From NCBI GenBank assembly GCA_028706745.1, contig JAQTVM010000006.1:1-64000 (forward strand): a DNA stretch of 64,000 bases. The letters are read 5' to 3'. A program made the translations under genes and the position numbers. The notes below the pieces were generated by a model. The model searched no databases. It was not told the origin of the DNA and saw only the letters and a program-made list of their open reading frames with translations. The stretch is from Candidatus Nanoarchaeia archaeon (GTDB lineage Archaea > Nanobdellota > Nanobdellia > SCGC-AAA011-G17 > GW2011-AR17). Below, piece after piece: positions 1 to 64,000 of the stretch. Every line of letters starts with the position of its first letter. The stretch's first letter is position 1.

Positions 1-273
1 TACAACATATTTTCCTTTTGCTGCAGATGTGCCGTCAATAAGCGTGCTTCCAAACCCCCCGTTTTTGCCAATCCTGGAAACAAGCCTTACATTTTGAAAC
101 TTATTTGAAATTGACTCAACTATTTTGTCAGTGCCGTCTCTGCTGTTATTGTCTACAACAACTATTTCAAAGTTGTATTTTAGATTTAGTTTAAGGTAAG
201 AATTAACAGTGCTTTCTATGGCTCCTGCTTCGTTATATGTAGGCATTATAATTGATACATCTGGAAAATCCAT
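1..273 (-). CDS. Family 2 glycosyltransferase, partial at window edge
   Basis: Reverse-strand translation starts MDFPDVSIIMPTYNEAGAIESTVNSYL...FEIVVVDNNSRDGTDKI, typical GT2 N-terminus; runs off the left edge. Confidence 0.85.
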   Translation of the reverse strand, partial: MDFPDVSIIMPTYNEAGAIESTVNSYLKLNLKYNFEIVVVDNNSRDGTDKIVESISNKFQNVRLVSRIGKNGGFGSTLIDGTSAAKGKYVV

Positions 274-335
274 AATATTTTGTAATGTGGGTTGTTTTTA
301 AATCTTATGTATACATATATGGAAATGCGTAAAAT

Positions 336-974
336 TTAATATTTTTCAGCAACAAGAACAATTTCTCGCTTGTTTTTTATCATGCCAAGAAATTTTATGC
401 AGATTAATGCAAGTCTGAAAGGCAGCCTGCGGAATACGGAAAATCCGGATGCGTATTCAAACTGCCTGTGGATCACTTTAAATCCCGCCCTGTCAAGCAG
501 TGTTTCAAGAGAAGCAAAAGTCCATCCATAAAGATGCCCTGCGCTTAAGTCTGAAGGCAGCTTTGTATGCGTCAGATACGGAACGACAAGGACAAGCCTG
601 CCTTCCTTTTTCAGCACTCTTGAAAATTCCTTGAGTGTTTTAAGCGGCTCTTCCAAATGCTCAAGGACATGTAAACACAGGATGCCGTTTAGCGAGCTGC
701 TTTTGATTTCTTTTATACCTGCTTTTGTTTCAATACCTCTATTCTCGCATTCCTTCCTTGCAAACTTGCTGATATCGATCCCAATTGTTTTGTCCTTATG
801 CAAGAATATGTTCTGCCCTATTCCGCTGCCAAACTCTATAAACTTTCCATTTAATCCTTTAAAAAATTCCCAGTAGGTTTTGTTAGCATATTTTGCTCTG
901 AACATATAATACTGCTTATCATTCAGAAGCCGACTGTGGAATGATTCGTGATACTCTTTTTCATATTCAGGCAT
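336..974 (-). CDS. Class I SAM-dependent methyltransferase
   Basis: FIEFGSGIGQNIFL, GIDIS and LCLHVLEHLEEPLKTLKEFSRVLKKEGRLVLVVP motifs. Confidence 0.85.
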   Translation of the reverse strand: MPEYEKEYHESFHSRLLNDKQYYMFRAKYANKTYWEFFKGLNGKFIEFGSGIGQNIFLHKDKTIGIDISKFARKECENRGIETKAGIKEIKSSSLNGILCLHVLEHLEEPLKTLKEFSRVLKKEGRLVLVVPYLTHTKLPSDLSAGHLYGWTFASLETLLDRAGFKVIHRQFEYASGFSVFRRLPFRLALICIKFLGMIKNKREIVLVAEKY

Positions 975-1064
975 AAAATTTAAATGCCCTGTTCTATTTA
1001 AAAGCCTTGCTAATTCCTGCAGTATGGAGAAAGTTTATATATCTCTCGTTCTTGTATCCTCTGA

Positions 1065-2831
1065 ATGGAAGAACAAGTATCTGAGGAAAGCAAGAGCACA
1101 TTCCATGAAATCAGGAAAGACAAAATACTCCTTGTGATATTCATAGCTGTTATCTTATTGGGGATTACAGTCAGATTTATTTACCCTACAGAGCCGGGCT
1201 TGTGGAATGATGATATGAGTACCTTGCCGACGGGATTATTGTGGTTTTATCCGCATGAATATTATCCCGGATTATCAGCTGAAGGTGAGCCTGCCCTTGG
1301 AGCTTTCATGTTTGGGGCAGGATGTATGCTTTCAGGAGAAGATTTTTCTGCTGTAACAAAAATTAAACCAATGTGGTATCCTGATAGGCCCATGCTTTTT
1401 GGAAAAGAGCTTATTAAAGCAGAAGACTATTGCCGTATTTCTAGTTACTTTTTCGGGTTGCTTCTCTTTTTGGCATTAATCCTCCTTTCTCTTTCTTTAT
1501 TAGACCAATATTCCGCTTTATTTAGCATATCTTTTTTTGCTTTTTATTCTCATATATTGCAATTAAGCAGATGGATACATGAGGATATAGTGGAATATAC
1601 GTTTATTGCCTTTGGACTTTTATTTTTATGGAAATTTTTCTCTTCTGAAAAATATGGTGCAAAAGAATTATTCTTATTTATATTCTCAATGATATTTTTT
1701 GCTCTTGCTTTTGGAACAAAGATCCCGGCCGCAGCTTTTTTGCTTTTTGCGATTGCTATGCTTTTAATTAAATACAAACGTGAGGTAGGATATATCCTAA
1801 AAAGGTTAGAAATTTGGTTGGGGTTTAAAATAAGTGATAAATTAAAAGAGACAACAATTAATTTGCGCAGGCTGGCTTTGATGATATTTACGGGCTTAAC
1901 AGTATATATCCTAACCCTCCTTCTCCCTTTTGAATTTAACCTCCGAAATATTTTGCTAGTTATACAAAAATACAGGTCTGTTGATGTTATGCAGGGTTCG
2001 GCATTTGGCAGCCTTTCGTTAAATACTAATTTTTGGGGGGCGATACATAACTTTCTTTTAAGTTTGAACATAATGGACATAATTTTATTGCTAGTTTCTA
2101 TTTTTGTGCTTGTTATGCTGTTCCTTTTGAAAAAAAAAGAAGTCAATGAATGGTTTATTACCTCTCTCGTTGTATTTTTTATTGCTGTCCTTGCTATTTT
2201 TCCTTCTATGGTTTTATTGAGGGTATTTATTGCTTTTTTTTGGGGGATACCTTTGATAATGGGTCTTGTAATATCTAAATCAGCATATTCCCCTCTAAAT
2301 TTGTTAAATTTAAAGGAAAAAACAAAAAGACTCGTTCTAATCTTGATCCTTCTTTCTTATATCTCAGTTGCTTCATACACGGCTTTTTTAAATGCGCCTT
2401 ATTTTGAATACAGAAATCCGCTTATTTGCGATGAGCAAGAATGTTTGATCAGCTATTCGTTTTTTGCGGATTCTCAATTAGGGGTATTTCTACAGGGAAT
2501 TTTAAAAGATAATTCCACTACTTTTGAGAGTTTTGCTGTATATGGCATGGTTTATTATTATATTCGTCCAGAAGAAGGGCAGGAAATGCTTTTTTTGAGG
2601 GAGTCTCTTAGACAGCAGATTGGAAGAATGCCTACTTTAAGAGAAAGGATAATGTATTTTAAGCCCTTAGGCAGAACTATTCAGTATATACCATTTGATC
2701 CTAATAAAGATTATAACGATGAATTTATAATGGAACTAAAGCACAAGTATGTCCCTAATTATAAAGTTATACTAAAACATGGTTTTGAAGCATATTGGAT
2801 ATATGACTTACAAAACCTAACAAAACTCTAA
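1065..2831 (+). CDS. Polytopic membrane glycosyltransferase (GT39/PMT/ArnT-like)
   Basis: 588 aa, many TM segments, N-terminal acidic loop ([12 protein letters not shown]), glycan-cluster context. Confidence 0.6.
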
Positions 2832-3820
2832 CCAATATTTATTCCTTGATTATTCAAATCAGCATCCACCATCATGTGAACAAGCTCCTTGAACTTAATC
2901 TGCGGCTCCCATCCCAACACTCGTTTTGCCTTGCTTGCGTCACCGCATAATGCGTCAACTTCAGTGGGTCTGAAATATCTCGGATCTATTTCAACATAAT
3001 TCTGATAATCGCCCAATCCTGCGTGCTTAAAAGCCTCTTCCAAGAATTCTCGCACAGAATGTGTTTCCCCTGTTGCAATGACATAATCATCCGGCTTATC
3101 CTGTTGGAGCATCAACCACATGGCTTTAACATAATCGCCTGAAAATCCCCAGTCCCTTTTTGCATCCAGGTTGCCTAAATAGATTTTATTTATCCTTCCA
3201 GCCTTAATATCGGCTATTCCTTTTGTTATCTTTCTTGTTACAAACGTTTCCCCTCTTCTTGGTGATTCGTGGTTGAATAAAATGCCATTGCAATTAAACA
3301 TGCCATAACCTTCCCTGTAATTCCTTGCTATCCAATAAGCAAATACTTTTGCCGCCGCATACGGGCTTCTTGGGCGAAGCGGAGTATTCTCATTTTGGGG
3401 GGGGGGTGATGCGCCAAACATCTCGCTGCTAGAAGCCTGATAAAATCTTGTTTGCAGGTTTATTTCTTTTATTGCTTCCAATAGCCTTAAAGTGCCCAAT
3501 CCTGTCACTTCTGCAGTATATTCTGGAATGTCAAAGCTTACCCTTACATGGCTTTGCGCACCAAGGTGATAAATTTCGTCAGGATTGACTTGGCGTAAAA
3601 TCTTATTGATTGAACTTCCATCATTTAAATCTCCGTAATGCAGCAGCAAATTTGCAGAAGGCAGATGCGGATCTTTGTAAATATGATCAATTCTGCCGGT
3701 GTTAAATGAGCTGGATCTTCTTATGATTCCGTGCACTTCATATCCTTTGTTTAACAGAAGTTCGGCAAGGTATGAGCCGTCTTGTCCTGTTATGCCTGTA
3801 ATAAGCGCTTTTTTGCCCAT
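2828..3820 (-). CDS. gmd: GDP-mannose 4,6-dehydratase
   Basis: [48 protein letters not shown]... and [25 protein letters not shown]. Confidence 0.93.
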
Positions 3821-3890
3821 ATTCTTTTACTTAATCATCTTGGTTTATATATTTTGTGGAAAGGTTTATATTCTATATATTACAAATTGA

Positions 3891-5510
<1,620 letters not shown>

Positions 5511-5527
<17 letters not shown>

Positions 5528-6191
5528 AAATCCTCAACTGGCAATTCCTCGCCGTGAATTGTTGCCGGATACAACACATGGCGATGATGAAGACCCTTTA
5601 AAATTTTATTATAGTTTCCCTTATAATTATATCTATAAACGAAGGCTGTCTATGCCTTTGTCTTTAATGAATAAGCATTATAACAGCCTGCTTGAGATAG
5701 GATATGGCTCCGGCATATTTTTGCCTTCACTTTCTAAAATCGCCAAAGACATTTATGGGCTGGACATACACCCATTTGAAAATAAAGTTTGTAAGGCAAT
5801 GAAAAATTTAGGGGTTAATGCAAATCTTGTGCGCGGTGATTTATTTAAAATGCCCTATAAAAACAATTCTTTCAATGCAATAGTTTGCATGAGCACTTTA
5901 GAACATATTGAGCCGATAAAACTTAAAAATGCAGTTCAAGAATTTAGCAGGGTTTTAATTAAAGGTGGCGATATTTATCTCGGAGTTCCTGCGAAAAACA
6001 AGATTACAGATATATTCTTTGAAAAATTCTGTAAAGTAAAGTTGGATGCAGGAGATATGCATAAGTCTTCTCCAAAAGATGTAATAACTGCTGTCAAAAC
6101 TAAATTCAAGATTGATAAAATTATTACATTACCTTTAAATATGCCTTTGTCATTATCTTTCTATGTTGTAATAAAAGCTACAAGGCTATAA
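5511..6191 (+). CDS. Class I SAM-dependent methyltransferase
   Basis: LLEIGYGSGIFLPSL, FNAIVCMSTLEHIEPIKLKNAVQEFSRVLIKGGDIYLGVP. Confidence 0.85.
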
Positions 6192-6244
6192 TCTTTTCTT
6201 AAGCATACATAACGTTTTTTAACCCTATTTCCATTAATCATTGC

Positions 6245-7387
6245 ATGAAAATCGGATTTTTGCTTTCATCGTTTTATCCTTCAACAGGCGGCAGGGAAGT
6301 TATTACTTTTAATACAGCGCGCGAGCTTGCAAAAAGGGGGCATGAAATACACGTATTCACTTCTCTAAAAAAGGGGCTTAAGAAAGAGGAGACTGTTGAA
6401 AGGATTCATATTCACAGAAGCAAGACCTGGTTTCAGTACAAATATTATCTCGAATTTAATCCGGGCTGGGTGTGGAATGCGATGAAATACAGGCTTGATG
6501 TGCTTCATATTCAGAGCTTTGGCTTTATCCTGGCTGACAAGATTGTTTTGCTGAAGAAGCTGTTTACAAAGACAAAGCTGGTGAATACGCCGCACGGGCC
6601 TTTCATGGCTCTGGACAAATATCCTCTATGGCAGGCTATTTTGAAAAAAGTTTATACTACTTTAGAATATCCTGTTAACAGGCTTTATGATGCTGTAATA
6701 GAAGTTAATCCCGAACAGTGGAAATGGATGGCAAAAGCAGGCGCAAGAAAAGACAGGATACATCTTATTCCTAATTCCATTCCGGCTGAGATGTTTGCAA
6801 AAGTGGATTCCGGGCTTTTAAAGAAAACATATAATCTTAACGGGAAATTAGTGATAAGCTACGTCGGAAGAATCCAGAAGTACAAGGGGCTTGACCAGGT
6901 TATTTCTATCTTGCCGGACATATTGAAAAAGCATAAGAACGTTGTTTTCCTTGCAATGGGAAAGGATGCAGATGACATGGAAAGGCTGAAAAAACTGGCT
7001 TCTGACTTGAAGGTTAGCGAACACGTGATATTTACCGGTTCTGTAACAGAAGAGGAGAAGATGCAGGGGCTAGATATTTCTAAAATATTCGTGTTTCCTT
7101 CTGAGTGGGAAGCGTTCGGCATTGTTTTGGTTGAGGCAATGGCGCGCGGAAATGCACTTATATCCACAAAAACAGAAGGCGGAAAATATCTTATTAAAGA
7201 AGGCGTTAATGGATACCTGTATGATTATAAGGACACAAAGGCGCTTGAGAAATGCCTTTTGAAGCTTTTGGATGATGAAAAAGAAAGAAATATGATGATA
7301 AGCAATAATATCAAGAAGTCAAGAGCTTTCACTGTTGAGAAAATTACTGATGAGCTTGAGAAGCTGTATAAATCTTTGCTGAAGTAA
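6245..7387 (+). CDS. Family 4 glycosyltransferase
   Basis: MKIGFLLSSFYPSTGGREVI...VISYVGRIQKYKGLDQVI...ISKIFVFPSEWEAFGIVLVEAMARG. Confidence 0.93.
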   Translation: MKIGFLLSSFYPSTGGREVITFNTARELAKRGHEIHVFTSLKKGLKKEETVERIHIHRSKTWFQYKYYLEFNPGWVWNAMKYRLDVLHIQSFGFILADKIVLLKKLFTKTKLVNTPHGPFMALDKYPLWQAILKKVYTTLEYPVNRLYDAVIEVNPEQWKWMAKAGARKDRIHLIPNSIPAEMFAKVDSGLLKKTYNLNGKLVISYVGRIQKYKGLDQVISILPDILKKHKNVVFLAMGKDADDMERLKKLASDLKVSEHVIFTGSVTEEEKMQGLDISKIFVFPSEWEAFGIVLVEAMARGNALISTKTEGGKYLIKEGVNGYLYDYKDTKALEKCLLKLLDDEKERNMMISNNIKKSRAFTVEKITDELEKLYKSLLK

Positions 7388-7399
7388 AGGCAGCCGCAC

Positions 7400-8104
7400 T
7401 TAGCTATTTTTTATCTTTTCTTCAACCTGTTTCATCCTGTCGAATGTTCCCATGTCTTTCAGGAATTCCTCAGTATGATATCCGTATACTTTTTCTTTAA
7501 TATCGACAATCTTCGGCAAAAGCTCTTTTTCCATTGAGTATTTGCCTTCCGGGATGAAATCCATAATCCTTGGGCTGAAAACATGCATTCCTGAGTTTCC
7601 AAGCTCTGTTGGCGGAACTTCTGTGTGAGGTTTTTTCCAAAATTTTACAACCCTGCCTGTTTTGTCTGTTTCAATCAAGTCGCTGTCTTCTGGATGCGAT
7701 GACTTATGTATAACCAGTGTGCAAAGCGCATTGTTCTTTAAATGGAACTCAATAAGCTGTTTTGCGTTGATTTGGCAGATAATGTCTGCGTGAAGCATTA
7801 TGAAGTCATCGTTGCCTATAAGCTCTTTAGCGTGCCTTAAAGGGCCTGCTGTGCCTAACGACTCTTTTTCTATTGAATATTTGATATTTACACCAAACTT
7901 TTCGCCATTTCCAAAGTGTTCCTCAATTACGTGAGCAAGATAGCCCGAGCAGATGATTATGTCCTTAAGCCCTTGTTTCTTTGCCCATTCAATAGTATGC
8001 TCCAGAACAGGCTTGCCATCCAATGGAAGCATCGGCTTTGGAACTTCTTTTGTAAGAGGATAAAGCCTTTCGCCTTTCCCGCCTGCCATAAGAACTAGCT
8101 TCAT
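7400..8104 (-). CDS. Sugar-1-phosphate nucleotidyltransferase; HddC-like candidate
   Basis: MKLVLMAGGKGERLYPLTKEVPKPMLPLDGKPVLEHTIEWAKKQG; adjacent to gmhA and gmhB. Confidence 0.85.
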   Translation of the reverse strand: MKLVLMAGGKGERLYPLTKEVPKPMLPLDGKPVLEHTIEWAKKQGLKDIIICSGYLAHVIEEHFGNGEKFGVNIKYSIEKESLGTAGPLRHAKELIGNDDFIMLHADIICQINAKQLIEFHLKNNALCTLVIHKSSHPEDSDLIETDKTGRVVKFWKKPHTEVPPTELGNSGMHVFSPRIMDFIPEGKYSMEKELLPKIVDIKEKVYGYHTEEFLKDMGTFDRMKQVEEKIKNS

Positions 8105-8682
8105 TTTCTGCCGTAAAGTTCCTTTTCAATAACCTCGCACATTATATGCCCGACTGTAATATGCATCTCCTGAATTCTTGCGCAGATGTCAGAAGGCACT
8201 TTTAACACAAAATCATTTCCCATTTCATCCATCTTGCCGCCTTTCGAGCCTGTCCAGGCAATTGCCTTTGCGCCTTTTTCCTTTGCAGATTCCAGCGCTT
8301 TAATCACATTGGCGGAATTGCCTGAAGTTGAAATGCCTATTACAACGTCATTTTCTGCAACCATGTCGTGTACCTGCCTTGAAAACAGGTGCTCATAGCC
8401 CATGTCATTGCCTATTGCTGTAAGAATTGAGGTGTTTACTGTCAATGCAATTGCAGGAATGCTCGGCCTTTCATTCTTCCTGTCCAGAAGGCAGACAAGC
8501 TCGGCTGCAATATGCTGGGCGTCTGCTGCAGAGCCGCCATTTCCTAAAATTACCATCTTTCCCTTATTCTTGTAGCAATTAACTATAATCTTGCACATCT
8601 GCTCTATCTCTTTTGACATGCCTTCAAGCTTCTGCTTTGCTTCAACAGATTCTTTTAAGCTTTTTTTGATTATGGTTTCCAT
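8101..8682 (-). CDS. gmhA: Phosphoheptose isomerase (SIS domain)
   Basis: VILGNGGSAADAQHIAAELV...PAIALTVNTSILTAIGNDMGYEHLFSRQV...ISTSGNSANVIKAL. Confidence 0.93.
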   Translation of the reverse strand: METIIKKSLKESVEAKQKLEGMSKEIEQMCKIIVNCYKNKGKMVILGNGGSAADAQHIAAELVCLLDRKNERPSIPAIALTVNTSILTAIGNDMGYEHLFSRQVHDMVAENDVVIGISTSGNSANVIKALESAKEKGAKAIAWTGSKGGKMDEMGNDFVLKVPSDICARIQEMHITVGHIMCEVIEKELYGRK

Positions 8683-8686
8683 TTTA

Positions 8687-9631
8687 TCACTTTAGCTTTA
8701 TTCTCCAAAATTCAACCATGTCCTTGAGTGTTTTTTCAATTGCCACAGACTGCTTCCAATTTGTGTCATTTTTAAGCTTTGTGGAGTCTCCGAAGATTAT
8801 CGGCTCGTCTGTGGGCCTGACTAACTTTGTATCGATTTCAACTTTTGCCTTGATTCCTGTAATTTTTATGATTTCATCAAGAATATCCTTTATCAGATAT
8901 GCCTTTTCCCCTGATGCATTGTACACTTCACCTGCTTTTCCTTTTTCAGCAAGAAGGCGGAATGCCCTTATTATGTCCCTTACATCAGTTAATGCCCTTC
9001 TTGTGTTAAGGTTTCCAACTTTGAATATGGGCTTCTGCAATCCCATTTCTATCATCACAGCCTGCTTTGTGAAGTCAGAGCAAACATCATTGACTTTTCC
9101 CGGACCTGTTGTGTTGAATATTCTTACTCTTATGCCTTTCATTCCGAAATTCTTGAAATATTGGTATGTGAGGAAGTCCTGCGCAACCTTGCTGACTCCA
9201 TAGGGATGCAATGGAAGCAATGAGTGTTCCTCTTTTATCGGCACTTCTTCAGGATTTACAAAGCCGTATTCTGCTGAAGAGCACGCCACTATGACAACAG
9301 GATTCATCTTAAGCTCTTTAAGGGATTCGAATAAATTTATTGTGCCTTCCACATTCGCCTGGATTGTGTAGTTTGGCTTTTCCCAAGATACTGTCGGATA
9401 GCTTTGCGCAGCAAGATGGTAGACAACGTCCGGCTTGAATTCCTTAAGCATATTCTTGAATTTTTCCTTGTCCCGCACGTCAAGCTCTTCTGCTTTTCCT
9501 TTTTTCTTTAATTCATTGATGTCGGATATTGGCTCGTAATATGTTGAGAAGACTGTATCGCCTTTTTCGTGCAGGTAATTTGCCAAATGGGGGCCCATGA
9601 ATCCGCCTGCTCCTGTAATGAAAGCTCTCAT
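8687..9631 (-). CDS. NAD-dependent epimerase/dehydratase (GDP-6-deoxy-sugar 4-reductase/4,6-dehydratase-like)
   Basis: MRAFITGAGGFMGPHLANYLHEKGD, YHLAAQSYPTVSWEKPNYTIQANVEGTINLFE, HPYGVSK. Confidence 0.85.
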   Translation of the reverse strand: MRAFITGAGGFMGPHLANYLHEKGDTVFSTYYEPISDINELKKKGKAEELDVRDKEKFKNMLKEFKPDVVYHLAAQSYPTVSWEKPNYTIQANVEGTINLFESLKELKMNPVVIVACSSAEYGFVNPEEVPIKEEHSLLPLHPYGVSKVAQDFLTYQYFKNFGMKGIRVRIFNTTGPGKVNDVCSDFTKQAVMIEMGLQKPIFKVGNLNTRRALTDVRDIIRAFRLLAEKGKAGEVYNASGEKAYLIKDILDEIIKITGIKAKVEIDTKLVRPTDEPIIFGDSTKLKNDTNWKQSVAIEKTLKDMVEFWRIKLK

Positions 9632-10191
9632 TGTTTGTCTCCAATCATAATAGATGCTGCTTCATATAAATCTTTTACTGTATAATCAGGAGTTGCGTCC
9701 TTGAATCCGTCATCACCGCCATAACCTGTCTGCACTAAAATTGTTTTTGTGCCTGCAAGGAAGCCTGACTTTATGTCGCCTGTCTTGTCTCCTATTGTAA
9801 AGCTTTGCTTTAAGTCAATTCCGTGCTCTTTTGCAGCTTTCAGTATCATTCCCGGCTTTGGTTTTCTGCATTCGCATTCAATTTTGTAATCTCCAATGCC
9901 GTGAATAGGATGGTGGAAGCACATGTAAGTTGCGTCTATTCTCGCACCTTCATCTGCAAGAAGCTCAAGAACCTTATTGTTTACTGCTTTTGCCTGCTCT
10001 TCAGTGCACATTCCTCTTCCGACTGCGGGCTGGTTTGTGATTATGAATACCTTGTACTCTTTGTTGAGCATTGCAATGGCTTTTGCCGCATTATCCAGAA
10101 TCCTTACTTTATTTGGGTCTGTTATGAAATTTGTTTCTTCAATTATGACTCCGTCCCTGTCCAGAAAGGCGGCTTTGGTTTTGTTTCCCAT
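9628..10191 (-). CDS. gmhB: D-glycero-D-manno-heptose 1,7-bisphosphate phosphatase (HAD)
   Basis: AAFLDRDGVIIEETNFI, FIITNQPAVGRGMCTEEQ, HHP...CECRKPKPGMILKAAKEHGID, SFTIGDKTGDI. Confidence 0.9.
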   Translation of the reverse strand: MGNKTKAAFLDRDGVIIEETNFITDPNKVRILDNAAKAIAMLNKEYKVFIITNQPAVGRGMCTEEQAKAVNNKVLELLADEGARIDATYMCFHHPIHGIGDYKIECECRKPKPGMILKAAKEHGIDLKQSFTIGDKTGDIKSGFLAGTKTILVQTGYGGDDGFKDATPDYTVKDLYEAASIMIGDKQ

Positions 10192-10331
10192 CGAGAGAAA
10201 AAGCTGAAATTATGTTTAAAAACATTATGTAAGCGGAGTTTCATGCATTATTTTTCTGCTTTTTTGTTCTTTGATTCGTAATTAGCAACTTATTTAAACG
10301 CCTCAAAAAACATTTCTTTCGTCAATACAAG

Positions 10332-11360
10332 GTGTTAACTTTGAAAATAATATGCAGGACTCCGGTCAGGATAAACCTCGCGAATGGCGGGGACACTGAT
10401 TATTACCTGAAGGAAATTGGATGGGGCTGTGTTGTAAATGCTACCCTTGCATCGCACTTCTATGAGTTTGCAATCAATGATGATGACAAGGCAACGCTTG
10501 ATGTTGTCGATTATTTTGACTACATAGCAAACCCCAACAGGACTTACAGGCTTGAGTCAAACGTGTCAGAATTGGATTTGCTTAAGACAACAATGAAAGA
10601 GCTTAATGTTGACATAAAGAATTCTTTTGCATTGAGGACAAATGTGCCTATGCAGTCTGGTTTGGGCGGCTCTTCTGCATTGAATATTGCCATGATATCT
10701 GCATTATTGCACCAGAAAGGCGAAGAGATAATTCCCCATAAGATTGCTGCATTGTCATATGATATTGAAAGGAAAAAAATGAATGTTCCCGGCGGATACC
10801 AGGACCAGTATGCTTCTGCCTATGGCTCCGGATTTAATTACATGGAGTTTCGCGATAATGGGGCTACTGTAAGCAACATGGGGCTTAATGAAGATGTCCT
10901 TGAAAAGCTGGAGAAGAATTTACTTCTTTTTTACATTGCAAAAAGAAAGTTTTCAGGAAGCAAGATGCACGATTTGCAAAAAGAGTCTGCTGAGAAAGAC
11001 CCTGAAAAAGTTAAACAGCTTTTGCTTGAGAAAAGGGAGAATGCTCTTGCAATAAAGGGGGCGTTATTGTCCGGCAATCTGGATGAGTTTGGGAAATTGC
11101 TGCTTAAAGAAGGGCAGATAAAGACAAGGCTTTCAGGCAGTGGAAATGAATTCTTTGAAGGCATTATGGCTCTTGCTCTTGAGAATGGCGCTCTTGGCGG
11201 AAAGATTTCAGGAGCAGGAAGCGGAGGATGCATGTTCTTCTATGTTCCTGACGAGAAAATTGAAGGATTCAGGAATGCGATTGCCTCAACAGGCGCTGTT
11301 GAGATGAATTACAGGTTTCAGAGAAGCTATGAGCATGGGATTTTTTTGAAGACGCTGTAG
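10332..11360 (+). CDS. hddA: GHMP kinase, D-glycero-D-manno-heptose-7-phosphate kinase-like
   Basis: ICRTPVRINLANGGDTDYYLKEIGWGCVVNATL, VPMQSGLGGSSALNIAMI, GKISGAGSGGCMFFYVP; real start may be TTG at 10341. Confidence 0.82.
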   Translation: MLTLKIICRTPVRINLANGGDTDYYLKEIGWGCVVNATLASHFYEFAINDDDKATLDVVDYFDYIANPNRTYRLESNVSELDLLKTTMKELNVDIKNSFALRTNVPMQSGLGGSSALNIAMISALLHQKGEEIIPHKIAALSYDIERKKMNVPGGYQDQYASAYGSGFNYMEFRDNGATVSNMGLNEDVLEKLEKNLLLFYIAKRKFSGSKMHDLQKESAEKDPEKVKQLLLEKRENALAIKGALLSGNLDEFGKLLLKEGQIKTRLSGSGNEFFEGIMALALENGALGGKISGAGSGGCMFFYVPDEKIEGFRNAIASTGAVEMNYRFQRSYEHGIFLKTL

Positions 11361-11402
11361 TTCGCAAGGTTTATAAACGTTAATTTTTGATTTTCAGGCA
11401 AC

Positions 11403-12116
11403 ATGATACAGCTCGGCACTCTCGGAAATTTCTTTCATGCAATATGGCTTGACAGGATTTGGGGAGACTTAAAGTTGGAAAACAAGAATTGTGTTGGAAA
11501 GGACAATGCAATTGCGGTCGGGAAGGATTTGAAGAAAGATTTGGAAACAGCTGTTGCCCTGAATCCTGACATCATTGTTGCTGGAAAGCACGGCTGCAGG
11601 ATTAACTGCAATGAGTGCTGCGACGCGCCTGCGTACAAGAGCAGGATTGTGAGAAGATACTGCGAATACCTGACTGAAGTCGGGAATTACTGCATCGTGA
11701 AGCTTGCGGGACAGAAAGCAGACAATGTCTGCGAAAACTGGTTCTGCGACGAATTCTGCGAAAGTTCAATAGACCATTATTCAGGAGTTTCGCCTGAAGT
11801 GCCTTTGATTCATAATCCTGGAAAATTTTATCTTCAGGAGCAGAAAAGGGAATTTATTCTTATTGCATCTGCCTTGCAGAATGGAATCAGTGTTGAGCAG
11901 GTTCCCCTGCTTGGAGCAAGAGGCAGGGAAGTGGCGCTTTACAAAACAGCGAAAAATGCCTTGCTGAAGACAGCGGAAGGAAAGGCGGCTATGCTTATAG
12001 AATATGACAAATTTGAAGAGGCAGAAGACTTAATGGGAAATAATCTTTATTTTGAAATGCTGAAAGAGTGGGAAGAGATGTATTGCAGAAGGAAAGGAAT
12101 AACAAGGGAAGAATAA
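11403..12116 (+). CDS. Hypothetical cysteine-rich protein
   Basis: ORF with Cys cluster HGCRINCNECCD...CDEFCESS; co-oriented with neighbouring genes. Confidence 0.65.
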   Translation: MIQLGTLGNFFHAIWLDRIWGDLKLENKNCVGKDNAIAVGKDLKKDLETAVALNPDIIVAGKHGCRINCNECCDAPAYKSRIVRRYCEYLTEVGNYCIVKLAGQKADNVCENWFCDEFCESSIDHYSGVSPEVPLIHNPGKFYLQEQKREFILIASALQNGISVEQVPLLGARGREVALYKTAKNALLKTAEGKAAMLIEYDKFEEAEDLMGNNLYFEMLKEWEEMYCRRKGITREE

Positions 12117-12117
12117 A

Positions 12118-13194
12118 ATGCACATATTTGACAACGTAGTATGGGAAAAGACAAAGCACGGCGAGCACTTGTGGATAGACAAGCCTTGCGATTTCTACGG
12201 CAACGCAGACAATCCGAATGTTGCAGACATTGCAAGGGCAAACACTGTTGCTGATTATGATTTGCTTACAGCGAGACTGGCTGAAGTGCAGAAAGCAAGG
12301 CAGGATGATTCAGTAACTAACTATAAGGTGAGGCTTGCTGATTCAAATTCAAAATTAAGAGGATATGGCGCAGGGCTTGCGATTGTTGGATTGTACGCTG
12401 ACATTGACCTCATACATAGTTCGCTTTTATCTTGCGAACCTTACTTATTCCTTCCTCATCGTGACTTGGGCGCTCCAGGAGACAGGCTTGTATGGGACAC
12501 CTGCGCAGGCAGGACAATGACAAAGGATGAATCTCCCAACTGGTTCCACAGGATGCTTGTTGAAGGGTTGGAGGAAATAACATTTATGTCAGACGGGCGT
12601 TTAATCTTGCCAAGCTTTTATGGAATTGAACATTTGGGGTTAAGCAATTGTGACGCACAAAAGATTGTAAGAAGGAATGCAGAAATACTTGGCTTGAAAC
12701 CAACTGAGGAATTAATGGCAGATTTCGTTTATCGCCCTCCAAGAAATGCTTCAACAGTGCACCACATTATTGATTCTGGTGAGATTACTGAAAAGGCAGG
12801 ATGGGGCATTGAAGCAAAATACTCTGGTTTGGAGCTTATGGCTTATGGGGTATTGAACTTTGGCATGCATTATATAGCGAGCGCTAAGGCATATGACAGT
12901 GAAGAATTTATGCCTGGTAAAGTTTGTGGCAGAGAGATACATGAGATTAATCCTGTAAGCAGCAGTATAAGGGTTTTCCATAACGGCAATGTTGTAAGGA
13001 ATGGCACAGTTGCTTCTGAAATCGAAAGAAGGAATGCAATAAGGGCAAGCCATGACCATTCAAAAGACAGGAAAGGATTAATGCCAATACCGGAATACAG
13101 TGCTTCTATAAAGGCTGACTTGATGACAAAGCAAGAGGCATGGCCTTTTGCAGGCGATATCTCATCTTTGAAAGAAATACAATTTAGGGGATAA
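12118..13194 (+). CDS. Hypothetical protein with degenerate Nudix-box-like segment
   Basis: 358 aa ORF tightly packed between neighbours; AGRTMTKDESPNWFHRMLVEGLEEI only loosely fits a Nudix box. Confidence 0.6.
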   Translation: MHIFDNVVWEKTKHGEHLWIDKPCDFYGNADNPNVADIARANTVADYDLLTARLAEVQKARQDDSVTNYKVRLADSNSKLRGYGAGLAIVGLYADIDLIHSSLLSCEPYLFLPHRDLGAPGDRLVWDTCAGRTMTKDESPNWFHRMLVEGLEEITFMSDGRLILPSFYGIEHLGLSNCDAQKIVRRNAEILGLKPTEELMADFVYRPPRNASTVHHIIDSGEITEKAGWGIEAKYSGLELMAYGVLNFGMHYIASAKAYDSEEFMPGKVCGREIHEINPVSSSIRVFHNGNVVRNGTVASEIERRNAIRASHDHSKDRKGLMPIPEYSASIKADLMTKQEAWPFAGDISSLKEIQFRG

Positions 13195-13803
13195 ATGATA
13201 ACCGTGATAATCTTCGATCTAGGTGGAATTCTTGTGCCTGAGGCAGGAAACGCAATACTTGAAGGGATGGCAATGTACACTGCAATCCCGCAAAAAGAAC
13301 TTGCAGAATTCACAGCGCCATTAAAGGCAAAGCTTACAACAGGCGAAATGACACTTCGCGAGATGTATGATTCGCTTTCAAAAAGCAGAGGGCTTTCTTT
13401 GACAGCTGATGATATGCTCAAAAGGCATTTTGAGCTGTACGAGCAGCACCAGACAGAGAGGGATGCGCGCGTGCTGGATTTAGTTGAAAAGCTGAAATTA
13501 AATTATACTGTTCCGTGCCTGACAAACACTGAAAAGGAAATTGCAGAATATAACAAGCAGCACGGCTTGTTCAGCTTTTTTCACAAGGCTTTCATTTCAA
13601 CTGATATGGGCATGAAAAAGCCTGACGTGCAAATTTATGAAGCAGTAATAAGGGAATTAGGCTGCAGGCCTGCAGATGCAATTTTCATTGATGACAACAA
13701 GGATTATATTCAGGGCGCAAGAAATGCAGGCATTGATTCCATTCTATACAAAAACTTTGAGCAGCTTACACAGAAGCTTGCCTCCTATGGCGCCAAATTC
13801 TGA
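13195..13803 (+). CDS. HAD-superfamily hydrolase
   Basis: VIIFDLGGILVPE, CLTNTEKEIAEY, STDMGMKKPDVQIYE, FIDDNKDYIQGARNAG. Confidence 0.88.
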   Translation: MITVIIFDLGGILVPEAGNAILEGMAMYTAIPQKELAEFTAPLKAKLTTGEMTLREMYDSLSKSRGLSLTADDMLKRHFELYEQHQTERDARVLDLVEKLKLNYTVPCLTNTEKEIAEYNKQHGLFSFFHKAFISTDMGMKKPDVQIYEAVIRELGCRPADAIFIDDNKDYIQGARNAGIDSILYKNFEQLTQKLASYGAKF

Positions 13804-13852
13804 ATGCAAATTTTCACAATACTTATAAATCTGAATAAAGACTCTAAACATA

Positions 13853-14743
13853 ATGATTTCAATCGTAATCACTGCATTCAAGGAGCCGCACTTATACCGC
13901 GCCATTGAAGCAGTGCTTTTCCAGAAAGTAAAAGAGGATTTCCAGCTTGTTGTTGCAGCGCCTGACAAGGAAGCTGAAGAACTTGTAAAAGAGTATCACA
14001 AAAAATACAAGCAGATAAGATTCTTCAAGGACCCTGGAAAAGGAAAAAGCAATGCATTGAACCTGCTTTTCAAGGAATTGAAAGGAAGGATATGGCTTTT
14101 CACAGACGGCGATGTTTTCTTGGACAACGGCGCAATAAATGAAATGATAAAATCCTTTGATGACGAGAAAATAGGCTGCGTTTGCGGAAGGGTAATGTGC
14201 GAAAATCCCAGGTATACATTGTTTGGTTATTGGGGAAGATTATTGGCAGACGCAGGAGCAAACAGGGTAAGGAAAGAACTTTTCAAGGCAAAGCAGTTCC
14301 TTGAATGCTCAGGTTATCTGTTTGCATTCAGGAACAACGGAGTCATAACAAAAATTCCGGTTGATGTTGCAGAGGATTCAATCATACCTTATTTTTTCTG
14401 GAAAGCAGGATACAGGATTGGATATGCAGAGAATGCGAGGGTTTTTGTAAAGAACCCGACGCATATCAAGGACTGGCTCAAGCAGAGAAAGAGGACAGCT
14501 GACGCGCACACAAGGCTTACGCTTTATGCGCCTGACTTTCCGAAAGTAAAGTCTTTCAAGAACGAGGCGTTCAAGGGAATAAGGTGGATATGGAGCTATC
14601 CAAAAACAATTAAGGAATTCATCTGGACAATCGCTCTTGTTTTCGTAAGGCTGTACATGTGGCTTTCACTGTTTTACGACCTGAAATTCAAAAGAAAAGG
14701 ATATGTTGACGGCTGGGAAAGAAGCGAAACAACGAAAAAATAA
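13853..14743 (+). CDS. Family 2 glycosyltransferase with C-terminal TM
   Basis: MISIVITAFKEPHLYRAIEAVL...GKSNALNLLFKELKGRIWLFTDGDVFLD. Confidence 0.88.
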   Translation: MISIVITAFKEPHLYRAIEAVLFQKVKEDFQLVVAAPDKEAEELVKEYHKKYKQIRFFKDPGKGKSNALNLLFKELKGRIWLFTDGDVFLDNGAINEMIKSFDDEKIGCVCGRVMCENPRYTLFGYWGRLLADAGANRVRKELFKAKQFLECSGYLFAFRNNGVITKIPVDVAEDSIIPYFFWKAGYRIGYAENARVFVKNPTHIKDWLKQRKRTADAHTRLTLYAPDFPKVKSFKNEAFKGIRWIWSYPKTIKEFIWTIALVFVRLYMWLSLFYDLKFKRKGYVDGWERSETTKK

Positions 14744-14844
14744 AGGCTGCCGTAATTCATTATTTTCAATCAATTCGAAATGTTTTGAAATGATTTATTT
14801 CAGGCTGCTTTTTTTGGTGGTTTTGACTCTATGAAAATCCTTAG

Positions 14845-14860
14845 AAAGCTTTATATATAA
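14845..14860 (+). promoter_or_regulatory. Archaeal BRE/TATA promoter of the rRNA operon
   Basis: GAAAGCTTTATATATAA upstream of the rRNA leader. Confidence 0.7.
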
Positions 14861-15204
14861 GTTGCCTTATCAGTATTCCGAAAGAAGATAGAAATAAACA
14901 TGACATCTTCTTCACAAAAATGTCCGGGATTCATATTTCGGATAAATTGGTTCTAGTTCCCAACGGGAACGAGAGGCTTTTGCCTCGCAGTTCGCTTTAC
15001 GCGAGCATCGGAATGCATGCATTCCGCATTATGGAATTGCAAAATTCCAAATGCCTACTCTGAATAGGCATCCATACCAATGAGTGCATGATTGAACAAT
15101 CCTGCATGATGTGGGCAAGATGGCAATAATGTTGCATATTATTAAGCGTGCAATTATTATACCTCAAATTTAAGTAATAGTTTCGATCCTTACACTTTCT
15201 ATAA

Positions 15205-16683
<1,479 letters not shown>

Positions 16684-16766
16684 TATTTTTTTATTGCGCA
16701 AGCGATTTAAAAATAAACGCACGTAAAATATGTAACTTGCTAAAATCTTGCCCGCATTATATGCTT

Positions 16767-16838
16767 GGGCTCGTAGCGCAGTGGTAGCGCACTGCCCTTG
16801 CAAGGCAGGGGTCTCGGGTTCGAATCCCGACGAGTCCA
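16767..16838 (+). tRNA. tRNA-Ala(UGC)
   Basis: Cloverleaf GGGCTCGTAGCGCAGTGGTAGCGCACTGCCCTTGCAAGGCAGGGGTCTCGGGTTCGAATCCCGACGAGTCCA; anticodon TGC, G3-U70 alanine identity pair; CCA not encoded. Confidence 0.96.
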
Positions 16839-19800
16839 TAAGGGGCAGGCCCCTTATCAACCCGTGCCGGCATTCGCTGATGCGAAGCCGACATAGCTTG
16901 CCCCGTATTTCGGGCTCGCTGTGTTTTACAAGGGAAGCCCAAAGTTCAAGCATAACTTATTTCATGTTCAAACTTCATTGTTTGATAAAGTGCAACTCTT
17001 CTCGCGAGAGGAGGGTGAAGGGCATTATGTCCATGAAGCAATAGTTTCATGGTATGTTATCATCGTGCATGCAAAAGATGTTCAAAAACACAAAATGTTT
17101 TTGAATATCCGAAAACAAACAGATTTTCGGATATCTTCGCATTTTTTGCCTGCATTTCCGGAAACATTTCCGGAGCCAAGATGTTCATGGTGCCGTGCAT
17201 AGGCAAGGCAAGTCTAGGTCCTACTTGTGCCATCAGGCGAACGACTTGGTTCAAGACACTGAAGAAGGGCGCGGCAAGCTGCGAAATGCTTTGGCGAGGT
17301 GCATGCAGCCGTTGAACCAAAGATGCCCTAATGTGACCTCACGCCCGCAGCAATGCGTGGCATTCCGAGAGGAAGAGGAACCCGGGGGACTGAAGCGTCT
17401 TAGTACCCGGAGGAAAAGAAATCAAATACGAGATGCCGTGAGTATCAGCGAGACAAAGCGGCAGAAGGCAAACCGAATGTTGTGCAGAAATGCATAACGC
17501 ATGTGGTGTTGTAGGGACTGCATTTATATCAGAGTAAGCTGATTCAAAGTTTTCTGGAACGAAACGCCATAGAGGGTGAAAGCCCCGTAGAAGAAGGCTG
17601 AAAAGGTAGAGCAGTTTCCTGAGTAGCGCCACTTGGATATGTGGCGTGAAACCGGGAGGCATTAACTCCCAACTTTAAATATGTCTTGAGACCGATAGCA
17701 AATCTAGTACCGTGAGGGAAAGTTGAAAAGAACTCGTAACAGAGAGTCAAAAGAGCCGGAAACCTGGTGGTGATAGTTAGATAGGGCACTAAGGTGTTCT
17801 ATCGTTCGTTTCGAATAACGGGCCAAGGAGTGCATTTGAGTGGCGAGGGTAAGCGCTTACGGCGCGCACCCTAAGGGAAACCAAATTCCCGCAACTGATT
17901 AATTTCAGCGAGGGGAAAGGTATGAAAGTGCCTTTAGTCACTTGATTGCGACCCGAAACCGTGCGATCTAGTCGAGGGTAAGGTGAAATCCAGAAATGGA
18001 TGGAGGCCTGAAGAGATACTGCGTGCATGCGTCCTTCTAACTTTCGACTAGGGGTGAAAAGCCAATCGAGCACGGTGATAGCTGGTTCCTGCCGAAATAG
18101 GCGCCAGTCTAGTTTCAGCGGAGATGGTTGAGGAGGTAGAGCTACGGATTGGGAAGCCCGGGGGAGAAATCTCTCACTTTCCTGTCCAACTCCAAATGCT
18201 TTAACATCGTAGAAGCTGAAAAACGGCGGCACTGGGGTAAGCTTGTGTCGCTAGTGGGGAACAGCCCACACTGCAGTTAAGGTCCCAAAATATTGATTAA
18301 GTGTTAACGGGCGAAAGGGTTTGATGCCCGAGACAGCGGGGAGGTATGCTCAGAAGCAGCAATCCTTCAAAGAAAGCGTAACAGCTCACCCGTCAAGGTC
18401 TCATGCCCTGAAAATGGACGGGGCTAAATCAATTACCGATACTGCGGGCCACAGAAATGTGTGCGGTAGGCAGGTGTTCTGTCGGGGTAGAAGCATGCTC
18501 GTGAGAGTGTGCGGACCTGATGGAATTAAGAATCTTGGCGGTAGTAGGATCTAGACAGAGTGAAAATCTCTGATACCGGAAGGGCTAGGGTTTCTCAGCA
18601 ATGTCAATCAGCTGAGAGTTAGTCAGTCCTAACCTGCCTCCTAACTGGAGGAACAGGGAAAGGGCAAAAGGTTAACAATCCTTTACTTTTCGGGTACGTG
18701 CGGCAACGCAAGTTCTGCTTCAGACGTTTTGGGCTAGATCGACAGAGACAGTCGTCTTTGTTAACATGGACAAGCCGGTGGAGTACCGTAACGGTGAGAA
18801 ACCGGGTAAACCATGGAATAGCCGCCTGTATGGGTGGTTCGGTTGATGCCTGGAACCCGTGAAAATGGAGCAGGAATGGAACCTGAAAATCTGTACCAAG
18901 AACCAGCACTGGTGCCCCTAGGTGAGAAACCTAAGGTATGAGGGAATAAACTAAGCTAAGGGAAATCGACAAACTAGCCCCGTAACTTCGGAAGAAGGGG
19001 TCCCTGCGATTGTATTCGTATGAGTGCAATTACAGGGTGCAATAACTAGGGGGGCCCGACTGTTTAACAAAAACAAAGCGATTCGCGAGCCTGCAAAGGT
19101 GTGTATGGATCGCTACGTCTGCCCAGTGCCAGCACTTCAAACTCCGGTTCAACGGAGCTAAGAACTGGTAAACGGCGGGAATAACTATAATTCTCTTAAG
19201 GTAGCGAAATACCTTGTCGTTTAAATGACGACCTGCATGAAGGGCGTAACGAGGTCCCCATTGTCCCTAGCTAGAGTCCTCCGAACTCAACATTCTGGTG
19301 TGAAGTCCAGAGATTTCCAGTGGGAAGCGAAGACCCCGTAGAACTTTACTGTAGTCTGTTGCTGTGATGCGAGTTTTGTTGTGCAGCGTAGGCGGAAGTC
19401 GCCAAAGCAGGATCGCTAGGTTCTGTGTAGACGCCGATGAAACACCGCCCTTCAGGGCTTGCATCGCTCACCTCGCGAGAGGGACACCAATAGATGGACA
19501 GTTTGGCTGGGGCGGCACCCTGCTGAAAGTGTATCAGTAGGGCCCAAAGGTTGACTCATCCGATTTAGAAATTCGGAGTAGAGTGCAAGAGCAAAAGTCA
19601 GCCTGACTGTGTTCCGACGCGAAAGGGACACAGGGACGCAAGTCTGGTCTAGCGAACCTCTATGTCCTCCTTAATGGGGGCTAGAGATGACAGAAAAGCT
19701 ATCTCGGGGATAACTGAGTTGTCGCGCCCTAGAGTCCGTATCGACGGCGCGGCTTGCTACTTCGATGTCGGCTCATCCTATCCTGGGCATGCAGAAGTGT

Positions 19801-19855
19801 CCAAGGGTGGGGGTGTTCACCCATTAAAAGGGTTCGTGAGCTGGGTTAAGAACGT

Positions 19856-20545
19856 CAAATGGGCGTTACATAACCGTAAGGTTATGGGAAATCAAATTGG
19901 CTCATATCGGTGAAACCTTAATCTTTATAAACTGTTGAAGATTATGGCAATACCGAGGGAAGGTGAGGTTTACGGAGTCAACAATTCTTGCATACATCGC
20001 AGGTTTCCTGGATGGTGACGGAAGTGTATTTTTCCAAATAGTGCCAAGAAAGGATTACAGGCAAAAGTTTCAGATAAGGAGCAGCATTGCTTTTTATCAG
20101 AAAACAGAATTTGCCGAAATTCTTGAATGGCTGAAAAATATATTTGGTTGCGGATACATACGCCACAGAAAAACAGGAATGAGCGATTATACGATTGTTG
20201 ATTCAAAGGAAGTAAGAAAAATACTCTTGCTTCTGCATCCGTATGTAAGATTGAAGAAAAAGCAAGTTGAGCTTGGGCTTGAAATTTTGCAAAAACTTGA
20301 AAACTGCAATTCAAATGCAGATTTTCTTGGCATATGCAAAATGACAGACAAGTTCAAGGAGCTTAATTATTCAAAGAAAAGAACAATAACATGCGAAACT
20401 GTAAGTAAATCTTTACCCCTGTAGAGACTGAGGCATTATGCCAAGAGTCTTTCTTAGGAAAGGCTAATACGCCAATCTCCTTTCTGCAAGGGAAGGATGA
20501 AGGTATAGTCCATGCCATTCAAATACATAAGAATGGATTAACATG
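19856..20545 (+). mobile_element. Group I intron in 23S rRNA (site equivalent to E. coli 2593)
   Basis: Exons AACGT^...G^CGCGAGACAG rejoin to conserved AACGTCGCGAGACAG; P1 AACGU/GCGUU with U-G at the splice site; 3' terminal G; GAAGGTATAGTCC conserved element pairing with GTAGAGACTG. Confidence 0.9.
19963..20424 (+). CDS. LAGLIDADG homing endonuclease, I-CreI-like, intron-encoded
   Basis: Single LAYIAGFLDGDGSVFFQI motif; GYIRHRKTGMSDY and KKRTITCETVSKSL correspond to I-CreI GYVRDRGSVSDY and KTRKTTSETV; 153 aa. Confidence 0.92.
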   Translation: MRFTESTILAYIAGFLDGDGSVFFQIVPRKDYRQKFQIRSSIAFYQKTEFAEILEWLKNIFGCGYIRHRKTGMSDYTIVDSKEVRKILLLLHPYVRLKKKQVELGLEILQKLENCNSNADFLGICKMTDKFKELNYSKKRTITCETVSKSLPL

Positions 20546-21037
20546 CGCGAGACAGTTTGTATGATATCTACTGGAAATGTTCGAGGGTCTGAGGGGAAGA
20601 ATCGTCTAGTACGAGAGGAACGGCGGATCGTGGCCTCTGGTCCATCGGTTGTCCGACAGGGCAGGCCGAGCAGCTACGCCACAAGTCATAAATCCTGAAA
20701 GCATCTAAGGATGAAAGACACCTCAAAAAGAGACCCAGAGCGCCTAAAGAACATAGGCTTGATAGGACTGGAGTGTAAGCACGAAGCTTCGGCGACGTGT
20801 TCAGCTCGCAGTTACTAAACACTCAATTTTGTACCTAGACTTGCCTTGCTTGTGTACGGCATTCCTTTTTTCATAATTCTATTTTATTTCTTTTATTCTT
20901 TGAATTAAAAAGGAATGTGCTTAGCGTGAGCTATGTTAAAATAATAAATAGAAAGCCGAGCTCCGCTGTTAATTCTTTTGCTTCTAATGTTGTAAACTAA
21001 TAGAATAAATTAAAATGTGTGGGGGATTTATTATAAA

Positions 21038-21694
21038 TTATAATCTTTCATTTAAATAATCCAGCCCACACTTATCTCTTAAATAAGGGATTAATTCCTT
21101 AACGCCCGGATATTTTCCTCTGGGGTGTTCAAGGGGCTCATCCTTCTCCCATTCCCGGGATTTGCGTGTTAAAGGGTCAATATCGTAAATACGCTCTATC
21201 TCCTGAATAGCCATATCTATTTTACTTTTATAGGCTAAATATGAATCTATTGTTTTTCTTGCAACAGTATTTCCGTCTGATAAAGATTCTGCACAATAAC
21301 CACCTGCGGGAATATGAACCTTGCGCTTTTCATTAACGCTATCTACGCCAGAAAATACATTGCCTGGCTCACAATTGGTTTTTCCTAGTTCTCTTGCAAG
21401 AAGATGTGTAAATAGCTTTTTTACCATACCATTATGGCCGCCAGAAGACCAATTATCATATCGTGGCAGTTCTATTCCTGTAAACGATAGATTCCATGTC
21501 CAATATTTTGAATCCCTATGTATTATTTTGTAAGGCACACCATGCCATTCATTCTCGATAACTTCCACTATTTTGGGCCCTGATTTGCTTATAGCTTTAA
21601 ATTGACTTTCAATTCGTTTTAATTCAATCCAGTCTAATAAGCGCCTTATCTTCCCTTTTGGTTTTACTTTTTCAATTTTTTGTTCTAATGTCAT
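21038..21694 (-). CDS. Hypothetical protein
   Basis: 218 aa ORF with upstream TATA-like cttatatataag. Confidence 0.6.
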   Translation of the reverse strand: MTLEQKIEKVKPKGKIRRLLDWIELKRIESQFKAISKSGPKIVEVIENEWHGVPYKIIHRDSKYWTWNLSFTGIELPRYDNWSSGGHNGMVKKLFTHLLARELGKTNCEPGNVFSGVDSVNEKRKVHIPAGGYCAESLSDGNTVARKTIDSYLAYKSKIDMAIQEIERIYDIDPLTRKSREWEKDEPLEHPRGKYPGVKELIPYLRDKCGLDYLNERL

Positions 21695-21905
21695 TTTTTA
21701 TCTCTTGGTTTTTCGGAACCAACTTGCCTTTATTTTGTTACTTTTAGTAAGTAGCACTTATATATAAGCCTTTCGAAAAGGCAATTTTCATCTATCTTTT
21801 CGTAAGCGGGTTTCGCCGCACTTCAATTATTTTAATTGTGTTAAAACAAGATAAGCAATCACTTCACGCCGCGAGGCTGGCTTTTCCTGCGTTTATTTTT
21901 TCAGA

Positions 21906-22568
21906 ATGCAAATTATTATAAACAATCGGCTTATTACTTTTCTTATGAATGCCTTGCTTGCAATTGCAGCCGGAATCTCCCTCGGCGCAAATGACAACCT
22001 GAACCTCTCTTATTCAGAATTAAGCGAGATTTTCCCCCCGCCTGTTTCTGCCAATGAGATTTCTGATGACAGGGATAATTTTTCTTATTCCCCTTTTCAG
22101 CATCATTTTTATTCCTCATCTTATTTTACCTCGTCCGGCGGGTTTGATTTCGGCTATTCATTCGGCATTGGAAAGCTTGGAAACCTGATGTCCGGAGAAA
22201 TTCTTAACCTGACAATGCTGCAGGGCTCGATTGCTTCTGAGCATGCAAGATTTTATCTTGATTATTCTGTTAATACATCGGAGTTTTCAGGAGATTTTCT
22301 TGAGGGGCTTTTTACGCTTAAGAATGTTCTTGGATTTTCTGCCGAGTTTCCTGTTTCAGGATTTACGCCAAAAGTTTATGCAAATATGCGCACAAGGCAC
22401 CTGCTTTCAATAGGCAATGAGGAGATTCAGCTGAGGGCGGGGATTAATGCAGGATATGCTTTTTTGGAGCATTTTGCTATTTCTGTTTTTTATGAGCACG
22501 AGTGGAACATTGGCAGGGAGCCTGATAATCTTGACAGGGGAGGGCTTGGATTTGTATTTTCATACTGA
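21906..22568 (+). CDS. Secreted beta-barrel-like protein (paralogue 1)
   Basis: Signal-peptide-like N-terminus, alternating amphipathic strands, C-terminus EHFAISVFYEHEWNIG...GGLGFVFSY. Confidence 0.6.
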   Translation: MQIIINNRLITFLMNALLAIAAGISLGANDNLNLSYSELSEIFPPPVSANEISDDRDNFSYSPFQHHFYSSSYFTSSGGFDFGYSFGIGKLGNLMSGEILNLTMLQGSIASEHARFYLDYSVNTSEFSGDFLEGLFTLKNVLGFSAEFPVSGFTPKVYANMRTRHLLSIGNEEIQLRAGINAGYAFLEHFAISVFYEHEWNIGREPDNLDRGGLGFVFSY

Positions 22569-22637
22569 TTCGTGGTATGTAGGATTTCCTGCAAAAGCTT
22601 AAATACTCCTTGAAAATATTCATTTTCAGGGGGACTA

Positions 22638-23417
22638 ATGACAAAAAACGCTCTTCTTGCGCTAATTGCAGGATGTTCTATGTATGCTGCTTCTGCAAAT
22701 GCCGACGATGTTTGCGTTGAGCCTGTCAAGGAGACTGAGATAGGGGCTTCTGCTGCTTACACTTACAACCAAAACGCATTTGGCGCCCTGGATGCTTTCC
22801 AGCTTCGCATTGGCGGAAGCACTGTAACTAACCTTGCCAACAATCTGGACCTTGTTCTTGACAGCGGTTATGTGATGAATTATTACGGTTATGGGGGAAT
22901 TGGCTTGCAGAAAGATTCCCTGACTGACACATCTGCCTTGCTTATGACTTCCTATGAATGCGATTATTTCGGCGGCGGGCTGAATGTATTTTATTACGAC
23001 GGGTTTGGGGCTTATTCAGACGGCTCTGACATGAGCCTTACTGACTATGCGCTGGGGCCTGCTGTCAGATTCATGTTTGTTGACGAAGGGACTGCTCTTA
23101 CATTTGACTATTCTGTCGGCTTTGGGGAGTACGGAAACAACAGGGATATTGAGACATTCAACATAAAAAATCATTTTAGCATTGGGCTTGAGTATGCGAT
23201 AAGCGGCTTTTTCACAAGGGCTTACACTGAGATGATTTACAATTACATGCCTATGGCTTCAAGGGAGACATTAGAGATTATTGCAGGCGCAAGATTAGGA
23301 TACAGGTTTGTTGATTTCATGGCTTTGAGCGCTTTTTATGAGCATTCGACTGTTTTTGGCGAGCTGACGAGGGAGCAGGTTGAGTCTGCCGGCGGAGCCA
23401 TTTCGCTATTCTTTTAG
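22638..23417 (+). CDS. Secreted beta-barrel-like protein (paralogue 2)
   Basis: Signal peptide; C-terminus DFMALSAFYEHSTVFG...GGAISLFF matches paralogue 1. Confidence 0.65.
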   Translation: MTKNALLALIAGCSMYAASANADDVCVEPVKETEIGASAAYTYNQNAFGALDAFQLRIGGSTVTNLANNLDLVLDSGYVMNYYGYGGIGLQKDSLTDTSALLMTSYECDYFGGGLNVFYYDGFGAYSDGSDMSLTDYALGPAVRFMFVDEGTALTFDYSVGFGEYGNNRDIETFNIKNHFSIGLEYAISGFFTRAYTEMIYNYMPMASRETLEIIAGARLGYRFVDFMALSAFYEHSTVFGELTREQVESAGGAISLFF

Positions 23418-23510
23418 CTCTTGAATTAGTATCTACTTATAAATGACAAATAACAGAAAGCTTTATATAGGGGTTCGGCTTCTTAAAATGAGGTTTATCG
23501 AGGGTATAAA

Positions 23511-23750
23511 ATGAGTAATGATTTGGAATCTAAAACAAATGAATGCAGATGCGATTCAGAAGGCTGCACATATAATGCTGTAAGGAGATTCGTAGTTACT
23601 AAAGAGGATATTCTTGAGAAAGAAGTTTTTTCATGCGGGATTCATGATATAAAGTTCTATAAAACGCTTTCTTCTGAATACTGGCCTCATGGTTATAAGA
23701 TAACAGTTGAAACATTGGAGGATGGAAAATGGAAAAATTGGAAAGTATAG
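23511..23750 (+). CDS. Small putative zinc-binding protein
   Basis: CRCDSEGCTYNAVRRF...FSCGIHD; TATA box GAAAGCTTTATATAG upstream. Confidence 0.6.
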   Translation: MSNDLESKTNECRCDSEGCTYNAVRRFVVTKEDILEKEVFSCGIHDIKFYKTLSSEYWPHGYKITVETLEDGKWKNWKV

Positions 23751-23944
23751 CAATAAAGGCGTGCGCAGTAAGCAGGTGCGATAATCCTGTGTCTGCTTTA
23801 ATAGTTGCTTCAAGGGACACTGATGTGCAGAGTTTTTATGTTTGTGAAAAGCATCTTAAAGGTGTTCGCGGCGCTGTGCAGGCAAAATTTGTTCCGCAGG
23901 ATTATGCTGTAGTAACATATGCTGAATTGCTGAAGAAACAATGA
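23729..23944 (+). CDS. Small putative zinc-binding protein, related to upstream ORF
   Basis: CAVSRCDNPVSALIVAS...FYVCEKHLKG; overlaps upstream stop. Confidence 0.6.
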   Translation: MEKLESIAIKACAVSRCDNPVSALIVASRDTDVQSFYVCEKHLKGVRGAVQAKFVPQDYAVVTYAELLKKQ

Positions 23945-24765
23945 AACCAATATCACGAATAAAAGCAGGACTGGCGGCAGTTTGCGCAGCTGCTTCTCTG
24001 TCAGCTTCTGAAGTACAGGCAGAGGATTTTGTTCCTGCAACAGACAATACAGTTACAATAGGCTTGTCTGCAGGTTATCAGGACAATAACTTTGAGGATT
24101 ATTCCTCACTTGACTTTTCAGAGGGAAACCAGATAAGAGGGCAGGGAGAATCATCTGTCATTTTCACGCCAGGCGCCTTGCTTGCAACAAGAGGGCTTTT
24201 GGAGATTGACAATGTGAATTATTCTGACGGCAACGGAGAAAACCTTGTTGTTGATGCAGGGTTTTCAATGCTTTTCCAGTGGGCTTACAGGGCTGAAACG
24301 CACTCATTCAACTTAGGCGGCGGGCTTGACTTTGACTGCAGATACGAGACAGGAAATTATCTTGATGTTCCAATAACAAAAACAATCTGCGGCGCAGGGC
24401 CCATGTTTGACTTGAATGTTGATTCAGAATATGCTAATTTCGGGCTTTCATATTCATTTATTGCAGGCACAATGGGAAATAATGTTCAGGGTTACAATGA
24501 ATTGATGAAGCACAAGCTGAGAATAGGTCTTGGATTTCACCTGGGACCTGTCGATGTTGAAGGCTATGTGCAGGGCGAATACAACGGTGCAATGGAAGGA
24601 ATACTTAACAGGGAAAATTTATTTCTTTACGGCGGAACAAATGCGAAATTATGGCTTGATGAGCATCTTGCATTGAAAGCAGGCTATGAATACATATGGC
24701 TTTACGGAGACCAGGACGGATTGGACAGCAACACTTACAGCCTTGGCTTTGTGGGGAGGTTTTGA
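23941..24765 (+). CDS. Secreted beta-barrel-like protein (paralogue 3)
   Basis: Signal peptide; C-terminus EHLALKAGYEYIWLYG...YSLGFVGRF. Confidence 0.65.
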   Translation: MKPISRIKAGLAAVCAAASLSASEVQAEDFVPATDNTVTIGLSAGYQDNNFEDYSSLDFSEGNQIRGQGESSVIFTPGALLATRGLLEIDNVNYSDGNGENLVVDAGFSMLFQWAYRAETHSFNLGGGLDFDCRYETGNYLDVPITKTICGAGPMFDLNVDSEYANFGLSYSFIAGTMGNNVQGYNELMKHKLRIGLGFHLGPVDVEGYVQGEYNGAMEGILNRENLFLYGGTNAKLWLDEHLALKAGYEYIWLYGDQDGLDSNTYSLGFVGRF

Positions 24766-24768
24766 AAC

Positions 24769-26433
24769 ATGACAATCAAAAGCTGGCTGAAGAAAACAGG
24801 GATGGCAGTTTCATTGGCAGGCGCCTTAACAGGCTGCGAAATGCTTTCGCCTGAGGGCGTTGCAGTAAAGCAGGATGCTGACGGCGTGATTACGCAGGAA
24901 GAGGAAAATGAAATTGGAAAACATCTTATGTCAAAGGACTATGCAAATGATTTCACGCCTTACATTGGATTTGTAAATGACTTTAATGTTTTCATGGGAG
25001 GGGAGATGAGGCATCAGGGGCTTGATGAAAGAAGGTTTGATGAAGATATGCATGTTTACATGGCAAGGGATGAGGAGGAAATGGCTGAGAAATACGCATT
25101 CGGCAACAAGCCGGGAGTTCCTCCTGCATTTCACGGAGACACGAATTCAACTTTGTACATACTCCAGAATATGTTCATGCCTGCCGGATTAATAATGACA
25201 TTTACCCATGAGGCAGGGCATCACTTTAGGAGCTCTGCATACGAATTTCCTTCAAAGGCGCATGAGATGTATTTTGCATTAAGAATGTATGGCTTAAATA
25301 AGAAAATAGGCTCTGTGTTTGCAGGCAAAGCGGTTCCGATTCCTTATACAAACGGATTGAACCTTAGCGCAAGGTGTGTGCCTGTAAATGAATACTTTCC
25401 AGAAGATTATAAGAAGTATTATTTTCTCGGGGACCTGGGCTTTATTGTGCAGGCAAACCTTGAGAACGGGAATCTTGAAAGGGCTTTTAACAACATACTC
25501 ACAAGACCCATACTTTACCTTGAAGAATCAACAATGAATGCCGCAAGGCAGTATGACAATATATGCGAGGCTTCTCTTTCAGAATTCAACAAGCTTCTTG
25601 ACAAGCCGGGATTTTTGCAGGGGCTTTTGAGAAACGTGAGCGAGAAAGAGGCAAGCGAATTAATAGGCTACCTGCGCTTTGTTTCGACAGACTTGAATTA
25701 TTATTTTCTTCAGGAAAGCGGCATGCCTGTAAGCAGCGGCAAAATGGATGATTTTATTAACCAGACAGAAAGTTTTTATAATTCCGGAATTGAAAACGCA
25801 TTATTCAGGAATGAGATAATATTAGGGCTTGCCTACCAATATTCTCTTAAAATATTTGAGACTTCAAGCAGTGGTGTATTAAGAATGGAAGACAAGATAA
25901 AAATACATAATCTTGCAAAAAAAATAATTGACATAAACAGGGACTTGCCCTGCGAATCCAGTTTTTTTGAATGCATGGGCAATGCTGCAGAGCCAAATGC
26001 TGTCCATGTATTGGCTTATTTGTCTGCTCTGTCTAACAGTACAGGACTTGTAGCCGGCGGCGTTGAAACGAATAATTCCCTTCTTGAGGTAGTTGAGGAT
26101 TTTAATGCAAAATTCTATCCAACAGGCAATTATCATTTTGAGGATACAAACAGGAATGTGGCTGTTTACTCTTCTCCTCTGCTGATATCGGGCGGAGACT
26201 TGGAAGAGAAGCTGGCAGATGAAGATTTAAGCAACCATAACCCACAGGGATATATACGGCACATCTGCAATGCAATTGAATGGTATCAGGCAACTGTTGA
26301 TGCAGGCTGCTCAAGAATTCCTGATGACGGAATAAAGGCAGAATGCGAAGAAGTGCTGCATTCCAGTATTGAGGAAACAGCACAGGAAAGAATTGACTAC
26401 AGGCCCGGCTTTTATGACCGCAACTGCAGATAA
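24769..26433 (+). CDS. Putative lipoprotein zinc metalloprotease
   Basis: Lipobox-like AGALTGC; HExxH motif in IMTFTHEAGHHFRSSAYE. Confidence 0.65.
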   Translation: MTIKSWLKKTGMAVSLAGALTGCEMLSPEGVAVKQDADGVITQEEENEIGKHLMSKDYANDFTPYIGFVNDFNVFMGGEMRHQGLDERRFDEDMHVYMARDEEEMAEKYAFGNKPGVPPAFHGDTNSTLYILQNMFMPAGLIMTFTHEAGHHFRSSAYEFPSKAHEMYFALRMYGLNKKIGSVFAGKAVPIPYTNGLNLSARCVPVNEYFPEDYKKYYFLGDLGFIVQANLENGNLERAFNNILTRPILYLEESTMNAARQYDNICEASLSEFNKLLDKPGFLQGLLRNVSEKEASELIGYLRFVSTDLNYYFLQESGMPVSSGKMDDFINQTESFYNSGIENALFRNEIILGLAYQYSLKIFETSSSGVLRMEDKIKIHNLAKKIIDINRDLPCESSFFECMGNAAEPNAVHVLAYLSALSNSTGLVAGGVETNNSLLEVVEDFNAKFYPTGNYHFEDTNRNVAVYSSPLLISGGDLEEKLADEDLSNHNPQGYIRHICNAIEWYQATVDAGCSRIPDDGIKAECEEVLHSSIEETAQERIDYRPGFYDRNCR

Positions 26434-26511
26434 GCCACTTATGAATAGCAAAACTTCGAAAGGTTTATAAAGCAAGGGCTAATCCTTTCAACGAGTAATT
26501 CGGGGGTAAAT

Positions 26512-27750
26512 ATGAAAAAAACAGCACTGATATTGGCATTTCCTATAATACTGCTAATGCTTTCAATAGCAGCTTTTGCAGCGCCTTTTGGCATTGCAAA
26601 AGTAACCATAAACGGCATGGAATCAAATTCTGAAAGAATTGCTCTTGAGCTTGGCGCTAATGTGCAGGTTGGCGTTACATTGAATACTGCCTATGACGCA
26701 AAAGATGTAAGGGTAAAGGCGTGGATTGGCGGATATGAGTATGACGATGTTCTTGCAGTATCAGATGTTTTTGACATGAAAACAGGCGTTACATACAGGA
26801 AAGAGCTTACATTGGAGCTGCCAAGGGATTTGTCAGTTATTGAAGACCATGATTACACTCTTCATGTTGAAGTAAGGGGAAGGGACAATTCAGTTGAAAG
26901 CACTTCTGTTGTGTATTTAGAACCTCCGAGGCACAGCGTTGTTGTGCAGGACGTGATAATAAGGCCTTCCACAATGGTTGATGCAGGAAAAACACTTGCA
27001 GTGCAGGTAAGGCTTGAGAATTTCGGCGAAAAGACAGAGAAGGACATAAAGGTTGAGGCTTATCTTCCGCAGTTTGGAGTTTCAGGAATTGAATACGTTG
27101 ATGTTCTTGACCCTTTTGAAGGAGAAGATTCAACAGAAAGCACAAGCTTCATAATGCTCACTGTTCCTTCAGATATGATTACAGGCGATTATCAGCTTAA
27201 GATTAAGGCTTCTTATGCAAGAGGGCACGAGGAAACAGAAGCAACAAGGATGATTTATGTCAAGGGAAAGGACTCAAGCGAGGAATATGCCTCTGAATTA
27301 GCCAAGGAGTCAGTTACTGCAATCTCAAGGCAGCAGGATTTTGTTGTCGGAGCTGTTGGCTCATACAGGGTTGCCATTGCAAACATCGGCGATTCAAAGA
27401 AAGTTTATACTGTTGAGGTTTCTCCTCTCTCCTGGGGCAAGGCAGAAGTGTTTCCTGCTTCATTGGAGCTGGCTTCCGGAGATGCAAGCGAGATAAGGGT
27501 TTCTATACTGCCTGAGAAGGAAGGAATGCAGCAGGTTACGATTAAAGTGAAAGAAGGAAATACAGTGATAAAGCAGGACACTTACGGCGTGACTGTTTCT
27601 GCATCTGCTGTTGAAAAGCAAGGTTCTGTTGACAAGCTGAATTCAGCATTTAAGGACGTTGACAAGGGCAGGATATTGATGTTATTATCAGGAGTGCTTG
27701 TAATTGCGTTGATAGTAGCAGTCATTGCAGGCACAAGGCCGAGGTATTAA
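26512..27750 (+). CDS. Secreted/surface protein with Ig-like (CARDB-like) domains and C-terminal TM
   Basis: Signal peptide, beta-rich repeats (VRLENFGEKTEKDIKVEAYLP), C-terminal RILMLLSGVLVIALIVAVIAGTRPRY. Confidence 0.7.
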   Translation: MKKTALILAFPIILLMLSIAAFAAPFGIAKVTINGMESNSERIALELGANVQVGVTLNTAYDAKDVRVKAWIGGYEYDDVLAVSDVFDMKTGVTYRKELTLELPRDLSVIEDHDYTLHVEVRGRDNSVESTSVVYLEPPRHSVVVQDVIIRPSTMVDAGKTLAVQVRLENFGEKTEKDIKVEAYLPQFGVSGIEYVDVLDPFEGEDSTESTSFIMLTVPSDMITGDYQLKIKASYARGHEETEATRMIYVKGKDSSEEYASELAKESVTAISRQQDFVVGAVGSYRVAIANIGDSKKVYTVEVSPLSWGKAEVFPASLELASGDASEIRVSILPEKEGMQQVTIKVKEGNTVIKQDTYGVTVSASAVEKQGSVDKLNSAFKDVDKGRILMLLSGVLVIALIVAVIAGTRPRY

Positions 27751-27751
27751 G

Positions 27752-28204
27752 ATGGGCTTAAAAGGAAAGTTAAAATATGCAGCACTAACTGCTTGCGTGT
27801 TCGGGGGGACTGCGGGGGCATTAGTTGGGGCATTCGCTGGTATTGGCAAAGCTCTTAATGAGTATCATGAAATAAGGCACGTGGGTCTCAATTCAATAGA
27901 TGCCACGGAATCAGTTGGGCTAAATGGAGAGATTAGGCTTAATTGGAACAGAGGAGGGGGGGCATGGCTTTGTTATAGCGAAAAAGGCCATGTCTGCGAC
28001 AGGAAGTATTTTGCGGATAATCCTCTTGGTGAGAATATTAAAGTAATATGCGACAATTCTAGTTGTGTAGAGGCTGGCGAGAATGGCTTTGATAAAAAGC
28101 TTGAACCGGCAAAGCAGGACTGGGCAGAGCTCTGTGAGGAAGTTGACTGCAAAGGGCTTTATGCAGAGTCGCAGGCTTTGAAAGAATTTTACGGGGGAAA
28201 ATAA
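27752..28204 (+). CDS. Hypothetical membrane-anchored protein
   Basis: MGLKGKLKYAALTACVFGGTAGALVGAFAG; start trimmed from ORF-track M at 27725. Confidence 0.6.
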   Translation: MGLKGKLKYAALTACVFGGTAGALVGAFAGIGKALNEYHEIRHVGLNSIDATESVGLNGEIRLNWNRGGGAWLCYSEKGHVCDRKYFADNPLGENIKVICDNSSCVEAGENGFDKKLEPAKQDWAELCEEVDCKGLYAESQALKEFYGGK

Positions 28205-28205
28205 A

Positions 28206-28496
28206 ATGGAAGAATATAACCATACAAAAGCCCAAGTTCAAAGCCTGAAGAGGTATAAAATTACTTTGCCAATTATTGGGGCAATTTATAGCATGGCTGC
28301 TCCGGCGGCGGCAGTTGCTTCTGCAGTTGAATTACACAAGGATAATTATCTTTTGGCAATATTCGATGTCTTCTTGGGGATATGGTGCGGCTCCAGTGCA
28401 GTGGGATGTTTTAAGAGCGCAAAAGTTGTTCGTGACAAATTAAAAACATTCGAGGAGCAGCAAAAACAAGGACTCGAGGCTAAATTGGATTGGTAA
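28206..28496 (+). CDS. Small two-TM protein, tandem paralogue 1
   Basis: MEEYNHTKAQVQSLKRYKITLPIIGAIYSMAAPA; same layout as next two ORFs. Confidence 0.6.
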   Translation: MEEYNHTKAQVQSLKRYKITLPIIGAIYSMAAPAAAVASAVELHKDNYLLAIFDVFLGIWCGSSAVGCFKSAKVVRDKLKTFEEQQKQGLEAKLDW

Positions 28497-28795
28497 GGAA
28501 GAAAATGAAAGAATACGATTTACTGGAAACTGAAATTAAGGCTTATGAAAAGTATAAGACTGTTAATACGATTCTTAGCTCGCTTTATGGATTGGCAACG
28601 CCTGTTCTAGCATTTACAGGCATAACCAACTTTTCTGAAGACGGGAATCAGGCAAAAGCAATAGTCTGCACTTTGGCTGCGCTGTATACTGCTTATAGAG
28701 CAGTTAAGGGCGTCAAGAGGCAAAAAGGAATTAAGAATACATTGGCAGAGCTTCATGAAGAGAAAAGAATGTCGCTTGAGAAGAAGTTGGAGTAA
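28490..28795 (+). CDS. Small two-TM protein, tandem paralogue 2
   Basis: MKEYDLLETEIKAYEKYKTVNTILSSLYGLATPVLAFTG; likely starts at internal ATG 28505. Confidence 0.6.
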   Translation: MVRKKMKEYDLLETEIKAYEKYKTVNTILSSLYGLATPVLAFTGITNFSEDGNQAKAIVCTLAALYTAYRAVKGVKRQKGIKNTLAELHEEKRMSLEKKLE

Positions 28796-28807
28796 GGAGG
28801 AATAAAA

Positions 28808-29110
28808 ATGACAGAATACCAACGATTGGAAAATGAGCTGAGGGCAGCAGAAGAATATAGGTTTAGCAAGGGCATGTCTGCGTTGTGTTATGGTTTTTGT
28901 GGAATACTTACAATAATTCCTGCTAGTGCCCTTTTGGCTGAAGGGTCTTATAAATCTGGCTCTGCTCTTGCTTTTTTGGCTTTTGTGGAAGCAATAGTTT
29001 GTGCAGGAAATTACATAAAAATAGATGATGCTCAGGCAAATGTTGACAAAATTCAGCGTGAGATTAAGTATCTTAAGCAGGAAGGGCTTGAGAAGAGAAT
29101 AGGCGGATAA
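28808..29110 (+). CDS. Small two-TM protein, tandem paralogue 3
   Basis: MTEYQRLENELRAAEEYRFSKGMSALCYGFCGILTIIPASAL; terminal QEGLEKRIGG resembles MSLEKKLE and QGLEAKLDW. Confidence 0.6.
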   Translation: MTEYQRLENELRAAEEYRFSKGMSALCYGFCGILTIIPASALLAEGSYKSGSALAFLAFVEAIVCAGNYIKIDDAQANVDKIQREIKYLKQEGLEKRIGG

Positions 29111-29111
29111 A

Positions 29112-29624
29112 ATGAAAACACTCACAGCAATCGTCGGCGCGATAGCGCTTGCCTCCTTTGGATGCGGAGATGATGATTATGTTACTGCTGACGCAGACAT
29201 TGATACAATAGGGGAAACAACACCTAAATTCGTATTTGAGGGAGAAGCAGCATACTGCTCTCACGTTACAGAAAGCCCTGTAAGGGTGACTTGTCTTGAC
29301 ATATACGCTGACATGAACATTAAAGCTGATAACAAGCTTGTGACTGTTTATTCAAACATTATCTGCGAGGACAAGAACAGGCCAAATGCAGACCAGTCAG
29401 CTGATTCAGCAGAATTCCTGTACCAGACTCACTTGAGCCTCTGCATGAGGGATGTTGTTGTTAACGGAGTTGAGCTTACAGCAGAGGATGAGCAAGGCAA
29501 CCAGGGCATATATTCAATGCAAGAAGATTGCGCAAGGATTGAAGAATTAACACGAATATCGGGTGAATATGTTGCTATTCCCTCTTTTGCAAGAATTGCT
29601 TTTGCAGAGAAGAATATGCAGTAA
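29112..29624 (+). CDS. Putative lipoprotein
   Basis: MKTLTAIVGAIALASFGCGDDD lipobox-like N-terminus. Confidence 0.6.
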   Translation: MKTLTAIVGAIALASFGCGDDDYVTADADIDTIGETTPKFVFEGEAAYCSHVTESPVRVTCLDIYADMNIKADNKLVTVYSNIICEDKNRPNADQSADSAEFLYQTHLSLCMRDVVVNGVELTAEDEQGNQGIYSMQEDCARIEELTRISGEYVAIPSFARIAFAEKNMQ

Positions 29625-29806
29625 TATGCATGGCTTATCACCGAGCTATAAAAAGTGAATTCATGATCCAACTCAAATATCTTCTTTTGCATCTGCGGGT
29701 TTTTGCTGGCTTCAAGCAGTATTTGCGCAGCGGCAATCTCATTTTCCGCCCTCATTATGTACAATAATTCGAGGTTCTCCATTTCCAAACAGCTTTTGCT
29801 TTCCAT
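29580..29806 (-). pseudogene. Truncated HEPN-domain gene fragment
   Basis: MENLELLYIMRAENEIAAAQILLEASKNPQ...FYSSVISHAYYCIFFSAKAILAKEGI resembles HEPN N-terminal half; overlaps the lipoprotein 3' end antisense. Confidence 0.45.
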
Positions 29807-30017
29807 TAATAAGCTTTGCTGTTGAAATTCCGGAAGAATTTCAATGACGTTGGAAATCTAAACAGGAAAGCTGAAACTTTTCCGGTTTTCCGCTGTTTTT
29901 CTGAAGGATTTTCAACAATCACGGAAAGCACTTTTATCCTTTCGTCGTCAAACTTGTGCAGGGGTTTCGGGTGAAAAGCGCAGGGACTAGAGTATAAGGG
30001 CGTAAAGCTTATATATT

Positions 30018-30053
30018 ACCTAAAAATAGGTATATATATACCTAAAAATAGGT
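30018..30053. promoter_or_regulatory. Twin palindromic operator around TATA box of the MNT gene
   Basis: Two exact copies of ACCTAAAAATAGGT at 30018-30031 and 30040-30053, just upstream of ATG 30061. Confidence 0.75.
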
Positions 30054-30060
30054 TTTATAA

Positions 30061-30687
30061 ATGCTGACTAAGACTCAATTGAGGATTTTGGACGCTTTCA
30101 GGAAGAATATATTCCAAAAGCTTGACTTCAAGAAAGTGAAGGCTTTAAGCAGGCAGAAGTCCAACAGCGTTATTCAGGCTGCTTTGCTGGCATTTAAAGA
30201 GCTTAATGTTATTACTTTTGAAAAAGCAGGCAAAAGCATTTTTTATTCACTTAACTTTGAGAACAGCCTGACGCTGTCTTATCTTTCCTTATTAGCTGGG
30301 CTTGAACTGCGTTCAAACAAGCTGCTTCCATTTGCGATACTGCAAAAAATTCAGAAGCGCCTGCAAAAAGAAACCTCTTTTTTTATTCTATTTGTTTTTG
30401 GCAGCTATGCTAAGAAAACTCCAAGGCAGGGATCAGATCTTGATGTTGCGGTGATAGTAGAGGACAATACCAAGGCGGCAGATGTAAAACCCGGGCTTGC
30501 AACAATACAGAGAAGAGAATTGATGGACATAGATTATCATGTATTTGCATTAAACGAATTTCTTGAGATGCTGTTTGACGAGAATGAAAATCTTGGCAAG
30601 CAGATATACCGCGGAAGCATGATTTATTATGGCGCTGCACAATATTATTCATTATTATCTGTAAATTCAAGAAGGATTAATCTTTAG
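30061..30687 (+). CDS. wHTH-minimal nucleotidyltransferase (MNT)
   Basis: N-terminal winged-helix-like region; FVFGSYAKKTPRQGSDLDVAVIV. Confidence 0.8.
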   Translation: MLTKTQLRILDAFRKNIFQKLDFKKVKALSRQKSNSVIQAALLAFKELNVITFEKAGKSIFYSLNFENSLTLSYLSLLAGLELRSNKLLPFAILQKIQKRLQKETSFFILFVFGSYAKKTPRQGSDLDVAVIVEDNTKAADVKPGLATIQRRELMDIDYHVFALNEFLEMLFDENENLGKQIYRGSMIYYGAAQYYSLLSVNSRRINL

Positions 30688-30691
30688 TCTT

Positions 30692-31693
30692 TCACGCATT
30701 CTTCAGCAATTCAATAAATAATTCCAATTCATCCTTGCTTAATGTAAATCCTGCTGCTTTCTCGTGCCCGCCGCCCATGAAGGTTTTCATCTCGCTGTTA
30801 AACTGCTCAAGAAACTTTCCGGCGTCAAAATCAAGAGAATCAGGAACTCTTAGGCTCCCTATTATTATGTCTCCGTGGATATTCATTATCATTATAGGGC
30901 GTTCCTTAATCAGCCTTGCAGCCAGCACTCCCTGTATATTCCTCGGCTCTGTGATTATTGCGCAGTCAACCTTTCCAACCTGCTTTACTTCGGGATTCTT
31001 GCTATAATCCTGCTTAAGCATCGCCTTGTACTGCTGCAGCTGCACTGCAAGCGGATGAGTGATGTTTGTAAACGGCTCGTAGTTGTCTATGCTTTTCAGC
31101 ATTTCAAGGGGAATGTCCCCGCTCCAGTTGTGCCTTTTGCCTGCATTAAGGGCAGAAACGTGCCTTTCTATCTCAAGATATTTTCCTTCCTTAAAATGGC
31201 TTTCCTGCTCCTGCATCATATCGGGAATTGCCTCTTTTGCATTTGAGAGCAAAGGCTCTGGAATTTCAGTATTCTTTCCGCCGTCACCGAAATACCCTGC
31301 CAAGGTAAGGAAAAGAACATACGGGTCCTTGCTGTTGTTCATCAGCTTTTTGTAAATTAAAGTTGTTGTTGAACGCTCTGATGGGTCGTGAATTATAATA
31401 TCAAAACAGCTTGTGTCTTCAATCGGATGGTGGTCGATGTAAGCTATTATTCTTCCCTTGCCGCAGATTTCTTCGGATGGCTGGATGTCTGTGCAGATTA
31501 TGACTTCTGCCTCGTCATCAATGTCTTCAGATGTTATCAGGAAAGGGATGCCTTTTGTTTTTGTTCTTATTCTTTTTGCATGCGGAAGAATAAGATGGTA
31601 GATTAATGCTGCAGAGCAAACCCCGTCAACATCCCAATGCGAGCATATCCGTACTTTTTTGTCCCTGCATACTTCAATAAGCGTTGTTCTCAT
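30692..31693 (-). CDS. DHH-family phosphoesterase (RecJ-like)
   Basis: SHWDVDGVCSAALIYHL, AYIDHHPIED, GGGHEKAAGFTL. Confidence 0.88.
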   Translation of the reverse strand: MRTTLIEVCRDKKVRICSHWDVDGVCSAALIYHLILPHAKRIRTKTKGIPFLITSEDIDDEAEVIICTDIQPSEEICGKGRIIAYIDHHPIEDTSCFDIIIHDPSERSTTTLIYKKLMNNSKDPYVLFLTLAGYFGDGGKNTEIPEPLLSNAKEAIPDMMQEQESHFKEGKYLEIERHVSALNAGKRHNWSGDIPLEMLKSIDNYEPFTNITHPLAVQLQQYKAMLKQDYSKNPEVKQVGKVDCAIITEPRNIQGVLAARLIKERPIMIMNIHGDIIIGSLRVPDSLDFDAGKFLEQFNSEMKTFMGGGHEKAAGFTLSKDELELFIELLKNA

Positions 31694-31785
31694 TCAGCTT
31701 AGAAATGGGATGATTATATTTAAAATTATGGTTTTAATCAAATTATGGCAAAGGCTTAAATACCCTTATTCCATAACCCCTTGTA

Positions 31786-32573
31786 TGGCATCAAAAAAGA
31801 GGTTATTGCTGCCCCTGGCAGCTATTTGCGGCGCGCTTTCATGCACTAATGCTAACGTAGAAGAGATTCCCCCTGATGCTCCTGAAAAATACGCAGTTCT
31901 AATCAGCGGGCATACAGAGGAGAGGCACGCTCTGAACATGACTCTTGTTTATAATTTTCTGCTTGAACACGGTTTTAATGAAAATAACATTTATGTTGCT
32001 GACGGCAAAGGAACTGACAGGCTTTACTGCTATCCTGTTGATGCAGCCGCAACAGTTGACAATGTAAGAACCGGGTTTGAAAGCCTGCAGCAAAAGTTAG
32101 ACGGAAATGATTTGCTTTTTGTGTATGTTTCAGACCACGGCGGAAGAATAAGGGCAGAGGACGGTTCTTATGTTTCAACAATAAGCACGAATGACGGCTC
32201 AACGCTTGACCAGAGAACTTTTGCAGGCTTTGTTGACTCGCTGAAACACGGGCAGGGAATATTTGTATATGACCAGTGCCACAGCGGCGGGTTTGCAGAA
32301 GAGACAGGGCACGGAAACAATGTTGCGATTGCCTCAACAACAGCAGATGATTCAGCATACAGCGGCGGAATACACAATTCCTTTACTGCATATTTCATCA
32401 AGGCGCATTTGTATTCGCAGTTTTCCGACACAAACCACGATGGCAATGTGAGCCTTGGCGAGGCATTCAGGTTTGCTGAAAGAAACCATCCTTACAGCGT
32501 GCAAGGATGGCAGGACCCCATTATTGTAAGCGAGCAGGATCCTGATTTGGTTTATTTGCTTGACAAGGAATAA
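31786..32573 (+). CDS. Secreted caspase-like (clan CD) lipoprotein with EF-hand-like motif
   Basis: Lipobox-like CGALSC; His motif FVYVSDHGG; Cys motif FVYDQCHSGGF; DTNHDGNVSLGEAF; start trimmed to ATG 31786. Confidence 0.72.
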
Positions 32574-32595
32574 AATAGAATATCCCTGATACAAT

Positions 32596-32949
32596 TTAGA
32601 ATAAGGATAGTATCTTTTCTTTTAATGCATTGAATATTTTATCATCTATGCTTCCTATTCGTGTTATTATTGTCTCTTTATCTATTGAGAATATTTTGTC
32701 AGCCCTTATCCTGCTTTCCTTTAAAAGTTCGCCTTCCGCCATATTATCCTGGCTTATTGCAATTGAAAATGCATCATCTTTTATCACAGAAGTCAATGGG
32801 ACAAGAATGCAGTCTTCCTTTGCTGTGTTAAAATATTCATTTGACACAACTATTGCGGGCCGTACTTTATAACTGCCGGAATCTGTAAACGGGAAAGGCA
32901 GAATTACAACATCTTTTTGCATTATTTTTTCTTTAGGTATCTGTTCCAT
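32596..32949 (-). CDS. mazF: PemK/MazF-family toxin
   Basis: QKDVVILPFPFTDSGSYKVRPAIVVSNEYFN...CILVPLTS. Confidence 0.88.
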   Translation of the reverse strand: MEQIPKEKIMQKDVVILPFPFTDSGSYKVRPAIVVSNEYFNTAKEDCILVPLTSVIKDDAFSIAISQDNMAEGELLKESRIRADKIFSIDKETIITRIGSIDDKIFNALKEKILSLF

Positions 32950-33185
32950 ATTTCATCTTCCTTATTGTCCCAAATTTTCTTTAGGGAAGCTTCGTTTAGC
33001 TTTAGAATGTCTTTCATGTCATCTTTCATTGCTTTTTCCACATACTTTTCCTTTTCAATAAGTATCCTGTCATCTGCCTGGAATAATACCAAAGTGTCTC
33101 CCTCTTCAATTCCCATTTCTTCCCTTATCGAAACAGGTATTGCAATCTGCCCTTTGTTTGATACTGTTACGGTTGTCAGAGTCAT
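32922..33185 (-). CDS. AbrB/MazE-family antitoxin
   Basis: MTLTTVTVSNKGQIAIPVSIREEMGIEEGDTLVLFQADDRILIEK; start trimmed to 33185. Confidence 0.85.
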   Translation of the reverse strand: MTLTTVTVSNKGQIAIPVSIREEMGIEEGDTLVLFQADDRILIEKEKYVEKAMKDDMKDILKLNEASLKKIWDNKEDEIWNRYLKKK

Positions 33186-33282
33186 TATATCTCTGCTTAA
33201 TGTAAGAATTTTCTTACTTATAAACTTATTGGCACAGGCAGCTGCTGAATTATGCATGATTCAATTTCAGCTGTATATAAGC

Positions 33283-33303
33283 CTAATCCCAAGAATCTCT
33301 AGA
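33283..33303 (-). promoter_or_regulatory. 21-bp promoter element, copy A
   Basis: Minus strand TCTAGAGATTCTTGGGATTAG followed by GCTTATATAC. Confidence 0.7.
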
Positions 33304-33316
33304 TATTCTAGATATT

Positions 33317-34006
33317 TTACCTGCTCTTTTTTACACCGGTTTTCCTGCAGTATTTTCCTATAATGCATCTTGAGCAGAAAGGGCTTATCGGCTTACATAT
33401 GCTTTGCCCGTGCTTTACAAGCAATTCGTTCAATTCAAGCCATTCTTTCTTTGGGATTACCTTCATTAAGGCAAACTCTGTTTCATCAGGTGTTTTTGTC
33501 CTTGCCCATCCAATCCTGTTTGCAATGCGATGGCAGTGGGTGTCTATCGGCAATGCAGGTATTTGAAATGCGTGCGTCAGCACAATGCCTGCTGTTTTCC
33601 TTCCCACGCCTTTTATTCTCAAGAGATTTTCATATGTATTCGGGACTGTTCCATTGTGGTTTTTAAGAAGGTATTTGCTGACTTCCTTTATTCTCTTTGC
33701 TTTTGTGATATAAAAGCCGCTCGGGTAAATTGCTTTTTCAATTGTTTTCAAAGGCAGTTTGAGCATTGCTTTTGGATTGTTTGCAAGCATGAACAGGCGC
33801 TTTGCAGCAGGATAGGTGACTTCGTCTTTTGTTCTTTGGCTCAGGATGCAGCTTATTAGGACATAGAAGGCGCCTTCCTTATGATTCTTGGATATGAAGA
33901 TTGTTTTCGAATATTGCCGCTTCAAACGGCGGATAATAACTCCTGTTTGCATGCATATATTTAATCCGGGCTTGTTAAAATACATTTTGTTTTGTATGGG
34001 CAACAA
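33317..34006 (-). CDS. nth: Endonuclease III
   Basis: LISCILSQRTKDEVT, LLRIKGVGRKTAGIVLTHAF, DTHCHRIANRIGW, CSRCIIGKYCRKTG. Confidence 0.92.
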   Translation of the reverse strand: MLPIQNKMYFNKPGLNICMQTGVIIRRLKRQYSKTIFISKNHKEGAFYVLISCILSQRTKDEVTYPAAKRLFMLANNPKAMLKLPLKTIEKAIYPSGFYITKAKRIKEVSKYLLKNHNGTVPNTYENLLRIKGVGRKTAGIVLTHAFQIPALPIDTHCHRIANRIGWARTKTPDETEFALMKVIPKKEWLELNELLVKHGQSICKPISPFCSRCIIGKYCRKTGVKKSR

Positions 34007-34026
34007 AAAATTCTATGGTAATTTAA

Positions 34027-34071
34027 GTTACTAATTGGTAACCAAAAAGTTTATATAGTAACATATGTTAC
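34027..34071. promoter_or_regulatory. Palindromic operators flanking TATA box of MNT gene
   Basis: GTTACTAATTGGTAAC, TTTATATA, GTAACATATGTTAC immediately upstream of ATG 34080. Confidence 0.7.
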
Positions 34072-34079
34072 CATAATCC

Positions 34080-34661
34080 ATGGCTGGCAGGAAATTAAAG
34101 GGCATAAGCCCCCTGGAAATGAATGAAGCTTACCAAAGAGTCATGCAGTGGTTCTATTCATTTCCTACCGGATATACGGGCTTAACTGAGCTGTCTGAAT
34201 TTTTAAGCATCGCTAAAACAACGGCCCGGCGCGTTGTAATGACCCTGTCAGAGGCAGGGTTTCTTAAAGTTGAAACAATAGGGAAAATGTGGAGAATATC
34301 CTGCAATCCCTCTCATCCTTATAATTTCACGTGGAAAGTAACGTATAATCTTAATCTGATATTCTCCTCTTTTATCTTAAATGAAATTCATAAAGCTATC
34401 CCCTGCCCGAAGGCAATTATCCTGTTTGGCAGTTACAGAAAAGGCGATGACATAGAGACAAGCGACCTGGATATTGCAGTGGAAGTTATTGGGAATGAGC
34501 CGCCTAAAATAATAGAATTAGGCCGCCTTGATGATTTCGGTTACAGGAAAAATGTGCCTGTCCATCTATATGTTTTTTCAAGGAATAACATTGACATTAA
34601 CCTCTTCGCCAACATAGCAAACGGCATTGTGCTTGAGGGATTTTTGGAGGCAAGACCTTGA
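34080..34661 (+). CDS. wHTH-MNT nucleotidyltransferase
   Basis: IAKTTARRVVMTLSEAGFLKVE; IILFGSYRKGDDIETSDLDIAVEV. Confidence 0.82.
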   Translation: MAGRKLKGISPLEMNEAYQRVMQWFYSFPTGYTGLTELSEFLSIAKTTARRVVMTLSEAGFLKVETIGKMWRISCNPSHPYNFTWKVTYNLNLIFSSFILNEIHKAIPCPKAIILFGSYRKGDDIETSDLDIAVEVIGNEPPKIIELGRLDDFGYRKNVPVHLYVFSRNNIDINLFANIANGIVLEGFLEARP

Positions 34662-35059
34662 CAATCAGATATAAGCGCCCTGATGCAAAAGATGCGCTGA
34701 GCCTGGTGCAGGCTGCAAAAAGGCAGATGGATTTCACGCTAACCATGAAGCCGACTGATGATTCTGCATTTACAATTGTAAGAAATATTTATGAATGCTT
34801 CCGCATGCTGGGCGACGCGCTTTTGGTTAAAAAAGGAGTTGAATCTGACGACCATCTTGCGCCAATAAACGAACTTTTAAAATTAAAGGTGAATACTGTT
34901 CGCCCCATATTCCTGATTGATAATCTAAGGAGGCTAAGGCACAATGTAAATTATTACGGGTATTCTCCGAAGAAGGCAGAGGCTGATGATGCGATTTCTA
35001 TTGCAAAAAGCTGCTTTAACCAGTTATATGCAGCGGCACTGAGAGAAGTTGAGAAATAG
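34658..35059 (+). CDS. HEPN-domain protein partner of the MNT
   Basis: NLRRLRHNVNYYGYSPKKAEADDAISIAKSC; overlaps MNT stop. Confidence 0.72.
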   Translation: MTIRYKRPDAKDALSLVQAAKRQMDFTLTMKPTDDSAFTIVRNIYECFRMLGDALLVKKGVESDDHLAPINELLKLKVNTVRPIFLIDNLRRLRHNVNYYGYSPKKAEADDAISIAKSCFNQLYAAALREVEK

Positions 35060-35977
35060 CTATTTTGTTTTTCTGAACTTTGCTACAAAGAATCCTTCTG
35101 TGTCATTGTCCTGCGGCCACAGGCGCAGGCATTTCTGTACTTCTGAGGAGTATTTGTTTCCGTCAAACTCGTCAACGCATTTTCCGTGCTTGATGTTTAA
35201 ATCTATTTTCTCAAGCTTTGCATTCTCGTGATTTTCCAAGAACCAGCTTACGATGCCCTCATCCTCTTCAGGCTCCAAAGTGCACGTGCTGTAAACCATT
35301 GTTCCTTCTTCCTTCAGGCAGTTGAATGCAGTATCTAATAATTGTCTTTGTATGCCTGCCATTCTTCGTGAGAAATTGGGGTTCCACATCTGGATTGTCT
35401 TGAATGACTTTCTTATTGTTCCGATGCCTGAGCAGGGGGCGTCAACAAGTATTTTATCGAATGCCAAGTCCTTGAACCACCTTCCTTCCATTAGCGTTAA
35501 AACTGTGTTTGAAACGCCGCATCTCTGCAGGTTAAATCCCAATGGCTTAAGCCGAGGCATTGCATTGTCATTTGCTATTATCAATCCTGTATTGTTCATC
35601 ATTGCGGCAATCTGCGATGTTTTTGAGCCGGGAGAAGCGCACATGTCAAGAACCATCTCATTATCTTTTGGGTTTAGCACAACAGGGGGTATCATTGAGG
35701 CGGCGCCCTGCACGTAAAAATAGCCCAGGAAATGCTCGGGAAGGTTGCCTATTCCTGTGCCTTCTGTAAAAAAGCCTTCCTTGCACCAGGGAATTTGCCG
35801 GAGCTTTGCCTTTGATTCCATTCGTGTCTTAAAATCCTCAACACTGCACTTGATTGTGTTTACTCTTAATGTCTTTCTCAAAGGCTTTACTGAAATGTCG
35901 AGAAATGTTTCTATGTCAGTTAAATTCCTGTATCGTTCAATGAACTTTTCTTTCCATTCAGGATTTCCCATTGTCAC
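35060..35977 (-). CDS. RNA cytosine-C5 methyltransferase (NOL1/NOP2/Sun family)
   Basis: MVLDMCASPGSKTSQIAAMM, LVDAPCSGIGTIRKS, YSTCTLEPEEDEGIV. Confidence 0.92.
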   Translation of the reverse strand: MTMGNPEWKEKFIERYRNLTDIETFLDISVKPLRKTLRVNTIKCSVEDFKTRMESKAKLRQIPWCKEGFFTEGTGIGNLPEHFLGYFYVQGAASMIPPVVLNPKDNEMVLDMCASPGSKTSQIAAMMNNTGLIIANDNAMPRLKPLGFNLQRCGVSNTVLTLMEGRWFKDLAFDKILVDAPCSGIGTIRKSFKTIQMWNPNFSRRMAGIQRQLLDTAFNCLKEEGTMVYSTCTLEPEEDEGIVSWFLENHENAKLEKIDLNIKHGKCVDEFDGNKYSSEVQKCLRLWPQDNDTEGFFVAKFRKTK

Positions 35978-36067
35978 TTCGTTCCAAGCCTCCCTTCATT
36001 GCATTTGAGAGGCATATTTCTATTAGCTACCGTCAGCTTTATAAAGATAATGCTGTTTTAAAGTCCT

Positions 36068-36400
36068 ATGTTTCATCCCGGAAAGGTTACGGGCATTTTC
36101 AGCCCAAAGGACAAGGAAGTTCATTCAGCAGATGATTCCACGCAGGCTCTTGTTGAGATGTGGGACGAGAATTTGTTTACCTGCATGGTTGACCCGAAGA
36201 TAGCTGCAAAGCTGAAAGAAGGCGACGTTGTGCTTGTTGATTACCGCCCTGTTTCTGAGAAATCAACTGTTCCAAAGCAGATTATCTCGAAGATTGTTTA
36301 CAAGAAGAAGGCTTCAATGCTGTGGGAGCAGTATGCTGAATACAAAAGGCAGAGAAAGCAGGAAACTTCAAAGCAGCAGCAGAAGACGTATATGGGGTAA
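36068..36400 (+). CDS. Conserved-looking hypothetical protein
   Basis: 110 aa ORF, compact basic C-terminus. Confidence 0.6.
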   Translation: MFHPGKVTGIFSPKDKEVHSADDSTQALVEMWDENLFTCMVDPKIAAKLKEGDVVLVDYRPVSEKSTVPKQIISKIVYKKKASMLWEQYAEYKRQRKQETSKQQQKTYMG

Positions 36401-36523
36401 TGTAGTTAGTAGTAAGCAGTTGGCAGCGGGCTTGCAGCTCCTGCAAAAAAGGCAGGCTTGCCAGCATTAATTTTTAAATTAATTTGTTTTGAGAATAAAA
36501 GAAATAAAAAAAAGAAAATAAGC

Positions 36524-37549
36524 TTATTGTGTTGGCTGAGGTATCGGCGTCATATTGGTGTCATAGATGTAAAAGTCTGCGCTTGCACTGCTTCCGACAA
36601 CCATTTCCTGCTGCACTGATATCTTCCCTGTCACGACTTCGGATTCATATCCGCCAAAACTGCCCCAGTTGTATGTGTAGTGCAGATAGTTGTCAATTCT
36701 CTGCATATGCGCTGTTGCCTCGCTTTGCGCCCTGTTGTAAGCTTCCATTACTGTGATTTTGCCGTCAACATTTGCGTCCGCCTCTCCGTCAGTCATATTC
36801 TGGAAGAAGTAAGAGCCGCCTGAGAAATACCTGTCTCCCCATCCGTAGGTGTGGCTGCCTGTTGTTGAGATTGCGACATACTCAGGCAGGTTAAGCTGGG
36901 CTATGAATGCGCCTGAATGGCAGGCATCGCTGTAGAGAATGCCAAATCCCGGGTTGATTTTATCAACGCTTTCCTGCACTTCCCTGGCTGTCCACGCTGA
37001 GAAATATCCGTCTGCCTCCAATTCAAGGAAACTGGGAGCCCCGTGGGTTCCTATGTACATTGCAAAGATGTCATTGCTGTCAACAAGCCCTGCAAACCTT
37101 CTTAAATGGAGATTTATGTTTGCCTCTGTTGCCTTGTTGTCATATGTTCCGTTGAACTGTTCTTCCTTTACCATTTGTATTGCCCTTGCTTCCAGCGTGT
37201 CTGTGAAGTCAGGGTCTCCTGTTGAATAAAGAAACCTGATGTTTTCCGGCTGGAATCCCATTTCCCTTAATGAGTCATAAACCCTTACTCCTCCGAGCCA
37301 GAAGAAGTTCTTGTCTATCGGATCTGACAAGTCAGCCCCTCTTTCTCCTCTTCCGCTTGCCACGACTACAAATGCGTATTTTGTTACTTCATTGCCGTTC
37401 GGCTGCAGTTCATTCATGCTTAACGGCATTCCGTGCAGTTCTGCATTTTCCGTGGCATCAAGAACTTCTGTCTCAAAGTCATTTACCTTTACTGATGCTG
37501 GCAAAAGCGCAAGTGCTGCGCCCGCGGCTATAGCGTATAGAGATTTCAT
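36524..37549 (-). CDS. Secreted caspase-like (clan CD) protein with EF-hand-like motif
   Basis: Signal peptide; FAMYIGTHGAPSF; ILYSDACHSGAFI; DANVDGKITVMEAY. Confidence 0.72.
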   Translation of the reverse strand: MKSLYAIAAGAALALLPASVKVNDFETEVLDATENAELHGMPLSMNELQPNGNEVTKYAFVVVASGRGERGADLSDPIDKNFFWLGGVRVYDSLREMGFQPENIRFLYSTGDPDFTDTLEARAIQMVKEEQFNGTYDNKATEANINLHLRRFAGLVDSNDIFAMYIGTHGAPSFLELEADGYFSAWTAREVQESVDKINPGFGILYSDACHSGAFIAQLNLPEYVAISTTGSHTYGWGDRYFSGGSYFFQNMTDGEADANVDGKITVMEAYNRAQSEATAHMQRIDNYLHYTYNWGSFGGYESEVVTGKISVQQEMVVGSSASADFYIYDTNMTPIPQPTQ

Positions 37550-37718
37550 TTTATCACTCCCTTCTTAATTCTAAACGTAGTTATTTTGTATGCAATTATA
37601 AATGTTTGTATTGCTTTGCAAAAAGAAACCTCTTGAATATGGTGAAAAAAGGCGGTAAGGGGGAACCCCAATGCGCCGACCGGTATTCTCACTCTCGTTC
37701 GAGACCGTTCGCCGCTGA

Positions 37719-37790
37719 TGCGCCGACCGGGATTCGAACCCGGGTCACAACCTTGGCAAGGTTGAATTCTAACCACTAAACCATCGGCGC
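37719..37790 (-). tRNA. tRNA-Gly(GCC)
   Basis: Minus strand GCGCCGATGGTTTAGTGGTTAGAATTCAACCTTGCCAAGGTTGTGACCCGGGTTCGAATCCCGGTCGGCGCA; anticodon GCC. Confidence 0.95.
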
Positions 37791-37848
37791 TTATGCTCTT
37801 TTCCTTCAATTAAGAGATATTTATAAAGGTTATGGTAAGCCGGGGCAT

Positions 37849-38421
37849 TTACGGATTTATCTTTATCTCTATGTTCGGAAGATTGTCTGCTTCATACGTG
37901 CCTGTGTGCTGTATGGTAACACTGTAAGTCCCTGCAAAAGGACCTGAGAAAGGGCTGGTAAGATTTAAGTGCGCAATGCCTGTATAGTCAAGCTTCAGGT
38001 ATGCTATGTACTCGCCGACAATGTTTGTTTCTTTTGCAAACATGTATAAGTCTCCTTCCCTGAATTCCGGAATTCCTGTTGATATGTCTCTGAAATCATA
38101 GTTCGGCTCCATCATCTTTGCCTGAGTTTTCATTGACCAGATAACCTGGCTGTTTGTTTGGTCTACATTGAATTCTCCTGTCTTGATTTCAAACGGCGAC
38201 ATGTATCTTCTTGAGCCCGGACCTTCATTGATTACATTCTTCATGTTTTCGTTCACTGTGTAGAATACTGTCTTTGCCTGCGAGAATGAGTTCTTGTCCT
38301 TCATCTTCTGTATCATGGGAACGCCTGCGGCAAGCACTATTGTAAGCACAATTACTCCCAAAGCCATGTACAAAACTGCAGATATCCAAACGTCGCCTTT
38401 TCTGTTTCTCATGTGTATCAC
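37849..38421 (-). CDS. Pilin-like/membrane-anchored secreted protein
   Basis: NRKGDVWISAVLYMALGVIVLTIVLAAGVPMI N-terminus. Confidence 0.65.
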   Translation of the reverse strand: MIHMRNRKGDVWISAVLYMALGVIVLTIVLAAGVPMIQKMKDKNSFSQAKTVFYTVNENMKNVINEGPGSRRYMSPFEIKTGEFNVDQTNSQVIWSMKTQAKMMEPNYDFRDISTGIPEFREGDLYMFAKETNIVGEYIAYLKLDYTGIAHLNLTSPFSGPFAGTYSVTIQHTGTYEADNLPNIEIKINP

Positions 38422-38466
38422 TTCATATTAAAAGAAAATAAAAAAAGAAAAAATAAAGTTAGGTTC

Positions 38467-39051
38467 TTATGCGCTACAAACCGTTAAGGGGTCATCATAA
38501 TTCTGATCCCCATAATAATCCTTTGTAGCTGCACAGGTAAGTATTTTTTCTCCTACTTTGATTACAGGAACTATCTCTACCAAGGTGGCTAGTTCTGCTT
38601 TATCCTCAACGGGAGAACCTACCGGCATTGTCACTTCTGTTGTTTCTAACCCATATGCTGAAATCGTAAGCGTATCTGTTCCCGCTGTATTTTTAAGTGG
38701 GGATACACTGCTTACCTGGCTTCCATCAATATAGAATCTTGCTGAAACACTTTCAAGTGCTTTGCTGCCATCATTTTTTATTGTTAATTTGATTTTATTG
38801 CAATCTGGCGTAGAAATGGGATCGTCATTTTCTGTGCATCCTGCATCATTAATTATGCAAGCTGATGACAAGTCAATATTAACATCCTGAGCACATGCCA
38901 ACTGCTCTTCAGTCGTTGCTTCTGTTGTCTTCTGCATTCCTTTAGAGAACGTCGTTCCCCACGTCATTATGATTGCTGCAAGAGCAACCGTAAACCCTAT
39001 TATTAACACCGTTGCAATTAACGGCGATATGCCTTTCCTAAACATTTTCAT
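38467..39051 (-). CDS. Archaeal type IV pilin-like protein
   Basis: Class III signal-like MKMFRKGISPLIATVLIIGFTVALAAIIMTWG. Confidence 0.8.
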   Translation of the reverse strand: MKMFRKGISPLIATVLIIGFTVALAAIIMTWGTTFSKGMQKTTEATTEEQLACAQDVNIDLSSACIINDAGCTENDDPISTPDCNKIKLTIKNDGSKALESVSARFYIDGSQVSSVSPLKNTAGTDTLTISAYGLETTEVTMPVGSPVEDKAELATLVEIVPVIKVGEKILTCAATKDYYGDQNYDDPLTVCSA

Positions 39052-39146
39052 TTACTCAACCTCCTTTATATTGAACATAAATGTTCATAGAAAATAAGGG
39101 TTTAGGATTATATAAAGGTTTTTATTGCTATTTTGCGATATTTTGC

Positions 39147-39314
39147 CTATTGCTTTTCCATTTCTTCTTTATATTTTAACCGATATTTGCCCCATTTATC
39201 CTCAGGGCTATACTTGGCAGGCTTGTTAGAAAGTGCAACAGAACCGCATTTAGGGCATTTTTCCTGCATTGTGTAAACACCGCATTTCTTGCAGTATAGA
39301 ATATGTCGAACCAT
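39147..39314 (-). CDS. nop10: H/ACA RNP protein Nop10
   Basis: MVRHILYCKKCGVYTMQEKCPKCGSVALSNKPAKYSPEDKWGKYRLKYKEEMEKQ, 55 aa, absent from ORF track. Confidence 0.9.
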   Translation of the reverse strand: MVRHILYCKKCGVYTMQEKCPKCGSVALSNKPAKYSPEDKWGKYRLKYKEEMEKQ

Positions 39315-40109
39315 TTACTCTTCCCTTTTGAAGCTGCCTTTGCCTTTTAATTTTTCAATCTCAGATATTATTGCAGTGCAAACCTGCTCCAAGGCTTCTT
39401 CAGCTGTCTTGAAATCGTGGAATGTCAATTCAACCCTGTAATGCGGAGCGCTTCCATAAGTTATTGAACCCTTGTACTTCTCTGCTTTTATCATCTCTTC
39501 GCCAGCCAATAATGCTTTCTTGATTACTTCAACGCCGTTCTCCTCATTGCTTTCAAGAGTAAGCTCAGCAACAACTTTTGCCTCAGGCGGCTTTATTCTT
39601 TCCTTTACAATGTCTGCAATCTCTTTTATGTATTCTGCAGGAAGCTGAATCTCCCTCAATAAAGCATCGCCGTTCATTGCAATATCCTGGAAGCAGACTG
39701 TCAAAGAGCCGCATTCCTCAATAATCTTGTTGCCTGCCTTTGCATATACTTCTTCCAAGGTGGTGTTCAGCTTATGCGCAACAAATTCAAGAATCTTCTC
39801 AGCCTTCTGCTCCTGCTTGTAGTCTTCCTCTTTCTTTAATCTCTGCTGCAAAGAAACCCTTCTTAATGACAAGTCAATGGTTCCCCTGTCCCTGTTCAAT
39901 TGAAGAACCTTGCAGACAACCTGCTTGCCTTCCTTTACATAGTCCCTTATGTTTCTTATTCTTCCGGGAGCTATCTCAGAGATATGAATCATCGCTTCCC
40001 TGTTTGCGTATTCAATCATATCAACGAAAACAGAGTGAGGAAGTATTTTCCTTACAGTGCAAAGCACAATTTCCCCTTCGTCAGGAATCCCTTTCTTTGT
40101 GTACGCCAT
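39315..40109 (-). CDS. Translation initiation factor aIF2 subunit alpha
   Basis: S1 domain IPDEGEIVLCTVRKILPHSVFVDMIEYANREAMIHISEIAPGRIRNIRDYV. Confidence 0.93.
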   Translation of the reverse strand: MAYTKKGIPDEGEIVLCTVRKILPHSVFVDMIEYANREAMIHISEIAPGRIRNIRDYVKEGKQVVCKVLQLNRDRGTIDLSLRRVSLQQRLKKEEDYKQEQKAEKILEFVAHKLNTTLEEVYAKAGNKIIEECGSLTVCFQDIAMNGDALLREIQLPAEYIKEIADIVKERIKPPEAKVVAELTLESNEENGVEVIKKALLAGEEMIKAEKYKGSITYGSAPHYRVELTFHDFKTAEEALEQVCTAIISEIEKLKGKGSFKREE

Positions 40110-40152
40110 ACCGAGTATATGACAGAAAGGTGTTGTTTATAAAAGTTTGCTC

Positions 40153-40320
40153 TTAAAGAACTTCTAACACTTTTGCCTTGACGTTTGCCTTGCCGCCTGC
40201 AGGAGCAGCCAAAACAGCGCCGCAGACAAGGCACTTTGCCTCTGTTGCGCACTTTCCGAAAATTACCTGCTCATTCTTGCAGTTTGAGCATTTTACCCTT
40301 ATGAATTTTCCCCTGTCCAT
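40153..40320 (-). CDS. rps27e: Ribosomal protein S27e
   Basis: MDRGKFIRVKCSNCKNEQVIFGKCATEAKCLVCGAVLAAPAGGKANVKAKVLEVL; absent from ORF track. Confidence 0.9.
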   Translation of the reverse strand: MDRGKFIRVKCSNCKNEQVIFGKCATEAKCLVCGAVLAAPAGGKANVKAKVLEVL

Positions 40321-40327
40321 TTTTTAT

Positions 40328-40648
40328 TTAAGCGTGAGCTACCTCCACTTTCTTTGCCCTTTGTCCTATGAAAATCTGGCTTTTTCCGCAGCCTGAACAC
40401 TTGAGTATTAAGTTGACTTTCTTGCTTTTCTTGACATTGTAGCGCTTCCACTTGCTCATTGCGCCTCTTGAAACGCTTCCCCTGTTGCCAAATCCCCTGT
40501 CGAGTCCTCTCTTTTTCATTCTTGTTCTTGAACCTCTTGACATTGGATGAACCTTGTTCTTGCCCTGCTGCCTGTTCTGGGAGACTGTCATCTCCTTGTA
40601 TGCGTTGCACTTCGGGCAAAACTTTTTCATCTTTTTCGGTATTTTCAT
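40328..40648 (-). CDS. rpl44e: Ribosomal protein L44e
   Basis: MKIPKKMKKFCPKCNAYKEMTVSQNRQQGKNKVHPMSRGSRTRMKKRGLDRGFGNRG; start trimmed. Confidence 0.9.
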   Translation of the reverse strand: MKIPKKMKKFCPKCNAYKEMTVSQNRQQGKNKVHPMSRGSRTRMKKRGLDRGFGNRGSVSRGAMSKWKRYNVKKSKKVNLILKCSGCGKSQIFIGQRAKKVEVAHA

Positions 40649-40649
40649 T

Positions 40650-41309
40650 TTAATCTTTCCTGTCTGCATTTCCTGACTTTACAAGCATATCAGCGACTTC
40701 AGCCGGAATATCGGCTTTTTCCCCGGATTTGAACGGCCCGTACTTGTTCATGTCAGGCCCCATAAACTCGGGGAGGTCGCTTTTTATTGAAATGCAGCAA
40801 CTTCCATCTGATTTAGTTGCACCTGTTTTTAAGCTTTTCGGTGCTTCCCCCTCGCTTGCAGGCTCTGAAACCCTTGTTATGGACACTTTTGGGGCTTCGT
40901 GGTTAAGCAGCGAATGAAGTATGTCTTCCCTGTATTTCATCAAAGTTGACTGGAGCGAGTTGAAAAGCTCTATTTCCTCAGGCAATAATGCGGAGAAATC
41001 AAAACCCCTCCCGTTGCATCTTGACTGGAAAACAGCGCCCTGCACAATCTTGTTCTCTCTCCAAGTGTATATGTCTTTCAAAAGCCTCTTTGCCTCATAC
41101 ATCTGTCCTCTTGTTTTCTCAATTTCATTTGAAGCAAAGACGCTTTTCTTTTTTTCCTGCGATTCGAGAATGGACTGCTTTTCAGTGAAGTATTTGATTA
41201 CATCATCAAAGAATCTCGGGTCTATCTTCTGCAGCTCTCCCCTGTATTTTTCTCTTCTTTGAAGGTCAAACAATGTGTCAAAAGTTATAATCACGTCTTT
41301 TTCAGCCAT
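40650..41309 (-). CDS. GINS replication-complex subunit (Gins51-like)
   Basis: FDLQRREKYRGELQKIDPRFFDDVIKYF...DLPEFMGPDMNKYGPFKSGEKADIPAEVADMLVKSGNAD. Confidence 0.78.
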   Translation of the reverse strand: MAEKDVIITFDTLFDLQRREKYRGELQKIDPRFFDDVIKYFTEKQSILESQEKKKSVFASNEIEKTRGQMYEAKRLLKDIYTWRENKIVQGAVFQSRCNGRGFDFSALLPEEIELFNSLQSTLMKYREDILHSLLNHEAPKVSITRVSEPASEGEAPKSLKTGATKSDGSCCISIKSDLPEFMGPDMNKYGPFKSGEKADIPAEVADMLVKSGNADRKD

Positions 41310-41456
41310 CTCAATGTGAGGAATGTGTTTTGTTTTATAAGGATTTCGGAACGCAGTGACGAAATCCTATGAATGGAGTGAATATGGATTTCGGAAATGG
41401 AAAATATCCCTCGTGAAAAATAAAGAGGGCTAAGAAGAAAATAATAACGAGATTAA

Positions 41457-41897
41457 CTAACGCCTGCCTCTTAAGCGTTTTTGCTCAGCAAGCCTTATTC
41501 TTTCCCGCTCCAGATTCTGCAGCATTTCCTGCTCTCTTCTCTTTTGCTGCTGTCTTAGCTCTTCCTGCTTTGCAATCTCTTCCCTCTTTTTATCCTTTTC
41601 AACTTGTTCTTTCTTACGCCGCTCTTCCTCCTGCAGGCGTAGCATTTCCTGCTCTTTTAGTTTCTGAGCTTGCCGTTCTTCATATTTGGTAAGTAAAGCT
41701 TCTTTTGCAGTAATTTCTGCTTCAACTCTTGCATTGTCTTGAAATGACATATTGTCCTTAAAATAGTGCGGCGAAGGTTTTTTAAGCTTAGAGAAAAATA
41801 GATGCGTCTTAAGCCAAGACCTTATATAGCTATATCTTTCCCAGGGTTTTCTTGAGGGAAATCCTTTATCAGTCTCTAACGTGGTAATTCTTGCCAT
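41457..41897 (-). CDS. Hypothetical coiled-coil protein
   Basis: Glu/Arg/Lys/Gln-rich heptad-like C-terminus. Confidence 0.5.
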   Translation of the reverse strand: MARITTLETDKGFPSRKPWERYSYIRSWLKTHLFFSKLKKPSPHYFKDNMSFQDNARVEAEITAKEALLTKYEERQAQKLKEQEMLRLQEEERRKKEQVEKDKKREEIAKQEELRQQQKRREQEMLQNLERERIRLAEQKRLRGRR

Positions 41898-42005
41898 TTG
41901 TCCTTCCTCCCCGCCATTAACGGCAATACAATTTAAGAGCTATAGATATATATATATCGGCTGCAAATCAGCGAAAATACGTATTTTCAGAAGCATAAAG
42001 TTTAT

Positions 42006-42044
42006 ATACCTCTGGTGTATAATCATCAACTAAAGGTGTATAAT
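42006..42044. promoter_or_regulatory. Direct-repeat operator at MNT promoter
   Basis: GGTGTATAAT at 42014-42023 and 42035-42044, downstream of TTTATATACC; overlaps start codon 42043. Confidence 0.65.
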
Positions 42045-42636
42045 GACATTGACGCAAAATGAGAAGAAAGTGCTGAGGCTTTTGGCTGCAAGCAGAAACG
42101 AGGACTATTCAATTAATGAGATTGCCAAACAATGCGGGATAACTCCGAACGGTGCATACAAGATTCTCGTAAAGCTTGAGAAAGAAGGCATATTAAAAAA
42201 GAAGCAGATAGCAAACATCATCGCATACAAGCTTAATTTTGATAACGAAAAAACAATGCTTATGCTGGAGCTTTCTTTTGTCCCTGATATTTTGGAAGGC
42301 AGGGTAAAATTGAGGGCTGAGGATCTTGAGCCGCTGAAGGCTGTGGCAAAAGCCTGCATCGTGTTCGGCTCTTATATAACCCCAAAGCAAAAGCCGGGAG
42401 ACATTGACATAATGTTTATCCTTGACAAAAGCCAATTTCAGGACTATAAGAAAAAGCTGTCCAATGTGCAGGACATTATGCCTGTTAAAATTCAGGATGT
42501 TGTCCAGACAGATGAAGATTTGCAGCAAAACCTTAAAAAGGGAGATGTTATTGTAAAAGAAGCCCTGCAAAATGGAATAGTTTTGTGGGGATATAAGACG
42601 ATAACTGAGGCTGTAAAAAATGCAGGACAAGCTTAA
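42043..42636 (+). CDS. wHTH-MNT nucleotidyltransferase
   Basis: YSINEIAKQCGITPNGAYKILVKLEKEGILKKK; IVFGSYITPKQKPGDIDIMFI. Confidence 0.82.
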   Translation: MTLTQNEKKVLRLLAASRNEDYSINEIAKQCGITPNGAYKILVKLEKEGILKKKQIANIIAYKLNFDNEKTMLMLELSFVPDILEGRVKLRAEDLEPLKAVAKACIVFGSYITPKQKPGDIDIMFILDKSQFQDYKKKLSNVQDIMPVKIQDVVQTDEDLQQNLKKGDVIVKEALQNGIVLWGYKTITEAVKNAGQA

Positions 42637-43129
42637 GAAATGCTTTGACGAAGGAAAAAAGGGAGGAGAAAGGCACAAAGGGCTTAGAAAAGTCACTTTA
42701 AATGATAAAGACGCAAAGTCCCATATAATTAAGGCGCTGCATAATTTTTCTGCGATTACTGCTTTTCACAATATGGGCTACAGCGACTGGTCAGCAAGCG
42801 CGGCTTTTTATACTTTATACCACGGGTTGCTTGCAATTCTTGCGCAAAAAGGCTATGAATCAAGAAACCAGTCCTGCACTTTTGCCCTTATTGAAGAAAT
42901 GATAAAGAAAGGGGAAATTAAAATGCTTACAATTAAAGATGTCAAGGAAATATATGACAAGGACGTGACAGAAGATATTGCGCACAGCAGCAAGTTGCTT
43001 GATATCAGGGAGCAGATGCAGTATTCAACAAGCACATCGCTGAAAGAAGAGGAGTTTGAGGCGCTTAAGAAAAGGACAAAAGAATTGTTGGACAAGATAA
43101 GGCTTGAATTTGAAAGAAAGGTTGAATAG
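42620..43129 (+). CDS. HEPN-domain protein
   Basis: AITAFHNMGYSDWSASAAFYTLYHGLLAILAQKGYESRNQSCTFALIEE; overlaps MNT stop. Confidence 0.78.
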   Translation: MQDKLKKCFDEGKKGGERHKGLRKVTLNDKDAKSHIIKALHNFSAITAFHNMGYSDWSASAAFYTLYHGLLAILAQKGYESRNQSCTFALIEEMIKKGEIKMLTIKDVKEIYDKDVTEDIAHSSKLLDIREQMQYSTSTSLKEEEFEALKKRTKELLDKIRLEFERKVE

Positions 43130-43185
43130 AATTACCCTCTACAATACATTAATTATAATGTAGGGGGTATATGCTACTTTTTGCC

Positions 43186-44403
43186 CTATACCTTTTTCAG
43201 GATATCCTTTCCCAATAAAATCCCCAGGCTTCCCTTTGCGCATTCCTTCTCTGAAAAGCCGCTTATCTTGTCCTTTCTTTTCCCGTCATAAACAAGCAGG
43301 GGAACAAGCCCGTCTGAATGCGACTTTAATTCGCACGGCGTTGCGTGGTCTGAGGTTACTATGATTCTGGCATTGAGCTTTCTTATCTCTGAGAACAGCT
43401 TTTTGTCAATAATCTCCAGCATTTTCTTTTTTTCATCAGGCAATCCGTCGTGTCCCGGAATGTCTGTCTCTTTTATATGAATGTAGAATGCGTCAAACCT
43501 GTTCCACTGCGACTTAAGATATTTCAATGAGTCCCTTATTTCCGCGTTAAGGCAGTTGTAGATGTGCTCATATGCCTTTGAGGAAGTGATAGGCGGGTAT
43601 TTGACTTTCAGAATTTTCATGCCTGCCAGCTCTGCAATCCCAATCTCAAGAGGCATTCCAACCACTGCCGCCCACTTTTTCTTTTTTGGAAGCTTTGGCA
43701 ATTTGTTTCCTGCATCTCTTGGAAGTATTGCGTTTGCAGGGATAAGGCTGCTTTTGATTCTTCTTTCATTTGTCTTGCTTTCATCAAGAACTTTTATTGA
43801 CTGCCTTACAAAATCGTTTATAATGCCCGCAGTGTTCTCGGCGCCTTTTTTTAATGCAATGCATTCCTCTATTTTATTTGAAGAAACAGCCTTTGCAACG
43901 CCGAAAGCTCCCTCTTTTTTGTAAGCAGGATCCACATTTGAGATTTCATCTGAGAATTTTCCGTAAAGTATCAAAACACCCCTGTGTTCTGTTGTGCTTT
44001 TGAAAAGGAACTTGCATTTTAGCTTTACTTTTTTGTTTATTTCCTTCTCAAGCTCTTTAGCTTCTATTGTTGTAAGGCTTCTTCCGACTCTCCTGTCTGT
44101 TATCTTATTATTCTTAACTGTTGCGAAGTTTGTCCTTAGCGCAAGAAACGGCTTATTTAATTTGATTCCTGCGCCAAACGCCTCCAAAGGACCCCTTCCT
44201 GTGAAGTACTTGTAAGGATCATAGCCAAGGATAGCCATCACTGCAAAGTCTGATTCAGGAGCAATTCCTTTCCCGACTGTCTGGACTAATCCGCATCTTC
44301 CGTTCTTTGCAAGAAAGTCAAGGTTAGGCTTATAGGCTCTTTCATAAGGAGTGTTGTTCCCGGCGTCTGCAGCGCCGTCAAGAACGATGAAGAGTGTTTT
44401 CAT
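43186..44403 (-). CDS. apgM: 2,3-bisphosphoglycerate-independent phosphoglycerate mutase, archaeal type
   Basis: MKTLFIVLDGAADAGNNTPYERAYKPNLDFLAKNGRCGLVQTVGKGIAPESDFAVMAILGYDP; start trimmed. Confidence 0.92.
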   Translation of the reverse strand: MKTLFIVLDGAADAGNNTPYERAYKPNLDFLAKNGRCGLVQTVGKGIAPESDFAVMAILGYDPYKYFTGRGPLEAFGAGIKLNKPFLALRTNFATVKNNKITDRRVGRSLTTIEAKELEKEINKKVKLKCKFLFKSTTEHRGVLILYGKFSDEISNVDPAYKKEGAFGVAKAVSSNKIEECIALKKGAENTAGIINDFVRQSIKVLDESKTNERRIKSSLIPANAILPRDAGNKLPKLPKKKKWAAVVGMPLEIGIAELAGMKILKVKYPPITSSKAYEHIYNCLNAEIRDSLKYLKSQWNRFDAFYIHIKETDIPGHDGLPDEKKKMLEIIDKKLFSEIRKLNARIIVTSDHATPCELKSHSDGLVPLLVYDGKRKDKISGFSEKECAKGSLGILLGKDILKKV

Positions 44404-44727
44404 TACTTTATTCTTACGTATTCTTTCTTTAAAACACTTTTGAATAGAAAAAATGCAAATAAAGCCAGCCTCCGGCAAGAATTTTTTTCGTTATTTATTT
44501 TGACATCGAGGCAGAGATTTATATCTTATGCTTTCTAAAAATCTTCCGGCTGGTTTTTAAGCGAGACTTATGATTTTTCATATGCGCACGAAAGGTTTTC
44601 AGCTTCATTGAAAATCATGCGGGATTTTTCAGGAAAGGCATATTAATCCTAAAAGAATATACTTCCTATGGACAATTTTGAACCAAAAAGCTTAAATACA
44701 TATGCAATAAACATATGTTATAGAGAT

Positions 44728-44997
44728 ATGCCTTGTCCGAGATTCAAAGGGCTAAGGATAATAGTGTCTGATTCCGCGATGCAGGAGCTTTTCAAGCACG
44801 GAAAAGACCTTTGTGATGTCGTGGAAGTGCTTGAAACAGGCTATGACGCGCCGAGAAAGAGAAAGGAAGGCACTATTGAAAGATGGCTCGACAAGGGCAG
44901 CAAAACATTCAATGCTGTAATTGCCTTAAGCTATAATGAATCAATGAAAGAAGAATGCTGGGTGCTTGTGCACTTCGGGAGATTCGGAAGAAAATGA
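44728..44997 (+). CDS. Putative small toxin (DUF4258-like)
   Basis: MPCPRFKGLRIIVSDSAMQELFKHGKDLCDVVEVLETGY...; overlaps downstream antitoxin-like gene; start trimmed because 44668 lies upstream of the likely TATA. Confidence 0.6.
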   Translation: MPCPRFKGLRIIVSDSAMQELFKHGKDLCDVVEVLETGYDAPRKRKEGTIERWLDKGSKTFNAVIALSYNESMKEECWVLVHFGRFGRK

Positions 44998-45293
44998 AAT
45001 GCAACAACTGCGGAAAGCAAATGGAACATGTTAAGGCGCTGGACTTTAACGGCTACAGGATAGCGGGCTGGAAATGCCAGTGCGGTGAGAAGTATTACGA
45101 GCCTGAGCAGGCGCAGAAAGTCCTTTTGCTGAACAAGCTTAAGAAGCAGTCTTTGAAGGCAAGGCTTGGAAGGATAAAGAGCAATTTAATTCTCAGGCTG
45201 CCTATTGATATTGAGCATGCATTAAACCTGAAACAGGGCGAGGACGTTCTTATATCCATAGAGAATGATGCAATAAAGGTAGTTCCTGCGTGA
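44994..45293 (+). CDS. YgiT-type zinc-finger/AbrB-like antitoxin
   Basis: MKCNNCGKQMEHVKALDFNGYRIAGWKCQCGEKYYEPEQA...LPIDIEHALNLKQGEDVLISIENDAIKVVP. Confidence 0.72.
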   Translation: MKCNNCGKQMEHVKALDFNGYRIAGWKCQCGEKYYEPEQAQKVLLLNKLKKQSLKARLGRIKSNLILRLPIDIEHALNLKQGEDVLISIENDAIKVVPA

Positions 45294-45344
45294 GCCTCCT
45301 TCTTTCCTTAACATTTATATAATATGCATTCATTCCTTACTATT

Positions 45345-46331
45345 ATGAAGCTAAAACAAATACCTGAAGATTTCATCGTAAGGGAGCTTGCCTCTATTCC
45401 TTTCACTGACTCAGGAGAATATGCCTATTTCTTATTAAGAAAAAAGGACTGGAACACAATGGATGCTGTGAAGGAGATAGCTGAACGTCTGGCTTTGCCT
45501 TCAAAGAAGGTTTCGTATGCAGGCATCAAGGACAAGAAGGCTGTCACAGAGCAGTTTATCTCAATACAGGGCGTTCCTAAAGAAAAAGTGCTTGGCTTGA
45601 AGATAAAGGACATTGAGCTTGAATTCGTCGGCTATGCAAATGAGAAGATGTCAAACGAGATGCTGCAGGGAAACGGATTCAGGATTACTTTGAGAGGTTT
45701 GGAGAAAGAGATTCGCAATGAGCCTAAATTAATTCCCAACTACTTTGACGAGCAGAGGTTTGGAATCAATGCAAGAAACCATCTTGTGGGGCAGGCAATT
45801 GTCAAAAGGCAGTTCGGAAGAGCCTGCGACCTGATGGGCATAAAGGCGGAGAATAATCCAGTGAACACCCTGCTTGCAAAAAAAGAGATACTGTTTTTTT
45901 GCTTTAACGCTTACCAGTCATATTTGTTTAATCTTGCTTTGGCTGAATATGTGCGGAAGCACGCAAAGAATACTGCTGAAACTGATTACAGCATCGGAAA
46001 GCTTGCTTTCGGCGATGTGTCTGCTGTGAAGAATATCTCACTTCCTCTTGTGCATTTTGACACCTCTTTTGAAAATGATGAAGTGAAGCGAATATATGAG
46101 AAGATACTCAAGGACGAGGAGATAAAGTTTTCGGATTTCCTTATCAGGCAGATGCCGAATCTGGTGCAATTGTCGCCTTCAAGGATGGCTTTTGTCGCTG
46201 TGAAGGATTACAATACATTGTCTTTTGAGAAGGATGAGCTTAATGAGGGGCTTATGAAGCAGATTGTTTCTTTTTCTTTGCCTAAAGGTTCGTATGCGAC
46301 GATTGTTGTTAAGTGGCTTGAGTTGCAGTAA
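45345..46331 (+). CDS. truD: tRNA pseudouridine(13) synthase TruD
   Basis: QIPEDFIVRELASIPF, KVSYAGIKDKKAVTEQFISI, YFDEQRFGI; start trimmed. Confidence 0.92.
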   Translation: MKLKQIPEDFIVRELASIPFTDSGEYAYFLLRKKDWNTMDAVKEIAERLALPSKKVSYAGIKDKKAVTEQFISIQGVPKEKVLGLKIKDIELEFVGYANEKMSNEMLQGNGFRITLRGLEKEIRNEPKLIPNYFDEQRFGINARNHLVGQAIVKRQFGRACDLMGIKAENNPVNTLLAKKEILFFCFNAYQSYLFNLALAEYVRKHAKNTAETDYSIGKLAFGDVSAVKNISLPLVHFDTSFENDEVKRIYEKILKDEEIKFSDFLIRQMPNLVQLSPSRMAFVAVKDYNTLSFEKDELNEGLMKQIVSFSLPKGSYATIVVKWLELQ

Positions 46332-46364
46332 GTTTTATAAAGGAATTGCATATTCTTTGCTGAG

Positions 46365-46907
46365 ATGGCTGATATTATTGAGTGGGATCCGAAGATAGAG
46401 GTTTTAACTGATAAAATAAGCAGGAATTTTCTTGCAGACGCCTATGCAATTGCCTGGCATGATAGCGAAGATCCTGTGACAAAGACAGGAGCGATTATTA
46501 TAAACCCTCATTTAAGTGACTTCGTTGGTGCGGGCGCAAATCATTTTCCTGCCGGACTTAACCCTACTGAAGAACAAAAGAGGGACAGGGATTATAAGCT
46601 GAAGCACATAATTCATGCAGAGCCTGCGGCTATTTACGCTGCAGCAAGCATAAAGGGAGGAACAAAAGGCGCCATAATGTATATGCCCTGGGTGCCGTGC
46701 ACTGATTGCGCAAAGGCAATTATTGATTCAGACATAGTTACGTTTGTTGGGCACAAGCAGATGATTATAAAGACGCCTGAGAGATGGAGGGAGAGCACTG
46801 AGTATGCTTTGGAATTGCTGAGGAAGTGCGGCGTTGGGCTTTACATGTACGACGGGAAGATTGGATCTGTGAAGAGCCTGTTTAACGGAGAGGTTTGGGA
46901 GCCGTAG
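46365..46907 (+). CDS. Zinc-dependent (deoxy)cytidylate deaminase-like protein
   Basis: HAEPAAIYAAASIKGGTKGAIMYMPWVPCTDCAKAII. Confidence 0.82.
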   Translation: MADIIEWDPKIEVLTDKISRNFLADAYAIAWHDSEDPVTKTGAIIINPHLSDFVGAGANHFPAGLNPTEEQKRDRDYKLKHIIHAEPAAIYAAASIKGGTKGAIMYMPWVPCTDCAKAIIDSDIVTFVGHKQMIIKTPERWRESTEYALELLRKCGVGLYMYDGKIGSVKSLFNGEVWEP

Positions 46908-47093
46908 AATTGTATTCTTGAAGATATAATATTATATGTTGGAGCATACATTAAGGCGGGACGACGGCGTAGGGTTCTTTGGGTTTTTTAAAAATAAGAT
47001 TTAATATAACGTCTAGAGATGGAAAATCAGTAAATTTGAAGTTCCCCTTATCTAAGGAGTAATAATATAAATACTAAAATTGACAGACAATCT

Positions 47094-48779
47094 CTATTGC
47101 TTTAGTTTGATAAATTCATTATTATAATCTTGGCTATGCCAAAAAACAAGCCTATTATCGGACCATGTAGAAATTTCTTTTTGTCTTTCCACAATTACAT
47201 CGATGAGATCATTTTTATCAATATTAAATATTTCATTAATATACTCCTTAAACTTTTTATCCGAAAGATTATTTAAAATTATTTTTGTTATTCCATTGTC
47301 CAAATATAAATAAATCGGAAAAGAGGTATATCTATTATCTATAATTGAATAAGAATCAATTAAAAATATTATCTCACATAATTCTCTTATCTCTTGTTTT
47401 AAGATTATATCTTTATTGTATTTATTTGGAGGATAGAGATATTCAAAGAAGCGTTTAACATCGCCATGAAACATTTCGGGGTGCCATGTTCTTGCATTAT
47501 ATATGTAAGGAATACTCATCCCTGAAAAATATGCTGATGATAAATTAAAGAATTTACGAATTATCCTTGAATATCGTTTTTTATGTGCTTTGCCTAATAC
47601 CTTGAAGATTATTTCTGCTATCAATGTAGAAGGTATCTGAATTATTGCTGTTAATCCGCTCATCTCCTGCGATAATTCTTCGAACCTAAAAATTAAATCG
47701 AGATTATCTAGAATAATGGACTCGTCCCCATAGTCTAGCAGATAGTCTAAAATTAATATTATTGGCTTAATGCTATTTCGACAAGATTCATAAATTGCAA
47801 TAACCTCTTCTTTTTCCGTTTTGTGTGGCGGAGAAATTAATTCGCCTATTCTGTTATATGCTTGATTAATGCTATGCTTTAGAGTTTTATCCAATTCTAT
47901 AGTTTTATTATTCTGAATTAAATAGATAATTTTGTCTTCAAATTCATCTATTTTATCTAGCTTTGTTTCAATTTGTATTGGCAAAATCGATAAATCTAAA
48001 TCTATACCTTTTGGAACTAAAGCATTTTTGGGAATTCTAGGAATAATCAAACTATCATCATCACATTTAGATTTTGGATGTTGTTTATCTTGTGTTAGCC
48101 CTTTTACTTCCTCACATATTTTTGCATATGCTTCTTTAAAGTCTAAATTATCTTCCTGCTCATTACTTAAAATTTTATTAAATGCATGGGTAAAAATACC
48201 TTGTTCTAGTTTATCATCTTCTAAAGCGGCTTCATTTGAGTCACATGCAGCAATAGTACCATTTCCACTTCCAGATATTACCAAATTTAATAATTCCTGT
48301 GTATTTATATCTCTAAAATTAAATCCTATATCTCTTCTTAATGCACTGCCACTATGACATGCATCTAGTAAAAGCAATTTTTGTTTAGAGTTTATTTGTT
48401 TAATTTTAATATTTATTTCATTTAGGCTGATTCCTGTTATATCGCTATAACCTGCATCAAAATTATAGGGGCAAATAAAACAATTATTCGAATCAATTTG
48501 TTCAGGTCCCTTAACTTTTGCAAAACCATGCCCTGCAAAGCTTAAAATTAAATAATCAGTATCTCTAGCCTTTGATGAAATGTCATTTATTGCTTTAAGA
48601 ATATTTTCCTTAGTTGCATTTGAGTCAGTTAAACAATTTTTATATGCACAATTGTATTTTGCATATCCCTCAAATATCAGATTTGCATCCTTAACACTAT
48701 ATTTTAAAGAACGGTCTGGCAAATTAGGATATTTATTAATGCCTATACATAACAATAAAATTTTGCCCATGCTGTCCAT
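47094..48779 (-). CDS. Caspase-like (peptidase C14) protein with unknown C-terminal domain
   Basis: KILLLCIGINKYPN...LKYSVKDANLIFEG; YLILSFAGHGFA; LLLLDACHSGSAL. Confidence 0.85.
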   Translation of the reverse strand: MDSMGKILLLCIGINKYPNLPDRSLKYSVKDANLIFEGYAKYNCAYKNCLTDSNATKENILKAINDISSKARDTDYLILSFAGHGFAKVKGPEQIDSNNCFICPYNFDAGYSDITGISLNEINIKIKQINSKQKLLLLDACHSGSALRRDIGFNFRDINTQELLNLVISGSGNGTIAACDSNEAALEDDKLEQGIFTHAFNKILSNEQEDNLDFKEAYAKICEEVKGLTQDKQHPKSKCDDDSLIIPRIPKNALVPKGIDLDLSILPIQIETKLDKIDEFEDKIIYLIQNNKTIELDKTLKHSINQAYNRIGELISPPHKTEKEEVIAIYESCRNSIKPIILILDYLLDYGDESIILDNLDLIFRFEELSQEMSGLTAIIQIPSTLIAEIIFKVLGKAHKKRYSRIIRKFFNLSSAYFSGMSIPYIYNARTWHPEMFHGDVKRFFEYLYPPNKYNKDIILKQEIRELCEIIFLIDSYSIIDNRYTSFPIYLYLDNGITKIILNNLSDKKFKEYINEIFNIDKNDLIDVIVERQKEISTWSDNRLVFWHSQDYNNEFIKLKQ

Positions 48780-48953
48780 ACTAACCTAAAACTGCAACTG
48801 GTATATAAATATTCATATGTGTTAAATAAATTTATTAACTTTACACTTTATATCAATCTTCTGGTAGGGTCCTTTAAGTTAATGAGCGCCCCGCAAGGAA
48901 ATCGATACATTTATATATATTTGTAAGTATTTGTAATTTCGGAGGATATAATC

Positions 48954-49751
48954 TTGATTAAAAGAAAAAATATTGTTGGAAAAATTATAAATTTTCGCGG
49001 ATTAGTTTATGCTCCTGTTGAAGAAAATGGCGTGATTTTTTTATTTTCAAAATTAACTAATGATTTGAATCTCTATATAGAGACTATTAGAAAAGGATTC
49101 CCAGACTGTATTGCAAAAAGATATATTGGAAGCGGACAATGGGAAGAAGTAAACATTGAATTTGAGTTCAAATCGTCTGATTTTTTAAGGCACGGACACC
49201 TTAATAGTATGAAATATGGCTCTAAATGTGATATGATTGTTTGCTGGGAACATGACTGGAAAAATTCCCCTAAAGATATAGAAATCATTGAACTAAAAAC
49301 AGAATACCAGAAATATCCTAATCAAATTATAGAAGAACCTGATAAAGTTTCTCAGATAAGTGATTATAATCTTGAGGATTTATACAAAAATTATGCAAGT
49401 TCAAAAAAATTATATGAAGAATTGCATGAATCTGTTATGAAAATTAACAAATCGATTTGGCGAAAACCAGCTAAATATGGGGTTTTTTATTATTCTCCTG
49501 AAAAAGTTTTTTTTAATGTAAAAATACAGAAACAAGGATTAAGGATTCATTTATTTACGGGTGGCAAAAAGATTAAAGGAGTTGAAACTATTTCCGAAGA
49601 AGGAACCTATGCACAAAAATGGGGGAGATTTCATATCAAAGATAAAAAAGAGATAAAGCAAGCAAAATTGATTCTTAAAAAATCACTAGAATTAATAAAA
49701 GACGCAATCAAAAATAATGAAAATACTGGTTGGTATGCGGAGGTTGAGTAA
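48954..49751 (+). CDS. Putative PD-(D/E)XK nuclease with DUF5655-like C-terminus
   Basis: CDMIVCWEHDWKNSPKDIEIIELK active-site-like pattern; C-terminal FFNVKIQKQGLRIHLFTGGKK...GRFHIKDKKEIKQAKLILKKSLELI. Confidence 0.6.
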   Translation: MIKRKNIVGKIINFRGLVYAPVEENGVIFLFSKLTNDLNLYIETIRKGFPDCIAKRYIGSGQWEEVNIEFEFKSSDFLRHGHLNSMKYGSKCDMIVCWEHDWKNSPKDIEIIELKTEYQKYPNQIIEEPDKVSQISDYNLEDLYKNYASSKKLYEELHESVMKINKSIWRKPAKYGVFYYSPEKVFFNVKIQKQGLRIHLFTGGKKIKGVETISEEGTYAQKWGRFHIKDKKEIKQAKLILKKSLELIKDAIKNNENTGWYAEVE

Positions 49752-49752
49752 A

Positions 49753-49896
49753 ATGCAGTCAAAAAATATCACGTTGAGAGTAAATTCTGAATTATACGAG
49801 AAATATAGGGAATTTTGTAAAAAGAAAGGTATATTAATCTCTCGTCAAGTTGAAATAATGATGGAAGAACAATTTAAAGAGGAGGCGAAAAAATGA
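49753..49896 (+). CDS. Ribbon-helix-helix regulator, 47 aa
   Basis: MQSKNITLRVNSELYEKYREFCKKKGILISRQVEIMMEEQFKEEAKK; absent from ORF track; ATGA overlap with the next gene. Confidence 0.7.
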   Translation: MQSKNITLRVNSELYEKYREFCKKKGILISRQVEIMMEEQFKEEAKK

Positions 49897-51677
49897 ATAA
49901 AGATAATCATGATTCTATTTTTCAAAGGAATATCCAGCGAGGAATAGACAAGGGGATTATTAAATTAGAAGTTGATGGCTCAAAAATAATTTATTATGGC
50001 AAAAGAGAGTATACAACTTCTTTCAAAAACCCAGAAGAAAAAGTCAGGGCTTCATATTTTTGTGAGCTTGTTTTAGATTATGATTATCCAACTAAAAATA
50101 TAGATATCGAGGTTATTGTTCCAAGAAGAACACCGGAAGATAGGGCAGATATTGTTGTTTATGATGAAGAGGGGGCAGAGTATCTTGTAATTGAATGCAA
50201 AAAGGACGGAATCACAGATGCAGAATTTAAGCAGGCAATCGAGCAGGCATTTGGAAATGCGAATAGTTTGAGGGCGAAATTCGCTTCTGTTGTTGCAGGG
50301 ATAACTAAAACTGCTTTTGATATTTCCGGGTTTAAGCCAAGTGAAAGAGAGAAAAACGTTATTTCTGATATACCTAAGAAATATGGGAAAACACCAAAAT
50401 ACAAATTTATTAAAGGAGAGACGGATAAAGAATTAAAAGAAGTTTCCAGAGAGGAATTAATAAGAGCATTGGAAAAATCTCATGATACCATTTGGCAAGG
50501 GGGGAAATTAGCCCCTACGACTGCTTTTGATGAGGTTTCAAAACTTCTTTTCTGCAAACTGCGAGATGAAAAGACAACAAAGAAAGGTGAAGTTTACAGC
50601 TTCCAGATTGGAACGCATGAATCAGCAGAAGAAATTTTTAAGAGAATAAACGCAATTTATCTTAAAGCAAAAAAAGAAGATGCCGAAGTCTTTAAGGAAG
50701 ATATAAGATTAGAGCCAAAAGTAGTTTATAATGTTGTTGAGCATTTGCAGGAGTTAGCCATAAACAAAATTGATTTAGATACTAAAGGCGTGGCTTTTGA
50801 GAGGTTTATGGAAGATTTCTTTAAAGGAAAAATGGGGCAGTTCTTCACACCAAGAGAAATAATAAACTTCTGCGTTGAAATGATGAACCCAGAACGAAGC
50901 GATTTAGTTATTGATCCTTCATGTGGCCCTGGCGGTTTTCTGCTTAATACTCTTGATAAAGTAAGAAAATTTGCAGAATCAAATTATGACGAAAAAGAAG
51001 CGTGGGAACATTGGCATAAATTTGCTATGAACAATCTTTATGGAATTGAAATAAACGACCAGATAGCAAGAATATGTAAGATGAATATGATAATCCACGA
51101 TGACGGACATACAAACATCATCAGCACAGATTCATTAAAAAATGTTGAGGATATAACAAAGATACACAAGGGATTTAGGAAAAATCAGTTTGATATACTT
51201 CTAACAAATCCACCCTTCGGGGCAATTGTAAAATCAACAGAGAAAGATTACTTGGATAAATATGATTTAGGCAAAGATAAGAAGAACCAGAAAACAGAGA
51301 TTTTATTTATAGAAAGATGTATAGATTTCTTAAAGCCAAACGGAAAAATGGCGATAGTCCTGCCAGATGGAATTTTAACAAATTCGTCATTGCAATATGT
51401 TCGTGATTTCTTAATGGAAAAATCGCAGATTTTAGCAATTGTTAGCTTACCTCAATTTGCATTTACCCATTTTGGGGCAGGAGTTAAATCTTCTCTTGTA
51501 TTTGTAAGAAAGAAAAAAGAGAACGAAAAAACTGGCAATTATCCTATTTTTATGGCTATTGCCGAGCATATCGGCTATGATGCAACTGGAAGAAAAGACA
51601 CAATCAACGACTTAAACACAATTTTACAAGAATACCGAAAGTTTGAGAAAAGCCCAAAAGGGTATAAAGGAGTTTGA
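49893..51677 (+). CDS. N6-adenine DNA methylase with N-terminal HsdR_N-like nuclease domain
   Basis: RADIVVYDEEGAEYLVIECKKDG (nuclease-like); GQFFTPREIINFCVEMMNPERSDLVIDPSCGPGGFLLNTL; ILLTNPPFG. Confidence 0.9.
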   Translation: MNKDNHDSIFQRNIQRGIDKGIIKLEVDGSKIIYYGKREYTTSFKNPEEKVRASYFCELVLDYDYPTKNIDIEVIVPRRTPEDRADIVVYDEEGAEYLVIECKKDGITDAEFKQAIEQAFGNANSLRAKFASVVAGITKTAFDISGFKPSEREKNVISDIPKKYGKTPKYKFIKGETDKELKEVSREELIRALEKSHDTIWQGGKLAPTTAFDEVSKLLFCKLRDEKTTKKGEVYSFQIGTHESAEEIFKRINAIYLKAKKEDAEVFKEDIRLEPKVVYNVVEHLQELAINKIDLDTKGVAFERFMEDFFKGKMGQFFTPREIINFCVEMMNPERSDLVIDPSCGPGGFLLNTLDKVRKFAESNYDEKEAWEHWHKFAMNNLYGIEINDQIARICKMNMIIHDDGHTNIISTDSLKNVEDITKIHKGFRKNQFDILLTNPPFGAIVKSTEKDYLDKYDLGKDKKNQKTEILFIERCIDFLKPNGKMAIVLPDGILTNSSLQYVRDFLMEKSQILAIVSLPQFAFTHFGAGVKSSLVFVRKKKENEKTGNYPIFMAIAEHIGYDATGRKDTINDLNTILQEYRKFEKSPKGYKGV

Positions 51678-51678
51678 G

Positions 51679-52203
51679 ATGGATATTGATTTAGATAATC
51701 CTATTGGGGCAGTAATAGGAGTAATTATATTAATTCTATTTGGAATAATTGCGGTAAGCATTTTATCAACTATAAGTAATGTTATAACAGAAGATAAATG
51801 CAGGCCCTATCAAGAGCAAATAAGTCAGAAAGATAGTCAAATAGGTGGATTAAACACGCAAATAAACGAGATAAATTCTCAATTACAACAATGCAGGGGG
51901 GATTATCAAACTTTAATAGAGCAGAACATAACAAAGAAAGATTTTGAAGAAGTTAAAGGTTATTTTAATGTTACACAAATACAAATTAACAATTTAAATT
52001 CAAGGTTTGACCAATTAAGCGAAAACTATTACTCTGTACAAAATGTCGTAATCAATAAGTATAATGTTTCTATTGCTCTGAATTTTGTATTTGCTCTTGA
52101 GATATTAAGCTTTGTTTTATTAAAAAACGAGTTGGCTATGTTTTTGTTAAATAGGATCAGAAAGAGAAAGAAGAAAAAATCAGAGGAATCTAAAAATGCC
52201 TGA
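51679..52203 (+). CDS. Membrane-anchored coiled-coil protein
   Basis: MDIDLDNPIGAVIGVIILILFGIIAVSILSTI; heptad region QISQKDSQIGGLNTQINEINSQLQQ; second TM; start trimmed. Confidence 0.6.
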   Translation: MDIDLDNPIGAVIGVIILILFGIIAVSILSTISNVITEDKCRPYQEQISQKDSQIGGLNTQINEINSQLQQCRGDYQTLIEQNITKKDFEEVKGYFNVTQIQINNLNSRFDQLSENYYSVQNVVINKYNVSIALNFVFALEILSFVLLKNELAMFLLNRIRKRKKKKSEESKNA

Positions 52204-53590
52204 ATGTTTTTCTATACCCTCTGATGAAGTTGAAAACAGAATAGACCCTCATTTTTATAGGCCTGCATTTATTCAATTTTATCAACAATTAGAAAAAACC
52301 CAGTTTGAATTAAAAACAATTGGTGAAATTGCCGAAAAAGTAACAAGTGGGGCTACACCATTATCACATGGTGATGCTTACACCTCAAAAGAAGAAGGAA
52401 TACCATTTATTCGAAGTGGAGATATAAATGAGGATAAGAACATTAATTTTGATGAGGTTTTGTATATAAAAGAAAATACTCATAACAAACTCCTGAAAGG
52501 TTCAAAACTCAAAAAAGGAGATGTTTTAATTGCTATTGTTGGAGCAACAATTGGGCAGGTTTCTATTTATGATTATGATAAGGAAGCAAACATAAACCAA
52601 GCAATAGCATTAGTGAGATTAAAGCAAGAGATAAATCCCGAATATATTAAGGCATTTATGATTTCAACATTGGGACAAAAGCAATTAGATAGGATAAAAA
52701 GACCTGTTGCGAGAGCAAACATAAATCTTGATGAGATAAGGGGCATAAAAATTATTTTGCCATCATTAACTATCCAGAATAAGATTGTTGCTTTAATGGA
52801 TAATGCGTATAAAGAACAGAAAAATAAAGAGAATAAAATCGCCGAATTTCTTGATTCAATAAATGATTATGTTCTTGATGAATTAGGGATAAAATTGCCT
52901 GAATTGAAAGATAAAATGATTTATGCAATAAGTTTTGATAGATTGCAGAACAAAAGAGCAGATGCTTATTATTATCAGCCTAAATTTGAGGAAGTTGAGA
53001 GAGCAGTAAGGGAAGGGAAGTTTGAGGTTAAGGAATTGAAAGAATATATTACAAAAATTCATTATGGGGCTTCTGTAAAGAATGAGTATATTGATGAGGG
53101 TATTCCATTATTAAGAATTATGAATTTGAAACCGAATAAATTTGATTTACGAGATGTTGTAAAACTTCCCGAAACTATGAAAAAAGAGTTAGGAAATGCT
53201 TTTGTAAAGGAAGGGGATTTATTAATTTCAAGAAGTGGAACAGTCGGTGTTGTTTCTGTTGTGCCAAAAGAAGCAGAGGGTTTTGCTTTTGGCTCATTTA
53301 TGATTGAGTTTTGTTTAAATGAGAAAGTAAATAAAAATTATATTTCTGCTTGGCTCAATACCAAATTACAAAAATTACTTACTGAGAGAGATAAAATAGG
53401 GGCAATTCAAGGAAATATTACTATCGAAACTATTGAGAATTTTAAAATCCCTCTGCCCCCTCTTGCTGTTCAGAATAAAATCGCTGAAGAAGTGATAAAG
53501 CAAATGCAGAAAGCAGAGCAGTTGCAGAAAGAATCTAAAGAAGAATTAAGAAAAGTTAAGATGGAAGTTGAAAAAATAATATTAGGTTAA
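52196..53590 (+). CDS. hsdS: Type I restriction specificity subunit
   Basis: Two TRD halves: GEIAEKVTSGATPLSHGD...IPFIRSGDIN and ITKIHYGASVKNEYIDEGIPLLRIMNL; LPPLAVQNKIAEEV. Confidence 0.92.
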   Translation: MPECFSIPSDEVENRIDPHFYRPAFIQFYQQLEKTQFELKTIGEIAEKVTSGATPLSHGDAYTSKEEGIPFIRSGDINEDKNINFDEVLYIKENTHNKLLKGSKLKKGDVLIAIVGATIGQVSIYDYDKEANINQAIALVRLKQEINPEYIKAFMISTLGQKQLDRIKRPVARANINLDEIRGIKIILPSLTIQNKIVALMDNAYKEQKNKENKIAEFLDSINDYVLDELGIKLPELKDKMIYAISFDRLQNKRADAYYYQPKFEEVERAVREGKFEVKELKEYITKIHYGASVKNEYIDEGIPLLRIMNLKPNKFDLRDVVKLPETMKKELGNAFVKEGDLLISRSGTVGVVSVVPKEAEGFAFGSFMIEFCLNEKVNKNYISAWLNTKLQKLLTERDKIGAIQGNITIETIENFKIPLPPLAVQNKIAEEVIKQMQKAEQLQKESKEELRKVKMEVEKIILG

Positions 53591-53594
53591 TAAA

Positions 53595-54566
53595 ATGGAT
53601 TCAGCTTATTTTCAAATTTTGTTTTCAAAAAAAATTGACTTTGCGCAGATTATTAAGCAAACACTCCTCAAAATATCGGAGGCAAATAATAACCTAGTTA
53701 GTAAAGAGAATATTGAGTTTCTAATTGGGATAGAATATATTAAACTATTATCGAATGATCGTTATTTAGTGGGTTTTAAACTTATTCTAGATGATTCAAT
53801 ATCTGAAGAAGAATTAGGGATATATTGCGAATCTCTTGATAATATTGATGAATGCGAATTTCTTATTAAGTTTAGGGATAAATACCTATTTGATTCTTTA
53901 AAAAAATACTATGAGGAAATATTTGATATAGAAATGCAATTGCGTGAGATTTTGTCTTTTATATTTATTGCAATCTATGAAAATGATTGCTATTCTTTTC
54001 TAGAATTCCAAAAACAAAAAGTAAATCTACTTTTTAAAGGAGTTAAAGAAGAGAATGTTCCAGATTTTTTAAAAAATAAATATCAAAACGAATTTTTTTA
54101 TTTGACTTTTAATCAATACAGACAGTTAAAATTACCTGACATTATTAAATCTGAAACTTTAATAAATTTGATGGCAGATAGTAAAAGTTTTGATGAATTA
54201 AAAAAAGGAATTAAAAAATTAGGCGCAATTCGACCAGAAAAGAATGAATATCTTGAGTTTTTAAACAGGATTTCAGAAAATCTCGAGTCAATAGAATTTG
54301 TAAGAAATTGTGTTGCACACAACAGAGAACCTTCGGATGAAGAATTAGATAACTATAATGTAGCAAAAGAAAAACTTCAAAAAGAGATGTCTGAATTTTT
54401 TTCTACTTTAAATAGTCTTTGTCCCGAGTGTGGTGGAAAAATTATAGAAACTCAAAAAACAATTTATCGCGGTTATGAAGAAGACCAAGAACCCGTAGCT
54501 ATAAAATATCGTATCGGTTGTTCAAATTGTGATTATACTATTCACGAAGAGACTATTGACATTTAG
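53595..54566 (+). CDS. HEPN-like protein with C-terminal zinc ribbon
   Basis: LESIEFVRNCVAHNREP (RNxxxH); CPECGGKII...IGCSNCDYTI. Confidence 0.65.
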   Translation: MDSAYFQILFSKKIDFAQIIKQTLLKISEANNNLVSKENIEFLIGIEYIKLLSNDRYLVGFKLILDDSISEEELGIYCESLDNIDECEFLIKFRDKYLFDSLKKYYEEIFDIEMQLREILSFIFIAIYENDCYSFLEFQKQKVNLLFKGVKEENVPDFLKNKYQNEFFYLTFNQYRQLKLPDIIKSETLINLMADSKSFDELKKGIKKLGAIRPEKNEYLEFLNRISENLESIEFVRNCVAHNREPSDEELDNYNVAKEKLQKEMSEFFSTLNSLCPECGGKIIETQKTIYRGYEEDQEPVAIKYRIGCSNCDYTIHEETIDI

Positions 54567-54924
54567 TTTTCTTGTGTCCTCGTTAGTAATTCGTTACGGA
54601 ATTCCCCCTCTAGCTCGTTTTAGTTCATTATCATTAAATTATCCTCTCTAGTTAGCCCCTGAAATTATTGAATAGAACGCCGATTAAACGCACCAAATTA
54701 TGTTAAACCTTAATCAGGTTAAGCCCCTTTTTCCGTCCTCCCCACGCCCTCTAACCCTCTTCCGCAAGGGTTATAAACCTGTAAATACTGCCATCTTAAG
54801 CCGAATAGAGCCATATTATGGACGAAGTGAGCAGAAAGCTTTATATACTAGTTGTATCTACTAGATAGTAACAATAAAAGAAGTTATCCTGCACTTCTCA
54901 AAAAAACAGGAGGGGGTAAACAAA

Positions 54925-55242
54925 ATGGCAATAGACTTGAACGCGTTTACAGACGCATACAAGACAGAAGACATGGGCAAATTAAGGGCGCTTGGAACTT
55001 TTGACGACCTTAGGGTTTCAACCTGGGAAGCTACTCTTCAGAGAGCTGACAAGGAAAAGAACCCGGCTGAAAAGTACGGCATGAAATCAAAGCTGTACGG
55101 AGAAATAAGCCAGGTTGGCTCATACTTCGCAGGCAAGGAAAAGCTTGGTGCAAGCGTTGCATCACTCGGACTTGACAAGGAAGCAGAATTAAACCTCTGC
55201 GTCAATGTCGGTAAAACCTTGGTTGACAAGCTGTTAGAGTAA
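54925..55242 (+). CDS. Small helical hypothetical protein
   Basis: Promoter GCAGAAAGCTTTATATACTAG, RBS-like aggaggggg, T-rich terminator. Confidence 0.65.
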   Translation: MAIDLNAFTDAYKTEDMGKLRALGTFDDLRVSTWEATLQRADKEKNPAEKYGMKSKLYGEISQVGSYFAGKEKLGASVASLGLDKEAELNLCVNVGKTLVDKLLE

Positions 55243-55246
55243 ATCT

Positions 55247-55282
55247 AACATCTTTTTTTCTTTTTTTTAAATCTTTTTTTGT
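55247..55282 (+). terminator. T-rich archaeal terminator
   Basis: ATCTTTTTTTCTTTTTTTTAAATCTTTTTTTG. Confidence 0.65.
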
Positions 55283-55294
55283 ATAGGGGGAACC

Positions 55295-55789
55295 ATGGCT
55301 GATGCAAACACCAAACTAATCAGAAATGCCCTGGAATTCGCAAGGCAGGGCAAGGATGCATTAGCGGCAAACATGAATTCTTTGAATGAATACAACAGGA
55401 AAAACAATCCAGAAGCAAGAAAAAGCGACTATTCTCTGAAAGACGAAAAGCCAAAAAGGCTGAAAACTGACTTTGCAAGGAAAATCCAGTCAGTAGGGGA
55501 CTTATGCGCTGAGATATACTATCAGATTGAGGAGAATCCTGAGAGGATGCTTGAACTGCCTGTATTTGACGAAATGAGGTCAACTATCTACATGGCTCAA
55601 TTGCAGTCTGCAAGAGGGATTAATGACCCAGAAAAAAGGAACGGTGGGCTTAAAAATATCTACAGAAGCATCCAGCACGAAATAATGAGCGGCCTGGGGC
55701 TTAAGGATGCAGAAGAGCAGAAAGAGCTTTCCCTGGAGCAGCAGATTGAAATCAGCTCAATGTTCGGCAGGAGGTACTTCGGAATATGA
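55295..55789 (+). CDS. Hypothetical protein, distant paralogue of 54925-55242
   Basis: FDEMRSTIYMAQLQSARGINDPEKRNGGLKNIYRSIQHEI aligns with FDDLRVSTWEATLQRADKEKNPAEKYGMKSKLYGEISQV. Confidence 0.6.
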   Translation: MADANTKLIRNALEFARQGKDALAANMNSLNEYNRKNNPEARKSDYSLKDEKPKRLKTDFARKIQSVGDLCAEIYYQIEENPERMLELPVFDEMRSTIYMAQLQSARGINDPEKRNGGLKNIYRSIQHEIMSGLGLKDAEEQKELSLEQQIEISSMFGRRYFGI

Positions 55790-56916
55790 AAATCCTCGCC
55801 GTCTCAGATATCCACATAGGAAGAGAGAAAGAAAACATTGATTATGCAAAGGCATTTGCAAGGTACGCAGAATCCTCAAACCCTGACTTAATTATAATGG
55901 CAGGGGATATCGCAGAATACACTTATGACAATGAAAGGCAGATGAATCAGTATATAATGAATGCGCAAAAAATGCTTGCGATAACAGAGTCAGAATTGCA
56001 CAGGAGAAGAAGGCACAAGGCAATAGAGCTTACTCCTTACGAAACAGTATGCGCTTCTGCAATCGTGGCAGAGGAATTATTAAGAAAGCCGTTTCCAGAG
56101 GACTGGAAGGAAACTGCAAGGGCGCATTTACAATCTATCAAGGATGCAGAATGGGTTATGAACAATTACTATGCTGTTTTCGAGCACATGTTCAGGGCTG
56201 TCAAGGGCAAGATATTAGCGATTCCTGGCAATCACGACATAAACCTCGAGGACACTATACTTAGAGAGCTTAATATTGACAGAAAAGCAGTTCAAAGACA
56301 GGGCTTAAAGATTTATGGTTACGGAGGTGCAGCATTCCGAAACGGCTCGCCTCTTTTTTCAAGGATACCTTCTGAAATTACGGCGCCTTTTAATGAATAT
56401 GTTGAGCAAAAGGCCAACGAGGCAACCGGCATTTTGGAAGGCAGGATTGTTTCAGAGCCGCAAAGACTTTTGGAAAAAGAGCAGCCGGACATCGCAGTAC
56501 TGCACACCCCTCCCTTCGGCGTTTTGGACATGCCTGTGCATTTGAAGGATGAGAAAATGCCTGAAGAGCAGAAGCATTTGGGAAGCCCCGGCGTAACAGA
56601 GTATGCAAAAAGCGGAAAAACAAAGCTGATACTCTGCGGACATGTGCACAGCTCTCCGGGAATCATAAGGGTTCCGTCTGAGAATTCAGAGCTTGTTGCT
56701 GTTGTCAATTTGGGCTGTCTTGGCAAGACAGAATCAGAGGGTGGCTCGTTTGCAGAAATTGAAATGGACGAGAAGGGATTTCAGTCAGCAAGGTTTTATG
56801 AGATGATTACACGGGGAGACAATCCTCTGGTTGCAATGAAAAGAATGTTCATAAGAAAGAACAGGGCTGTTATTGACGAGATTTACCTTAGCGGTGAAAT
56901 GCCAAGCAGGGATTAA
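55786..56916 (+). CDS. Calcineurin-like metallophosphoesterase
   Basis: KILAVSDIHIGRE, LIIMAGDIAEYT, ILAIPGNHDINLED, LILCGHVHSSPG. Confidence 0.9.
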   Translation: MKILAVSDIHIGREKENIDYAKAFARYAESSNPDLIIMAGDIAEYTYDNERQMNQYIMNAQKMLAITESELHRRRRHKAIELTPYETVCASAIVAEELLRKPFPEDWKETARAHLQSIKDAEWVMNNYYAVFEHMFRAVKGKILAIPGNHDINLEDTILRELNIDRKAVQRQGLKIYGYGGAAFRNGSPLFSRIPSEITAPFNEYVEQKANEATGILEGRIVSEPQRLLEKEQPDIAVLHTPPFGVLDMPVHLKDEKMPEEQKHLGSPGVTEYAKSGKTKLILCGHVHSSPGIIRVPSENSELVAVVNLGCLGKTESEGGSFAEIEMDEKGFQSARFYEMITRGDNPLVAMKRMFIRKNRAVIDEIYLSGEMPSRD

Positions 56917-56967
56917 AATAATTCCGCGAGGATAGCTTTTTCTCATTTTCTTCAAATATCTAGAATA

Positions 56968-56988
56968 TCTAGAATATCTTGGGATTAG
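56968..56988 (+). promoter_or_regulatory. 21-bp promoter element, copy B
   Basis: TCTAGAATATCTTGGGATTAG followed by CCTTATATAG. Confidence 0.7.
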
Positions 56989-57061
56989 CCTTATATAGCG
57001 TCCGCAGGGCTTTTTCTCTTATTCCGGAAATCATGTAAGATTTTCAGGAAGGAGGAAAACG

Positions 57062-57457
57062 ATGGAAGACAAAACAAACCTGCTGGAAAAGGAAGTGACA
57101 TGCTTAGAAATTTCGGATGGCGAAATTTCTGGCATGCTCAAGAACCGCGAGTTCTTGACAGACGAGAAAAAAACGCTAAACCTGGAAAACGAGTCAGCGG
57201 CAAAGCTGTTCTCAATATTCGGTCTTGACTTTAGCTATTGTCAGCCTTTAATGCAGTCAAGCCCTTCGTGCAGAGGCTCTGCGTACTCCTTGTGTCCAAG
57301 GGAAAAGCCGTTCCGCGCCTCCGGCTTTGACATTGCATTTCAAAGGGCTGTAAACCCGTTTGGCAGTTTTTATGACTTGCTTAGGGGAAACAGAAGCAGC
57401 TATTCTTACAGCCTGCCTTGCGACATTGGGGCAATGGGCAGTTTCGGGAGGATGTAA
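57062..57457 (+). CDS. Hypothetical protein
   Basis: RBS-like aggaagga, upstream promoter; Ser/Gly/Phe-rich C-terminus. Confidence 0.6.
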   Translation: MEDKTNLLEKEVTCLEISDGEISGMLKNREFLTDEKKTLNLENESAAKLFSIFGLDFSYCQPLMQSSPSCRGSAYSLCPREKPFRASGFDIAFQRAVNPFGSFYDLLRGNRSSYSYSLPCDIGAMGSFGRM

Positions 57458-57459
57458 AA

Positions 57460-57762
57460 ATGAAATCCTTGACAGAAACAGTTTTGGAAGAGCCGTGCCT
57501 TAATTTGGAGACGTACAGCTATTCAGTGCTTTACTCAAGCAGCTTTGGAAGCGGGGGTAGAAGCAGCTTCGGAAATGCCGGCTTGGAATTAGATGGAGGC
57601 ATGAGAATCAGCGATAGCAGCACTAAAAATACATTATTCATCGTTGAGGATTTAGGCGGGGGCTTTAAGCTGGGTTATTCATATCACGATGGCGGATTTG
57701 GAAGATGCGAGCTGAGCCTTAAGGGGTACGGAAAGCTATTCGATATATTTAAGGGAGAATAA
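57460..57762 (+). CDS. Small Gly/Ser-rich protein with duplicated N-terminal module
   Basis: MKSLTETVLEEPCLNLETYSYSVLYSSSFGSGG, near-identical to 58132; start trimmed. Confidence 0.65.
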   Translation: MKSLTETVLEEPCLNLETYSYSVLYSSSFGSGGRSSFGNAGLELDGGMRISDSSTKNTLFIVEDLGGGFKLGYSYHDGGFGRCELSLKGYGKLFDIFKGE

Positions 57763-57763
57763 A

Positions 57764-58135
57764 ATGGGCTCATATCACTTTTTTACAAAGGAAGATTGCA
57801 TCTCTTTCCCTGATGATTTAAGGCTGAAAATTGAAAAGCTTGGAATGGACCTTGGCAGGGTGTTTGAATCCCGCGCTAAGCTGGATAAGGCGGATTTTTC
57901 AAGGCAATATTTGCAGATAATAAGGGAGATTCTGCTGCTTGCCTTAAGCAACCCTGATAATTTTTCAGGCAAGATGATAGCGTCACTAGGGGAAATACCG
58001 GGCATTGAAGATATTGAGCTGTCTTCAGATTGTGAAGAAGCTGTAAAATGCCTTATGGATGCAGAGCTTAAAGGGAATTTGCACTTGTTTTTGCAGGAAA
58101 TCGCAGACAAGATAAAGGCGGTATTGGAAAAATGA
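57764..58135 (+). CDS. Hypothetical protein
   Basis: 123 aa ORF in a tight operon-like array. Confidence 0.6.
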   Translation: MGSYHFFTKEDCISFPDDLRLKIEKLGMDLGRVFESRAKLDKADFSRQYLQIIREILLLALSNPDNFSGKMIASLGEIPGIEDIELSSDCEEAVKCLMDAELKGNLHLFLQEIADKIKAVLEK

Positions 58136-58428
58136 AATCACTCACAGAAACAGTTTTGGAAGAGCCGTGCCGTAATTTGGAGACGTACAGCTATTCAGTG
58201 CTTTACTCAAGCAGCTTTGGAAGCGGGGGAAATGACCCTTTCCTTTACGGCTATGACATGCCCGGGCTGGGAGTGCAGGTACACTTTCACGGACCTGACG
58301 AAGACCACCTTACATTTGGCAAGGTAAAAAGCTACGAAGGAGAAACCCTTACAAGAATAAGGGACAGCTGCGAGCTTGCAATGCTTGACTACAATGCATT
58401 GTCATCCGGCTTGAAGAGGTTCCCATGA
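58132..58428 (+). CDS. Small protein with duplicated N-terminal module
   Basis: MKSLTETVLEEPCRNLETYSYSVLYSSSFGSGG then a divergent C-terminus. Confidence 0.65.
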   Translation: MKSLTETVLEEPCRNLETYSYSVLYSSSFGSGGNDPFLYGYDMPGLGVQVHFHGPDEDHLTFGKVKSYEGETLTRIRDSCELAMLDYNALSSGLKRFP

Positions 58429-58682
58429 AAGAAGCAGAACAGCAGGCTGTAAAGGACCTTGTGGAGTTTTACCAATACTACGCAAGAAAAGGCATTGATG
58501 AATTCCTGAAAAAGAAGGCAAGGGAGATAGAGCAGAAGTACCTGAATGCCTCGCCGTTGATACACGAGGAAGTTGACCAGGCAATCGGATTGCTTGTTGA
58601 CTTCTATGCAGAGACAGGCATAATGCCTCCTTCAACAGAAACTGCAAGGAAGATAGTGGAAGCTTTGAAGAAGCTGGAGTAA
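58425..58682 (+). CDS. Small hypothetical helical protein
   Basis: ATGA overlap with upstream gene; 85 aa. Confidence 0.6.
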   Translation: MKEAEQQAVKDLVEFYQYYARKGIDEFLKKKAREIEQKYLNASPLIHEEVDQAIGLLVDFYAETGIMPPSTETARKIVEALKKLE

Positions 58683-58738
58683 GAAATGGTCTGCGAACAG
58701 AGTGAGTGGACCTTTGAACGCAGCGGAGCGAAGTGAAA

Positions 58739-59113
58739 ATGCAAACTGCAATTCAGGAAATTACCCCTAAAGAAAATGAAGTAGTTGAATTGCAGCCGCC
58801 TTCCCTACAGGAACCGCAAGTTTTCTTTTCTTTTCTTTTAGAAGACACTCTGCCTTTGAAGAAAGAATCTCCACTTATAAGCAAGGAAGCTCTTTTGAAA
58901 ATTATAGAAGAAAACAATACGGGAATTGAGAATAAAATAAAAGGGGATGTTTTACAAGAAGACGACGAAGAGGAATACGCAAAAGAAACAACTTACGAAA
59001 CTGAAAACTCTTACATTCAAAAGAATCCGTATGCGCCAACAAAGGATTATGAAAGGATTGATTTTCTCAAGCCGAAAGAAAAGGAGGAAGAAAAATCTTT
59101 CCTATGGAAATGA
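58739..59113 (+). CDS. Hypothetical acidic protein
   Basis: MQTAIQEITPKENEVVELQPP...; ATG 58739 is an alternative start. Confidence 0.5.
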   Translation: MQTAIQEITPKENEVVELQPPSLQEPQVFFSFLLEDTLPLKKESPLISKEALLKIIEENNTGIENKIKGDVLQEDDEEEYAKETTYETENSYIQKNPYAPTKDYERIDFLKPKEKEEEKSFLWK

Positions 59114-59505
59114 GCTTTGCAGTATTTTTCACAAGCATAGGGAATGCGGGATTCAAGGGAAGTTCCTTGGGCGCTTCAGGAAACTTCGACTGCGGGCCTT
59201 ACGGCTTCGGGAGGGGCTCGCCTTATTATAGGGGACCGCCTGAGCCTGAAGTCAAGATAACGAGAATGGAACTGCCTGTGCCGGCTGTTGTTCCTGTTTA
59301 TGTGCCAATTCCGCAGCCTGTAATTCAAAAGCCTGTTGAAATTGAAATCTACAAATTAGAATTAAGAGAAGAGGAAACCAGCCTCAGGATGCGCAGCGAA
59401 TTCTTCTTTAAGGGATTTGGGTTCGAAATCAAAGAGTCTTTTGAGTATGACTACAACAAGAAAACAAGCTTATTGGATATAATAAAAGAAAAAAGAAGGG
59501 CTTAA
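59104..59505 (+). CDS. Hypothetical Gly-rich/Pro-rich protein
   Basis: MEMSFAVFFTSIGNAGFKGSSLGASGNFDCGPYGFGRGSPYYRGPPEPE. Confidence 0.55.
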   Translation: MEMSFAVFFTSIGNAGFKGSSLGASGNFDCGPYGFGRGSPYYRGPPEPEVKITRMELPVPAVVPVYVPIPQPVIQKPVEIEIYKLELREEETSLRMRSEFFFKGFGFEIKESFEYDYNKKTSLLDIIKEKRRA

Positions 59506-60302
59506 GCCTTCTCTATATACTTCTTAATCTCTTCCACGAACTCTTCAGCCATTCTCCTGTACTTGCTGTACTCCTCTCCGGTTACTTCAGGCTTTGCCCT
59601 GTTTGTTATCTCCTTGAACAGCTTGTAGAAAGCCCTCATTGTGTTTGCCGCTTTTTGGCTGACGTGCTTCTTGGGAATAAGAGTTTTTTCCATCAGGTCT
59701 GCAACGTGTTCGGGAGAAGGGGGTATTTCGCCGTACTTCATCAGGGCAGCATGCGCAGAATCAATCACAGCCCAGTACAGGTCAATTGTTGCTGCAAGCA
59801 TTGTATTCTTTGATTTTGCCAATGCAGCGGGAGCCATTACAAAATAAGTGTATATTGCTTCTTTAGAGGGTCTTATCCTTCCCTCGTCCAATAAAGCTTG
59901 GAGAGGATCAAAGAATCCGGTATCAACCAGCGCAATCCCATACCTGAGTATATTAATTGCAACAGGGTCCCCCACTCTTACATACTCCCAAAAGCTTGTG
60001 AACTTCATTGACTGGATGTGCAGCTTTTTCTTGTCAGTGTCAGCCACAATCTTCTCAATTATTATCCTGTATGTCTGCACAACTTCTTCAGAGAACTTCA
60101 TTCTTACGTCGTCCAGGATGATTAAGATGTCAACATCTTTTCTTTCTTTGCCTTCCTGGGCTGTTGAGCCGAACAATACGATTGCTTTTATGAAGTCGCC
60201 GAATTCTTTCCAAACCCTCTGCGAAAACTTTTGCGCCAGGGCAAATTCTGCTTCAGGGTAAGCAATTTTCTTTTTTTCCTTTTTCTGGACCTTAAATTTC
60301 AT
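59502..60302 (-). CDS. Nucleotidyltransferase with C-terminal HEPN-like helical region
   Basis: IVLFGSTAQEGKERKDVDILIIL; helical C-terminus LYWAVIDSAHAALMKYG. Confidence 0.75.
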   Translation of the reverse strand: MKFKVQKKEKKKIAYPEAEFALAQKFSQRVWKEFGDFIKAIVLFGSTAQEGKERKDVDILIILDDVRMKFSEEVVQTYRIIIEKIVADTDKKKLHIQSMKFTSFWEYVRVGDPVAINILRYGIALVDTGFFDPLQALLDEGRIRPSKEAIYTYFVMAPAALAKSKNTMLAATIDLYWAVIDSAHAALMKYGEIPPSPEHVADLMEKTLIPKKHVSQKAANTMRAFYKLFKEITNRAKPEVTGEEYSKYRRMAEEFVEEIKKYIEKA

Positions 60303-60491
60303 TGTTATTCACCTCATTTTGAAAGGCGGCTCACGTGCCTCCTTTTTTGTTGATTTATTAGTATTTATACCTTTACTCTATCGGCGCGCCGGACCACCAA
60401 GTTGCCAAGCAAACTGAAGTCAGTTTGATCAACAGGGCGGGCTAAAGCCCACCTGTACGTATTTATGGCTCTTTTGATATTTATGTTCATT

Positions 60492-62321
60492 TTACTCTAT
60501 TGGTGCGCCTGACCACCAATTATCTTCCTGGCTCTGCGGGTTAATCAAGTATCCGCCTGTCATGTACCTTGGAGTATGTGTCTGCCCGAAATAGCTGCCT
60601 GAAATGTCAGTCCATTTCTTGTCAACATTGCCTACCCTGTACATTGGAGACGATGCAATCTTTGCCCATGCTCCGAACATTGAGCCGTGAATGCTTTCCC
60701 CTTCTCCCTGCGCTCCAGGCTCGATAACCATCTTGTCCTTAAGTCCTGCTTTCACAACCTCTTTCATGAAATCCTCTATTGGGACATTTCCTTCTCCGGG
60801 AGATAAATGCTCGTCATAATAACCGAAATTGTCCGCTATATGCACGTGCCCTATTATGCCTTCCTGCAGCAGCTGCTTTGCCTCTTTCATGAACCATTTC
60901 TTGAATTCAGCATCACTGCCCTGGAAATACTTCCTCCAAGTGTTTGCGTGCCCTATGTCAAAAGTAGCTTTTATGTGCTCTGCAGCAATCTTGTTTGCCT
61001 CTTCTTCCGGCACGCGCTTTGCTTTCAGCTTTTCAGCCATTGCCGCTCTTGACTCCTTAATTATATCCCTTAATTCCTGCGGATGACTGCCATACTGCTC
61101 AGCAAACACATTTTCAGGCGCGATATATAATGGCTTTTTCAGCTTCCTGTCCTTTTCAATCTGATAAGCGTACATTCCCAGCTCTGCAATATTTTTGGCT
61201 GACTTCTCAAGCGCATATTGTTTTAGTGTTTTAATATTGCCTTCCATGCCTTTTTCCTTGTTTCCTATCTCCAAATCAACTTCCCTTTCCTGCCTTCCTG
61301 CGGCTGCGGAGTTTTCATAGGCATAAGAAATCTCTTTTTTTATCTGTTCTGTCGCCTTGCCAAGGAACTTTTGGGGGTTGTTAAGGAATTCCCTGTATTC
61401 TTCGGCAGATTCCTTGTGCGGCGCAACACCTGTCTGCTCTGCATATCTCATTGCCGCATAATCAGCAGCTTCCTTGTCCTTTTTTGCAAGTTCTGACACT
61501 GAATCCTGCATTTGTTTGACCATATCATATTTCTTTTTATATTCTTCAGCCATTGTTTCCCATCTTTTCTTTTCAGCAGATGCCTTCAGCCTTTCTTTTT
61601 CCATGAACTTGCTGAAGAAAATCTTTTCAGGCGGCTGGTTTGTCCTCTTGCCTTCCTCAACAAACTCGTCATAGCTCATGTTTTTGTAAACATACTCTCC
61701 TTTCGCGTCCCTCTTTGGCACCTGCACCCCGTTCTGTTCTTCCCACTCAACAACAGGCACTGTATAATCCCTTGGAAGCATTGCCTTCATCCTGCCGTTC
61801 TTGTCAACAATTCCCCACACTGCCTTTTTCTGCTCATCCTTGTGCGCAAGAAAATCTTTTCCTGATTCACAGATTGGTCTTGGGAATTCTCCTGTGTGTA
61901 TGACAACAGGGCCTCCTTCTGCAGTGTCTGCCGCAAAATCAATGGCTCTTTTTACTTCAAAAACAGCCTGCGCGGCAATATTGTCGTCAAACCTGTCTTC
62001 CCTGAATCCTGCAAAACCCATCACGTTTGCAGATGCGTGGGTGCTTAATGTTACCTTATTTATTTTTGCAAACTGCCTGATATCCTCTCTCTTGGTTTTT
62101 CCTATGATTTCAGGCGTTACAGACGTGGGGCTGGACAAGCTTCCCTTGTTCATTCCCATAAATCCCAGTTCAACGTGAGAAGCGCCTGCAGTTACGGCTG
62201 TCTTTATGGACGTCCAGGGGTCGCCTATTCCCATGGAAATGCCTAGGTCTTTTGCAGCTATGTCAACGCCTTCAAGACGCTTTTTTCCGCTGCTCCAATA
62301 GTCGTTTCCGAAGTCCACCAT
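60492..62321 (-). CDS. Large xylose-isomerase-like TIM-barrel protein (AP endonuclease 2/sugar isomerase superfamily)
   Basis: GASHVELGFMG, PVVIHTGEFPRP, ATFDIGHANTW, GHVHIADNFGYYDEHLSPGEGNVPIEDFM. Confidence 0.75.
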   Translation of the reverse strand: MVDFGNDYWSSGKKRLEGVDIAAKDLGISMGIGDPWTSIKTAVTAGASHVELGFMGMNKGSLSSPTSVTPEIIGKTKREDIRQFAKINKVTLSTHASANVMGFAGFREDRFDDNIAAQAVFEVKRAIDFAADTAEGGPVVIHTGEFPRPICESGKDFLAHKDEQKKAVWGIVDKNGRMKAMLPRDYTVPVVEWEEQNGVQVPKRDAKGEYVYKNMSYDEFVEEGKRTNQPPEKIFFSKFMEKERLKASAEKKRWETMAEEYKKKYDMVKQMQDSVSELAKKDKEAADYAAMRYAEQTGVAPHKESAEEYREFLNNPQKFLGKATEQIKKEISYAYENSAAAGRQEREVDLEIGNKEKGMEGNIKTLKQYALEKSAKNIAELGMYAYQIEKDRKLKKPLYIAPENVFAEQYGSHPQELRDIIKESRAAMAEKLKAKRVPEEEANKIAAEHIKATFDIGHANTWRKYFQGSDAEFKKWFMKEAKQLLQEGIIGHVHIADNFGYYDEHLSPGEGNVPIEDFMKEVVKAGLKDKMVIEPGAQGEGESIHGSMFGAWAKIASSPMYRVGNVDKKWTDISGSYFGQTHTPRYMTGGYLINPQSQEDNWWSGAPIE

Positions 62322-62366
62322 AGTGTTTTCTCCTCTTGGAATAAGTGTTTTGAGGGCTTATAAACC

Positions 62367-62430
62367 TATTGTCGCTTTGCTCCAAATCCCTCTCGCTTGG
62401 CTCGCAGGATATTGTCGCTTTGCTCCAAAT
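62367..62430. repeat. Two copies of a 21-nt direct repeat
   Basis: TATTGTCGCTTTGCTCCAAAT at 62367-62387 and 62410-62430. Confidence 0.85.
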
Positions 62431-62521
62431 AGCCCGCTTATTGGCGGACTATAATGGAAATGAAAGAAGGAGGCTGGAATTATTGGTTTTTTATCATTTA
62501 TAGAATTCTAACTTCTTTATA

Positions 62522-63031
62522 TTACCCTTCCATTTCTTCCTTTGCTTTCATAAGCGCTGCCTTTGCCTGCCTGGACAGCTCGTCGTAAAGATTTTCTTTT
62601 AATGAAAGCGATGTCCCATATTGGTACATCTCCCTTAATTCTAAACAGGTGTATTCTATTGACTCGTTTGTGTCCATAAGTGCTATCTTGTCAAGCATTT
62701 CTCTATCAAAGCTTATCTTTTTGCTTTCTATCAGCCAATTAATCAAGGCAAATGTGCATTCCTGGTTTCTTGACTCAAAGCCGTGCTTTGCAGCTATTGC
62801 AAGAAGGCAGTGGTACATTGAGTAAAACAACGTGCTTGCGCAGATGTCAGAGAAATTGCCCTTGTGAAGCCAATCGCTTGCAAGGATATAATGCTCTGCC
62901 TTGGCTATGTGCGCATATGCTTTTTCCTTGCTTGGCTTAGCCTGAATTAATCCCCTGTGCTTCTTTCCATTTTGAAGCTCCTTTTCCGCCTTTCTCAGGC
63001 ACCATTCGACTTTGTTATTTGCATGGCTCAT
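62522..63031 (-). CDS. HEPN-domain protein
   Basis: HYILASDWLHKGNFSDICASTLFYSMYHCLLAIAAKHGFESRNQECTFALINW; resembles 42620-43129. Confidence 0.8.
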   Translation of the reverse strand: MSHANNKVEWCLRKAEKELQNGKKHRGLIQAKPSKEKAYAHIAKAEHYILASDWLHKGNFSDICASTLFYSMYHCLLAIAAKHGFESRNQECTFALINWLIESKKISFDREMLDKIALMDTNESIEYTCLELREMYQYGTSLSLKENLYDELSRQAKAALMKAKEEMEG

Positions 63032-63612
63032 CTTGAAAGCAATTCAAGAAAATTGTCTTCTCCTATAACGACAACTCCCTTAACCGCATCAAGAACTGCC
63101 TTTTCGTGGTTTTTAAAGCTAATCCCAAGAATATCTAGAGTGGTATAGATACTGTGCACTTTTTTTGTATTTACCTTGTTTATCGCTTCCACCTCTTTTT
63201 TCAGGTCTGCAAACTTCTTTTGCCCAGTGGCAAGCAAAACATCAACATCATTTGCCTTATCCTGCTTTTGGAGCACAGAGCCGAAGATAACTGCGATTTC
63301 CGCATTCTTTACCTTTCTTATTTCCCTTATCCACATTTTAATGTATGGGGGCGCTTCTTCTGCCTCTTTCATTAAGAGAAATCTAAGGTATTGCTTAACA
63401 TACTGGCTTTCAAAGGAAATGCTGTAAAATCTTGCCCTTCCCATCTCTTTTAGCTTGATTATGCCTTCTTTTTCCAGCTTTCTCGCTATCTTTAATGCAC
63501 CCATTGGGCTTATGTTCAGTTCCTTTGAAATGCTGTTTGCGTTATACTCCTGTTCGGGGCTCTTAAGGACAGTTAGCACGAACTGCATTTCTGTGCCGGA
63601 TATGTTTTCCAT
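63028..63612 (-). CDS. wHTH-MNT nucleotidyltransferase
   Basis: NSISKELNISPMGALKIARKLEKEGIIKLKE; AVIFGSVLQKQDKANDVDVLLA. Confidence 0.82.
   Translation of the reverse strand: MENISGTEMQFVLTVLKSPEQEYNANSISKELNISPMGALKIARKLEKEGIIKLKEMGRARFYSISFESQYVKQYLRFLLMKEAEEAPPYIKMWIREIRKVKNAEIAVIFGSVLQKQDKANDVDVLLATGQKKFADLKKEVEAINKVNTKKVHSIYTTLDILGISFKNHEKAVLDAVKGVVVIGEDNFLELLSR
63119..63139 (-). promoter_or_regulatory. 21-bp promoter element, copy C (inside MNT coding sequence)
   Basis: Minus strand TCTAGATATTCTTGGGATTAG followed by CTTTAAAAACC, about 80 nt before HEPN ATG. Confidence 0.55.
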
Positions 63613-63615
63613 AGA

Positions 63616-63655
63616 TATAAACTATTAGTTTAGATATATAAACTTTTGGTTTATA
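63616..63655. promoter_or_regulatory. Twin operator of MNT/HEPN module
   Basis: TATAAACTATTAGTTTA (63616-63632) and TATAAACTTTTGGTTTATA (63637-63655), abutting the minus-strand start at 63612. Confidence 0.72.
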
Positions 63656-64000
63656 TCCTCTTAACAGTCTTCAAGTCTTCTATTCTCTTCTTCAGCGGAA
63701 TTCCGGACGCGAAGAAATGCCAAAAGACTTTCTTTATCCACTCTATCCACTCTGCGTCATAAACCTCATAGAATATGTATGTCTTCTTCTTGCCTGTCTC
63801 GTGCGGGTCCTTTATCTCTTTAAGCTTTACAACCCTGTCGTCAATCACAAATGCCCTCAAGGGCTGCTCAACGTGCCTTATCTCAATCCTGTCCTTTCCG
63901 GAAAGGCTGTTTATTGCATTAATTCTCTTTGCATTGTCTATTGAGCTGATATTAATGTCTGCTATGAACTTGACAGGAATGTTTCTTTCTGCCAATTCTG
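63651..64000 (-). CDS. C-terminal part of TrmB-like regulator, partial
   Basis: LAERNIPVKFIADINISSIDNAKRINAINSL...EQPLRAFVIDDRVVKLKE; reading frame continues off the right edge. Confidence 0.55.
   Translation of the reverse strand, partial: ELAERNIPVKFIADINISSIDNAKRINAINSLSGKDRIEIRHVEQPLRAFVIDDRVVKLKEIKDPHETGKKKTYIFYEVYDAEWIEWIKKVFWHFFASGIPLKKRIEDLKTVKRI

Follow-up and report, generated by a model that had tools for sequence, protein, structure and literature searches.

Results

Three loci carry a common element

The window (the whole stretch of DNA that was analysed, 64,000 nt) holds a toxin-antitoxin (TA) operon of AbrB/MazE and MazF/PemK genes, a cluster of small-protein genes, and a nucleotidyltransferase gene followed by a HEPN-type gene, and each of these loci carries one copy of a common element, here called site A, B or C (Table 1). 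The three 21-mers from which the original prediction was built are present exactly, in position as well as strand, and a further copy of ATATCTAGA next to the 21-mer is confirmed for A and B. With up to three mismatches allowed, 0.09 matches to the 21-mer are expected by chance, and none of 100 shuffles reached three.

Between the element of site A and the start codon of AbrB/MazE lie a nearer TATA box and a palindrome, the latter being identical at the orthologous locus of G017 and a probable AbrB/MazE auto-operator. The real start of this antitoxin is likely the ATG at 33185; the alternative start of a longer ORF, at 33257, is located upstream of the proximal promoter. The cluster 3' of site B begins with a gene that has a Shine-Dalgarno-like AGGAGG, and its first three proteins gave no match in Pfam, while an orthologous small-protein cluster with the same element is found in G016 (L041). 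By eye, the 5' UTRs of B-type transcripts looked hairpin-like in places, but RNAalifold predicted no pairs for five UTRs, and the idea that they share a conserved RNA structure was rejected. Site C lies inside the ORF of the nucleotidyltransferase, 88 nt 5' of the HEPN ATG; the first unit of the site is shifted out of register by one base, and GATAAG is read at the position of GATTAG. The idea that all copies are intergenic upstream elements holds for A and B, where a TATA box abuts the element, and not for C. The nucleotidyltransferase is the probable antitoxin of the HEPN gene, which on its own had no Pfam match, and the repeat at the operon's own promoter is kept in G016 and G017.

Table 1. 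Positions of the elements, promoters and genes at sites A, B and C.
Feature	Position	Strand	Score or evidence
MazF/PemK toxin gene	32596..32949	-	Pfam PemK_toxin 6.3e-19
AbrB/MazE antitoxin gene	32922..33185	-	Pfam MazE_antitoxin 2.2e-11
Proximal promoter of TA operon: TATA box TTTATAAG (33224-33217) and palindrome GTAAGAAAATTCTTAC (33217-33202)	33202..33224	-	
Site A: element AATATCTAGAATATCTAGAGATTCTTGGGATTAGG and abutting TATA box CTTATATA (33281-33274)	33274..33316	-	47.5 bits
Site B: element AATATCTAGAATATCTAGAATATCTTGGGATTAGC and TATA box CTTATATA (56990-56997)	56955..56997	+	53.6 bits
Small-protein cluster 3' of site B: genes 57062-57457, 57460-57762, 57764-58135, 58132-58428, 58425-58682, 58733-59113, 59104-59505	57062..59505	+	
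HEPN-type gene	62522..63031	-	Gene order; similarity to HEPN protein of S10 locus (AKxGxESRNQ motif in both)
wHTH-nucleotidyltransferase gene (MNT-type, 194 aa), contains site C	63028..63612	-	Weak HTH_24 and Polbeta matches
Site C: GTATCTATACCACTCTAGATATTCTTGGGATTAGCTTTAAAA and TATA-like CTTTAAAA (63118-63111), inside nucleotidyltransferase ORF	63111..63152	-	21.9 bits
Own promoter/operator of nucleotidyltransferase-HEPN operon: TATA-rich direct/inverted repeat ATATAAACTATTAGTTTAGAT, two copies	63614..63657	-	

Architecture and genome-wide occurrence

The conserved unit is larger than the 21 bp first described, measuring about 41 bp including the TATA box. In full it reads ATATCTAGA ATATCTAGA ATATCTTGG GATTAG n CTTAWATA, i.e. 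three 9-bp units and a GATTAG that abut an archaeal TATA box, and its core is a 15-bp inverted repeat, TCTAGA-N3-TCTAGA (TCTAGA-ATA-TCTAGA), with a third half-unit and the GATTAG. Scoring the best 150 candidates or fewer per genome, we found ten sites in the 1.24-Mb genome (G000) instead of three: nine strong ones at 43-54 bits, and copy C, with the next-best match at 9.5 bits; a control with the reversed pattern had no match. Nine of the ten lie between genes and are directly followed by a TATA box, so that the copies are not scattered irrespective of promoters, and the register between element and TATA box varies by only 1-2 bp, both among the genomic sites and across genera. The element is thus supported as a promoter element that these loci genuinely have in common, and very probably one transcription factor binds it and co-regulates the TA pair, the HEPN gene and the small-protein array, as had been proposed; at TA operons, the element forms a second, distal promoter and not the sole one. 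Site S7 adjoins a duplicated tRNA 3' end.

Could the copies simply be a dispersed repeat or the end of a mobile element, such as a MITE or an integration site, that has no regulatory role? TA modules are mobile, and the tRNA fragment beside S7 would suit integration, but we consider this explanation extremely improbable. Outside the element the copies share no sequence, as flanks within one genome differ and 5' UTRs are alike only at orthologous or related loci. Furthermore, all copies are oriented in the same way with respect to their downstream gene and TATA box, an exact-pattern scan of viral contigs gave no copy, and homologous loci retain the element even where its sequence has been recoded (see below). 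A mobile-element end was therefore rejected on account of the unrelated flanks and constant promoter register.

Conservation and recoding in relatives

Sites at E<=1e-4 occur in 11 of 18 genomes of the family versus none of 85 others of the order, and exact-pattern matches in the whole of GTDB are confined to the near relative Yes70-37. Conservation of the regulon spans the genus and extends, with a changed sequence, to the family. R2 matches at E 0.006-0.05, which is the noise level in genomes lacking the Lrp protein discussed below, were excluded from interpretation. A match to model R1 in G009 (L033) overlaps coding DNA in antisense, has neither GGGATTAG nor a TATA box, and was treated as chance.

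In the sister species G015, TTATATAA replaces TCTAGA at exactly four loci, and perfect TATATAA-type sites number four in this genome and none in its sister genomes. These sites precede genes for an Lrp protein, a peptide with a radical SAM protein, a YgiT/AbrB TA module, and a membrane/coiled protein, the latter three being 63%, 85% and 40% identical to the respective TCTAGA-type targets; all four loci are homologues of such targets. Judged by the sequences, the operators of one factor have been recoded in concert in G015.

Toxin-antitoxin operons as targets

Half of the targets in the own genome are TA operons (A, C, S5, S6 and S10), and TA loci with the element are also present in relatives (L035, L037, L038 and G015_C46). 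The families comprise MazE/PemK, PIN_2 with VapB (NF050799), YafQ/ParE-like, Polbeta/HEPN, and DUF4258 with YgiT/MazE, where the genes are adjacent and co-directional, several family matches fall below curated cut-offs, and the toxins are predicted ones. At intergenic TA targets the element forms a distal promoter, 5' of the TA's own TATA box, which usually comes with a palindromic operator. Such a second TATA box was found in six of six TA promoters and none of nine non-TA promoters (Fisher 2e-4), a contrast that is inflated because non-TA targets that are leaderless could not accommodate such a box; the DUF4258 locus G015_C46 falls outside the start-codon pattern of this analysis and was inspected by eye. 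TA control is a genus-level feature and not a universal role, since the sites of g7 and G004 precede lipoprotein or short secreted-protein operons.

Within its gene, site C coincides with the most codon-conserved window of 13 codons among three species (the own genome, G016 and G017), with p=0.016-0.052 per species pair for synonymous conservation. That copy C, as well as L038 of G016, merely reflects a coding coincidence around the peptide LDILGI and has no promoter role is a serious possibility, though not the one we favor: copy C has 22 bits versus 43-54 elsewhere, shows spacing variants and the GATAAG deviation, and encodes a peptide that is kept in G016 and G017. However, the codon conservation peaks precisely here in the ORF, the peptide LDILGI is absent from the paralogues, and a second, non-homologous position in another nucleotidyltransferase ORF directly 5' of a HEPN gene matches the element as well. 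If site C is an active promoter, transcripts that start there would include the HEPN gene and leave out its partner, the nucleotidyltransferase gene.

An Lrp/AsnC protein as candidate regulator

The original prediction left the transcription factor unnamed, but it need not stay so, because a probably autoregulated Lrp/AsnC protein with the element at its own promoter is a strong candidate. This protein of 161 aa (G000:C32:41525-42007) fits the family definition of an N-terminal winged HTH and a C-terminal RAM/AsnC ligand domain at about 15-18 kDa, with Pfam matches to HTH_24 (3e-5, over the cut-off) and AsnC_trans_reg (1.8e-4, below its cut-off). Over most of its length its profile matches Lrp-family structures, the best one being PH1519 (profile positions 2-135, 134 residues, E 2.1e-21).

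In G000, G016 and G017 the element stands before the Lrp gene, and Lrp orthologues of other genera are preceded by a diverged form that keeps the register. In total, four or more genera of the family have the element at the Lrp promoter, which by sequence places it in an autoregulatory position. PWMs built by leaving out one genus at a time recover it at p<=0.022 in 12 of 16 promoters of Lrp orthologues, including those of G003, G001 and G010 that were outside all training sets, and the Lrp gene is the sole target common to different genera. No recognisable element was seen at the Lrp orthologues of G005 and G006. G009 and G014, both incomplete genomes, have neither the Lrp gene nor sites; this phyletic association has the right direction and is statistically weak by itself (p about 0.1).

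Discussion

We consider it likely that a lineage-specific Lrp/AsnC regulator binds the element, which would be its operator or upstream activating sequence and would define the regulon of this protein; that the element belongs to one factor is very probable. The element could instead be bound by a different transcription factor, or mark an alternative, TFB/TBP-specific class of promoters, with the Lrp gene being merely one of the targets. A basal factor would be compatible with the GGATTAG, which directly adjoins the BRE position and varies less between genera than any other part of the element, and the Lrp orthologues of G006 and G005 lack the element. Nevertheless, the Lrp gene alone is shared as a target between the genera with sites, a pattern that usually points to autoregulation; an inverted repeat of 15 bp that is AT-rich in its centre suits Lrp dimers (PMC2995911); and a basal class would be expected to have many more members than about ten. 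We therefore deem this alternative improbable.

Archaeal Lrp sites are imperfect inverted repeats of 13-17 bp with an AT-rich centre, which are often clustered (PMC2995911), and the 15-bp TCTAGA-ATA-TCTAGA with its third half-unit agrees with this definition. Neighbouring dimer sites are two or three helical turns apart (PMC2995911), whereas the units here recur every 9 bp, centre to centre, which is unusual for Lrp. As a consequence of this spacing, only one full dimer site and a half-unit are visible, and the published rule applies to multiple dimer sites, an arrangement that is not recognisable in the element.

So how would an Lrp-type protein act from this position? It would bind as a dimer or higher oligomer directly against the BRE/TATA, and there most likely recruit TBP, in the manner of Ptr2 and Ss-LrpB, whose sites are located just 5' of the BRE. 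Such sites are typical of archaeal Lrp activators (PMC2995911), and the present dimer site likewise lies a few bp 5' of the BRE/TATA at a constrained distance. By analogy, the regulon is probably activated by Lrp. For the Lrp gene itself, as well as for the small-peptide clusters and small membrane-protein genes, the promoter served by the element would be the only recognisable one. Repression, with the element as an operator that blocks TFB/TBP and mediates negative autoregulation, seems unlikely to us: GATTAG does overlap the BRE position, FL11 works as a repressor and is strengthened by its effector (PMC2995911), and the TA modules' own promoters stay available, but LrpA exerts its repression from a position 3' of the TATA box (PMC2995911), and at TA operons the element's TATA box lies about 45-105 nt 5' of the TA promoter, which it could not occlude.

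The closest solved relative of the candidate is PH1519, the feast/famine Lrp of Pyrococcus horikoshii, which we equate with FL11 through their shared PDB entries 2E1C/2ZNY. FL11 is autoregulated, binds short palindromes as dimers and longer stretches as octamers, and regulates many units (PMC2995911). While FL11 uses a 13-bp palindrome at about 200 units with metabolic genes (lysine, ATPase), the present regulon numbers about ten sites, whose half-sites, TCTAGA (or TATATA), recur every 9 bp, and many of its targets are TA modules, peptides and surface proteins. Ptr2 of Methanocaldococcus jannaschii and Ss-LrpB of Sulfolobus solfataricus share the site directly 5' of the BRE/TATA and further upstream sites, and are autoregulated (PMC2995911), as the candidate probably is, but differ in site sequence and in their targets, which belong to redox or central metabolism and to transport, with no TA operons listed.

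The TA loci resemble autoregulated type II TA promoters (MazEF, VapBC, MNT/HEPN) in their proximal TATA box and palindrome directly 5' of the antitoxin gene, e.g. GTAAGAAAATTCTTAC and ACACTGATTTCAGTGT. Unlike these, a distal second promoter with the element of a shared trans-regulator is stacked upstream, and in MNT/HEPN the element can be located inside the antitoxin ORF. TA modules are usually viewed as self-regulated. Here, the element would serve a distal second promoter above the module's own, usually palindromic one, through which the regulator could raise TA transcription independently of TA autorepression. Tentatively, one Lrp-type master regulator may have captured unrelated TA modules by promoter stacking, with the HEPN toxin alone transcribable from the operator inside the nucleotidyltransferase gene, so that toxin and antitoxin would be uncoupled in a signal-dependent way, and with the regulator and all its operators re-specified together in the sister species.

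For this part of the DPANN, the open-access papers that we searched yielded no account of a transcription-factor regulon whose site is defined. The present one is testable, having a named factor, a 41-bp site and a closed list of targets, and the specificity swap that nature has made in a pair of sister species (TCTAGA versus TATATA) offers a way to map the recognition residues of Lrp. It suggests that a single trans-acting switch can govern TA modules jointly, in one case through an operator concealed within an antitoxin gene, and the list of targets makes the purpose of such a switch in a presumably host-dependent archaeon approachable.

The element and its sites

The three 21-mers lie exactly where the original prediction had placed them, against a chance expectation of 0.09, and the promoter sequence to which they belong exceeds 21 bp, having a 9-bp internal period that reads ATATCTAGA / ATATCTAGA / ATATCTTGG / GATTAG. 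An archaeal TATA box begins 1-2 bases after this GATTAG. The SSU and LSU rRNA in the window are archaeal, and among named relatives the nearest with the element is the MAG 'Nanoarchaeota archaeon Yes70-37', which places the organism among the DPANN archaea. When the own genome (G000) was scanned for the pattern with up to three mismatches, ten sites emerged (A, B and C in the window, and S4-S10), while the reversed pattern gave none at that tolerance. A sequence-only profile trained on nine of the ten, with copy C excluded, recovered these nine at 43-54 bits; copy C followed at 21.9 bits (E 1.7e-4), and below it no match in the own genome exceeded 9.5 bits. Because of this gap, the sites form a small, sharply bounded set. 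The expected association with promoters was borne out at nine of the ten, which are intergenic and directed toward the next gene. On sequence grounds, the existence of the element, its boundaries, its promoter register and the membership of the regulon can be regarded as established.

Recoding in a sister species

G015 is a congener whose Lrp protein is 67% identical. A model of the TCTAGA type, the form found in G000, G016 and G017, found no site there, and the pattern TATATAAWTTATATAAWTTATATGGATT has exactly four zero-mismatch sites (Table), with none in G000, G016, G017 or G012 and none when reversed. The TCTAGA-type homologues of the three targets other than Lrp were located in G017 or G000. 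Every unit at every target carries the same change, C/G to A/T within TCTAGA, a recoding of the operator. Were the copies a repeat family, or coincidence, they would not leave such a uniform substitution; since it is identical in all units at all targets, the pattern is the trace expected of one DNA-binding protein changing its specificity.

Under the element in G017 (L032) and G015 (L097) lies a peptide of 67-91 aa that contains Cys and repeats a CAAIP motif, together with a methyltransferase and a radical SAM enzyme for which there is no specific NCBIfam equivalog; this cassette is a candidate new archaeal RiPP-like system. At L035 (G017) and L092 (G015), the antitoxin paired with a short DUF4258-like toxin joins a YgiT zinc finger and an AbrB/MazE domain in one protein.

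Table. Features near sites of the element, and TATATAAWTTATATAAWTTATATGGATT sites in G015
Feature	Position	Strand	Description
Calcineurin-like phosphoesterase gene	55786-56916	+	Stops just upstream of site B
B-cluster gene	57460-57762	+	Shared N-terminus
B-cluster gene	58132-58428	+	Shared N-terminus
Nucleotidyltransferase-type protein	59502-60302	-	Between B cluster and C locus
S7	L026:4790-4950 (G000:C7)		tRNA 3' end CTCGCGGCCTCAT duplicated ~100 nt downstream, right before S7
G015 site 1			Precedes Lrp gene itself
G015 site 2			75-91 aa peptide + radical SAM + methyltransferase cassette; homologue of TCTAGA-type target, 63% identity
G015 site 3			DUF4258 + YgiT/AbrB TA pair; homologue of TCTAGA-type target, 85% identity
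G015 site 4			Membrane/coiled-coil protein; homologue of TCTAGA-type target, 40% identity

Candidate factor and mode of action

The element is probably bound by the Lrp/AsnC-type product of the S4 target, a 161-aa protein with Pfam matches to HTH_24 and to AsnC_trans_reg (the latter under the cut-off), whose best relatives in a profile comparison are Pyrococcus Lrp-family structures (PH1519/FL11 at 2.1e-21). A profile search found orthologues in 16 of 18 family genomes. Upstream of the Lrp genes the element keeps the same register, an autoregulatory position, both in the three TCTAGA-type genomes (G000, G016, G017) and, in diverged forms, in other genera (e.g. TATAGATTATATGTACTTCATTGGGATTAGAACTTTATAG in G012). 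With position weight matrices trained without the tested genus, and the best match scored against shuffles, 12 of 16 Lrp upstream regions reached p<=0.022, including those of G003, G001 and G010, which were never in the training set; G017 was borderline (p 0.050), and G002, G006 and G005 gave no significant match. Outside the family, degenerate forms were seen, by eye only, at Lrp orthologues (L132, GTATATAATTTATATGGATTAG; L130, GTATATAACTTTTAAGGATTAG).

Archaeal Lrp dimers recognize imperfect inverted repeats of 13-17 bp, and the activators Ptr2, LysM and Ss-LrpB act via TBP from a dimer site at a constrained position just upstream of the BRE (PMC2995911). TCTAGA-N3-TCTAGA, an inverted repeat of 15 bp, likewise abuts the BRE/TATA from upstream, which makes activation of the target promoters by an Lrp-type protein the better guess, if a cautious one. 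Repression seems less likely, as LrpA exerts it from downstream of the TATA box (PMC2995911), whereas the element sits upstream. Units repeating every 9 bp make room for a single full dimer site plus a half-unit, unlike the multi-site arrangement usual for Lrp.

Promoter anatomy of the targets

At the leaderless non-TA targets S7, S8 and S9, the ATG follows the element's TATA box by 27-31 nt; at B, S4 and their relatives, also non-TA, it follows by 70-114 nt, with no second TATA box. At the toxin-antitoxin (TA) targets A (AbrB/MazE-MazF), S5, S6, S10, L037 (G016) and L035 (G017), the element lies 77-157 nt upstream; the presumed start is preceded, at 31-85 nt, by a second TATA box. A palindrome, individually at a p of only 0.04-0.07, adjoins this second box at A, S5, L037 and L035; none is clear at S10. 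Such palindromes are of the kind that TA proteins use for self-repression. That of A, GTAAGAAAATTCTTAC, has an identical copy at the G017 MazEF orthologue, where the distal element, unlike the palindrome, has decayed. From this anatomy, TA targets would carry stacked promoters, with the regulon's own distal and that of the TA pair proximal.

Copy C, which the original prediction took for the promoter element of the HEPN gene, is present as an element, but lies inside the preceding wHTH-nucleotidyltransferase (NTase) gene. Its 13 codons are the most codon-conserved window of that gene among orthologues in G016 and G017 (11 of 13 identical across all three species; synonymous conservation by species pair p 0.016, 0.035 and 0.052), and the encoded peptide is absent from NTase paralogues. 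A second NTase ORF in G016 (L038, C121) embeds a similar site of 21.8 bits, non-homologous in position and likewise directly before a HEPN gene. That copy C is not a functional site would fit the irregular spacing, both here and at L038, and the reading GATAAG for GATTAG in the G016 and G017 copies; because of the codon-level constraint and the independent NTase/HEPN instance, we nevertheless lean toward function despite the coding location, with copy C as a candidate promoter for the HEPN gene. The right end of the window is dense in NTase/HEPN genes, since a further NTase-type protein is encoded there (Table).

The two B-cluster proteins in the Table have near-identical N-termini (MKSLTETVLEEPCxNLETYSYSVLYSSSFGSGG) and unrelated C-termini, resembling a leader/core design; a third protein with this type of N-terminus occurs in G016 (L041), and the first three proteins of the cluster have no Pfam match. 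A calcineurin-like phosphoesterase gene also stops just upstream of two G016 sites (L040, L041), so that the order phosphoesterase, element, small protein is syntenic. The duplicated tRNA 3' end at S7 is possibly an integration remnant.

Distribution in the family

Half of the own-genome targets (5/10) are TA operons, in a genome with ~10 HEPN and ~10 PIN matches; the binomial p is 6e-5 to 1.6e-3 at an assumed TA background of 5-10% of transcription units, for a category chosen post hoc. In the open-access literature we found neither a published regulon like this in DPANN archaea nor a report that Lrp governs several archaeal TA modules. A family model gave sites at E<=1e-4 in 11 of 18 family genomes but in none of 85 genomes from elsewhere in the order; as it was built partly from ten Lrp promoters, only its non-Lrp sites are independent finds. 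Such sites lie in front of a lipoprotein operon (M..LEKLVLGA.TLVSLSGC) in genus g7, where the ATG follows ~26 nt later; the G004 counterpart is a comparable lipoprotein-like gene, also short. The operon under the element at L081, L082, L083, L084 and L091 (g7) is conserved, with a short lipoprotein, small secreted proteins and a large surface protein. Because the non-Lrp sites of g7 and G004 precede lipoprotein-type genes, the family-wide theme is Lrp itself together with secreted, peptide or membrane genes, with TA control prominent in genus g1.
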